Shown piece by piece: positions 1 to 43,362 of a stretch of 43,362 bases of DNA. Origin of the DNA: Verrucomicrobiota bacterium. GTDB taxonomy: Bacteria; Verrucomicrobiota; Verrucomicrobiia; Verrucomicrobiales; Akkermansiaceae. Position 1 is the stretch's first letter, and each line of letters starts with the position of its first letter. The stretch lies in assembly GCA_008932935.1 (NCBI GenBank), contig WBXD01000003.1:1-43362 (forward strand), written 5' to 3'. The translations under genes were made by a program, and so were the position numbers. Below the pieces are notes generated by a model. That model made no database searches and had not been told where the DNA came from. It saw nothing but the letters and a program-made list of their open reading frames with translations.

Positions 1-2
1 GT

Positions 3-776
3 TACGCATGGATATCAAAGACTGTATTCATGACCTATCATCTTCTGATCGCTGCCAGGGTGATTCGCCGCGCGCAGGGTTTGATATGCGTTTCACCCTA
101 TACAACCGGGCACATCCAAAAGTATTTCCGCCCGAAATGTGCGGTTATAACAATTCCAAACGGGCTTGCACTTGACGTCTTTGCCAGAAGGCAAAGGCGC
201 ATGAGTGCCACCCAAATCAATCATAATCCCTATACAATTTGCAGTGTGGGTGGCTGGGGTGAAATTAAAAACATCAAAACACTGCTCAGAGCATTCACAT
301 TGCATTCAAAATCCCACAAGGCATCCAGGCTTGTATTGTTCGGCAGTGAACTGGGGCCGGGGGAAGCGGGTGAATGCTGGGCGGTCAAACACAACCTGCA
401 TCATGGGGTTGTGTTTATGGGCCGCAAACCACGTGATTTCATTCTGGATTTCCTGGAGAATGAGGCGGACCTCATGGTTCACCCTTCAAGAGTCGAAACA
501 CACGGAATGGTTCTCATCGAGGCAATGGCATGTGGTGTGCCCGTCATCGGTGGGCAGATGAGTGGCGCGATCCCGTGGACTCTGGAGCATGGCAATTCCG
601 GATATTTGTGTGATATCTGTGATCCACATGAAATTGCACACACCATAGGGAAGGCAATCAATGATTCGGATGCCACCCTCAAGATGACCGAACATGCGTG
701 GAAGTGGGCAAGCCAGAGATTTTCAATTGAGCAAGCTGCCGTAGCCAACATGGAATTCTTCGAGCGCCTGGCCTAA
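3..776 (+). CDS. GT4-type glycosyltransferase, N-terminally cut by window edge
   Basis: This is the C-terminal part of a GT-B fold, GT4-like glycosyltransferase. The reading frame is open to the first base of the window, so the start lies upstream; the ATG at 30 is probably internal. The visible part has the end of the N-terminal domain (ICVSPYTTGHIQKYF), the linker strand that begins the donor-binding domain (YTICSVGGWGEIKNIKTLL), and the nucleotide-sugar motif VHPSRVETHGMVLIEAMACG with its paired acidic residues. Such enzymes transfer a sugar from an NDP- or polyprenyl donor onto a growing glycan at the cytoplasmic face of the membrane. The next gene begins 3 bases after the stop, so the two are probably co-transcribed. 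Donor and acceptor cannot be inferred. Confidence 0.88.
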   Translation, partial: YAWISKTVFMTYHLLIAARVIRRAQGLICVSPYTTGHIQKYFRPKCAVITIPNGLALDVFARRQRRMSATQINHNPYTICSVGGWGEIKNIKTLLRAFTLHSKSHKASRLVLFGSELGPGEAGECWAVKHNLHHGVVFMGRKPRDFILDFLENEADLMVHPSRVETHGMVLIEAMACGVPVIGGQMSGAIPWTLEHGNSGYLCDICDPHEIAHTIGKAINDSDATLKMTEHAWKWASQRFSIEQAAVANMEFFERLA

Positions 777-778
777 TC

Positions 779-1981
779 GTGAGACAGTACTCAAACGACG
801 TAGTATTCATGGACTCTTGCGCGCCCAAGCTCCAGCTAGTTTCGCCCTACACGCATCTGGTAGGGCATTACTGGCCATATACAGTGGATTTTATCAGCGC
901 CATGACGGCCAAGTCCATTCTGGTATCGGTTTGTGCGACGCAAGCGCCCAGAGAAACCGGTTTGTTTGCTGAGGAACAGATGACATGGGAAAGTTGCTGT
1001 CACTGGACGAAATGGCTTTTGTCGATTAATCATCGTAATCGGAATTGGGGAGATCGGAAAGATGCCATCCTAAGAAACATTGAATTTTATATATGCCTTA
1101 AAGCTGCAATTCACAATGCGGGTATTGGCGGGAATGCCCATATTCATTGCATCGAATCGCGGCATCGCATTCTGCTCAATGCGGTGGTACATTCCCTCCA
1201 GACGTTTTCAACCCTTTGTGTCGGCGCACCCGATGTGCGGATGGATAAGGCTCGGGTTTTAAACTACAAGAAGGCATTTGCTACTGGCCGCCTGGATTTT
1301 ATCGTCGAGACGGAAGCAGTTCGAAAAGCTTGGGAGCCTATGGCTGGTGGGCATGTCATCCACATTCCCGCCGCGGTGCCGCTGCGGGAGTCAGTTGTCA
1401 CGGATCGCGTGGCTACAAGAAAAAAACTCGGGTTGCCTCTAGATGCCTGTATTTGCCTTTTCTTTGGAACGCACCGAGAAGGCAAGGATTACCGCACGGC
1501 CATTAGTGCTGCAAAAAAATCCAAATCACAGCCATTCTTATTATTCGTTGGGCCACTCATTTCTCAGAATGACCCCGCCTGTCTGCTCAAAGAGATGGAT
1601 TATAATCATGCAGCTTCCTGGAACCAGTATTACCCGGACGACCAAGTTGGGGACTTATTTGATGCGTGTGATGCGGTCATTCTGCCATACAATAAAGGCT
1701 ATGACAAGGGATCTGCCGTATTACTGCAGGCATGTCAATATGGCAAACCCGTGATCGCCACCGACACCGGGCACCTGGCAGAGTTTGTCAATAAGCATGG
1801 CACCGGTTTTTTGTTTCCGCCTGGCAACATTCAAGGCCTAGCGGATTGCTTCGACGCTCTCTCGGTAGCCGATGAGAGTCGCTTAATCGACTTGAAAACA
1901 TCCATCGCCAATACGCAGAAGTATTATTCATGGCGCGCTCTGACCAAGAGTTACCTGGATATATTCAAATTAAACCGCTAA
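779..1981 (+). CDS. GT4-like glycosyltransferase
   Basis: A 400-residue GT-B glycosyltransferase. The C-terminal half is typical of GT4: a strand-loop (CLFFGTHREGKDYRTAISAA), a second core strand (PFLLFVGPLI), then DACDAVILPYNKGYDKGSA and GKPVIATDTGHLAEFV, which bind the nucleotide-sugar phosphates. The second acidic residue of the usual E-x7-E motif is not obvious, so the donor site is divergent. The start is taken as GTG at 779, three bases after the upstream stop; an ATG at 809 is the alternative. The gene sits in the AT-richer first part of the glycan locus and is probably the second gene of an operon with the preceding transferase. Specificity is unknown. Confidence 0.82.
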   Translation: MRQYSNDVVFMDSCAPKLQLVSPYTHLVGHYWPYTVDFISAMTAKSILVSVCATQAPRETGLFAEEQMTWESCCHWTKWLLSINHRNRNWGDRKDAILRNIEFYICLKAAIHNAGIGGNAHIHCIESRHRILLNAVVHSLQTFSTLCVGAPDVRMDKARVLNYKKAFATGRLDFIVETEAVRKAWEPMAGGHVIHIPAAVPLRESVVTDRVATRKKLGLPLDACICLFFGTHREGKDYRTAISAAKKSKSQPFLLFVGPLISQNDPACLLKEMDYNHAASWNQYYPDDQVGDLFDACDAVILPYNKGYDKGSAVLLQACQYGKPVIATDTGHLAEFVNKHGTGFLFPPGNIQGLADCFDALSVADESRLIDLKTSIANTQKYYSWRALTKSYLDIFKLNR

Positions 1982-2099
1982 TTCACCTCGAAAAAGTGTT
2001 TTTCGGCGGCGTCAAGTTTGCCTTTAAATGAGTTGTTTTCCCTCCAGTTAAGGATTAAGCAAGGGGCAGCCTCCCAGACATTAATAACTATTAAATTAT

Positions 2100-2984
2100 A
2101 TGAAACCGCTAGCCAGAAGATTGTTGACCGCAGCGCGCTCTGCATGGTTTATGCAAAGAAAGCGAGGGTTGCGCCAGCGGATCCGGCGATGCCTCGGCCT
2201 CAGCCAGGACCAGGATATTCAGGACATCCTCACCTATGTAGCGAACCATCCCGAGTTGGAACTGCCGCTTGGAATGACGCCGCCCTATGAGTGGGTCAAC
2301 GAATACTCTTCCAGTAAAGTTCTTGTAGAAAAAGAAGATAGCAGTGGCCTATTGTATGTGATCATCAATAATCATCGCGTTTATTTTCCACGCAATGCAA
2401 CACTGGAAAACGTACAGGATTCCGTCTCTATTGGGTTGATGGAGCAGGACCTGCGCTCCCCTCACCGTTATGTCGGTGATGGATTTAATGTCGATGCCGG
2501 TGACATCGGCGTGTTCATCGGTGCCTCAGACGGTCTTTTCTGCCTGAGTCTATTGGATCGACTCTCTAAAGCTTACTTGTTTGAGCCGAACGAGGACTGG
2601 CATGAGCCTTTGCGGGCTACTTTTGCGTCATGGGGTGACAAGGTGGAAATCGTGCCCTTGGCCGTTGGTTCCAGAAATGATGCCAAGCAGGTAAGCTTGG
2701 ATTATTTTTTTGCCAATCGGCCAGTTCCCCAATACATCCAAGTAGATGTGGATGGCCTCGAATCGGACATATTAAAAAGCGGGCAGCGACTGCTGAAAAA
2801 CGTCACCAAGTTACGCTTGTCACTTTGCACTTATCATAAACGGTTGGACTTCCCCCGATTTTCAGAGTGGTTAGGTAACAGAGGATTTACCATTGCACAT
2901 TCTCCCGGTTTTTATTTTCTAGGCGTTAGGAAGCCGTTCTTTCGTCGAGGAATTTTATACGCTACTAAAACTCCACATGAATAA
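2100..2984 (+). CDS. FkbM family methyltransferase (first of four)
   Basis: A 294-residue S-adenosylmethionine-dependent methyltransferase of the FkbM family, which usually O-methylates sugar hydroxyls in glycans or polyketide glycosides. The SAM-binding Rossmann motif is at about residues 138-152 (VFIGASDGLFCLSLL), followed by an acidic residue in YLFEPNEDW. The FkbM signature near residue 215 is IQVDVDGLESDILKSGQ. The first ~130 residues are an extension with a basic start, longer than in minimal FkbM proteins. It is separated by about 120 bases from the upstream transferase and is followed by an AT-rich 279-base spacer with hairpins. The methyl acceptor is not predictable, but the setting argues for a sugar of the polymer encoded here. 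Confidence 0.85.
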   Translation: MKPLARRLLTAARSAWFMQRKRGLRQRIRRCLGLSQDQDIQDILTYVANHPELELPLGMTPPYEWVNEYSSSKVLVEKEDSSGLLYVIINNHRVYFPRNATLENVQDSVSIGLMEQDLRSPHRYVGDGFNVDAGDIGVFIGASDGLFCLSLLDRLSKAYLFEPNEDWHEPLRATFASWGDKVEIVPLAVGSRNDAKQVSLDYFFANRPVPQYIQVDVDGLESDILKSGQRLLKNVTKLRLSLCTYHKRLDFPRFSEWLGNRGFTIAHSPGFYFLGVRKPFFRRGILYATKTPHE

Positions 2985-3060
2985 ACGCATAGTCGAACTG
3001 GATTACTTGAAAAATATAAAAAGTTAGCATACTGTTTTTTTATTTTAGCGTCATTAGGTA

Positions 3061-3148
3061 TAGCTTGTATAAGCTATCACATGGTGGAGTAGCCGTCAAT
3101 AATACTTGGTAAATGGCTAACCAAGTATTATCGGCAGACTAATCTGCT
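3061..3148. repeat. Cluster of three small hairpins in AT-rich spacer
   Basis: The 279-base gap between two methyltransferase genes contains three successive inverted repeats: TAGCTT/AAGCTA (3061-3076), a 12-base perfect repeat with a 9-base loop (arms 3099-3110 and 3120-3131), and GCAGA/TCTGC (about 3134-3147). None is followed by a T-run, so a simple rho-independent terminator is not supported. They could be mRNA processing or stability elements, a mobile-element remnant, or a protein-binding palindrome. Confidence 0.5.
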
Positions 3149-3263
3149 GCATGAGAAATAGTATTTATGGCAATTCGGAACGTAAGAAAACGCCGCCGAG
3201 AATGTTATTACGTCGCTATAAAAATTACTTGTAATTAGATATCACAAACCAGCAAACCGTATA

Positions 3264-4034
3264 ATGCAACAACAGACAACTCATATTCATTCACCAACGG
3301 TTCGATCTACCGGGGACGAGATGCTCACCCTGCTGCAGAAAGGGTTTGGCCATCGCTCGCCGTATGATGCGCCACTGATTCATGCTGCCGCGAATAGCAT
3401 CTGGCAGGCTGGGCGCGACGCGAGAACCATCCTGGAAGTATGCTGCGGACATGGCGATCTGCTTGCCGGGCTTGCAGCGACTTTTCCTGACGCAAGCGTC
3501 ACGGGGATGGACCAGTTTGTTGGCACAGTGAAAATTGCGGCAGAGAGAATCCAGGGGCTCGCCAATGCGCGGGTTAAGGCAGCGGACGTCATGCATTTGG
3601 ATGAGTGGGGCGACGATAGCGTGGATCTGATCGTGGGCCAGGCCACCCTGCATCACCTCACTCACAATCCTTATGCTGCAATCGACGAGTTCTTCCGCGT
3701 GCTGCGCCCTGGTGGGAAATGCATATTCACCTTTGAGCCATTGAGCCACAATCATTTCGTCAACGCCGTCCGTTCCTACAGAAATGCCAAAGGCCTGTTG
3801 CTGGATGAAAGCAACTTGTATATTAACACACTAGAGCGGATTGCCTTAAAATTCACTTCTACCGAGGTGCAATGTTTCAATTTGTCATGGAGTTACCTTC
3901 TTAAAGCGTTTCCCCGTTCTGCAGTTTTACTCCATCTGGGCTCGGCATTGCGCAAAATGGATGAGGTGCGATTCAAACTCTGGCCACAATCGCTGCGAAA
4001 AGCCGCGAACTTCAACGTGGTTTTTACTAAATAG
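3264..4034 (+). CDS. Class I SAM-dependent methyltransferase (Methyltransf_11 type)
   Basis: A 256-residue class I methyltransferase. Motif I at residues 56-71 reads ILEVCCGHGDLLAGLA, with the acidic partner in GMDQF. The post-motif region is VDLIVGQATLHHL and motif III is VLRPGG near residue 146, the usual layout of the Methyltransf_11/25 group. Small-molecule or sugar methylation is typical. The C-terminal half (FEPLSHNHFVNAVRS, DESNLYINTLERI, EVQCFN) is clearly related to the protein encoded at 18167-18916, so the locus carries two members of one subfamily. The ATG at 3264 has no obvious Shine-Dalgarno sequence. The substrate is unknown; the context suggests a modified sugar or lipid-linked glycan. 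Confidence 0.85.
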   Translation: MQQQTTHIHSPTVRSTGDEMLTLLQKGFGHRSPYDAPLIHAAANSIWQAGRDARTILEVCCGHGDLLAGLAATFPDASVTGMDQFVGTVKIAAERIQGLANARVKAADVMHLDEWGDDSVDLIVGQATLHHLTHNPYAAIDEFFRVLRPGGKCIFTFEPLSHNHFVNAVRSYRNAKGLLLDESNLYINTLERIALKFTSTEVQCFNLSWSYLLKAFPRSAVLLHLGSALRKMDEVRFKLWPQSLRKAANFNVVFTK

Positions 4035-4117
4035 CAAAAAAAGCGAGGGTTTCGTGGCGTTTTTCCTCGATCGTAATTAATTATTGGTTCTTTTAGCCAA
4101 TATATCCACTTGTTCAT

Positions 4118-5056
4118 ATGCATCAAGATTTATCAGAATTAAAGCTCGCGTCATTCGTATATCGGAAAGTAATTGAAAGTAAGGGTATTGCCAGGAAATG
4201 TTGGGGATTGGTACGATCATTGCTGCTTAAACTTCTGAATGACCCATGCTGTTGCATGGATATACACGGAAGATCAATGCTGCTTCCACTCTCTCATCTA
4301 TTACCTCTGTATCTCGACAGCAAACCATTCTACGACCGCCTCCCGCATCAGATATCAGAGTACCTCATGAAGTCTGATGGATATGTGACGGCTATCGATA
4401 TCGGTGCTAATATTGGCGATACGGTAGCAGCATTCATGATTTCCGACGCCAATCGATTTCTCGCAATTGAACCCAATGCTCATTTCAGACAATATCTAGA
4501 TAAAAACCATGAGAAATCCAGGAATGTTGTTTCAATTGCGGTGCTTTGCTCCTCAATTTCTGCAGGCACATGTGTTGTTGTAAAAGAGCAATTTGGGACC
4601 GCTTGCATCGAAACGTCTACCGATGGAGCAGTAATGAAGCAATACACTTTGGACGAAATTATTACTACCTTACCGGAGTTTAACCAGGCTAACGTTCTAA
4701 AAATTGACACGGACGGTTATGACCTGAAAATTCTCCTAGGGGCAAGATCATTCATCGAACGAAATCAACCCGCTGTCCTTTTTGAGTGTGATGCATTCTC
4801 CAATGACCAGTATCTCGAAGAATTTTTCAGCTGCATCTCATTGTTCCGCGAATGTGGATATAGAAGCTTTTTGCTCTACGACAATTGCGGATATTTTATG
4901 GGAGAATATGTCCTTTCCGATCCAGGCTTTGAACAGTTTTTTAGCAACTTGCTCAAATGGCAAATGAATACCAGAACCATTTATTTTGATATCTTGTTTT
5001 TTCCACCGGAGAAAATGGAGATATTCCGCCTCGAGAATTTGGCGCCCCGCCAATGA
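4118..5056 (+). CDS. FkbM family methyltransferase (second of four)
   Basis: A 312-residue FkbM methyltransferase. The SAM-binding motif is at about residues 92-106 (AIDIGANIGDTVAAF), the ribose-binding acidic position is in LAIEPNAHF, and the FkbM signature near residue 193 is VLKIDTDGYDLKILLG. The ~90-residue N-terminal extension has several cysteines and no clear domain. This is one of the most AT-rich genes in the window (23 G/C in the 60 bases 4501-4560), which contrasts with the genes after 8 kb and suggests a different origin. It probably methylates a sugar hydroxyl of the glycan; it differs enough from the other FkbM copies that a distinct position or sugar is likely. Confidence 0.85.
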   Translation: MHQDLSELKLASFVYRKVIESKGIARKCWGLVRSLLLKLLNDPCCCMDIHGRSMLLPLSHLLPLYLDSKPFYDRLPHQISEYLMKSDGYVTAIDIGANIGDTVAAFMISDANRFLAIEPNAHFRQYLDKNHEKSRNVVSIAVLCSSISAGTCVVVKEQFGTACIETSTDGAVMKQYTLDEIITTLPEFNQANVLKIDTDGYDLKILLGARSFIERNQPAVLFECDAFSNDQYLEEFFSCISLFRECGYRSFLLYDNCGYFMGEYVLSDPGFEQFFSNLLKWQMNTRTIYFDILFFPPEKMEIFRLENLAPRQ

Positions 5057-5164
5057 TTGAGAAGAAAATGACTCCCTTGAACTAAGTCCTCACCCCTGCC
5101 AGTCGTTTATCGTCCCATGTTATCCACGCCTCCATGCTCTAAACAATAGATATATATCACGCCG

Positions 5165-6007
5165 ATGCTTAATACAATTGCAGATTTTTTCGTATGGCTT
5201 TACAAGATGAATCGCAAGACGCTTCAGTTGCGCGGGGGGTATCGCTTGTTGAAGTTAGCCGGACGCGTTTGTCCCAAGCTGCGGTATTATCCGGTTTCGT
5301 TCGGGGCATCGGGTATCCATTATGCGGATGTGCGTGATCCGGACACTTTTTGGCTGCTCAATGCCTTTGTCGGTGATGTTCATCCCAGTCTCCGGCATCT
5401 GGCCCGCTTGCTGGCGTCACGCAGCAAGCGGGGAGCGATTGTCTGGGACATTGGCGGCAGCATGGGATTGTTCACCATTGAGATGTTGAATGCCGCGCCA
5501 CATGTCGGAGCCATTCATGTCTTTGAGCCAAACCCGGTGCCAATGCGGGTGGCGCAAGACTTGTTGAGTCCAATAAATAACGTCACGATGCATTCGGTTG
5601 CCCTCGGGGATCAGGCGGGAACGGCCACCCTATTTGATGGAGACGAGGGAAGCGGAACTGGCGGATCATCATTGAGTCCGGCCAAAGCGCGCAACCGCGG
5701 CATTGAAGTCCGGGTAGAAACAGGGGATGCGCTGGTGAAAAACACAGACCTGCCGGCACCAGATATTGTTAAAATCGACGTTGAAGGGTTCGAGCCGAAT
5801 GTATTGCTAGGCATGCGCGAGATCATTTCGCAAAAAATGCCGGTCATCGCCCTGGAAATCCTCTTTCTAACTAAGGAGCAAATCCTTGAAATAATTCCGC
5901 AAGGATATCGAATCCGCTACATCCGGGAATCCGACGGGCAACTATGTGAGGACTACGAAGTCGCCCGTCTCGGAGGCTGCATGGATGCATTGCTGGAACC
6001 AGCTTGA
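5165..6007 (+). CDS. FkbM family methyltransferase (third of four)
   Basis: A 280-residue FkbM family methyltransferase. The Rossmann motif near residue 93 is VWDIGGSMGLFTIEML, followed by HVFEPNPVPM, which carries the acidic residue for the SAM ribose. The family signature near residue 201 is IVKIDVEGFEPNVLLG, and the C-terminal strand is MPVIALEILF. The length is ordinary for the family. The ATG at 5165 follows a 108-base spacer with no terminator-like structure, and the next FkbM gene starts 25 bases after the stop, so these two are likely co-transcribed. The predicted activity is O-methylation of a glycan sugar in the cytoplasm; the exact acceptor is unknown. Confidence 0.87.
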   Translation: MLNTIADFFVWLYKMNRKTLQLRGGYRLLKLAGRVCPKLRYYPVSFGASGIHYADVRDPDTFWLLNAFVGDVHPSLRHLARLLASRSKRGAIVWDIGGSMGLFTIEMLNAAPHVGAIHVFEPNPVPMRVAQDLLSPINNVTMHSVALGDQAGTATLFDGDEGSGTGGSSLSPAKARNRGIEVRVETGDALVKNTDLPAPDIVKIDVEGFEPNVLLGMREIISQKMPVIALEILFLTKEQILEIIPQGYRIRYIRESDGQLCEDYEVARLGGCMDALLEPA

Positions 6008-6032
6008 AACTAAAATAGAAATCTAGTCACGC

Positions 6033-6794
6033 ATGAAAACATTCAGTTCAGTTCGAGGTCATACAATTTTGAATCAACCGCTGACGGATAAAGCTCCGGT
6101 TGTGATCGATCTTGGAGCCAATCACGGCGCCTTCTCGCGTGAAATACAAAAGCAATTCGGTGGGGAATTTTTTCTGGTAGAAGCCAATCCAGTGCTAGCA
6201 GAAGCCTTAGGCAAAGAGCAATGGCAGGTGTGGAATTGCGCGGTTTCCGACACTGATGGAGAAATCGCTTTTCATGTCGCAGAGAATGATGAATCAAGCA
6301 GCGTCCTACAAACGGATGAGGTGATAAGTGGTATTCATAGCGCGACCACGGTTAGCGTATCATCTAGAAGATTGGCGGGGTTGCTCGATGAAATCAGCAG
6401 ACCGACGATTGATCTCTTGAAGATTGACATTGAAGGCATGGAAGGGCCTGTGTTGATGGGACTGCCTCCAAGAATCCTCAAAAACATCGCCCAGATAACG
6501 GTCGAGTTTCATTGTGACGAGCGGTTTGGCTACCAATTAAGAGACGACGTTGGCAGGACCATCGCCTATTTGCGGGGTCATGGATTTTCTTACGTCAACT
6601 TTTCAGGAACCACTTTGATGGATGTGCTGTTCATCAATCGGGATCTGCTGAAGATACCGGCTTACAAGGCCAGATTGTGGGAAATATTGGGAACGCGGCC
6701 GCTTTGGTTGAAAAATTTGAAATGTGTCATCCCATTGCCGCTCAGAGACCTCTTGAATTTCTTGGTTGACCAGCTTGTCGGGCGTGGCAAGTAA
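6033..6794 (+). CDS. FkbM family methyltransferase (fourth of four)
   Basis: A 253-residue FkbM methyltransferase and the shortest of the four; it starts almost directly with the catalytic domain. The SAM motif is at about residue 24 (VIDLGANHGAFSREI), with the acidic partner in FFLVEANPVLAEAL. The family signature near residue 129 is LLKIDIEGMEGPVLMG. The tail after about residue 200 (PAYKARLWEILGTRPLWL) is amphipathic and basic and might contact the membrane. The gene lies 25 bases downstream of the third copy. The four copies differ in N-terminal extension and sequence, so they look like independent family members and not a recent tandem duplication. Confidence 0.86.
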   Translation: MKTFSSVRGHTILNQPLTDKAPVVIDLGANHGAFSREIQKQFGGEFFLVEANPVLAEALGKEQWQVWNCAVSDTDGEIAFHVAENDESSSVLQTDEVISGIHSATTVSVSSRRLAGLLDEISRPTIDLLKIDIEGMEGPVLMGLPPRILKNIAQITVEFHCDERFGYQLRDDVGRTIAYLRGHGFSYVNFSGTTLMDVLFINRDLLKIPAYKARLWEILGTRPLWLKNLKCVIPLPLRDLLNFLVDQLVGRGK

Positions 6795-6890
6795 GATAGA
6801 TGTGCTAGGCGCGAGGCGAGGGCGGCTGTGTTGGTAAATGTACATTGGATATCCACACTGCAATCTTACGATTAACCAGGATATAAGAAA

Positions 6891-7784
6891 ATGCAAAAGA
6901 ACCTCATCTTAACCACCGCTAGCGGCTTAACTGCCAGTCAATTAAGACCATTCGTATTCTCATTTCAGCAGTTCCAGAAAGAAGCTGACCTCGTTATTTT
7001 CACCAACCGCTTGAATGCCGAAACTCGAAGATACTTATCTGAGAGCGCACAGCTGATTGATTTCAAGCATCTAAGCATTCGGATGAGGCATCCTCAGTGT
7101 TTTCTTTGGCCTCTGTGGAAACGCGGTTTTCCCCTCTTGAAAACAGAGCATTCGCGCCGACAACTGGGACGCTTCGTCTTTAACCTGGCGAGCCTGCGTT
7201 TTCTGTTGTACCTGGAATACCTTGAAAACCTAACGGAAAAGCCAGCTTGGGTTTTTCTGACTGATTCGCGTGATGCGATTTTCCAGGATGACCTCTTTGC
7301 AAGAATAGAAGGACCTGGATTGTATTGTTTTGGAGAAGGGAAACAACGCACTATTGCAGGCTGTTACTCCAACTCGGCGATGCTCAAAGATTGTGCCGGT
7401 GAACAGGCGCTCAAGGAATATGGCCAACGTGAGCCATCCTGCGCAGGTACCATTTTGGGTGATTACGAAAGCATGCTCAATTATCTTCAAACCACCGTAC
7501 GCATAACCATGTCCGTTGAGCGGATGAAAATGGTATCCAGCGTGGACCAAGGAGTGCATAATTATATCACGCATAAGGAGCTGATTCCGAATACAAATTT
7601 CGTGGATAATGATGCTGGCCCAATTGGTACCATGGGCAGCGTAGCATACAATCATATCAGAGAATCTCCCGAGCACCTGATCTTACAGAGCGATGGCAGA
7701 CCTTACGCATTCCTCCACCAGCAGGATCGCCACAAGCAGATTGTAGAGAATCACCCCGTTTACAAACAAATCAGGAACCTCTAA
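6891..7784 (+). CDS. Putative GT-A-like glycosyltransferase, unclassified
   Basis: A 297-residue protein that I cannot place in a named family with certainty. It opens with a beta-strand typical of nucleotide-diphospho-sugar transferases (NLILTTASGL), followed by a second strand (EADLVIFTNRLNAETRRYL). It carries the acidic motif VFLTDSRDAIFQDDLF at about residues 120-135, in the place where GT-A enzymes have their metal-binding DxD. A late SVDQGVHNYI resembles the acidic-and-Q segment seen in several GT-A families. An AGGA element lies 9 bases before the ATG. Flanked by methyltransferases and a GT61 enzyme, it is best read as a glycosyltransferase of unknown donor. Another nucleotide-sugar-dependent enzyme remains possible. 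Confidence 0.6.
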   Translation: MQKNLILTTASGLTASQLRPFVFSFQQFQKEADLVIFTNRLNAETRRYLSESAQLIDFKHLSIRMRHPQCFLWPLWKRGFPLLKTEHSRRQLGRFVFNLASLRFLLYLEYLENLTEKPAWVFLTDSRDAIFQDDLFARIEGPGLYCFGEGKQRTIAGCYSNSAMLKDCAGEQALKEYGQREPSCAGTILGDYESMLNYLQTTVRITMSVERMKMVSSVDQGVHNYITHKELIPNTNFVDNDAGPIGTMGSVAYNHIRESPEHLILQSDGRPYAFLHQQDRHKQIVENHPVYKQIRNL

Positions 7785-7798
7785 TTCCTGCTTTTTTC

Positions 7799-8920
7799 AT
7801 GGAAATGCCTACATTAATGGGTCTATACAGCGAGAGTAAGAAGATTGCACTACAGGGTGTACGGATGATGGAGCGCATATGCGGGCGCTTGCCGGGTTTC
7901 GGCCGCTTTCGTCCGCTACGTGGCAGCTTCTCAGCACTTGCACTGCTGGACGAGCGGAAGGTGCCCGGCGAGGTGCTGTTGCGCGCCCAAGGATCCGGCC
8001 CTTGTCCGCGCGGCTCGATGACTGAACTGGCCGGGATGCGCCAGAACGACCACCAACCATGGCCGGTGTTCTGGGTGCGCTCAGACGACGCCCGACTGGC
8101 CGGGAGAATGCTGCATTGGCGCGACCGTGGTGGCCGCTTGTGCAGTGAGGGGGTATTTTATCAGCACGAACGCGTGCGGCTAAGCGAGGACAAGATGTTT
8201 GCCCAGATTCTGGTTCCCAAGCCGAGGTTCCTGCCGGGAGCCTGGACTTCCATTGCATCAAACTGGGGCAATGGATTGAATTATTACCATTGGATGCTCG
8301 ATAGCCTAACCCGCTTGGAGCTGCGCGAGTCACTGCCCGAACCCACCCGCATCCTGGTATCGAGCGCGGCGCGTGGGTTCATGAGCGAGACCCTCGAAAT
8401 GCTCGGGCTCGCAGGCTATGTCGAATGCACAAGCGCCGCCTGTGTTCAACCCGAACGCTTTTATTTTTGTGCGCCCACGGCCATGACCGGCGCGTGGAAT
8501 CCCTTAGGATACGATTGGTTGCGAAAGCGCTTTGCTGCGTTCTGCCTCCCGACCAACTGCGGGCCGCCGATTTTTTTGACGCGGCGGGGTTGTGCGCGGG
8601 TGCCCGTGAATATTACCGAAGTTGAAGAGATGTTCACCCGACATGGTTTTGCCATCGTTGATTGTGGAGTGATCTCCGTGAAAGAGCAGATGAGCCTAGC
8701 CAGCAATGCACCCGCGATTGCCGGCCTGCACGGCGCCGCCATGACCAACCTGCTGTGGGCGCAGCCCGAAGTGCCGGTTCTGGAGATTTTCGAGCCTGGC
8801 TACCTGAATGCCTGCTACGAGCAAATCGCTTTTCATGGAAAATTATTATATCAACATCAATTCCTAGCGGCCTCTAGGGATTTGTATTCAATAGAATCAT
8901 GGTGCCGAAAAATATGCTGA
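7799..8920 (+). CDS. GT61 family glycosyltransferase (DUF563)
   Basis: A 373-residue protein with the hallmarks of family GT61/DUF563. The central NYYHWMLDSLTRLELR segment (about residues 160-175) and ARGFMSETLEMLGL are followed by the C-terminal region PIFLTRRGCARVPVN, NEVEEMF-like helix and AGLHGAAMTNLLWAQP, which in this family forms the donor-binding site. Members transfer xylose, GlcNAc or other sugars; bacterial ones occur in capsule and EPS loci. The start is ATG 7799, with in-frame ATGs at 7805 and 7817 as alternatives and no clear Shine-Dalgarno. It lies 14 bases after the preceding gene. GC content rises from about here onward. Confidence 0.88.
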   Translation: MEMPTLMGLYSESKKIALQGVRMMERICGRLPGFGRFRPLRGSFSALALLDERKVPGEVLLRAQGSGPCPRGSMTELAGMRQNDHQPWPVFWVRSDDARLAGRMLHWRDRGGRLCSEGVFYQHERVRLSEDKMFAQILVPKPRFLPGAWTSIASNWGNGLNYYHWMLDSLTRLELRESLPEPTRILVSSAARGFMSETLEMLGLAGYVECTSAACVQPERFYFCAPTAMTGAWNPLGYDWLRKRFAAFCLPTNCGPPIFLTRRGCARVPVNITEVEEMFTRHGFAIVDCGVISVKEQMSLASNAPAIAGLHGAAMTNLLWAQPEVPVLEIFEPGYLNACYEQIAFHGKLLYQHQFLAASRDLYSIESWCRKIC

Positions 8921-9069
8921 CCCTCACTAGAAGGGTAAGCATTCGAAGTGCTCCTATATTGTGGGAGCTGATACATTTCTGTCCGTAGTTGGACCATCCA
9001 TGCCTTCACACTCATTATGAGTTGGCAATTCAAGTCGAACTCCGCACTCATTGGGTGCTCTAGCCAATC

Positions 9070-9765
9070 ATGAATACTCAAATCAATTTGCAATCACCGG
9101 GTAAGCTTGCCGGCAAGGCCGCGCCAATGTTGAGTTCGGTGGCGATTTACGCGGCCACGACCTTATTTGGGACTCTGATTTTATTACTTGACGAGTCGCT
9201 TCTAGACGTAGTGATCACGCCGATGCTGGGATTATGGTGGTTGATGGGGGTGGCATTTTTCCGGCGGCCGCGGGAAGTGGCCATCATCGGGCTGATACTT
9301 CTTGTTTGTGTGCTGAGCAGTTTGCTGCGCGAATCCATTGGCACGATCGTTGTGCGAAGTGCCTCATTTATTATCAGCTCAATACTGGCGGTGTTGTTAG
9401 CTCGGCAGAAATCGCAAGCCGCCGATCGCTACATGCAGATTTCCAGAATCATCAAATCTGTTCCGGCCAACGTGGTGGCCGCGGATGAACAGGGGACGAT
9501 CATCGCAGCGAGCGACATGGTCGTTGAGCTGATCGGAGAAGCCTACCAGCCAGTTTGCGGGCATGTGTTTACGGACGTGTTCATGCACCATATTCAGCCG
9601 GCCGCCGTACTTAGCATTTACCGGGAATGGTTCCAGCGCAGCGGCAGGTTTGACTGTGACCTTGATTTAGTAGGCCACGATAACAAGCCATTGAAGGCCA
9701 CGGCGGAATGTTGCGGCTCCGGAGACTCGCGCATTCTGGTGGTCATGTTGCAAGCTCATCAATAG
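9070..9765 (+). CDS. Membrane protein with C-terminal PAS-like domain
   Basis: A 231-residue protein with about four hydrophobic segments (roughly residues 20-40, 46-62, 70-88 and 92-108), followed by a cytoplasmic region that resembles a PAS sensory fold: RIIKSVPANVVAADEQGTII is the classical opening of such domains, and ASDMVVELIGEAY plus a YREWFQRSGRFDCDLDLV strand continue it. There is no histidine kinase, GGDEF, EAL or other output domain after the PAS region, so it ends as a bare sensor or an interaction module. It stands alone between glycosyltransferase genes with 149- and 131-base spacers. It could sense envelope state and regulate polymer assembly through a partner, but that is inference. 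Confidence 0.6.
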   Translation: MNTQINLQSPGKLAGKAAPMLSSVAIYAATTLFGTLILLLDESLLDVVITPMLGLWWLMGVAFFRRPREVAIIGLILLVCVLSSLLRESIGTIVVRSASFIISSILAVLLARQKSQAADRYMQISRIIKSVPANVVAADEQGTIIAASDMVVELIGEAYQPVCGHVFTDVFMHHIQPAAVLSIYREWFQRSGRFDCDLDLVGHDNKPLKATAECCGSGDSRILVVMLQAHQ

Positions 9766-9896
9766 GTCTAACCGTGCGAGGTCCCTCGCTGCCTTGGGAA
9801 ATCCAAAGATTTTGTCGTTAGGTAAAATTTCTTGTCTTGTGTTTTGTAGTCTTGCGTCGTGGGTCTGAGGTGAAGCCTCGCCAGTTACCTCTGCGT

Positions 9897-12800
9897 ATGA
9901 GAGTTATCCAAGTATTCAACCGCTACCTTGAAAGGGGTGGCGAGGAGATGTCCGTCGAGCGAGTTGCGACGACGTTGCGGCAGCAGCACTTAGTATTTCA
10001 TTGTTATTTTGACAGTGAAGACTTCGTCAAACGTGGCAAGAGTCCCCTAGTACTCATCGGGCAGGCACTCTCGATGTTATACTGTCCCAGGTCGGTCAAG
10101 CGTTTCAAGCGCCAGCTTGAGGCCTGCCGGCCCGACCTGATCCTGATGCACAATGTGTTTCCAGTGGGATCGATCGGGATCTATTGTGCGGCGTTGAACT
10201 CGGGCATTCCGGTGCTGCATTACATCCACAATTTTCGCCCCTTCTCCGTCAACGGCTACTTGTGGGGCCAAAACCGATTGATTCCCAAGGGACTGCGGAA
10301 GAACTTTTGGTCTGAGATCATGGCTGGTTCGTGGCAGGGTTCGCGAGTGCGCACCGCGTGGTATGCCGGATTGATTCTGTTGATGCACCGGATGGGTATT
10401 TACCGCCGGATGACCGGCTGGGTTGCGATTTCCCAGTTCATGAAGGACACTTTTGTAGCCGCCGGTATCCCTGCCGACCATATTTTTTTGCTGCCCCACT
10501 CGTGGGATCTGGAGCCGGTGGACGAGAGCTCCGAACACTCGCCAACTGGGCCGCAAGCCGAGCCGGTAATCTTGTTCTTGGGACGGCTGGCCGAGGCCAA
10601 AGGGCTGCGCGTGTTGATCGAGGCCTGGAAAAAAGTCGAAGCCCAGCGACCTGTGGGACGCTTGATCATTTGCGGGGACGGGCCGATGGCCGGGTGGCTG
10701 GCTGACGAGCAATCGCATTTGCAGCGGTTGGAATTGCCGGGTTTTGTAACGAGCGATCAGAAGAACGAGTTGCTGCGCCAATGTCGTGCGCTGGTGGTGC
10801 CCTCGGTCTGGTGGGAGCCACTGGGTTTGGTGGTCTATGAGGGTTACCAATACAGCCGGCCGGTCATCGCCGCCAGATCCGGCGGTCTAACTGAAACGGT
10901 GCAGCCAGGACAGACTGGATGGTTGTATGAAGCCACGGATGCGGAGGCGCTCAAAGACTGCCTGATTGCCGCACTGGATGATTGCGCCGAGGCTGACCGC
11001 CGCGGACAAGCCGGCCGTGTCTGGCTGGCAGAAAACACGGGCAGTGCGGCCTGGTTGGAACGGTTTAACAAAATGGCAGAGGCGGCGATTAGCCAGCACA
11101 AGGCAATCCATGAGCGGCCTGCCAGTGAGGCCGGTTCGCCGCGCAAGCCACATGCTGCGGGTGCCGTGCAAGATCGCATGCAGGTTGGATTTTCCGTCGT
11201 CACCCCGAGTTTCAAACAACTCGACCTGCTGCAACGATGCGCGGCGAGTGTAGCGGACCAAATCGGTGATTTCAGAGTTGAGCATTTGATACATGACGGC
11301 TTGAGCGGGGCGGATTTCGACAGCTGGGCCGCCGAGCAGGCATTTGCGTCTTGCCGCAGCGAAAAAGATGAGGGCATGTATGATGCGATCAACCGTGGGT
11401 TTGCGCGAGCCACGGGGGACGTGGTCGCATGGCTCAACTGCGACGAGCAATATTTGCCAGATACGTTGTCCAAGGTGGCTGAATATTTCGCCGATCATCC
11501 GGAAGTGGATATCCTGTTCGGCGATATTGTGGTGGTTTCGCCGGACGGCAATCCGCTAGGCTACAGGCAGGCCATCCAGCCATTGCCGGGACATATCAGG
11601 TCCTGTTTCTTGTCGACATTTTCCGCTGCTACCTTTCTGCGCAGGAAAGTCATTGACCAGGGGCACCTGTTGGATATCGGCTACCGGGCAATTTCTGATG
11701 CGGTCTGGATTGAGGAACTGCTGCGCAATGGCTACCGCTGCGGGGTGTTGAACGAGCCATTGGCAGTTTTCACCCAGACTGGCAGCAACCTTGGACAGAC
11801 GATGCAGTCCGTCGAGGAGGGCCAGCAGTGGAGAAAAACAACTGGGGCGGAGGGTGGGCTGCGCAAGGCGTTGTGGAGCACCCTGCACCGCTTGAGAAAG
11901 CTGTGGGCGGGTGCCTATCGCTCGCGGGAGGTCAATATTTCTATCCATTTGAATGAGGGTGCTGGCCGCAAGACGCTGCGTGGCCGCGTCTCCGAACGCT
12001 GGGTCGGCCAGGTGCGAGCAGACAGCGAAAAGCAGCAAGCCGCAAGCGGGAAGCCGCAAGCGAAGGCTACATCATCTACCGAATCCAAAATTCACAATGG
12101 CAACTCTACAATAGCTATCACCGCATATCTGGCCGACCAGAACCCCGGGCACGATCGCAGTTTCGGCATTTCGCGGATGTCACATGTGGTGCTGGAAGCG
12201 TTACAGGCTGGAGGACAAGTGAGTGTTCAAACGATTGTCTCCAAGACGTCTCAGCAAGCCCCTGTCAGTGTCAAGGCGGTGCGCGTTCTGCCATGGGGGA
12301 CGCGCGGCAAGTGGGTGCGGCTAATGACCGATCACTTCCATCCGCTCCTTTGCCGCTACCACTGCGCGCCGGACCTGCACTATTTTCCTAAGGGCTATCT
12401 GCCGCTGTTGGACGGTTTTTGTAGGCCATCGGTGGTGACGATCCATGACACGATCATCCAGTACGACGCAGACCATTACCCGCAGTGGCGAAAGGCCTGG
12501 GAGTATTTCTATTGGGCGATGATGCTCAAGCATACGCTGCGCAATGCCGGCCGGATTATGACGGTGTCGGAGTCTTCTAAGCAACAAATCCAGGGATTCA
12601 TGGAGCGCCATGGGATTGCTCGGAAAGAGATTGTGGTAACCTACGAGCCCTGTCTGTATGAGAGGATTGCCCAGCCTATTGAGCCGCCCAAAAGCCATTA
12701 TGTGATGCATCTGGCATCCTGCGAACCCCACAAATGCACGGCTCATCTCGTCCGCTGGTGGCACGAGCAGGAAACAAACAATGCCAATTTGCCCGAGCTG

Positions 12801-13220
12801 CACTTGATCGGCAGCGTGCCGCCGGAGGTGCTGCCGTTTCTGGCGAGTTCGCAACGCATCCTGAGGCGGCCGTTCTTGGAGGACGCCGAGTTGCAAGCTG
12901 CTTATCTGGGAGCCCGCGCGCTGATCTTGCCCTCGGAGATTGAAGGGTTCGGGTTGCCGGCACTGGAAGCGTATTACCTTGGCACGCCGGTGTGCTTCGT
13001 GCGCGGTACCTCGGTGGAAGAAATCCTCGGCGTGGCCACCTCCAAGGGCGGTTTTTGCCTGGCAGATGCCGCCTCGTTGTTTACCGCGCTAGCTGAAGTG
13101 GTGCAGATGAGTTCGCAGGAAGTCCGCCACTGCGGACTGCAACTGCGTGCCACCTATGCCGCCGAAAGGGTCGCGCAGAAAATGCTAGCGGTGTTTCTTG
13201 AAGTAAAAGCTCAAAGCTGA
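9897..13220 (+). CDS. Three-domain glycosyltransferase (GT4-GT2-GT4 fusion)
   Basis: A protein of about 1107 residues combining three transferases. Residues 1-400 are GT4: MRVIQVFNRYLERGGEE, VILFLGRLAEAKGLRVLIEA, and the donor motif WWEPLGLVVYEGYQYS. Residues ~430-640 are GT2: VGFSVVTPSFKQLDLLQRC, EKDEGMYDAINRGFARATG and LNCDEQY in the place of the DxD. Residues ~735-1107 are a second GT4: VVTIHDTIIQYD, VSESSKQQI, and LPSEIEGFGLPALEAYYLG. The start is set at ATG 9897 because GT4 proteins begin exactly there; upstream TTG 9837 and GTG 9870 would add an unrelated tail. The linker at about 12000-12120 is repetitive and looks like former spacer DNA. The protein could add three consecutive sugars, like multi-domain polymerising transferases elsewhere. 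Confidence 0.87.
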   Translation: MRVIQVFNRYLERGGEEMSVERVATTLRQQHLVFHCYFDSEDFVKRGKSPLVLIGQALSMLYCPRSVKRFKRQLEACRPDLILMHNVFPVGSIGIYCAALNSGIPVLHYIHNFRPFSVNGYLWGQNRLIPKGLRKNFWSEIMAGSWQGSRVRTAWYAGLILLMHRMGIYRRMTGWVAISQFMKDTFVAAGIPADHIFLLPHSWDLEPVDESSEHSPTGPQAEPVILFLGRLAEAKGLRVLIEAWKKVEAQRPVGRLIICGDGPMAGWLADEQSHLQRLELPGFVTSDQKNELLRQCRALVVPSVWWEPLGLVVYEGYQYSRPVIAARSGGLTETVQPGQTGWLYEATDAEALKDCLIAALDDCAEADRRGQAGRVWLAENTGSAAWLERFNKMAEAAISQHKAIHERPASEAGSPRKPHAAGAVQDRMQVGFSVVTPSFKQLDLLQRCAASVADQIGDFRVEHLIHDGLSGADFDSWAAEQAFASCRSEKDEGMYDAINRGFARATGDVVAWLNCDEQYLPDTLSKVAEYFADHPEVDILFGDIVVVSPDGNPLGYRQAIQPLPGHIRSCFLSTFSAATFLRRKVIDQGHLLDIGYRAISDAVWIEELLRNGYRCGVLNEPLAVFTQTGSNLGQTMQSVEEGQQWRKTTGAEGGLRKALWSTLHRLRKLWAGAYRSREVNISIHLNEGAGRKTLRGRVSERWVGQVRADSEKQQAASGKPQAKATSSTESKIHNGNSTIAITAYLADQNPGHDRSFGISRMSHVVLEALQAGGQVSVQTIVSKTSQQAPVSVKAVRVLPWGTRGKWVRLMTDHFHPLLCRYHCAPDLHYFPKGYLPLLDGFCRPSVVTIHDTIIQYDADHYPQWRKAWEYFYWAMMLKHTLRNAGRIMTVSESSKQQIQGFMERHGIARKEIVVTYEPCLYERIAQPIEPPKSHYVMHLASCEPHKCTAHLVRWWHEQETNNANLPELHLIGSVPPEVLPFLASSQRILRRPFLEDAELQAAYLGARALILPSEIEGFGLPALEAYYLGTPVCFVRGTSVEEILGVATSKGGFCLADAASLFTALAEVVQMSSQEVRHCGLQLRATYAAERVAQKMLAVFLEVKAQS
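12037..12062 (+). repeat. 12-bp direct repeat in the inter-domain linker
   Basis: The word AAGCCGCAAGCG occurs at 12037-12048 and again at 12051-12062, inside the linker between the GT2 and second GT4 domains. It encodes a low-complexity stretch rich in Gln, Ala, Ser and Lys. The flanking bases also resemble the AT-rich spacer text near 14255-14275. Confidence 0.6.
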
Positions 13221-13282
13221 AGGGTTTCCAAAAAATCGATTCACCGCCAAGGCGCAATGGCCGCCAAGGGAGAGGAAGAAAA

Positions 13283-13321
13283 GGTGTTTCGGTAGCCGCT
13301 GCGCGGCTCGGTGTTTCGGTA
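13283..13321 (+). repeat. Direct repeats flanking a hairpin
   Basis: In the 188-base spacer after the triple transferase, GGTGTTTCGGTA occurs at 13283-13294 and 13310-13321. Between the copies lies a perfect hairpin AGCCGC-TGC-GCGGCT (13294-13308). Just upstream (13245-13270) is a CCGCCAAGG-type repeated phrase. This looks like a small intergenic repeat element; no T-run makes it a terminator. Confidence 0.5.
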
Positions 13322-13408
13322 TTTCAGTAAGTGAAGAGTCAAAGCTCAGTGCGTAGTGACTGGTCCGTTCTCTCGTGCCGAAGCACCGCTCCCCCCCCAC
13401 ATTACCCC

Positions 13409-14197
13409 ATGGCCAGCATTCCTACATGGCTTCGAACGTTCGGGATCGACCCGAAGCGCGGACTCTCTGCTTGCCAAGGCTTGCGCCGCTATCTGTGTGC
13501 ACGGCGGGCATTCCGCGCCCAGCAGGACGACAATTTCCGCTGGGGTAACTCGCTGCCCATCCTCGATGAATGGCAGGCGGCTAGTGGATCGCTGGGTGCC
13601 TATTTCTATCAGGATCAGAGAGTGGCACAGTGGATCCATCAGGCAAACCCGCGCCGCCACGTCGATGTCGGGTCGCGCTTGGATGGGTTCATCGGGCATC
13701 TATCGGTGTTCCGGCACGTGGAGGTGCTCGACCTGCGTCCGCCTCCTTCGGCTGTTAGCAATGTGACGTTCCATCAGCTCGATCTGATGCAGGCGCTGCC
13801 GACCGAGTGGATTGAAGCTACCGATTCGCTCTCCTGCCTGCATACTATTGAGCATTTCGGCCTTGGGCGCTACGGCGATGTGATCGATGTGGACGGGCAC
13901 CACAAGGGCTTGGCCCAACTCAAGCGGATGGTGGCACCGGGGGGCAGGTTGTATCTATCTACCCCGATCGGGCCTCAGCGGGTGGAGTTCAACGCGCACC
14001 GGGTGTTTGCGGCGGCGACGCTAGCCGGTTGGTTTAGCGATGGCTGGGAGATCGAGCGCTTCGCGGTCATCGACGATGCGTGCCGCCTGCATGACCCCGT
14101 CGCGTGGCGGGGGCCTGAGTTGGAAACGCATTTCGGCTGTCGCCTCGGGGTGGGCATTGTCATCGCGCGCAAGGCGGGGACGACGGATGTTGGATGA
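13409..14197 (+). CDS. DUF268 family protein, probable SAM-dependent methyltransferase
   Basis: A 262-residue protein of the DUF268 type, a branch of the class I methyltransferase fold. Recognisable parts are PRRHVDVGSRLDGFIGHLS (degenerate motif I), VEVLDLRPP (acidic partner), LSCLHTIEHFGLGRYGD (the most characteristic segment), VAPGGRLYLSTPIG and EFNAHRVF. Members occur in polysaccharide gene clusters and are thought to act on sugars or lipid carriers, but the reaction is unproven. The start is ATG 13409; a GTG at 13331 would add 26 residues that look like translated spacer. The next gene follows after 79 bases. Confidence 0.8.
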   Translation: MASIPTWLRTFGIDPKRGLSACQGLRRYLCARRAFRAQQDDNFRWGNSLPILDEWQAASGSLGAYFYQDQRVAQWIHQANPRRHVDVGSRLDGFIGHLSVFRHVEVLDLRPPPSAVSNVTFHQLDLMQALPTEWIEATDSLSCLHTIEHFGLGRYGDVIDVDGHHKGLAQLKRMVAPGGRLYLSTPIGPQRVEFNAHRVFAAATLAGWFSDGWEIERFAVIDDACRLHDPVAWRGPELETHFGCRLGVGIVIARKAGTTDVG

Positions 14198-14276
14198 TTG
14201 ATGATGGAAATCGTAGAATCCACACTCCCTCTCCTCTGCTCAATGCCAGCCCAAATTTAAAATTCAAAATCATCCA

Positions 14277-15137
14277 GTGATTCGCATTGTGCTGTTAGGC
14301 CGGACCGGCAACAACCTGTTTCAGTATGCGCTGGGGCGGGTGCTTGCGGAGAAACACGGAGTGCCGCTGATGCTCGACGGGTCATGGTTCAATGCAGAAG
14401 GCTGGGCGGAAGTTTCGCATTTTCTGCGTCTGCCACTGCGGGCGCAGGTGGTCAGGCGCTGTTCGCTCGGGGCGCGGGCCTTGCTCAAATTCACCGGCAA
14501 GCATTACTGGGAATTCCGGGGAGTGCCTATGTTGTGGGAATCCACCGACGATCAATCATATAGTCCCACCTTTCTGAATGCCCCTGCGGACTGCATGGTG
14601 TTCGGTTATTTTCAATCGCCGCGTTATTTTGAATCGATCACGCCTGTGCTGCGGGCTGAGTTGAACGCCCTCATTGGTGGAGCTGTGCAACTCCCGGAGA
14701 ACCTGCGAACCAGGCTTGCTTCCTCCAACTCAGTTGCAGTACATGTTCGCAGAAAAGATTATTTGAATCTGCCAATTTTCCAGGTTTGTGACCAGGCATA
14801 CTACCAGCAATCCATGCGCCAGTTGCGCGAGCGCCTTCCCGCCGCGCGATTTTTTATATTCTCGGATGACCCGGCATGGTGCCGTGCCGAGTTCCGTGAT
14901 GCAGACCAGGAGGTTGTAGATTCGGGCATCGCGGCGGCGAATCCACTCCACGAACTGTACCTGATGAGCCTGGCCTCTCACCACATTATAGCTAATAGCA
15001 GTTATTCGTGGTGGGCCGCCTGGTTGGGTGAGAAGCCGGACCAACGCGTGATGATGCCACAGCGGTGGTATGCACACGGCATCACGGCGCCAATTGAACA
15101 AAAACGCATGCCTCATTGGGAAATCCTGAGTTTGTAA
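14277..15137 (+). CDS. GT11 family glycosyltransferase, alpha-1,2-fucosyltransferase-like
   Basis: A 286-residue GT11 enzyme, the family of GDP-L-fucose-dependent alpha-1,2-fucosyltransferases. The N-terminal motif is IVLLGRTGNNLFQYALG, a variant of the usual G-G-L-G-N-Q-x-F-Q-Y. Motif I, which binds GDP-fucose, is VAVHVRRKDYLN, close to the standard H-x-R-R-x-D. Later blocks are FFIFSDDPAWC, LYLMSLASHHIIANSSYSWW and a closing VMMPQRWYA. The start is GTG 14277; the stop overlaps the next ATG (TAATG), so translation is probably coupled. No GDP-fucose synthesis genes (gmd, fcl) lie in the window, so the donor must be made elsewhere. A donor other than fucose is possible but less likely. Confidence 0.9.
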   Translation: MIRIVLLGRTGNNLFQYALGRVLAEKHGVPLMLDGSWFNAEGWAEVSHFLRLPLRAQVVRRCSLGARALLKFTGKHYWEFRGVPMLWESTDDQSYSPTFLNAPADCMVFGYFQSPRYFESITPVLRAELNALIGGAVQLPENLRTRLASSNSVAVHVRRKDYLNLPIFQVCDQAYYQQSMRQLRERLPAARFFIFSDDPAWCRAEFRDADQEVVDSGIAAANPLHELYLMSLASHHIIANSSYSWWAAWLGEKPDQRVMMPQRWYAHGITAPIEQKRMPHWEILSL

Positions 15138-15877
15138 TGCCAATTTATCCTAACAACTGGGCGGTGGTAGTTCCGCTTGCTAATGAAGAGGCCGGCTTGT
15201 CGGCGTTTGCCGCAGCGCTGCAATCCGTGATGGATGCCACGGCTGGCGGCATTGCCTATTTGATCGTCGACCGGGTGTCTAAGGACCGGACGTTCCAACG
15301 CTGTGAGGAGCTGAGCCGCGAAGATCCGCGGTTCATCACCAAGTGGCTACCACAAAACCGCAATGTAGTCGATGCCTATATCAACGGCTTCAGGGCAGCT
15401 CTCGATGACGGGCATGAAATCGTAATCGAGATGGACGGCGGTCTGTCGCATGATCCGCGGGCGATTCCAGGGTTCCTGCGGGCACTTAATGAAGGCAACG
15501 ATTGTGCCTTTGGCAGCCGCTACATGAATGGCGGCTCGATGGTGGATTCGCCGTTTACACGGCGGCTGCTGAGTAAGGGCGGGACATTGTTGGCCCAATT
15601 GTTGTTAGGTTCGAGATTGGCAGACATGACTTCGGGCTTTCAAGGGTTCCGGCGCACCGTGCTACTCAATCTAGTCGAGTACCCGCTGCGCTCAAAGGCA
15701 CATTTTTACCAGACCGAACTGCGTTACCTGTTACGCCACCAAAAATTGATAGAGGTGCCGATCCATTACCGTGCGCCTTCGCCACGGGTGTCCAAGGGGG
15801 CGATTCGCAATTCGGTGGCGGTGTTGATTCACTATTTTCTGCTGCGTGTTCAAGGCCGGAGCCCATCAATCCAATGA
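15137..15877 (+). CDS. GT2 glycosyltransferase, dolichol-phosphate mannosyltransferase-like
   Basis: A 246-residue GT2 enzyme resembling the DPM1/polyprenyl-phosphate sugar transferase group, which makes polyprenyl-linked monosaccharides for use by GT-C enzymes outside the membrane. It has the opening strand WAVVVPLANEEAG, the segment EIVIEMDGGLSHDPRAIP (the family's MDADLSHDP) and ADMTSGFQGFRR. Two catalytic-region motifs deviate: DRVSKDRT replaces the common DDGSTDGT, and DGG replaces DAD. Bacterial relatives with such changes exist, so activity is not excluded. There is no C-terminal membrane domain. The ATG at 15137 overlaps the preceding stop, and its own stop overlaps the next start. 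Pairing with the downstream GT-C-like protein would make biochemical sense. Confidence 0.82.
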   Translation: MPIYPNNWAVVVPLANEEAGLSAFAAALQSVMDATAGGIAYLIVDRVSKDRTFQRCEELSREDPRFITKWLPQNRNVVDAYINGFRAALDDGHEIVIEMDGGLSHDPRAIPGFLRALNEGNDCAFGSRYMNGGSMVDSPFTRRLLSKGGTLLAQLLLGSRLADMTSGFQGFRRTVLLNLVEYPLRSKAHFYQTELRYLLRHQKLIEVPIHYRAPSPRVSKGAIRNSVAVLIHYFLLRVQGRSPSIQ

Positions 15878-16896
15878 ATCATACAGCCCCATCTACCGCA
15901 CTTGTAGTCACCTCGATTCACGCGCCGAATTGCGCACTTCGGGAGTTGGCAGCGGGCTGTCTGGAATTCGGCTGGGACTTTGTGGTTGCAGGAGATGCCA
16001 AGAGCCCGGCGGATTTCGCGCTGGCTGGATGCCGGTTCCTCTCGCTAGACGCCCAGCGCGACAGCGGATTTGCCCTAGGCCGGATTTGCCCGGAGCGCTC
16101 CTATACCCGCAAGAACCTCGGCTATTTGTCGGCTATCCAAGCTGGTGCGAAGGTGATTGTGGAGACGGACGACGATAATCATCCGACCCAAGCATTCTGG
16201 ATGAACCGGCAGAAACGGGTGCCATGCCGGGTGGTAGAGAGCGACGGCTGGGTCAACGCCTATCAGTATTTTAGCAGTGGGTTTATCTATCCGCGTGGAC
16301 TGCCGTTATGCCACGCGCGGGACGTCGGCCCGGCGGCAGCAAGTGTTGTAACCATGGAAAGCTTAGTGCAGCAAGGGCTCGCAGACAGCGATCCGGATGT
16401 GGACGCGATTTACCGGATGTTGTTTCCTTTGCCGTTTCAATTTGATGCAGATGCCGCTCCGGTGTTGCTCAGGGGAGGGGCTTGGTGTCCGTGCAACAGC
16501 CAGAATACCACATTTTTTGCAGAAGTGTTTCCTCTAATGTATCTGCCAGCGCGCTGCAGTTTCCGGATGACGGATATTTGGCGTGGTTTTGTCGCGCAAC
16601 GGGTGTTGCAGGCAACCGGGCAGGGGCTGTTGTTTCACGGAGCGACGGTATGGCAGGAGCGCAACGTTCACGACTTGCAGAGGGACTTCATGGATGAGAT
16701 TCCGGGTTATGCGAACAATGCGAAGATACGCGAGGAGCTGCTCGGTCTTTCCATCAGCTCCGCCGAGCCGCTGCGGCTGATGATGGAGCGTTGCTATGAA
16801 GTGCTGATGCACCATGGCTGGGTGGGCCGGGATGAAGAGCCCCTGCTGCAGGCATGGTTCGAGGATTTGCAAGCCATGGAGGTGAAATGGACATGA
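15874..16896 (+). CDS. STELLO/DUF288-type glycosyltransferase
   Basis: A 340-residue protein that matches the STELLO (DUF288) family, best known from plant Golgi proteins linked to cellulose synthase assembly but also present in bacteria. Diagnostic stretches are ALVVTSIHAPN at the N terminus, YTRKNLGYLSAIQAGAKVI with VETDDDNHPTQAFW at about residues 85-110 (the acidic metal/nucleotide site), and CPCNSQNTTFF near residue 205. The fold is predicted GT-A. No membrane segment is seen, so it probably acts in the cytoplasm. The start codon overlaps the upstream stop (ATGA), and its stop overlaps the next start in the same way, so it is translationally coupled in the middle of an operon. Substrate is unknown. 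Confidence 0.8.
   Translation: MNHTAPSTALVVTSIHAPNCALRELAAGCLEFGWDFVVAGDAKSPADFALAGCRFLSLDAQRDSGFALGRICPERSYTRKNLGYLSAIQAGAKVIVETDDDNHPTQAFWMNRQKRVPCRVVESDGWVNAYQYFSSGFIYPRGLPLCHARDVGPAAASVVTMESLVQQGLADSDPDVDAIYRMLFPLPFQFDADAAPVLLRGGAWCPCNSQNTTFFAEVFPLMYLPARCSFRMTDIWRGFVAQRVLQATGQGLLFHGATVWQERNVHDLQRDFMDEIPGYANNAKIREELLGLSISSAEPLRLMMERCYEVLMHHGWVGRDEEPLLQAWFEDLQAMEVKWT
16878..16884 (+). promoter_or_regulatory. Shine-Dalgarno GGAGGTG deciding the start at 16893
   Basis: GGAGGTG at 16878-16884 lies 8 bases before ATG 16893 but only 2 bases before the other in-frame ATG at 16887. The spacing favours 16893, whose first bases also overlap the upstream stop as ATGA. It is one of the few strong ribosome binding sites in the window. 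Confidence 0.7.
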
Positions 16897-18122
16897 GTGA
16901 TTTTAAGTTGCCTGATTCTGTTGTAACACGCCGGATGGTTTGGCCAAGCTGGGATTTTCTCGTGCTGCTGCTGTTGCTGGCGTTTCCATCAACTGGGTTT
17001 GTGCAGAAATATGCTGGCCTCGCTGGGGTGGCAGGCTATGTGGTAGGGGTGGCGATTGTCCTGCTAACGATACGGCACTTTGCGGCCTGCTTGGCACCTT
17101 TTTTGCGCCGCCGTTTCCGTCTGCTCCGCGTGTTGGCGCTGGCGGGCTTGGCGGTCGTTTTTGCCATTGTTTATCCAATTGAGAACCGCGGTGGACTGGG
17201 CATGAGCAGCGACCGCGAAGACGGGCTAAATCTGGCCGTGACCCGCATGTTCGAAGGCAAGACACCCTACTACGAACCTAGCAAGCACGCCGGGCCGCTG
17301 TCGGTTCTACCAGGAGGAATCATCTTGGCAGCACCCTTTGTTGCTTTGGGAAACAGCGCCTATCAGAACCTGTTTTGGTTGGCGGCTTTTCTGCTAGGAA
17401 CATGTTTTCTGTTTAAGGATAGGGCGCTCGCGCTGGTGCTGCTGACGGTGCCGCTGGGAGTGTCGCCGGCGGCGCTGTATGAGTTTATTTCAGGTGGCGA
17501 CATGCTAGCCAACGGGATCTATGTAGCTATGTTTTTTCTGTTGGCCCTTGGCTTATGGACCACCCCGCAGCGGCTTGGTATGGCCAAGTGGCTAGCGTGT
17601 GCGGTGTTGGGAGTGGGGTTGGCGTCGCGGCCGAATTTTCTGTTGCTCACGCCGCTGTTCGGTGCGGTACTGTGGCGCTCGGTGGGCGTGCGGCCAGCCA
17701 TTGCCGCAGTCGCAGTGGTGGTGGGGGTGGCGGGCGCAATCACGCTGCCGTTTTATCTGCATGATCCGGCTGGTTTCACGCCGTTGCTTGCCAGGGAGAA
17801 GCTGGCGGTGATCGATGGGCTGATGCCATGGGCCAGCAAGGCGATGATCGGGACGACGGCGTTGCTGGGGATTTTGGGCGCGTGGGTGTTGTTGCGAGCC
17901 AATGTAGGAGATATGATGCGGATGTTTTTCCGCTGGTGTACACTGGTGACAATATGGCCGATGATCTGTGCCGTAGGGCTCTCCAGTTTCGGTAACGGGC
18001 ACCTTGATTTTGGTTTCATGCGTGACCGCTTCGGATTGATGTACGTGTTTTTTGCGTTGCTGGGATGGGGAGGGCAAGGTCTGCGGGAAACGCCATTATG
18101 CAATGCCACAGCAGTGGAGTAG
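16893..18122 (+). CDS. Polytopic membrane protein, GT-C/GT87-like mannosyltransferase fold
   Basis: A 409-residue integral membrane protein with roughly ten hydrophobic segments. After the second there is an extracytoplasmic-type loop with acidic residues (GLGMSSDREDGLNLAV) followed by FEGKTPYY, the pattern of GT-C enzymes (GT87/DUF2029) whose first loop carries the catalytic Asp. Downstream features are RPNFLLLTPLFG and FYLHDPAGFTPLL, also common in that group. Such proteins take sugars from polyprenyl-phosphate donors, which fits the DPM1-like gene two positions upstream. The start at ATG 16893 is supported by the GGAGGTG sequence and an ATGA overlap. Polymerase or transporter functions cannot be excluded from sequence alone. 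Confidence 0.72.
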   Translation: MSDFKLPDSVVTRRMVWPSWDFLVLLLLLAFPSTGFVQKYAGLAGVAGYVVGVAIVLLTIRHFAACLAPFLRRRFRLLRVLALAGLAVVFAIVYPIENRGGLGMSSDREDGLNLAVTRMFEGKTPYYEPSKHAGPLSVLPGGIILAAPFVALGNSAYQNLFWLAAFLLGTCFLFKDRALALVLLTVPLGVSPAALYEFISGGDMLANGIYVAMFFLLALGLWTTPQRLGMAKWLACAVLGVGLASRPNFLLLTPLFGAVLWRSVGVRPAIAAVAVVVGVAGAITLPFYLHDPAGFTPLLAREKLAVIDGLMPWASKAMIGTTALLGILGAWVLLRANVGDMMRMFFRWCTLVTIWPMICAVGLSSFGNGHLDFGFMRDRFGLMYVFFALLGWGGQGLRETPLCNATAVE

Positions 18123-18166
18123 CCCGCCTGAGGGGGGAGACGAATGTACCGAGAAAGACACCAGAC

Positions 18167-18916
18167 ATGGCACTCGAATTATATCATCCAAAGCGTAAGG
18201 CGGATACACGAGCTGAGGCGATGTTGCCAGCTGTGGGTGGATTTCCGCCGTCTGACCGGCAGTTGTTTGTAGCTGGCTACGGCGAGCTGTGTCGGATAGA
18301 CCTGAGCGGCAGGCGGGTGCTGGAGATTTGCGGCGGCTTTGGTAAGTTGGCGGGATTGCTGGCGGAGACGTTTCCGGCGGCGGAGGTCATTGGGTTGGAT
18401 CTGTATCAGGCGTCCGGGCCGGAGATTGATGCCCGGCTCAAACGGCTTTCCGGCCTGTCGTATGTTGCTGGGGATGCGTTTGACTTATCGAGGTTTGCGG
18501 ACGGGTCAATCGACCTGGTGTGGGGGCAAGCGGCGCTGCATCACTTGGCGCATGATACGGAAAAACTGAGCCGGGAGGTGCTGCGGGTACTCAGGCCTGG
18601 CGGGCGGCTGGTCTTTATTTTCGAGCCGTTGGGCCATAATTGGTTGGTGGCAGCGATTCGCGCGGTGCGCATGGCCCGGCACGAAGTGGGTGACGAGAGC
18701 AACTTGTATTTCTCGCAATTTGAGCGGATGCGCGACTGCGGTTTTTCGAGATGCGAGGTGCAGGTGTTCAACTTTCTCGGGTATCCGCTCAAGGCGCTAT
18801 CTGATCACTGCAGGTTTATTTCCACGGCGGTGCAACGCTTGGATCGCTGGTTGTTGCGCCATTGTCCGAGGCTATTGCGCTATGGGGCGAACTGCAATGT
18901 GATCTTTACCCAATAG
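18167..18916 (+). CDS. Class I SAM-dependent methyltransferase, paralogue of the 3264 gene
   Basis: A 249-residue methyltransferase. Motif I is VLEICGGFGKLAGLLAE, the acidic partner is GLDLYQ, then IDLVWGQAALHHLAHD and VLRPGGRLVFIFEPLGHN. It shares its whole architecture with the protein at 3264-4034, including DESNLYFSQFERM, EVQVFNFLG and a final strand GANCNVIFTQ, so the two form one subfamily. Its base composition is GC-rich like its neighbours, unlike the 3264 copy. ATG 18167 is preferred because homology starts there; a possible upstream start at 18065 would overlap the previous gene and add spacer-like sequence. A small hairpin (TAGCGG/CCGCTA, 18914-18930) includes its stop codon. Confidence 0.86.
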   Translation: MALELYHPKRKADTRAEAMLPAVGGFPPSDRQLFVAGYGELCRIDLSGRRVLEICGGFGKLAGLLAETFPAAEVIGLDLYQASGPEIDARLKRLSGLSYVAGDAFDLSRFADGSIDLVWGQAALHHLAHDTEKLSREVLRVLRPGGRLVFIFEPLGHNWLVAAIRAVRMARHEVGDESNLYFSQFERMRDCGFSRCEVQVFNFLGYPLKALSDHCRFISTAVQRLDRWLLRHCPRLLRYGANCNVIFTQ

Positions 18917-19020
18917 CGGTGAGGCCGCTATTCGTAATTCGCTAACCTATCATATGAAGAACTCACGCGAAGACTTGGCTGACTTTTTACACCAGAGTAT
19001 TCCGCGGGACGCCGAACGCG

Positions 19021-19037
19021 GCCGGCAGGATGCCGGC
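19021..19037. repeat. GCCGGC hairpin in spacer
   Basis: GCCGGC at 19021-19026 and 19032-19037 form a 6-base stem with an AGGAT loop, within a GC-rich spacer just before the next start codon. It resembles short palindromic repeats scattered between genes in many GC-rich bacteria. No further copy was recognised in this window. Confidence 0.4.
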
Positions 19038-19051
19038 GCTCCCCGCCGCCT

Positions 19052-19978
19052 ATGACATCAAGCATGAAAATTGCGGTCGTGTTTGCCACAATGAACCGAG
19101 CTGCGACTGCGGCGGCCTGCGTGCGGGCGTTGGCGGCGCAGACGCGGCCACCGCAGTGGGTGGTGGTAGCCGATAATGTGTCGGAGGATGGAACGGCGGA
19201 ATTGCTAGATAATCTGGCAGATTTGCCGTTCGGATTGCTCGTGCACCGGATGCGGGATAACCGCGGCAATGCCGGCGGGGTGGAGGAGGCGATGGAATTG
19301 GCGTTTGGCCTAGGGGCCGATGCGGTGTGGATTTTGGATGATGATTCATGGCCGCGGTCCGGGGCACTGGCGGCATTGTTGGATCAGCCGTGGGATGGGC
19401 AGGTGGTGCGCCATGCGTTGCAGATCGACCCGCGCACTGGGCGTTTCACCTGGCCCTTGCAGGTAGACGACGGGCAAGGCGGCTGGCGATTGATAGATTC
19501 GCTGGCTCAGATGCCAACGGGAGAGTGCGTATGGAGCCGGATCATCTGGACTGGGGCCTTGGTGCCGCGCGAGGTGCGAGAGAAGGTTGGGCCGGTCAAT
19601 GGTGAGCTATTCATTCGTGGCGAGGACGAGGAATATCCATGGCGCATCGAGCAGAGTGGCTTTCGCCAACAAGCCGTGCGCGGCGCGCTGCTGGATCATC
19701 CGGGGCCAGCCAAGCTTATTCACTGGCGGATATTGGGCAAGAGTTTGTTTTTCGAGGCGGGCTTGGCGGACTGGAAACTCTATTATAAAGTGCGTAATAT
19801 GGTTTGGCTAAAACGCAAGCAAGCGGGAGATTTGCGGGCAATCAGCATGGCAGCCTCTTATGCGTTAGCGGCCACAATCATTGATGGAGCCACGCGATTG
19901 CCGTTGCTGTGGCGTGCGATCGGCGATGGCTGGAAGGGGCGGCTGGGTAAAATGTCTGACGAGGTAGATCAAAAATAA
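19052..19978 (+). CDS. GT2 family glycosyltransferase
   Basis: A 308-residue GT2 enzyme with a GT-A fold. The opening strand is KIAVVFATMNRAATAAACV, followed by VVVADNVSEDGTAEL (nucleotide-binding acidic loop) and AVWILDDDSWP near residue 95, the metal-binding DxD. Further on, LFIRGEDEEYPWRIEQSGF is the acceptor-side motif with the putative catalytic ED, as seen in rhamnosyl- and galactofuranosyl-transferase relatives. The tail after residue 240 is partly hydrophobic (AISMAASYALAATIIDGA) and may touch the membrane. Start could be ATG 19052 or 19064. It is 7 bases upstream of the next gene, so both are likely in one transcript. Donor sugar cannot be fixed from sequence. Confidence 0.87.
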   Translation: MTSSMKIAVVFATMNRAATAAACVRALAAQTRPPQWVVVADNVSEDGTAELLDNLADLPFGLLVHRMRDNRGNAGGVEEAMELAFGLGADAVWILDDDSWPRSGALAALLDQPWDGQVVRHALQIDPRTGRFTWPLQVDDGQGGWRLIDSLAQMPTGECVWSRIIWTGALVPREVREKVGPVNGELFIRGEDEEYPWRIEQSGFRQQAVRGALLDHPGPAKLIHWRILGKSLFFEAGLADWKLYYKVRNMVWLKRKQAGDLRAISMAASYALAATIIDGATRLPLLWRAIGDGWKGRLGKMSDEVDQK

Positions 19979-19985
19979 CAGAAAT

Positions 19986-20774
19986 ATGCTTTCACAAATC
20001 AAATCGCTAATCCGACAATTGTTTTACCGCTCTGGAGTATTTCGGGGCATCGTGGGGTGCTGTTCGGTGATGATCGGGCGGACCAGTGGGCTTGGCATAT
20101 CGCACCTGTTGTCGTATCGGGAAGATGACGCGATCGGGCCGTTACAGAGGGATGAGGCGATGGCCATGTTTGGCATCATTCGCACATTGCGGCCCAAGGT
20201 CGTGGTGGAATTCGGGTTTTTCCATGGTCACAGCGCATACAATTTTTTACAGGCTTTGCCGGAGGACGGGCGGCTTTACAGTTATGATATAGATGAGGAT
20301 TCCATCAGGCGGGCGGAGCGAGAATTCAGTTTCGAGCGACGCTTCACATTCGTTGGCAAGTCACAAACGGCGTTTGAGGCATGCGATGTGGGTGGGGAGC
20401 CGATTGATTTTGTATTCTTTGATGCCGCCCATGAGCTGGAACTCAACATCGAGACGTTCACCCGCATGGTGGCCCATCTGGCACCGGAGGCAATGATCGC
20501 CATCCATGACACCGGTTTGTGGCAGCGGAGGCACTTTACGCCGATTCACGCCACCTTCACCCGCGAACATGCGGGCGAGTGGGTTAGCGACGAGTTGTAT
20601 GCGCATCAACCTGGTGAGCGGGAGTTTGTCGATTGGATCGTTGCAGGGCAGCACGGGTTTGCTGCCATCCACCTGCATTCCACTCGCACCTTGCGCCACG
20701 GGTTTTCATTGCTGCAACGGCAGCGTACCCTCGTCGCGCCTGTGCCAGCCGTGCAGGCCGGGTTGCGGGCCTGA
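19986..20774 (+). CDS. Class I SAM-dependent methyltransferase (Methyltransf_24 type)
   Basis: A 262-residue methyltransferase. Motif I is VVVEFGFFHGHSAYNFLQAL (about residues 71-90), the acidic motif II is YSYDIDEDSIRRAE, and the metal- or substrate-side strand is IDFVFFDAAHELELN, followed by MIAIHDTG. The HDTG and FFDAAH pair is typical of the Methyltransf_24 group, whose members often methylate sugars or act in natural-product pathways. The N-terminal 30 residues are hydrophobic/basic. It starts 7 bases after the preceding transferase. This is the eighth methyltransferase of the glycan locus. The substrate is unknown. Confidence 0.82.
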   Translation: MLSQIKSLIRQLFYRSGVFRGIVGCCSVMIGRTSGLGISHLLSYREDDAIGPLQRDEAMAMFGIIRTLRPKVVVEFGFFHGHSAYNFLQALPEDGRLYSYDIDEDSIRRAEREFSFERRFTFVGKSQTAFEACDVGGEPIDFVFFDAAHELELNIETFTRMVAHLAPEAMIAIHDTGLWQRRHFTPIHATFTREHAGEWVSDELYAHQPGEREFVDWIVAGQHGFAAIHLHSTRTLRHGFSLLQRQRTLVAPVPAVQAGLRA

Positions 20775-20894
20775 TCCACTGGCAGCTGAGAATGGGTGCC
20801 ATTGTTTTTTGTCAGACATCCAGGCTTGCACAATCCTGATTTATAGCAATTCTCAATGTTAGCAAGGGCCCCCGGTCCGTCATTAGACTCTTGT

Positions 20895-22301
20895 ATGAAA
20901 CACAGCCGCAAATTAACATTCACTATCCAGGCGTTTCAGCTCGCGGATGCGTTGCTGGTGTGGGTGGCGTTTTTAATCGGGGGGGGGGTGCGCGACATGT
21001 TGCGCTACATGCTGGGCAAGAGCATCGCCGATGAGGCTGCGCTGGCCTCGATGAATTGGATTTTATATGTGTGCGTGCCATTTATACCGTTGTTGCTGGA
21101 CCGGCTTGGATTTTATGAACGCATGCGCCAGAAGACCACAAGAACCTCCGTTGAGCAGTTGTTGCGGGTGTTGGTGGTGATTATTTTGTTTATCGGAATC
21201 ATTGCCGTGTTTGCCAAGTGGGTCGATGCACGCCGCTTGATTTTAGGTATCGGGCTGATTTCCGTATTTGTGCTATTGTTGCTGCGGGATCGGATGACGA
21301 CCCTGTGGTTGAAGAAGCGCGGCGGCAATGAGGCGGCCAAGGAACGGGTGGTCATCGCGGGGTCGGGCTTGGAAATCGACGAATTTCTGAGTCAGTTGGA
21401 TCCGGATGTCATGGCGGATTGGAAGATTGTGGAGCGCTTTGATTTGGGGTTGCGAGAGGTTGAAGAGTTGTTCGACCTGCTGCGGGACCAAGCGGTGGGA
21501 CGGGTATTGTTTTCAGCGAATAACACCGAGTTTGAGAAGGTGGCTAAGGCGGTGGAAGCCTGCGAGTTGCAAGGCGTGGAAGCATGGATTGCCGCTTCAT
21601 TCATTCGGGCACAGATTGCACGGCCGGAATTCGACATGGTGGGAACCAAGCCGATGCTGGTGCTGCGTTCGACGCCGGAGTTGTCTTGGGAAGTGATGTT
21701 CAAGGCGGTGTTTGACCGGGTGGCGGCGGTGCTGGTGATTGTGATTAGCTCGCCACTGTGGCTGCTGGCTTATATTGGCGTGCGGGTGGCGAGTCCGGGC
21801 GCGCCGGTGTTTTTCTCGCAAATGCGGGCAGGGCGCTATGGCAAGCCGTTCCGGATGTGGAAATTTCGCACGATGGTGCCCAACGCTGAAGAATTGCTAG
21901 ATAAGATCAAAGCGGAGCATGGCAATGGGATGGACGGCCCGGTATTCAAGTTGGACCATGATCCACGGGTGTTTCGCTTTGGTGCCTTGCTGCGCAGCCG
22001 CAGCATTGACGAGTTGCCGCAATTGCTCAATGTGGTTTTTGGCGACATGAGTTTGGTAGGGCCTAGGCCATTGCCGCTGTACGAGGTGGCGGCTTTCAGC
22101 AAGATGGCACACCGGCGGCGCTTGAGCGTCAAGCCAGGGATTACTTGCGAGTGGCAGGCCGGCGGGCGCAATGCCATCACTAGTTTTGACGAGTGGGTGG
22201 ACCTAGACCTGCACTACATCGACAATTGGTCGTTGTGGTTGGATTTTGCAATCCTACTCAAGACCATTCCTGCCGTTTTATTAGGCAAGGGGGCGAAGTA
22301 G
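20895..22301 (+). CDS. Exopolysaccharide polyprenyl-phosphate sugar-1-phosphate transferase
   Basis: A 468-residue initiating enzyme of the polyisoprenyl-phosphate hexose-1-phosphate transferase family (WcaJ/WbaP type). The N-terminal part has four hydrophobic segments (about 11-30, 52-70, 85-105, 112-130), then a soluble region, then the C-terminal catalytic domain from about residue 267: VFDRVAAVLVIVISSPLWLL membrane hairpin, RAGRYGKPFRMWKFRTM, RSRSIDELPQLLNVVFGDMS, and VGPRPLP. It loads the first sugar phosphate onto undecaprenyl phosphate and so starts the repeat unit. ATG 20895 is preferred over 20856 because the latter adds a non-hydrophobic Pro-rich tail. The codons for the first membrane segment contain a run of ten G (20979-20988). 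Confidence 0.9.
   Translation: MKHSRKLTFTIQAFQLADALLVWVAFLIGGGVRDMLRYMLGKSIADEAALASMNWILYVCVPFIPLLLDRLGFYERMRQKTTRTSVEQLLRVLVVIILFIGIIAVFAKWVDARRLILGIGLISVFVLLLLRDRMTTLWLKKRGGNEAAKERVVIAGSGLEIDEFLSQLDPDVMADWKIVERFDLGLREVEELFDLLRDQAVGRVLFSANNTEFEKVAKAVEACELQGVEAWIAASFIRAQIARPEFDMVGTKPMLVLRSTPELSWEVMFKAVFDRVAAVLVIVISSPLWLLAYIGVRVASPGAPVFFSQMRAGRYGKPFRMWKFRTMVPNAEELLDKIKAEHGNGMDGPVFKLDHDPRVFRFGALLRSRSIDELPQLLNVVFGDMSLVGPRPLPLYEVAAFSKMAHRRRLSVKPGITCEWQAGGRNAITSFDEWVDLDLHYIDNWSLWLDFAILLKTIPAVLLGKGAK
20979..20988 (+). repeat. Homopolymer of ten G inside the sugar transferase gene
   Basis: Ten consecutive G bases encode Gly-Gly-Gly plus the first base of Val in the first membrane segment of the initiating sugar transferase. 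A one-base slip would truncate the enzyme shortly after the start. Confidence 0.8.
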
Positions 22302-22317
22302 CAGCTGGTGCACGGGG

Positions 22318-24540
22318 ATGGTTTCTAGTATGACACTTATTGCGGCAATATTCCTAGTGGTGTCGGTGTGGCTGGCTGTGCTGTTAGGTCCGGATTTGAA
22401 CGCGTGGCAATGGGGACCCTCATTGCTGGCGCTGGGAGTGGCGGTGTTGGCGGCGCTACCGGCAATTTGGCGGCGCGGCCTGCGAGGGACAGGTGGCTGG
22501 ATGCTGGCCGTCGGGGGCATGGTGGTACTTTGGTTCGGGTGGCGGGCCTGGACCTCGCCGGTGCTTGAGTATGGGATGGCAGATGGGCTGTTGTTGGCAG
22601 GGGTGGTGGGATGCTTTTTGGTGGTGGGGGCCATTCAGGAACGGCGCGCAGCGGAACGGGTGTTGATGTGGGGGTTGGCATGGCTGGTGCTGGCAAGTGC
22701 GGTCGTTGTGGCGCGGCAAGTGGTTGATCCGGTGTTCACTCCGGGTTTTGTGGCCCGCTTTGCCTTGCCCTCGGGATTTTTCGGCCACTATAACTATGGC
22801 GCGAATTTCCTCATCGGTGCGTCGTGTCTGGTTGGCGGCGCGGCATTAGCCGGGCGCTATCACAAGCTTGAGCGCTTGCTATGGGGCATGATCGCGGTGG
22901 CGGGAATGGCGGCGGTGTACTTTACCCGCTCGCGTGGCGGGATATGCGGGGCCGCGTGCGGGCTGGGGATGTTTGCACTGATGGCTTTGATTGTCGGCAA
23001 GCACCAGGGGGCGCGGTGGTTTGCACCCGGAATAGTGGCCGTGCCTCTGATCGGCTTGGCGGTGATTGGATTTTTGTTAAAGGGGTGGAATGATGCCCAG
23101 ATAGTTAGAGATCAGGGGGTCGGGATCGATAAGATGATGGATAATTCCATTCGCCTCAATCTGGTTGGTATCGCCGTTTCATGCATCAGCTTGCATCCGT
23201 GGGCGGGGGGGGGGAGTCGCAGCTTTAGTTGGGAATGCAACCGGTTTTGGGAGATGGACATGCATGGTCCGGGTAGCGCTCGGCCCGAGCAGGTGCACAA
23301 TGAAATCATGCAGACGGCGGCGGATTACGGGCTGGCCGGAGCGGGGTTGTTAGGCGTGTTCATTGGGGCCTTGATGGTGTTGGCGGTGGTTCGTGCCGTG
23401 TTTCCAGAAGCTACTAGCAAGCAATCTAATGGGGATGGGTGGCGTCTTGGCGGCTTGGCCGGCCTCGCCGGAATATTGATTCAATCCAACTTCAGTTTTG
23501 TGTTTCATCTGGTGCCCGGGGTTTTATTGTTAGGCCTGTGCCTTGGCGGTTTGGCGCAGCTGGACAGCCCTAGCAAGAAGGTGGCGGCGCAATCCTTGGG
23601 TCAGGCGATCCTGGCTTGCGCTGTGGCGTTGGTGGGTGCGGCGTTGTTGTTGCCAATCGGTTGGGCAGGCACGCGGGTGACGGCGCTGCGGTGGACCGAG
23701 CGGCGTGTCAAACGCTCGGACGTTGCGCCTGCGGCCAAGATCGCGGTGCTGACCGAGGCGCTCAGGATGTGGCCCACGGCGGCGTTCTATCAGGAGAGAG
23801 GGGAGGCGTACCAACAACTTTGCGCCGGCGTGCCGCAGGGAGGCCTCGACCGGGCGGCGGCGATGTGCGCGGTGGAGGATTACCGGCGGGCGACGGGTTT
23901 GAATCCGTTTGCGCCCGGCCCGGTGGTGAACCGCGCGAACCTGCTTGGTTTGTTAGGCCAAGACGCTGAGGCGCTGGAGCAATACAGGTTGGCGATCCAG
24001 CTGGAGGGAGGGCTGGAGGTAGGGTTCAAAGCGGGGTATTACAAGGCGCTGTATTTGCGGCAAAAGGCTGAGCGTTTATTAGCTGAGACGCGTACGGCGG
24101 AGGCATTGGTCGCCTTGCTGGATGCGCGGGAGGCGCTGGTAAAGTCCAATCATATTTCCAGCAGAGAGCCTTTATGGTGGCAGGCGTGGGGGTTGCGCAT
24201 CAGCATTGGCGAGCGGCTCGGGGTATTGTTGAGCCAGGCTGGCCGGGATCAGGAAGCTGAGGAGGAGTTTGAGAACGTCGTCGTGCTGCCGGGGGGCGGC
24301 GCGATGCGCTACCTGCAGGCCTGGCATCTGCGCTTGCAGGCGAAGCGCGTCTGGCATGAGCGCGACGCCGAGGGGGCGCTGGCGCTGTTTTTGAAGGCAC
24401 GGCGTATGATCGATCTGGTCGGACCATTGCCTAGTGGAGTGACGGCCGATGACTTAGCCAAGCTGCGGGAGGACGTGGACTACTGCATCAAATTTCTCAA
24501 GGGCGCAGATATTGGAGCGGCCAGGACGCGCGACGAGTGA
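22318..24540 (+). CDS. O-antigen ligase/polymerase-like membrane protein with TPR tail
   Basis: A 740-residue protein in two parts. Residues 1 to about 450 form a polytopic membrane region (ten or more hydrophobic segments) of the O-antigen ligase/Wzy superfamily: the long periplasmic-loop signature is at about 275-335, with NSIRLNLVGIAVSCISLHPW, a Gly-rich turn and EQVHNEIMQTAADYGLAG. Residues ~460-740 are helical TPR-like repeats (AFYQERGEAYQQL, ALEQYRLAIQLEG, AEEEFENVVVLPG). Enzymes of this group join or polymerise lipid-linked glycans, or attach them to lipid or protein acceptors. It lies 16 bases after the initiating transferase and ends 4 bases from the convergent epsI. A ten-G run falls in the signature region. 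Confidence 0.85.
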   Translation: MVSSMTLIAAIFLVVSVWLAVLLGPDLNAWQWGPSLLALGVAVLAALPAIWRRGLRGTGGWMLAVGGMVVLWFGWRAWTSPVLEYGMADGLLLAGVVGCFLVVGAIQERRAAERVLMWGLAWLVLASAVVVARQVVDPVFTPGFVARFALPSGFFGHYNYGANFLIGASCLVGGAALAGRYHKLERLLWGMIAVAGMAAVYFTRSRGGICGAACGLGMFALMALIVGKHQGARWFAPGIVAVPLIGLAVIGFLLKGWNDAQIVRDQGVGIDKMMDNSIRLNLVGIAVSCISLHPWAGGGSRSFSWECNRFWEMDMHGPGSARPEQVHNEIMQTAADYGLAGAGLLGVFIGALMVLAVVRAVFPEATSKQSNGDGWRLGGLAGLAGILIQSNFSFVFHLVPGVLLLGLCLGGLAQLDSPSKKVAAQSLGQAILACAVALVGAALLLPIGWAGTRVTALRWTERRVKRSDVAPAAKIAVLTEALRMWPTAAFYQERGEAYQQLCAGVPQGGLDRAAAMCAVEDYRRATGLNPFAPGPVVNRANLLGLLGQDAEALEQYRLAIQLEGGLEVGFKAGYYKALYLRQKAERLLAETRTAEALVALLDAREALVKSNHISSREPLWWQAWGLRISIGERLGVLLSQAGRDQEAEEEFENVVVLPGGGAMRYLQAWHLRLQAKRVWHERDAEGALALFLKARRMIDLVGPLPSGVTADDLAKLREDVDYCIKFLKGADIGAARTRDE
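23205..23214 (+). repeat. Homopolymer of ten G inside the ligase-like gene
   Basis: Ten consecutive G bases encode the Gly-rich turn of the ligase signature (Trp-Ala-Gly-Gly-Gly-Ser). A slip here would separate the membrane domain from the TPR tail. Confidence 0.8.
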
Positions 24541-24544
24541 TTCA

Positions 24545-25273
24545 TTACTTGGGGATTTGTTGCCAGTTGATTTGGATTTTAGCAAACTGTGCGAGCAGAC
24601 TTTGGAGTTTGCTATCTGCTTCCTGCTCGGTGACGGGCACCTCGATCCAGGGGATCTTGCCATACCACATTGATGCGGAGATATAGGCCCAGCGTTGGTC
24701 GATGCCGCGCACGATGCGGTCGCTCATGTCCGAAATCGTCCGTTGGAGATGGTCGTGCTCGATGCGATTGTGGCCGACAAAGAAGTAGTATGTGACGCAA
24801 TGGTAAGAGCGGTCGAGCTTGCGGTTAGCGGGATTGGTGAGGGTTTGGATGGAGTGCAGACGGCGCACGGTAATGGTACGGCCGTTGGCGAGATTAAGGG
24901 GTACGTCTTTGGACGAGAGCAACTTGTGGCCTTGGGCGGGCATGCAGCGCTCCGGGCGGTGGATCGAGTTATTCAGGTCATGGCCGGATAGCACCACCGA
25001 CAAGTCCACGCGATCGGGGATATCGAGACCTTCTTGCGAGTACTCACCCAAGCGGGGGCACAGGCAAATAGCCTTGGAAAATTTAGTGTCTTTGGCCAGC
25101 GTGCCGATTTCAGCTTCGCTGGGCGGCATGGTTTGCAATTGCCAGAAACCGATCGCAGAGGGCAGCGTCATGCGGATCGCGGATGTGGCCGTGGCGCCGG
25201 TTTGGGGCAGGAAATAGGTGGACGCGAGGGTGGTGGCCAGCAGCACTGGCAAGATGAAGGCCCTGACTTTCAT
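24545..25273 (-). CDS. epsI: EpsI family exosortase-associated protein
   Basis: A 242-residue protein of the EpsI/DUF3485 family, found next to or fused to exosortases. It begins with a signal or anchor segment (MKVRAFILPVLLATTLASTYF) and has the family core LSGHDLNNSIHRPERCMPAQGH, with the invariant His-x-Pro-x-x-Cys-x-x-x-x-Gly pattern; Arg-Ser-Tyr-His-Cys-Val-Thr-Tyr-Tyr and a terminal amphipathic helix follow. The exact role is unknown; EpsI accompanies exosortases in exopolysaccharide-linked protein sorting systems. The start ATG at 25273 overlaps the exosortase stop (ATGA), so both are translated together. The gene converges on the O-antigen ligase-like gene with only 4 bases between stops. 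Confidence 0.85.
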   Translation of the reverse strand: MKVRAFILPVLLATTLASTYFLPQTGATATSAIRMTLPSAIGFWQLQTMPPSEAEIGTLAKDTKFSKAICLCPRLGEYSQEGLDIPDRVDLSVVLSGHDLNNSIHRPERCMPAQGHKLLSSKDVPLNLANGRTITVRRLHSIQTLTNPANRKLDRSYHCVTYYFFVGHNRIEHDHLQRTISDMSDRIVRGIDQRWAYISASMWYGKIPWIEVPVTEQEADSKLQSLLAQFAKIQINWQQIPK

Positions 25274-26265
25274 GCGGGAGGAGTGGGCGGATTGGCTGGC
25301 GCGGCGTGGCTGGCGACCAAGCGCCTGAGCTGCTGGTGCCGCGAGCAATGCCACGGCAGTCCGCCTTCCAGCAGCGAGTGCAAGCCTAACAGCAGCAGCA
25401 GTGAAAATGGATAAAACAGCAATAGTCCCGACCAATCGTGCCAAGTCTCGCGGGCCCACTTGGCATCGCCATATTCGGCAATGACAAAAATTGAAGTGAC
25501 CCGCAGCGCATTGCCTACAATCGCCAAGGGCACAGCTGAGACAAATAACAGGGTCTTTTTCCACAGCGTGGTTTTGGCCACAAACGCCCACGCCGCGGAA
25601 ATCATCAGCAGCGCCATGAGCGAATGGATGCCGCTGCATCCGCCGGCAATGCTCAGCGGCGGCCAGTTGCCCTTGACCGGTAGAATATCGGTGCCTTGGG
25701 TGTAGGTGGCTACGCCGCACCAAGCGGCCCCATGGTGCGCCAACGAGGTGGCCAGCAGTTGCAGTTGCATGGTGGCCTGCTGGAAGCTGGGCAGTGGAAT
25801 AGCCAACCAGAAGAAAAACACCGGGAAACTGACGATTCTAGCCACTTGCCAGCCCCACAGGTACCATGCCGCACCCCACAGGATGATGGGCAGGCCGGCG
25901 ACGGCGACGCGTGGTTGGAGGGTCCGGTAGGCGAGCACATAGCAGGCGGCGCCCACCAGCACCGCCACGAGGCCCCAAAAACTGCCAGTTGTCACTGCGC
26001 TGCGGAGGTCTTGGCGGCGGTGGATGATCAAACCCGCGATTAAAAACGGAAAAATCAGTCCGTGTGCGTAATCGTTGTCGCTGTTCCAGGCAGAGCGAAG
26101 CCAGCCCAATGCGGACATGTCCCGCCCGGCACCAAACAACGGCACCAACCCGAAGAACCACAGTACGATCACGCCGGAAACGACCACGGCGGCCCAAATT
26201 TCCCAGGCAATGCCGGGCTTTTCCGGTGCGGTGGCCGGGGGAGCAGCAGATTCGGGCTGATTCAT
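25270..26265 (-). CDS. xrt: Exosortase (membrane cysteine transpeptidase)
   Basis: A 331-residue integral membrane protein with about eight hydrophobic segments and the exosortase/archaeosortase catalytic triad: Cys210 in AGGCSGIHSLMAL, Arg255 in GNALRVTSIFV and His276 in TWHDWSGLLLFYPF. Exosortases recognise PEP-CTERM-like C-terminal signals of secreted proteins, cleave them and are thought to attach the protein to a surface glycan or lipid. The preferred start is ATG 26265 (MNQPESAAPPATAPEKPG, a Pro/Ala-rich cytoplasmic tail); 26310 is an alternative. It is followed directly by epsI. The subfamily (XrtA, B, C or other) cannot be assigned by eye, and no cognate target is present in the window. 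Confidence 0.9.
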   Translation of the reverse strand: MNQPESAAPPATAPEKPGIAWEIWAAVVVSGVIVLWFFGLVPLFGAGRDMSALGWLRSAWNSDNDYAHGLIFPFLIAGLIIHRRQDLRSAVTTGSFWGLVAVLVGAACYVLAYRTLQPRVAVAGLPIILWGAAWYLWGWQVARIVSFPVFFFWLAIPLPSFQQATMQLQLLATSLAHHGAAWCGVATYTQGTDILPVKGNWPPLSIAGGCSGIHSLMALLMISAAWAFVAKTTLWKKTLLFVSAVPLAIVGNALRVTSIFVIAEYGDAKWARETWHDWSGLLLFYPFSLLLLLGLHSLLEGGLPWHCSRHQQLRRLVASHAAPANPPTPPA

Positions 26266-26310
26266 GGTGGCAGGCGGCAGGGAGAGAGAGAAATGGGGTT
26301 TTTCAAGCAA

Positions 26311-26339
26311 AGTGTTGCCGAGCGTCTGCTGAATGTCAA
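26311..26339 (-). promoter_or_regulatory. Candidate promoter for the exosortase-epsI pair
   Basis: On the minus strand a perfect TTGACA (26339-26334) is followed after 17 bases by AACACT (26316-26311), a weak -10. The start codon lies about 45 bases downstream. It sits in the 95-base divergent spacer shared with prs. Confidence 0.35.
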
Positions 26340-26360
26340 CACTCCCGCCGCCCTGCCATC

Positions 26361-27293
26361 ATGTCTATGAAACTTATCAGTGGAACCGCTCATCGCGCCC
26401 TTGCCGAACGTATCGCCGAAACCCTTGGACAACCGCTCGCCGATGTTCACGTCACCGCCTTTCCGGACGGCGAGACGTTTGTGAAAATCAACGAGAACAT
26501 CCGAGGTGCCGACGTTTTTATCATCCAGCCGTCGTGCCCGCCGACCAATCACAACCTCATGGAGTTGCTCATCATGGTGGACGCCGCTCGCCGCGCCAGT
26601 GCCGGGCGCATCACCGCGGTGATGCCATTTTATGGCTACGCCAGGCAGGATCGCAAGGACCAGCCGCGGGTACCCATCACTGCCAAACTGGTGGCCAACC
26701 TGCTGACATCGGCGGGCGTGGGCCGGGTGCTTACGATGGACCTCCATGCCCCGCAAATCCAAGGGTTTTTCGATATTCCGGTGGATCACCTCTACGCCAA
26801 ATCGGTGCTCATCAACCACCTCCGCGAGCAACATCCCGATGCCACCAACCTCACCGTGGTGTCTCCGGATGTCGGCGGCGTGAAAATGGCCCGTGCCTAC
26901 GCCGATGCGCTCGGTGCGGAGTTGGCCATCGTCGCCAAGCACCGCATCAGCGCCACCCGCGTGGAAGCCATGAACGTCATCGGCGAGGTGGAAAACCGCG
27001 ATGTGTTGCTCGTCGATGACATGACCGAAACTGCGGGCACACTCAAGGCCGCGGCGGAGATTTTGCGCAAACATGGCGCGCTGCGGATTTTCGCCGGCGT
27101 CTCGCATGCCGTTTTGGGCGATCTGGGCCACCGGCGTCTGGACGAATCCGAGATTGAGGAAATCATCACCACCGACTCCGTGCCCCAAGCTGGAGGCAAA
27201 AAAGTCCGCGTCGTGAGCATCGCACCCTTGCTGGGTGAGGCCATCCGCCGCATTAGCGACGGCCAGTCGGTCACCTCGCTGTTTGAGGTGTGA
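26361..27293 (+). CDS. prs: Ribose-phosphate pyrophosphokinase (PRPP synthetase)
   Basis: A 310-residue class I PRPP synthetase, which makes 5-phosphoribosyl-1-pyrophosphate from ribose-5-phosphate and ATP for nucleotide, His and Trp synthesis. Family marks are FPDGETFVKINENIRGADVF, the ATP flexible-loop region YGYARQDRKDQPRVPI, LTMDLHAPQIQGFF, VVSPDVGG and the PRPP-binding loop VLLVDDMTETAGTL. The last varies from the common DDMIDTAGT by one residue. The length is standard. ATG 26361 is chosen over 26367; neither has a clear Shine-Dalgarno. It is divergent from the exosortase and followed by the L25 gene, an arrangement seen in many bacteria (prs-rplY/ctc-pth), but pth is missing here. Confidence 0.95.
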   Translation: MSMKLISGTAHRALAERIAETLGQPLADVHVTAFPDGETFVKINENIRGADVFIIQPSCPPTNHNLMELLIMVDAARRASAGRITAVMPFYGYARQDRKDQPRVPITAKLVANLLTSAGVGRVLTMDLHAPQIQGFFDIPVDHLYAKSVLINHLREQHPDATNLTVVSPDVGGVKMARAYADALGAELAIVAKHRISATRVEAMNVIGEVENRDVLLVDDMTETAGTLKAAAEILRKHGALRIFAGVSHAVLGDLGHRRLDESEIEEIITTDSVPQAGGKKVRVVSIAPLLGEAIRRISDGQSVTSLFEV

Positions 27294-27323
27294 AAAGCAG
27301 TTGCAGGTTTTAAGAAGATTTTT

Positions 27324-27352
27324 TTGACAAGCTGGCTGCGGGCGGTTACACA
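27324..27352 (+). promoter_or_regulatory. Sigma70-type promoter for rplY
   Basis: A perfect TTGACA (27324-27329) and TACACA (27347-27352) are separated by 17 bases, 76 bases before the L25 start codon. Transcription would begin near 27359. It lies in the 134-base gap after prs, so L25 can be expressed independently of prs. Confidence 0.6.
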
Positions 27353-27397
27353 GTCCGCCCCGCCGCGGCCGCAGGCACAATACTCCGGCCTTACTTA

Positions 27398-27409
27398 CCC
27401 CCCCCCCCC
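27398..27409 (+). repeat. Run of twelve C in the rplY leader
   Basis: Twelve consecutive C bases lie between the candidate promoter and the L25 start, 19 bases before the ATG. Its length could vary by slippage and change leader structure or promoter-to-start spacing. Confidence 0.8.
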
Positions 27410-27427
27410 TCAAACGCCCTCTCTGAT

Positions 27428-28033
27428 ATGGCCACCAAGCAATCCCTCCAAGCAGCCGTACGTGCCCGCACCGGTTCCGGTAGACTCAACCAAATGCGCC
27501 GCGAAGGCTGGCTGCCATCGGTTATTTACGGACGCGGCACTGAGAATCAGAATCTCAAAGTGCATTCCAAGACGTTTTCGGAGATGCTCACCAAGAGCAG
27601 TTCGCAAAATATCCTCGTTAATCTCGACGTCGAAGGTGCCGGCACCCGTTTGGCCTTCCTCCAGGCCGTGCATCGCGATCCGCTTTCGGGCAAACCCTTG
27701 CATGCAGACTTTTTGGCCATCGACGAAAACACTCCCATCACCGCGCACATCCCGGCTCACCTCACCGGTGAAGCCATCGGTGTCAAGGCGGGCGGCTTGC
27801 TTGAGCAATACATTCACGCCATCGAAATCACCTGCCTGCCTAACGATTTGCCTGACACCCTCAGCTTCGACGTTTCCCATCTCGACGTAGGCGCATCCCT
27901 GCACATCTCCGACGTGACGTTCCCCGCAGGAATCCGCACCACCCATGCCCCCCACGTCGTGATTGCCCACCTTGGCAAGCAAGGTGCCGGAACCGACGAC
28001 GCGGCAGCTGCCACCCCGGCCGGTAAGCCGTAG
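27428..28033 (+). CDS. rplY: 50S ribosomal protein L25 (long, Ctc type)
   Basis: A 201-residue L25 of the long TL5/Ctc type, which binds 5S rRNA in the large ribosomal subunit. The N-terminal L25 domain (residues 1 to about 92) has QAAVRARTGSGRLNQMRREG, LPSVIYGRG and FLQAVHRDPLSGKPLHADFL; the C-terminal beta domain (about 100-185) has TAHIPAHLTGEAIGVKAGG and SFDVSHLDVGASLHISDV. The tail ends in an Ala/Thr/Pro-rich extension. It has its own promoter and a strong terminator directly downstream, so it forms its own transcription unit or the end of a prs transcript. Confidence 0.95.
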   Translation: MATKQSLQAAVRARTGSGRLNQMRREGWLPSVIYGRGTENQNLKVHSKTFSEMLTKSSSQNILVNLDVEGAGTRLAFLQAVHRDPLSGKPLHADFLAIDENTPITAHIPAHLTGEAIGVKAGGLLEQYIHAIEITCLPNDLPDTLSFDVSHLDVGASLHISDVTFPAGIRTTHAPHVVIAHLGKQGAGTDDAAAATPAGKP

Positions 28034-28064
28034 GCATCCACGTCCTAAGCGCCGTCTCCCTCTC

Positions 28065-28100
28065 CGCCCGGTCAGCCATCGCTGGCCGGGCGTTTTTTTT
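28065..28100 (+). terminator. Rho-independent terminator after rplY
   Basis: Arms 28065-28076 (CGCCCGGTCAGC) and 28081-28092 (GCTGGCCGGGCG) form a 12-base stem with one G-U pair and a CATC loop, followed by eight T (28093-28100). It starts 31 bases after the L25 stop codon. Confidence 0.92.
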
Positions 28101-28770
28101 GGCTGGTTCATTAACTGGCGAGCCATCGCCTCCGGCCCAAAACCCAAGATGAGTTCCCTTGCCCTTTGTTCCACGATGCTTGCTGCTTTGATCTGGCCTC
28201 GAGCGTGACGACATCTAGGGTACGCCTTCGGATCAAATCCACCGCAACCGGCGTTGCCGGTATCCGTGCGTTCAGAGCTTTCAAGACGCAGTAGCAATCC
28301 GGCCTGCCGGCCAGTACGCCGCTGCAGTCAGGCACTTGCCGTGGGGGGATTCGACGGGAAAGCCCGTCATCTACCATTGCGTAAGCCGGAGGGGTGGCGA
28401 AACAAAGCGGCCCGACTGATACTCCCTAGGGAAAACCCAAAAACCAAAGGGATACTCAGCCGGACCGCCGGTTGGTTTGTCGCGACGCCGCGGACATAGC
28501 CCGATGCCACTGCCGAGTCAAATTTTTTTCCGCGGAGGTTTTTTTATTTTTCAGTTGCGGCTGGGCCTTGTGGCGGTGGCATGGTTGCTGCGTGGTTGCC
28601 GATGCCACTTTATTGTGCAAAGGGTGTGCGGTTTTTTCGTTGCGGGGGATTCTTGATTTTTCTACTCGCCGGCTGCGCAAAGATGCCTATTTTGGTGGGG
28701 CGAGCCACCTCGCATCCGCCGCGTGTGGGTGAGGCCGGGGTTTTGCTCAGCGCAACCTCATCGAACGACC
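28101..28770. other. 670-base stretch without a supported gene
   Basis: No open frame here has convincing coding character. The middle part (about 28340-28475) is rich in small inverted repeats: GACGGG-AAAG-CCCGTC (28353-28368), a CCCTAGGG palindrome, GGGAAAACCC, and CCGG/CCGG pairs near 28460. Two long T-runs flank a CCGCGG palindrome at about 28520-28550. It contains GGATTCGACGGG, a phrase also found near tmRNA 5' ends, but no matching acceptor stem or T-arm follows. A structured non-coding RNA or decayed DNA are both possible. A short frame at 28581-28907 with a lipobox-like start is probably chance. Confidence 0.45.
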
Positions 28771-29526
28771 ATGAATCTAACGCTAAAAGTATGGCGCCAG
28801 CCAAGCCCGAAGGGACAGGGCCGCATCGTAACCTACGATGCGAAAGACATTCCAGCAGAGGCCTCGTTCCTCGAAATGCTCGACATCGTCAACGAAGGGC
28901 TCATTGAAAAGGGCGGTGAAACGATTCATTTCGACCATGATTGCCGCGAGGGCATCTGCGGCACTTGCTCGCTGACCATCAACGGCATTCCCCACGGTAA
29001 GGAACGCGGCATCACCACCTGTCAAGTGCACATGCGCAAGTTCGCCGATGGCGAAACCATCTGGATCGAGCCGTTTCGTGCCAAGCCGTTCCCAGTCATC
29101 CGTGATTTGATTGTCGATCGCAGCGCCTTCGACCGAATCATCGCCACTGGCGGATATGTGGACGTGCGCACCGGTTCGGCTGTCGATGCCAACGCCATCC
29201 CAGTGGCCAAGGTCGATTCCGACGCGGCGTTTGACGCGGCGGCTTGCATCGGCTGTGGTGCCTGTGTGGCGGCCTGCAAGAATGCTTCGGCTATGTTGTT
29301 TGTCGCGGCCAAGGTCTCCCATCTAGGTCATTTGCCCCAAGGTCAGCCCGAACGCCAAAAGCGCGTGCTGGCGATGGTCCGCCAAATGGACACCGAGGGT
29401 TTCGGCAATTGCACCAACCAATACGAGTGCGAAGCCGCCTGCCCCAAGGAAATCAGTGTCGAACACATTGCACGCATGAACCGCGATTACTTGAAAGCCA
29501 TCCTCATCGAGCAGGTCGCAGGCTGA
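28771..29526 (+). CDS. sdhB: Succinate dehydrogenase/fumarate reductase iron-sulfur subunit
   Basis: A 251-residue SdhB/FrdB, the electron-transfer subunit of respiratory complex II on the cytoplasmic face of the membrane. The 2Fe-2S site is C58REGICGTC66, with a fourth Cys in GITTCQVH. The 4Fe-4S site is C159[10 protein letters not shown]169. The 3Fe-4S site is C214[13 protein letters not shown]. The sequence resembles the non-classical complex II of Bacteroidota and Verrucomicrobiota, in which sdhC, sdhA and sdhB normally follow each other. Here nothing like sdhC or sdhA precedes it; the 670 bases upstream are non-coding, and MsrB follows. The start ATG 28771 fits the family N terminus. Confidence 0.93.
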
Positions 29527-29596
29527 ACCACCGCTCGCACGCCATGAAATCTGCCCGCCCAGCTTGCTTTTCGCCCATGCCCGTCGACCCTTCCCC

Positions 29597-30118
29597 ATGA
29601 ATGCGCTGCGGACTCTCATCGTGCTGGCTTGGCCTTTGTCTCTACTAGTCTGTTCCGCTAGTGAACCCGAAAAACACCCCATGAAAACTCCGCCCACCGA
29701 ACCCGCCGCCACTGTGGTCAAAACCGACGTCGAGTGGAAACAACAGCTCACCCCGGAGCAATATCGCATCTTGCGCCACGCCGCCACCGAACCGCCACAC
29801 GGCAAGGTGTATGAGGAATTCAAGAAACAGGGGCAAGGAACCTATCATTGTGCCGGCTGCGGAGCCTTGTTATTCTCCTCCGACCACAAGTTTGATTCGC
29901 GTTGCGGCTGGCCCTCGTTCTATGATCCGGCCAAAGCTCAGAACGTGAAACTCAGCCAGGACTACAGTACGGGCATGCTGCGCACTGAGGTGACCTGTGC
30001 GGTTTGCGGCGGCCATCTCGGCCATCGCTTTGATGGTGAGGGCTTCCATACGCCCACCGATCAGCGCTATTGCATCAACGGCGGTGCCCTCAAGTTTGTG
30101 CCAGCGCAAAAACCCTGA
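29597..30118 (+). CDS. msrB: Exported peptide-methionine (R)-S-oxide reductase MsrB
   Basis: A 173-residue MsrB, which reduces the R-epimer of methionine sulfoxide in oxidised proteins. The catalytic domain begins near residue 40 (DVEWKQQLTPEQYRILRHA). Zinc is bound by two CxxC pairs (CAGCGALLF and CAVCGGHLGHRF), the GWPSFYDP motif is present, and the catalytic Cys is in RYCINGGALKF. The N terminus MNALRTLIVLAWPLSLLVCSA is a signal sequence with a Cys that could be a lipoprotein site, although the residue before it is Val, so a periplasmic or anchored enzyme is likely. ATG 29597 is chosen because it starts the signal sequence. It repairs envelope proteins after oxidative damage. Confidence 0.93.
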   Translation: MNALRTLIVLAWPLSLLVCSASEPEKHPMKTPPTEPAATVVKTDVEWKQQLTPEQYRILRHAATEPPHGKVYEEFKKQGQGTYHCAGCGALLFSSDHKFDSRCGWPSFYDPAKAQNVKLSQDYSTGMLRTEVTCAVCGGHLGHRFDGEGFHTPTDQRYCINGGALKFVPAQKP

Positions 30119-30318
30119 TGTGTATGGTTAGATGAGCAGCGATGCGCGGTGCTCTGTAATTAGGGCCGGCAAGCCACTGATTCACAGGGTTGAGCGTTTG
30201 TTTATTTTGCGCAACAATCTGTGCATATAGCGAACATCTGATACGGCCGCTGTTGCTGCGGCGTACGGTCATGTGCTACCTGTTGTTGCTAGCACCAGAC
30301 TTCATCCCCGAACTTCTT

Positions 30319-32757
30319 ATGCCTCCGCTCAAGACCTCCGCCTTCTCCTTGTCCGTTGCCGTCATGCTCGTCTCCAGCCTCGTTCCAAGCCAGCGCTGCG
30401 CCGCCACCGAGCCCGGCCCATGGCGCGTCGAGCCCAAGCTTGCCGCAGTCCAGCAACTCTTCCCACAGGGCTCGGTGCGCTTGCTGGATGGCCCGTTCCT
30501 GGTTATGCAGGAAGTGGATCACGCCTATCTATTGCGGCTGGAGCCGGATCGCTTGCTCGCTCAATTCCGTGTAGAGGCGGGTCTGCCACCCAAGGCCAAG
30601 CCTTATGGCGGCTGGGAATCCCCGGCCAAACCCGGCACCGTCCGTTCCTTAGCCGGTCACAGTCTGGGTCACTATCTCAGCGCCTTGAGCCTCATGGCGC
30701 GCATGACGGATGATGCGGTGCTGCTCGAACGCATTGGCTATATCACCAAGGAATTAAAGCAATGCCAAGACAAACGCGGCGATGGCTCGGTGGTGGCATT
30801 CCCGTTTTCCCGGGAATTGGAAGCGGATATCCGCAAAGGCAAGGTCGAAACCGTCGATAATTATTGGGCCCCATTTTATACCATTCACAAACAACTTGCT
30901 GGCTTGCGCGACGCTTGGGTGTATTGCGGCGACGCTACAGCCAAGGACGTGCTCATCCGGCTTGCCGATTGGTGCGGCTCGATCGTCAAAGACCTGTCCG
31001 ATGAGCAACGCGAGCGCATGCTCAGATGTGAGCACGGCGGCATGGCCGAGGTGCTCGCCGACGTCTATGCCATCACCGCAGAACCACGGTTTCTCGACTT
31101 CGCCCGGCTCTATTCCCACCATGCGGTGCTCGACTCGGCGGCCGATGGCAAGGATAATCTAACGGGACTGCACGCCAATACCCAGGTGCCCAAGTTCATT
31201 GGCTTCCAACGCATCCACCAATTGGCTGGCGACCCGCGGCCCGGTGCCGCCGCCGCTTTCTTCTGGCACACGGTGGTCGCCAACCGCAGTTGGGTCAATG
31301 GCGGCAACAGCATGCACGAACATTTTGGCGAGCCCAAGGCGATGGCGGGCGATATCACCCACGACGGCGGCCCGGAAACCTGCAACACTTATAACATGCT
31401 GCGCCTGACCACCGCGCTCTATCAGGAAAAGCCGGATTCAGCCTATCTCGATTATTACGAGAACGCCCTGTTCAATCATATCCTCGCATCACAGGCACCC
31501 TTACCCGGAGCCGGGGCTTTTGTCTACTACACACCGCTGCGGCCAAATTATGCCCGCAGCTACGGCTCGGACTTTAACTCGTTCTGGTGCTGCACCGGCA
31601 CCGGCATGGAAAACCACGCTAAGTACGCCGAGTTCATCTACACTCATGATGCGGCGTCACTGACGGTCAATTTATTCATGGCCTCACAAGTGCAGTGGAC
31701 CGAACGCGGCCTAACACTCCGGCAGGAAACCCGCTTTCCCGACGAGGCTGCCACCGCCTTGGTTATTACGGCCGCCCCCGTCGAGCCGCTTGCCATCCGC
31801 ATCCGCCACCCATTCTGGTTAGTCGGACAACACCTCGGCGTGACCGTCAACGGGCAAGTCGTGGCGACCACCTCGCAAGCCGGCGGCTTCGCTGAACTCA
31901 AGCGCACATGGAAGGTCGGCGACCGCATCCAGATTGCGCTGCCGATGCAATTGCGGGTGCAGCGCCAAGTACAATGCCCCGGCTGGGTGTCGTTGTTCAA
32001 CGGGCCGATCTTGCTGGCCGGCGAATTGGGCAGTGAGGGTCTTACACAAAAGGACTTCATCGGCCCCTACACCCCGATCAAGGCGCTGCTGCCGCTCAAC
32101 CGCGCGCCCTTGCTCATCGCCAACACTGATGCGGACGTACTGGCCCACGTCGTCCCTGTGGACGGCCAACCCGGCAACTTCCGCACCAAGGAATTGGCCA
32201 AACCTAACGATGTGACCCTGGCGCCGTTTTACCGCACCCATTTCCAACGCTATGCCATTTACTGGCAATTGAGTGACGCCGCCCATGCCGCCGAACAGCA
32301 ACTGCAAGTCGCCGAGGCCGAACGTGTGGAACGCGAGTTGGAGGCTCGCACCTCCGACGAGGTTCGCTTGGGCGAACAACAACCCGAAACCGACCACCTG
32401 CTGCATTGCGAAAACTCCCGCACCGGCTTCGGTCCCTTAGGTAAGCATTTCCGCGCCGCCGATCCTGACGGCTGGTTCAGCTTAGATCTCGAACTGCCGC
32501 CTGCCGGTAGCAAGGTCGCCATTCGGCTGGTCTATTGGGGGCGCGACAATGGGCCAGAGTTCGACCTGCTCGCCGATGGCAACGTCATCGCTACGCCCAA
32601 GCTGGAAACTGCCGGACTGGAGGATTATTACGCCGCCGAGTACCCGGTCGCCGCCACCTTGTTAGCCGGCAAGCACAAGCTGAGCGTGCGCATTCAGGCC
32701 AAGCCCGGCAAACCCACAGCCAGCGTTTACAATCTGCGCCTCGTCTCTGTGCAATGA
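30319..32757 (+). CDS. Secreted GH127-type beta-L-arabinofuranosidase
   Basis: An 812-residue enzyme of the GH127/GH146 clan (former DUF1680), which cleaves beta-L-arabinofuranosyl residues from plant-type glycans. A signal peptide (MPPLKTSAFSLSVAVMLVSS...CAA) precedes an (alpha/alpha)6 barrel with GHSLGHYLSALSLM and YYENALFNHILASQ. The zinc-cysteine catalytic centre is visible: E353 and C355 in ETCNTYNMLRLT, C424 and C425 in FWCCTGTGMENHAKY, matching the Glu-Cys-Cys-Cys site of the characterised Bifidobacterium enzyme. Beta-sandwich accessory domains follow (about 570-812). The start at 30319 is fixed by the signal peptide. A weak promoter-like TTGAGC...AACAAT lies at 30190-30218. Its stop overlaps the next start (ATGA). 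Confidence 0.92.
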   Translation: MPPLKTSAFSLSVAVMLVSSLVPSQRCAATEPGPWRVEPKLAAVQQLFPQGSVRLLDGPFLVMQEVDHAYLLRLEPDRLLAQFRVEAGLPPKAKPYGGWESPAKPGTVRSLAGHSLGHYLSALSLMARMTDDAVLLERIGYITKELKQCQDKRGDGSVVAFPFSRELEADIRKGKVETVDNYWAPFYTIHKQLAGLRDAWVYCGDATAKDVLIRLADWCGSIVKDLSDEQRERMLRCEHGGMAEVLADVYAITAEPRFLDFARLYSHHAVLDSAADGKDNLTGLHANTQVPKFIGFQRIHQLAGDPRPGAAAAFFWHTVVANRSWVNGGNSMHEHFGEPKAMAGDITHDGGPETCNTYNMLRLTTALYQEKPDSAYLDYYENALFNHILASQAPLPGAGAFVYYTPLRPNYARSYGSDFNSFWCCTGTGMENHAKYAEFIYTHDAASLTVNLFMASQVQWTERGLTLRQETRFPDEAATALVITAAPVEPLAIRIRHPFWLVGQHLGVTVNGQVVATTSQAGGFAELKRTWKVGDRIQIALPMQLRVQRQVQCPGWVSLFNGPILLAGELGSEGLTQKDFIGPYTPIKALLPLNRAPLLIANTDADVLAHVVPVDGQPGNFRTKELAKPNDVTLAPFYRTHFQRYAIYWQLSDAAHAAEQQLQVAEAERVERELEARTSDEVRLGEQQPETDHLLHCENSRTGFGPLGKHFRAADPDGWFSLDLELPPAGSKVAIRLVYWGRDNGPEFDLLADGNVIATPKLETAGLEDYYAAEYPVAATLLAGKHKLSVRIQAKPGKPTASVYNLRLVSVQ

Positions 32758-35600
32758 GAATGCCACCTAGCAAGCAGCCCGCGCTTCCGCAAGTAGTGGC
32801 CCGGATCTTCGACTCGACGCCCGCGCTGGGTCTACCCACGTACTCCCGAGGGCCACACTGGCAGCCGGGCCGGCTGGCAGTGTTGAGTTTGTGGCTCACG
32901 CTGCTCAGCGTGGTGATGCCACTCGCGGCGCTGCAAGCGGTGACCCCTCCATCACAATTCGAAGTGAAACTCGCCGGTGGTGCCATCACCAGTTTGAAGT
33001 CGGTGCGCGATGCGCAGCAAACCGAATACGTCGCTGCCGCACAACGCCTCGGCGATCTATCCCTCCGCTTGCGCCGGTCCGGCGGCGAGTGGCAGTCGGT
33101 GAACACCGCCGAACTGGCCAAGACCGCACAAGTCACTTCGACCGCGGAAGGCTCCCGCTGCACGACTCTCTATCATGTCTCGGAGGGGCCGGCCACGGGG
33201 CTCGATGTGAAGATTGGGTTTAATGTCGGAGAGGAGGGGCTGGAGTGGACGATTGGGCTGCGCAATACTTCCGACGAGGCGTTGGAGATTGGGGATTTGG
33301 CACTGCCGCTGCCGCTCAATTCCTCGTTCAACAAAAGCAAGTCTGCAGTGCTCAAGCACAGTTTTATTGCCGGCCACGCTTCCTTCATCTATTGGGCGCG
33401 CCCCGAGAGCACCGGCCCCTACCTGACACTCACGCCCACTGGCGATACCTCTTTTGAATATTGGGAGGCGCAACCGACCTACAGCATCTTCATTCATTCC
33501 ACTACTGCGGGCGCCGCCGCCAAACAACGCGGTACCCACTGGCGCCAACCCCACACCAGCCTCACCCTAGCCCCAGCGGGCCACACCGGCGACTCTCACG
33601 ACTACGGCTGTAAATTTCGCTGGGCTAACAATCACGAGGATGTCCGCCGGATTCTAGTCGAGGAAGGCGGCATCGACGTGCAAGTGGTGCCAGGCATGAC
33701 CGTTCCCTCGGACCTATCCGCCCGTTTCGCCTTGCGCAGCCAGTGGCCAATCCAGTCGATCGAGGCCGAGTATCCCGCCGAAACCGTCATCACCCCACTG
33801 GCCGCCAGCGGCAAGACACCTATCTATCAGGTGCGGTTTGCCCGGCTGGGTGAAAACCGCTTGACGGTGAACTATGGTGAGGGCCGGCACATGGTGCTGG
33901 AGTTTTTCGCGACCGAACCGGTGGAAACCCTCATCCGCAAGCGCGCAGCGTTCATCGCCTCTTGTCAACACCGCGACCCCAACAAGTGGTACAACGGCCT
34001 GTTTTCAGAATGGAACATGGCAAGCCAGACGTTGCTCGGACCGGATAACTACGACCACATCAAAGGCTGGCGCATCTATGAGGTGTCCTGCGATGATCCA
34101 GGGTTGGCTAAGCCGGCGTTTTTGGCTGCCAAAAACGCCCAGTATCCGCTGCAATCAGAAGTTGCAGCGCTCGACCATTTTCTCAAACATTTTGTTTGGG
34201 GCGGCTTGCAACGCAGCACTGACGAATCCTCCGCCTATGGTATCTATGGAATTCCTGACTGGAAAACCAACCGTGACAGCAGCGATCCTGGATCCAAGGG
34301 GAAGCTACATATCTGGCGCCCTTATGATTACCCACACGTCATCCTCATCTATTACAGCATGTATCAGGTGGCCAAGCTCCACCCTCAGATACACACTGAG
34401 CTATCATCAGATGAATACCTGCGGCGCGCCTGTGGCACCGCCTTGGCCATGTTCACCGTGCCCAAGCAAATTGCCAATTGGTCGGCCTACGAAACGGGTT
34501 TTTATAACGAATTGGTTATCGAGAATCTCATCCGTGACCTCGTCGCAGCCGGCATGCACGCCGAAGCGGATCAACTTCGCGGCCACTGGGAGCGCAAGGT
34601 CCGGCATTTCATCAATGAGAGTCCGGACCTGTTCCGCTCGGAATACGCGTTTGATTCTACTGGCTTCGAATCCACCCACGCTCTGGCCAGTTATGCCATG
34701 CGCCACGCCGCCTCGCCGCAGGTAGCGGGCACCGGTATTTCCTTGGACAAGGCGCGACACTTCTTGGAAACTCAATTGGCCGCCAATCTCGACTGCCGCG
34801 GCGTGATCGAACCGGCATATTACTATCTGGGCAGCGACTATCGCGGCTCGGGTAATGCCTATACGCTCACCTATATGTCGCAAATGGGGGGCTGGGCGGT
34901 CCTCGACTACGCGCTGAATTTTGCCGCCGATCCCGCAGCCTATTTGCGCCTGGGTTATGCATCCGGCCTCAGCTCCTGGGCCTTGGTTAATAGCGGCACT
35001 GCCGCCTCCAACTACGGCTTCTGGTATCCGGGCCCTGCCAATGACGGCGCGGCAGGGGGTGGTTTCGAGCCAGCTCCCGATGGCACCACCTGGCTGGGAC
35101 AGCCGCACCATCGCGGTGCTTGGTATTACGCCTGTGAAATCGACCTGGGTTATTGTGCCGCGCTGCGCAGCGCGGCCACCGTGCTCACTGATGAGCCAAT
35201 CTTTGGCCGCTTTTGCTTCGGTGGAGATCAGCGCACCAGCGCCGGTCGCATCGAGGTGATTCCCCGCGACGGACTGCGCCGGCGCTTTCACGCTCTACTT
35301 GGCGCGCGGAGGTTGCACATTATGTTAGACGCTGACCGCTTTGCCGCGGACCAGCCCATTGTGCTGCAAGAGGATTTTTCCGGCGTTGGCTTCCTGTTGG
35401 AAAGTGACAATCCCGCGCCCCATCCGCTGCGGCTGCATCTTTCTGGCCTAGCGGCCGGGAATTACACGGTGAGTGCCGGCCAGCAGGCACTTGCAGACTT
35501 CACGCTGAAGGGCGGCGAGGAACACACGTTAGAACTGCCCCTGCTAGCCTCTGGCCAGCACATAGATATACGCCGCGGCGTGAGTCACGGCAACGAGTGA
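32754..35600 (+). CDS. Secreted DUF5695-type protein, putative glycoside hydrolase
   Basis: A 948-residue exported protein with the features of the DUF5695 family, common in polysaccharide-utilisation clusters. A hydrophobic segment (LAVLSLWLTLLSVVMPLAAL, about residues 43-62) after a basic start is a signal or anchor. The N-terminal beta domain (LAGGAITSLKSVRDA to about residue 400) leads into a helical-barrel domain (NKWYNGLFSEWNMASQTLLG, YDYPHVILIYYSMYQVAKL, ANWSAYETGFYNELVIENLI, AYYYLGSDYRGSGNAYTLT) and a C-terminal sandwich. The fold suggests a hydrolase or lyase with an (alpha/alpha) barrel, but no reaction is established. It is translationally coupled to the GH127 gene by an ATGA overlap, so both probably attack the same arabinose-containing glycan. 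Confidence 0.8.
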   Translation: MRMPPSKQPALPQVVARIFDSTPALGLPTYSRGPHWQPGRLAVLSLWLTLLSVVMPLAALQAVTPPSQFEVKLAGGAITSLKSVRDAQQTEYVAAAQRLGDLSLRLRRSGGEWQSVNTAELAKTAQVTSTAEGSRCTTLYHVSEGPATGLDVKIGFNVGEEGLEWTIGLRNTSDEALEIGDLALPLPLNSSFNKSKSAVLKHSFIAGHASFIYWARPESTGPYLTLTPTGDTSFEYWEAQPTYSIFIHSTTAGAAAKQRGTHWRQPHTSLTLAPAGHTGDSHDYGCKFRWANNHEDVRRILVEEGGIDVQVVPGMTVPSDLSARFALRSQWPIQSIEAEYPAETVITPLAASGKTPIYQVRFARLGENRLTVNYGEGRHMVLEFFATEPVETLIRKRAAFIASCQHRDPNKWYNGLFSEWNMASQTLLGPDNYDHIKGWRIYEVSCDDPGLAKPAFLAAKNAQYPLQSEVAALDHFLKHFVWGGLQRSTDESSAYGIYGIPDWKTNRDSSDPGSKGKLHIWRPYDYPHVILIYYSMYQVAKLHPQIHTELSSDEYLRRACGTALAMFTVPKQIANWSAYETGFYNELVIENLIRDLVAAGMHAEADQLRGHWERKVRHFINESPDLFRSEYAFDSTGFESTHALASYAMRHAASPQVAGTGISLDKARHFLETQLAANLDCRGVIEPAYYYLGSDYRGSGNAYTLTYMSQMGGWAVLDYALNFAADPAAYLRLGYASGLSSWALVNSGTAASNYGFWYPGPANDGAAGGGFEPAPDGTTWLGQPHHRGAWYYACEIDLGYCAALRSAATVLTDEPIFGRFCFGGDQRTSAGRIEVIPRDGLRRRFHALLGARRLHIMLDADRFAADQPIVLQEDFSGVGFLLESDNPAPHPLRLHLSGLAAGNYTVSAGQQALADFTLKGGEEHTLELPLLASGQHIDIRRGVSHGNE

Positions 35601-35622
35601 AAACCAAATACCAGATTAACAA

Positions 35623-37524
35623 ATGACCAGCCACCTCACCGCGCTCAGCGCCGCCGCCATCGTTCTCACTGCCATCCCGTGTCGGGGTGCCGCCGAAGCA
35701 CCCTACAGGGTACTCGAGCCTGAAAAATCCCAACATCTCATCGAATCCGCGCATTTTGTTGCCCGCTGGAATGATAATGACGGCATGACGCTAGGCGAGG
35801 CTGACCTGCAAAAAGGTTTGGCAACACTCGAAGGCATTCGCGATTTCTATCTGGGAAAAGTGGGTTTCGCCAAGCCCTATGAAAATCAACCGGTGAAATA
35901 CAAAGTCAGCGTCAACCTCAGTAACAAGGGGTGGGCCAGCGGCAGCGGCACCGGCAAGAACGACCCCGCCATGTGGCTACACTTCAATGCCTTCAAGGAC
36001 AATCACGCCTTGGCACACGAATTCGCCCACAGCCTGCAGTTTTCCACGATGGGGCTGCGCGATTCCCCGTTTGTCGGTTGGTCCTGGGAATCGCAAGCCG
36101 AATGGATGACTCATCAGATGTATCCCGAGCAGGTGGGCTGCTCCGACCAATTGGTCAACGCCACGCACCTGTACTATGGTTCGACGCGCGACCGCTATGG
36201 CAACTGGCAGTTTTGGGAATACATCAAGGATACGTTCGGTTACGCTGCGATCAACGACATTTGGTCCAAGGCCACCAAACCCGGTTCGCCCACCACCGCG
36301 CTGGAAGATCCGCTGCTGGTGTTGACCCGCAACCAAGGATGGAAAACCAGTGAGCTCAACGATCAGTTCGGCCTCTGGGCCATGCACAATGTCACCTGGG
36401 ATTACAAATTCGGCGAGGTGCTGCGCAAGTGCTACGGCAGCTATGACGACGTCACCGGGATCCGCCGCAACCGCGTAGCGATTCTCGCGCCAATCACTGG
36501 CAAAAAGGGCAGTTATGCCATTCCGGACTACCGTGCACCGCAACGCTTCGGCTATAACCTCGTGCGCATCGATCCGGATGAAAGCGCAAATTTGCGCAGC
36601 GTCGCCGTCCAGTTCCATGGCCTCGTGCAAAATGCCCCTAACGTCGCCGCCTTCGACCAGAAGTTTGAAAACGAACCCAAGAGCGTGCCTGCTCCCAACT
36701 CGGATTGGCGCTGGGGTCTGGTGGCCGTCGATGACCTGGGCAAGCCCCGCTACAGCGCCTTGCAGCGCGGTGCATCCTCGCAAGTGGTCTTCCCACTCCG
36801 TGCTAACGAAAAACAAGTCTGGCTGGTGGTGGTCGCCACCCCGGCGGAATACCAGCGGATTTTCTGGGATCAGATGTATTATACTCTCTATCGATATCCA
36901 TGGATGGTGGATATCCGTGGCGGCCATCCGCACGGCAGTGAGCCCGCGCCGCTGGCTAAAATCAGCGGTCGCAAGGGCAAAGCCCATGCCAATGGCGGCG
37001 GCTGGGTGGATGACACCGCCCACGCTGATGCCACCGCCTATGTCGGCCCGGCCGCGCTGGTGCTGGACCGTGCCCAGGTGCTCGGCAAGGCCAAAATCAC
37101 CGATCAGGCGGTGGTTTCCGGCAATGCCAAGGTCGGCGACAATGCCATCGTCCGCGGTCACGCCTTGGTGACTGGCAACGGAAACATCGGCGGCAACGCC
37201 CGCATCGAGGACGAAGCGTCAGTCTATGGCGGCACCATCAATGAAGACGCGCGTCTCGGCGCACTGACGCTCATTGAGGAGGACCAATCCCGCATCCGCG
37301 GCAAGGCCGATATCGCGGCAGTGATGAACAGCATCCGCGGCGCGGACCTCTCCGGCACCGTGCGACTCATCGGCGACATCGAGTTGAATACCAAATCTAT
37401 CAGCAAGGGCGTTTTCTACGGGATGGTTGACCCGCCAATGATCACCAATCCCCGCTGGGGTGCCGAGCGCACGGCTCCCGCGCCGGAGGTGACCACCGCG
37501 CCCCGGAGCTCCCGCCATGATTAG
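35623..37524 (+). CDS. Secreted DUF6055-like metallopeptidase-type protein with beta-helix tail
   Basis: A 633-residue protein. A signal peptide (MTSHLTALSAAAIVLTAIPC) is followed by a DUF6055-like domain holding a zinc-peptidase motif, H132-E-F-A-H136, with ESQAEW (E156/E160) placed where gluzincins have their third zinc ligand. A beta-rich region follows to about residue 440. Residues ~460-560 are hexapeptide-like repeats (TAYVGPAALVLDRAQVLGKA, AVVSGNAKVGDNAIVRGHA, GNIGGNARIEDEASVYGG) that predict a left-handed beta-helix. The protein could be a peptidase acting on glycoproteins or a carbohydrate-binding relative that lost activity; the intact HExxH favours a metal site. It begins 22 bases after the DUF5695 gene and is probably in the same operon. 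Confidence 0.78.
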   Translation: MTSHLTALSAAAIVLTAIPCRGAAEAPYRVLEPEKSQHLIESAHFVARWNDNDGMTLGEADLQKGLATLEGIRDFYLGKVGFAKPYENQPVKYKVSVNLSNKGWASGSGTGKNDPAMWLHFNAFKDNHALAHEFAHSLQFSTMGLRDSPFVGWSWESQAEWMTHQMYPEQVGCSDQLVNATHLYYGSTRDRYGNWQFWEYIKDTFGYAAINDIWSKATKPGSPTTALEDPLLVLTRNQGWKTSELNDQFGLWAMHNVTWDYKFGEVLRKCYGSYDDVTGIRRNRVAILAPITGKKGSYAIPDYRAPQRFGYNLVRIDPDESANLRSVAVQFHGLVQNAPNVAAFDQKFENEPKSVPAPNSDWRWGLVAVDDLGKPRYSALQRGASSQVVFPLRANEKQVWLVVVATPAEYQRIFWDQMYYTLYRYPWMVDIRGGHPHGSEPAPLAKISGRKGKAHANGGGWVDDTAHADATAYVGPAALVLDRAQVLGKAKITDQAVVSGNAKVGDNAIVRGHALVTGNGNIGGNARIEDEASVYGGTINEDARLGALTLIEEDQSRIRGKADIAAVMNSIRGADLSGTVRLIGDIELNTKSISKGVFYGMVDPPMITNPRWGAERTAPAPEVTTAPRSSRHD

Positions 37525-37629
37525 ATATTCCCTTAGCTAACAATTCTTATGCATCCACATGATTCCGTTGGTGATCCGGCACACGTTTCCGCAACGGAGG
37601 GCGGCTATTCTCGCAATCCGTGCGGCCCC

Positions 37630-39192
37630 ATGTTGCCAGCCTGCCGCTCACGATCTAACAAAAATCGCCTTTGCTGGTGGCGTGCCGCTTGCCTTCTACT
37701 TATGCCCGCGACTGTTTCCGCGGCGGTTCGCCTGCCTAACGTCTTTGGCGACCACATGGTGTTGCAGCGCGAAATGCCGGTGCCGGTGTGGGGTTGGGCT
37801 GATGCCGGGGAAAGTGTTAGAGTCACCTTTGCCGGAGCCAGCGCCACCGCCACGGCGGATGCCTCAGGCAATTGGGCGCTCAAGCTGCCGGCCATGGCGG
37901 CGAGTGCCGAGAGTCGCGAGATGACGGTGAGCGGTCACACCACGCTAACATTCCGGGACGTTCTCGTCGGGGAGGTTTGGCTGTGTGGCGGCCAGTCAAA
38001 CATGGAGTCGGAGATGAACTGGTGCTGCCCGGAAGAGGGCAAAACCGCCAGCATTCCGACGTTCCGCCGGATCAAGGCCGAGCACACGCTGGCGGCCACC
38101 CCCCAGAGCGACGTGAAGGCCTCCTGGGCGGTCTGCGACAACGGAGCGGCAAGCGGATTCACGGCGGCAGGATATTATTTTGCTAGAAAGCTCACCCGGG
38201 AGCTCAAAATTCCGGTCGGATTGCTAGACACAAGCTGGGGCGGTGCCAACATCAGCTTTTGGATACCGGGCGAGAGTTATAGAAACCTCCCCGCCTTGAG
38301 GCCCCAGTGGGAAAAGGAGACGGCGCAAGCCCAGGCTATGACCAAGGCATATTTGGAGACTATGGAAAAGTGGTCGGCTGATGCCCGTAAGAGCCTCGAG
38401 ACTAAGGATATCATCTGTGCTCGCGCACCGTTTATGCCGGAGCGCCGGGAGTTCTCACACATGTTCAACGGCATGGTCCATCCCTTCGCTCCCTTTGCGC
38501 TCCGCGGCATGCTCTGGTACCAAGGCGAATACAACGCTAACGATGGCGACTACTATATCGACGAGATGCGTGGCCTCATCCAGGGCTGGCGCGGCCTGTG
38601 GAAACAGGGCGATGTGCCATTCTATTATGTCCAACTCCCCAATCTCGACATGCCGAAAGACGATCCCGCCGGCGGCGACGGCTGGGCCACCATCCGCAAC
38701 GTCCAAACCAAGGTGATGGCCATCCCCAACACTGGCATGATCGTCACCATCGACGTCGGCGAGGCCGGCGATATCCACCCGAAAAACAAGCTCGATGTCG
38801 GTGAGCGGCTCGCCCGCTGGGCGCTGGCCAAAACCTACGGCAAACACCTCGCCTTTAGCAGCCCGTTTTTCAAAGGCATGAACGTTGAAGGCAGCGCAAT
38901 TCGCGTCGCGTTCGTCGGCGCCGAAAGTGGTTTGATGGCAGGGAACAAGGACGGCCTCAAACCGGTGGTGGAGGACAAACATGCCAAGCTCAAGCGTTTC
39001 GCCATCGCCGGCGAGGACAAAAAGTGGGTCTGGGCCGATGCGCTCATCGACGGCAAGACGGTGGTGGTCTCCAGCCCCGCCGTGCCCAAGCCGGTGGCCG
39101 TGCGCTATGCGTTCGCACACAATCCCGCGGGCTGCAATCTCTATAACAAGGACGGCCTCCCGGCTTCACCCTTCCGCAGCGATGATTGGTAG
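37630..39192 (+). CDS. Secreted sialate O-acetylesterase-like SGNH hydrolase (copy 1)
   Basis: A ~520-residue SGNH-type esterase of the sialate O-acetylesterase family, which removes acetyl groups from sugars. A signal peptide (CWWRAACLLLMPATVSA) is followed by the N-terminal sandwich VRLPNVFGDHMVLQREMPVPVWG. The catalytic domain has nucleophile S123 in VWLCGGQSNME, the oxyanion region LDTSWGGANISFW, LRGMLWYQGEYNAN, and the His motif DIHPKNKLDVGERLA with H383. Start 37630 gives a normal signal peptide; the ATG at 37549 would add 27 residues. In Verrucomicrobiota these enzymes deacetylate many polysaccharides, so sialic acid need not be the substrate. It follows the DUF6055 gene by about 100 bases. 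Confidence 0.9.
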   Translation: MLPACRSRSNKNRLCWWRAACLLLMPATVSAAVRLPNVFGDHMVLQREMPVPVWGWADAGESVRVTFAGASATATADASGNWALKLPAMAASAESREMTVSGHTTLTFRDVLVGEVWLCGGQSNMESEMNWCCPEEGKTASIPTFRRIKAEHTLAATPQSDVKASWAVCDNGAASGFTAAGYYFARKLTRELKIPVGLLDTSWGGANISFWIPGESYRNLPALRPQWEKETAQAQAMTKAYLETMEKWSADARKSLETKDIICARAPFMPERREFSHMFNGMVHPFAPFALRGMLWYQGEYNANDGDYYIDEMRGLIQGWRGLWKQGDVPFYYVQLPNLDMPKDDPAGGDGWATIRNVQTKVMAIPNTGMIVTIDVGEAGDIHPKNKLDVGERLARWALAKTYGKHLAFSSPFFKGMNVEGSAIRVAFVGAESGLMAGNKDGLKPVVEDKHAKLKRFAIAGEDKKWVWADALIDGKTVVVSSPAVPKPVAVRYAFAHNPAGCNLYNKDGLPASPFRSDDW

Positions 39193-39453
39193 GTCGGGGG
39201 GCTGGCCCGGTTAATCTGCAATCAATATTGGCTGGCAACAAACGGGTGCCGGTCACATCGACCATCCTTGTCACTCCAAAAGCTGGCGAGGCTTTGTCTC
39301 GGACTCAGGACACAAGATGAAGAATTTGACCTGACGACGGCACCATAGGCATTTCAATGGCACCAGAGTTCCCACCAGAGGGGCCTGCATCGGCTGTGGC
39401 GATTACTGAAATATTGCCGGCATTTGGCAAGTAACCTTCCAATATTCGAAATT
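39193..39453. other. Spacer without recognised features
   Basis: The 261 bases between the esterase and the alpha/beta hydrolase hold no coding frame of note. A short GGGC/GCCC inverted repeat just after the esterase stop lacks a T-run. I see no convincing promoter. Confidence 0.4.
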
Positions 39454-40728
39454 ATGAAAATCACCACATGCGCGTTACTCGCCCAATTCCTAGCCGTGTC
39501 GATGCCGCTTTTTGCTGGGACGAGTGATTGGGACCCATCCACCAGCCCGACCCTGAGAAGCGAGCAGCCGCAGGATCTGCTGATCCATGGCAGAGCCTTT
39601 GAACTCTATCAGCACGGGGTGCGCACGCAATGGGGATACCAGAAACCCCAGCAGGATATATTCGTCGTGGTGCATCCCAAGAACGAGCGCAACAACGCTC
39701 CTCTGTACGTCGTGCTACATTCCGCAGGCCACGATGTGCTTTCAGCCTTGAAATGCACTAGCGACGTCGGCAACCACGACATCTATCGCTCGCCCGATGA
39801 TTTCTACGCGCTGTACCTCGACTGCCGGGCGAATATGGGCGACTGGTGGTGGGGCGGCATGCATCTTGGTGATGCGGAGTTGACCAAGAGGAATTCCGGC
39901 GCGGATCCGATGCCAGTGGAGAAGCGTGTGCTGGATTCAATCCATTGGGTGATGGCGAAATACCACATCGACCCGAACCGTGTCTATCTCGCTGGCAACT
40001 CGATGGGTGGAAGTGGTACGCTTGGAATCGGCCTGCGCAACGGCGACTTGTTCGCGGCGATCAAAGCTAACGTTCCAGCCGGCATCGAACACGTTTCCAA
40101 TCGCATGTATTTCTCACAAGGGGTATCCGCAAACGTGGCGCTTCCCGATCCTCCGGTGGTGGTTGACTATTCCGCCCAGAATGACGGTTGGTCCGCCGGC
40201 CATGATCGGTTTGCCAAGGCCATGAATGTGCGGAAATATTCGTTTTACCTTTATTGGGGGCCATTTGGCCACGCTAACAACAGTTACGATATCGAGAAAA
40301 CCAACGATTTGATCAATTCATTTGACTGGCTAGGCGTTAGGAAGAACGAGGCCTATGCGGTTTTCACCAATGCCTCCTGCAACGACAAACTGCCGTGGCC
40401 GGATGATATGGGAAGCAAGGCTGCGGGTCAGATCAACGCATTTTTCCGCTGGAAATGCCTCGCTGATACCAAGGATAAGCTGGAAATGTCGCTGTTTCTG
40501 CTGGCTCCGGGGGATTTGAAAACGTCTTTTCAAATCCCCCGGCAAGCCACTGCGGACGTTTCGCTGCGGCGGATCCAAAAGGGCCAAATCAAGCCCGACG
40601 GGGCATTCCGATGGACTTGCGGATCTGCGAAAGGCGCTGGCAAGGCCGATGCCAACGGACTCATCACCATTTCCGGGGTGACGATCACTTCCGTCCCGAC
40701 CAAGCTAACCGTTATCATTACAGGGTGA
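39454..40728 (+). CDS. Secreted alpha/beta hydrolase, esterase-like
   Basis: A 424-residue exported alpha/beta hydrolase. The signal peptide is MKITTCALLAQFLAVSMPLFAG. The fold shows APLYVVLHSAGHD, the helix DPNRVYLAGNSMGGSGTL with nucleophile S183, and FGHANNSYD with H273 as the likely catalytic His; the acid is probably in DYSAQNDGW. This layout resembles prolyl-oligopeptidase-type esterases and feruloyl/acetyl esterases of polysaccharide clusters. After about residue 300 there is an extra domain (MSLFLLAPGDLKTSFQIP, ADANGLITISGV). The ATG 39454 is selected for the signal peptide over TTG 39424. The last codons and stop lie inside a repeat shared with the transposase region, so the natural C terminus may be altered. 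Confidence 0.82.
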   Translation: MKITTCALLAQFLAVSMPLFAGTSDWDPSTSPTLRSEQPQDLLIHGRAFELYQHGVRTQWGYQKPQQDIFVVVHPKNERNNAPLYVVLHSAGHDVLSALKCTSDVGNHDIYRSPDDFYALYLDCRANMGDWWWGGMHLGDAELTKRNSGADPMPVEKRVLDSIHWVMAKYHIDPNRVYLAGNSMGGSGTLGIGLRNGDLFAAIKANVPAGIEHVSNRMYFSQGVSANVALPDPPVVVDYSAQNDGWSAGHDRFAKAMNVRKYSFYLYWGPFGHANNSYDIEKTNDLINSFDWLGVRKNEAYAVFTNASCNDKLPWPDDMGSKAAGQINAFFRWKCLADTKDKLEMSLFLLAPGDLKTSFQIPRQATADVSLRRIQKGQIKPDGAFRWTCGSAKGAGKADANGLITISGVTITSVPTKLTVIITG

Positions 40729-40737
40729 CAGATAAAT
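40715..40737 (+). repeat. 23-bp repeat, copy 1 (overlaps hydrolase stop)
   Basis: The 23 bases from 40715, containing ATTACAGGGTGACAGATAAA, recur exactly at 42621-42643 upstream of the RAYT gene. Weaker similarity (GTAG.AGA..ATC) continues for about 15 bases. This copy provides the stop codon of the alpha/beta hydrolase. Confidence 0.85.
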
Positions 40738-40959
40738 TGTAGTGGTAGAAAATCGCATCGACACCGAAACCATCTCTTACGCCATCAATCACGATGGCGT
40801 CGCCGATTTTTCTCGGCCTTGTCCGCAACGCCCGCTCGCTCGGTCGCGACAAGGGGTTGGACCTTGAATGCCGGCACCACCACGCTTACTTCCCAGCCGC
40901 GAATGGCAGCGCGGCAGTCCGCCGGATCATGCTACATCGGTGACTGCGGCCGGGGAATT
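40729..40959. other. Convergent spacer
   Basis: The 231 bases between the hydrolase and the minus-strand esterase start with the 23-bp repeat. They also hold short inverted repeats: GGCGTCGCC near 40796 and a CTTGTCCGC/GCGACAAG pair at about 40818-40856 that could form a bidirectional hairpin between the convergent genes. No gene is supported here. Confidence 0.4.
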
Positions 40960-42507
40960 TTACCAGTCGTCGGTGCGGAACGGCGACGCGGGAAGGTTGT
41001 CCTTGTTAAACAGATTGCACCCCACTGGATCCTGGCAGTAGGCGTAGCGCACGGCTACGGGGTTCGGGACTTCCGGCGCGCAAACCACCACGTCGTTGCC
41101 TTCGATCACGGCGGTGGCGGGCATCCATTTCTTGTCAGCTCCGGCCACCGCAAAATTTTTCAGTGGTTCGTTAGGTGTGAGTTTCACCAGTTCCGGCCCG
41201 CTTTTCGTGCCGCTCACCAAGCCGCTGCCCACGCTTTCGAAATGCAGGCGGATCTTGGCCCCCTGCACTTCCATCTGTTTGTAGAGCGGTCCGCTAACTA
41301 CCAGGTTTTTCCGTCCGTATTCGTTGCGCAAGGCCCACAGCGAGAGTCGTTTCGCGACGTCCTGTTTGTTGGTGGGATGCCACCCGGATGAGCCTTCCAA
41401 ATCAATGATCGTGGCCATGCCGGTGTGCGGGATGGCGAGGCATTTGCGCTGGGCTTCACGCGTCGGCGATAACCCGTCGCCCTGCCATGGCAGCCCATCC
41501 TTCTGCGGCATGCGGGCGAGTTGCACAAAATAGAATGGCAACTCGGGAAGTCCCCACACCGCGCGCCAGCCGCCAATCAATGCCTGCATACGCTTGACGT
41601 AGATGTCATTTTCGCCGCCGTTCCACTCGCCCTGATACCACACGAAACCGCGCAACGCGAACGGCACAAGCGGATAGATCATGCCGCGATACAAGCCGCT
41701 GAATTCCAAGTTCGGGTGGTTCGGCCAGTCCGGAGCGACCGGTACCCGCCCGCCGCTGGCCAACGCCTTCTTGGTCCTCTCGATCCAGTCTTCCATCACC
41801 GGCAGCGACTTGGGCAGGAGTTGTTCACGGTAGAATTTCTCGGCGTCTCCGATGCCTTTCACCTTGTCGGCAAATTCTGGCACCATCGCCAAGCCTTCCG
41901 GAGCGGTCCACAACTCGATGCGGGTGCCCCCCACGGAACTGTGGATCAATCCGATCGGAACACCTGCCTCCGGTTGGATTTCGCGCCCGAACAGATACAA
42001 CACCGCGGAGAATCCCGTGACCGACTCCGGCGTGCATGCCAGCCACTTCGCGTTCACGTCATCGACAATCTGTGCCTTCTCACAGCGCGGCACCGTGAAC
42101 AGGCGGATCAGTGGTTTGTTAGCGCCGGCGATTTCCTCCTTGGCGTTGAGGACCTCGCGCATCGCGAACTCCATGTTGGATTGGCCCGAGCCAAGCCACA
42201 CGTCGCCCACCAACACGTCGGGGATTTTCAGCGTGTTGCTGCCACTCACGCTGAGTTCCCGCGGCGTTGTACTCGCGGTCAGGGCCGCCAGCTTGGCCGT
42301 CCACTTGCCGTCCTTACCCGTCACTGCGGAACAATTCTGGCCGGCAAACGTCACCGTCACCTTTTCACCAGGAGTGGCCCATCCCCAGACCGGCACGGCC
42401 ATGCCACGCTGCAACACCATGTGTTCGCTGAACACGCCCGCCACCCGCACGTCGGCACGGGCGGCAGCGGATATGGCCAGCAGGAAAATAGTTAGACGAA
42501 GAGGCAT
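40960..42507 (-). CDS. Secreted sialate O-acetylesterase-like SGNH hydrolase (copy 2)
   Basis: A 515-residue relative of the esterase at 37630. It has a signal peptide (MPLRLTIFLLAISAAARA), the N-terminal sandwich VAGVFSEHMVLQRGMAVPVWG, nucleophile S110 in VWLGSGQSNMEF, GLIHSSVGGTRIELW, LRGFVWYQGEWNGG, and the His motif SGWHPTNKQDVAKRLS. The residue before the HP differs from copy 1, where it reads DIHP. The C termini are nearly the same (CNLFNKDNLPASPFRTDDW), so the two are paralogues. ATG 42507 is preferred for the signal peptide; 42531 and 42552 are possible. It is on the opposite strand to the rest of the degradation cluster and is bracketed by the two 23-bp repeats. Likely a polysaccharide deacetylase-type esterase. 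Confidence 0.9.
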   Translation of the reverse strand: MPLRLTIFLLAISAAARADVRVAGVFSEHMVLQRGMAVPVWGWATPGEKVTVTFAGQNCSAVTGKDGKWTAKLAALTASTTPRELSVSGSNTLKIPDVLVGDVWLGSGQSNMEFAMREVLNAKEEIAGANKPLIRLFTVPRCEKAQIVDDVNAKWLACTPESVTGFSAVLYLFGREIQPEAGVPIGLIHSSVGGTRIELWTAPEGLAMVPEFADKVKGIGDAEKFYREQLLPKSLPVMEDWIERTKKALASGGRVPVAPDWPNHPNLEFSGLYRGMIYPLVPFALRGFVWYQGEWNGGENDIYVKRMQALIGGWRAVWGLPELPFYFVQLARMPQKDGLPWQGDGLSPTREAQRKCLAIPHTGMATIIDLEGSSGWHPTNKQDVAKRLSLWALRNEYGRKNLVVSGPLYKQMEVQGAKIRLHFESVGSGLVSGTKSGPELVKLTPNEPLKNFAVAGADKKWMPATAVIEGNDVVVCAPEVPNPVAVRYAYCQDPVGCNLFNKDNLPASPFRTDDW

Positions 42508-42620
42508 GGATAATTGGATGAATGGGGACATGGTTCGGGGGGCTGTAAGCAAGCGCCGCTGCCTATACGTAACATTTTAAGGCGTGATTTCACTCATTCA
42601 TTGATCGGTGTGGAAAACTT

Positions 42621-42643
42621 TCATTACAGGGTGACAGATAAAT
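42621..42643 (+). repeat. 23-bp repeat, copy 2 (upstream of RAYT)
   Basis: An exact copy of 40715-40737, ending 48 bases before the transposase start codon. Its position is what is expected for an element end or a recognition sequence of the adjacent transposase. Confidence 0.85.
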
Positions 42644-42691
42644 AGTAGAGAATCTTGTGGATTGTGCGGTTTCCGGTGGTATGGTGGCCAT

Positions 42692-43362
42692 ATGCGCAGG
42701 TCACGATGGCTGGCGGGTTGGAAGGATTCGGCGACGAAGCCGGTGATATATCATTGCATAAGCCGAGTGGTGGATCGGCGGTTTGTGTTTGAGGAGAGGG
42801 AGTGCGAGGCGTTCAGGATGTTTTTTCGGGTGTATGAGAATTTCTCAGGCTGCCGGGTGTTGGCGTATTGCGTGATGTCTAACCATTTTCATTTGCTGTT
42901 GGAGGTGCCACGGATGGTGGATGGCGGGTTGAGTGACGAGGAATTACTGAAGCGTCTGGGCGGACTATATTCCGAGGTGGTGGTGGCTGGTGTAGCGGCG
43001 GAATTGGCGGAAGCGAGGAAGGTATCTATCGGCGAGAGCGATGGTGCGGCTGACGCGCGGGTGGCGGCCATACATGCCCGGTTCACCTACCGGATGCATG
43101 ATTTAAGTGAGTTCATGAAGGGCTTGTTGATTCGCTTCACGCGGTGGTTCAACCGGGTGCATTCGCGTTCAGGAACCTTGTGGGAAGAACGGTTCAAGAG
43201 CGTGATCGTGGAAAGCGGGGTGGCGGCGCGGACTATGGCGACCTACATAGATCTTAATCCGGTGCGGGCGGGGATGGTGAAAGACCCGGCGGATTACCGC
43301 TGGAGCAGTTATGGAGAAGCGGTGGGCGGCGGGAGGAAGGGGAATGGAAAAAAAGCCCGCGA
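42692..43362 (+). CDS. REP-associated tyrosine transposase (RAYT), 3' end beyond window
   Basis: A Y1/IS200-like transposase of the RAYT group; 223 residues are visible and the frame is still open at the window edge. It begins with the family pattern KPVIYHCISRVVDRRFVF, has the metal-binding HUH motif H65-F-H67 in CVMSNHFHLLLEV, a middle helix YRMHDLSEFMKGLLIRFTRW, and catalytic Tyr185 in ATYIDLNPVRAGMV followed by YRWSSYGE. RAYTs nick single-stranded DNA at palindromic repeat sequences and help to spread them. A poorly conserved insert at about residues 85-140 is common in this group. The 23-bp repeat upstream is a candidate recognition site. Confidence 0.9.
   Translation, partial: MRRSRWLAGWKDSATKPVIYHCISRVVDRRFVFEERECEAFRMFFRVYENFSGCRVLAYCVMSNHFHLLLEVPRMVDGGLSDEELLKRLGGLYSEVVVAGVAAELAEARKVSIGESDGAADARVAAIHARFTYRMHDLSEFMKGLLIRFTRWFNRVHSRSGTLWEERFKSVIVESGVAARTMATYIDLNPVRAGMVKDPADYRWSSYGEAVGGGRKGNGKKAR

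Follow-up and report, generated by a model that had tools for sequence, protein, structure and literature searches.

An exosortase/PEP-CTERM system tied to exopolysaccharide has been noted in Akkermansia muciniphila (PMC3048395). In flagellin glycosylation islands, the genes for FkbM and other methyltransferases vary between strains (PMC4875605, PMC5109656). For the PGL-tb of M. tuberculosis, it was proven that several methyltransferases (Rv2954c, Rv2955c, and Rv2956) act successively on one fucose (PMC3594219). Chain-end methyl capping by WbdD belongs to the ABC-transporter O-antigens (PMC3482155).

The locus studied here lies in the window, which is the whole stretch of 43,362 nucleotides that was analyzed. 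The window is contig C3, read on the + strand, of a genome of 2.24 Mb in 178 contigs that is 71% complete. The host is placed by sequence within Verrucomicrobiota, because the nearest named relatives of the initiating glycosyltransferase are Akkermansiaceae MAGs, followed more remotely by Luteolibacter, Prosthecobacter, and Haloferula. FkbM-carrying glycan islands have already been described, and this locus is a new methyltransferase-rich example. It resembles the flagellin islands in that FkbM and other SAM methyltransferases stand among glycosyltransferases and their presence is variable between related strains; however, an exopolysaccharide is the most likely target in this case, and four FkbM genes lie side by side. 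The likeness to the PGL-tb locus is one of mechanism: multiple methyltransferase genes of one locus serve successive sugar positions there, which is the mechanism proposed here, while the acceptor of PGL-tb is a glycolipid. The locus probably encodes a Wzx/Wzy-type, exosortase-associated exopolysaccharide whose sugars are O-methylated by class I and FkbM enzymes, and its left arm would be an acquired decoration module.

Eight methyltransferases had been called among the glycosyltransferase genes between 2100 and 20774. Their families are borne out by Pfam and NCBIfam, and the sequences clearly mark seven of the genes as SAM methyltransferases, with the eighth (DUF268) being a probable one. The FkbM genes were scored against PF05050 (cut-off 22.7 bits) and TIGR01444 (cut-off 37.7). 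FkbM2 (4118-5056, +; 57.7 and 57.8 bits), FkbM3 (5165-6007, +; 48.2 and 90.6 bits), and FkbM4 (6033-6794, +; 66.7 and 82.1 bits) exceed both cut-offs, and in the motif alignment all three carry FkbM motif I (DxGAxxG) and the K-D-x-[ED]-G motif. A PDB sequence search with FkbM4 gave no match. FkbM1 (2100-2984, +) is a weak family member with 25.4 bits for PF05050 and 34.3 for TIGR01444, the latter under the cut-off. It keeps the second motif, and its motif I reads VFIGASDG with the acidic residue replaced. FkbM1 is probably a methyltransferase by descent, because its predicted structure, confident in the core only, matches PDB class I methyltransferases. A profile search of the 71% complete genome found no FkbM gene outside the locus, and all four are located here. 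Recent tandem duplication was considered and rejected as their origin. The four proteins share just 23-33% identity over partial lengths and sit on separate long tree branches with weak tree support.

The two Methyltransf_11/25-type class I proteins, MT11a (3264-4034, +) and MT11b (18065-18916, +), were assigned by Pfam. They share 38.7% identity over 225 aa (E 6e-47), and by this alignment they are taken as true paralogues. The Methyltransf_24 protein (19986-20774, +; PF13578 50.7 bits) is similar to class I O-methyltransferases in the PDB. The DUF268 protein (13331-14197, +; PF03269 51.3 bits) is a probable methyltransferase, as hinted by its motif-I-like HVDVGS and its PGGRLYLSTP stretch. 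When it was compared with the Methyltransf_11 pair by hhalign, the probability was 6% with shallow alignments.

From base 1 to 24540, every assigned gene lies on the + strand. The methyltransferases are located inside a polysaccharide locus, as had been proposed, and the gene positions bear this out. Glycosyltransferases do accompany them, while the expected figure of about ten genes came to 6-8 genes with about 8-10 domains in 2100-20774. The assigned ones are GT61 (7799-8920; PF04577 67.8 bits), a GT4-GT2-GT4 fusion (9837-13220; by domain search, with parts 67-76% identical to relatives), GT11 of the fucosyltransferase type (14277-15137; PF01531 91.9 bits), GT2 (15116-15877; PF00535 63.1 bits), a STELLO-like protein (15874-16896; PF03385 43.6 bits), and a second GT2 (19052-19978; by Pfam and relatives). 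Two more candidates have no family. One is a membrane protein (16854-18122, +) that has no Pfam or NCBIfam match and is conserved in relatives. The other is an orphan protein (6891-7784, +) without a Pfam match; it is possibly a glycosyltransferase, judged by its position and a DSRD motif. Its structure model was too poor to use (mean pLDDT 36), and of the 387 genomes sampled across the phylum, only four others gave a match, each distant at 27-31% identity. The fused glycosyltransferase has 1127 aa, and the versions at the same place in relatives are shorter, about 770-830 aa. The STELLO-like family is named after plant proteins, and the bacterial member here stands in the conserved core of several relatives.

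The assembly genes follow the last methyltransferase. The enzyme at 20856-22301 (+) is identified as the initiating EPS polyprenyl glycosylphosphotransferase (PF02397 206 bits; TIGR03025 344.8 bits, cut-off 295.6). It is followed by a Wzy- or O-antigen-ligase-like protein (22318-24540, +; PF04932 43.9 bits, cut-off 31.7), a match in which the Wzy and ligase roles are not told apart. Next, on the - strand, are the EpsI-type (DUF3485) protein (24545-25723; PF11984 39.3 bits) and the exosortase (25270-26310; PF09721 160 bits, TIGR02602 141 bits), with a gap of about 4.5 kb between the last methyltransferase and the exosortase. The EpsI ORF as listed runs into the exosortase gene, so its true start is probably further in. 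As in the EpsH/EpsI type of exosortase/PEP-CTERM exopolysaccharide loci, the exosortase, EpsI-type, glycosylphosphotransferase, and polymerase/ligase-like genes are adjacent, and PEP-CTERM proteins occur in the genome, with two matches above the TIGR02595 cut-off. The locus differs from them in that its scores fall under the XrtA-specific cut-offs, and in its five extra left-arm methyltransferases.

Also encoded in the genome are Gmd, a nucleotide sugar dehydrogenase, a WecG-type transferase, and a dTDP-glucose 4,6-dehydratase, together with a Wzc-like kinase and an EpsE-like export protein. These sugar-nucleotide and export genes, as annotated from sequence, fit a Wzx/Wzy-type exopolysaccharide that contains deoxyhexoses. 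No Wzx flippase gene was found within the window, which is truncated on the left by the end of the contig. The genome has one weak flippase-type match (31.8 bits), and a flippase-type protein is encoded inside the syntenic locus of the relative G276. A gene group on contig C26 (L159:1459-7266), which also belongs to this genome, encodes a Wzc-like kinase, an EpsE-like export protein, a beta-barrel-like protein, and a PEP-CTERM protein, and stands beside a dTDP-glucose dehydratase gene. The group probably supplies the export half of this exopolysaccharide system.

The assembly genes bear directly on the term "methyl-capped" in the original prediction. If it is read as chain termination, one or more of the methyltransferases would methylate the non-reducing end and halt polymer growth, like WbdD in E. 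coli O8/O9a. Such capping occurs in nature, the methyltransferases are indeed located in a glycan locus, and WbdD likewise transfers methyl groups onto a bacterial polysaccharide. However, WbdD is a kinase-methyltransferase fusion of the ABC-transporter pathway, whereas the assembly genes here are of the Wzx/Wzy and EPS type. The Wzt_C domain (PF14524) had no match in the 71% complete genome, and a cap needs far fewer than eight enzymes. Chain-end capping is very unlikely for this locus, and the term lacks support in this sense. Methylation of sugars within a Wzx/Wzy-type exopolysaccharide is the reading followed below.

Each window protein was matched first to 138 fetched loci and afterwards to loci stitched together from relatives. 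A syntenic core was identified in the order of DUF268, GT11, GT2, STELLO-like, membrane protein, MT11b, GT2, and Methyltransf_24. It continues with the glycosylphosphotransferase, the Wzy-like protein, and EpsI/exosortase, and then with prs and rplY. Among the nearest Akkermansiaceae (L044, L045, L046, L048, L085, L092, and G006), the core proteins are about 60-90% identical to those of the window. The DUF268 protein is 71-78% identical in four relatives, and the MT11b orthologues are 68-76% identical in five genomes of the same genus. Core membership varies, with some relatives having no copy of some members; Methyltransf_24 is part of the core in some of them. The remoter relatives retain the glycosylphosphotransferase, the Wzy-like protein, the exosortase, and usually prs. 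By this synteny, DUF268, MT11b, and Methyltransf_24 are assigned to a conserved Akkermansiaceae exopolysaccharide locus.

The left arm (2100-8920), with the four FkbM genes, MT11a, the orphan, and GT61, has no orthologue in the loci of the relatives examined. The best matches of FkbM1-4 are about 20-32% identical over partial lengths, and MT11a is nearest to the MT11b orthologues (38-46%). Over the first 8 kb, the G+C content is 0.47-0.49; it steps to 0.54-0.58 near 8-9 kb, and the core has 0.54-0.60. The left arm looks acquired and strain-variable by horizontal transfer, because its 47-49% G+C stands against about 60% in the genome, where eight other stretches were 0.585-0.625. The eight methyltransferases had been proposed to act as one defining combination. 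This does not hold, with three being conserved core members and five lying in the low-G+C arm. One coherent eight-gene set was rejected because the core and the left arm are unlike in conservation and base composition.

The same G+C step, and the absence of the left-arm orthologues from every relative examined, would also be expected if the metagenome contig were chimeric and its low-G+C left end came from another organism. However, the step is gradual, the gene order is sensible across it, and G006 also shows a drop in G+C, from about 0.61 in the flank of its glycan locus to 0.52-0.56 within it. Of the two readings, horizontal acquisition is the more likely, and the chance of a chimeric contig is put as very small. 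No contig that joins the left end of the window was found in the genome. At the border of the left arm and the core, the ORF at 9070-9765 encodes a membrane protein that is PAS-like by eye and has no Pfam or NCBIfam match.

The methyltransferases of the relatives are not scattered away from the glycan genes; four to six are kept in the same syntenic locus. By Pfam, the locus of G276 has two FkbM, DUF268, MT11b, and Methyltransf_24, and that of G277 has two FkbM, DUF268, and MT11b. The locus of G009 has two FkbM, three Methyltransf_25-type, and Methyltransf_24. Contig C146 of G006, with its left side cut, has three Methyltransf_11-type and DUF268; no end overlap was found that would make it a single locus with contig C383 of the same genome. 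An orthologous FkbM, 72-75% identical, adjoins MT11b in G276 and G277, and the same orthologue takes the MT11b slot in L085 (4824-5597). A 57-59% relative of it occurs in L060, and the genome of the window has none at the slot beside MT11b. This slot comparison indicates, at the sequence level, that methyltransferases are gained and lost at fixed slots of the locus among relatives.

A profile survey of 40 genomes (39 relatives and the host's own) gave 92 FkbM hits, and 50 of the 92 have another FkbM within 20 kb. FkbM was present in 132 of the 240 genomes of a wider phylum sample. Five FkbM genes were found in 10 kb in G027, and four in 15 kb in G006. These two clusters (G027:C25 and G006:C383) are like that of the window in having 3-5 FkbM genes in 10-20 kb with glycosyltransferase matches nearby. 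They differ in that they are not orthologous to the four of the window, which lie closer. The four in about 4.2 kb are the tightest foursome seen among the 40 genomes. A uniquely dense FkbM cluster was rejected, given the clusters of 3-5 in the same order and the 50 hits with a neighbor. By these counts, FkbM clustering appears common in the order, and the locus is not different in kind.

Not every FkbM enzyme methylates a sugar, and the namesake of the family acts on a macrolide. Several genes of the FkbM arm might accordingly act on small molecules or lipids instead of the polymer, or might be decaying passengers of an acquired island. The low G+C, the lack of orthologues in relatives, and the changed motif I of FkbM1 are consistent with this. 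However, all the ORFs are intact and co-directional with the glycosyltransferases, FkbM2-4 have retained their motifs, and loci of this kind in the relatives also carry FkbM genes. This explanation is judged unlikely, although it keeps some weight. Methylation of the polymer's sugars remains preferred.

For that polymer, the following assembly order is proposed. The glycosylphosphotransferase at 20856 would initiate the repeat unit on a polyprenyl carrier, and the glycosyltransferases would lengthen it, with GT11 probably using GDP-fucose. The class I and FkbM methyltransferases would O-methylate sugar hydroxyls, each probably with its own sugar and position. We infer that methyl transfer takes place in the cytoplasm, with sugar nucleotides or lipid-linked repeat units as the acceptors. 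The repeat unit would then be flipped and polymerized by the Wzy-like protein, and the polymer would be exported via the Wzc/Wza-type proteins, whose genes lie at another site in the genome. The 2100-8920 arm, with its four FkbM, Methyltransf_11, and GT61, would serve as a horizontally acquired, strain-variable decoration module. The sugars as methyl acceptors, the order of assembly, and the horizontal transfer are the inferred parts of this model. The methylated sugars probably include deoxyhexoses, and the best reading is O-methylation at several positions in a pattern that varies among species. A bolder version is that the FkbM array and the extra Methyltransf_11 form an acquired multi-site cassette. 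The outer deoxyhexoses would become fully O-methylated, giving a hydrophobic coat resistant to enzymes and phages, and species would swap the left arm. This version is speculative and distinctly unlikely.

If the preferred model is right, the exosortase-linked exopolysaccharide locus of Akkermansiaceae pairs a stable core with an exchangeable arm, in which methyltransferases are a main variable. O-methylated sugars would then be predicted in such polymers, including those of cultured relatives such as Luteolibacter and Haloferula, which have some of the core genes. Otherwise, the locus is an ordinary instance of surface-glycan diversification.

Two further observations were made by eye in the right part of the window. 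A series of large secreted-enzyme-like ORFs occupies 30190-42552, with one being glycoside-hydrolase-like and two being sialate O-acetylesterase-like. At the right end of the window, the ORF at 42662-43360 is like a REP-associated (Y1) transposase.
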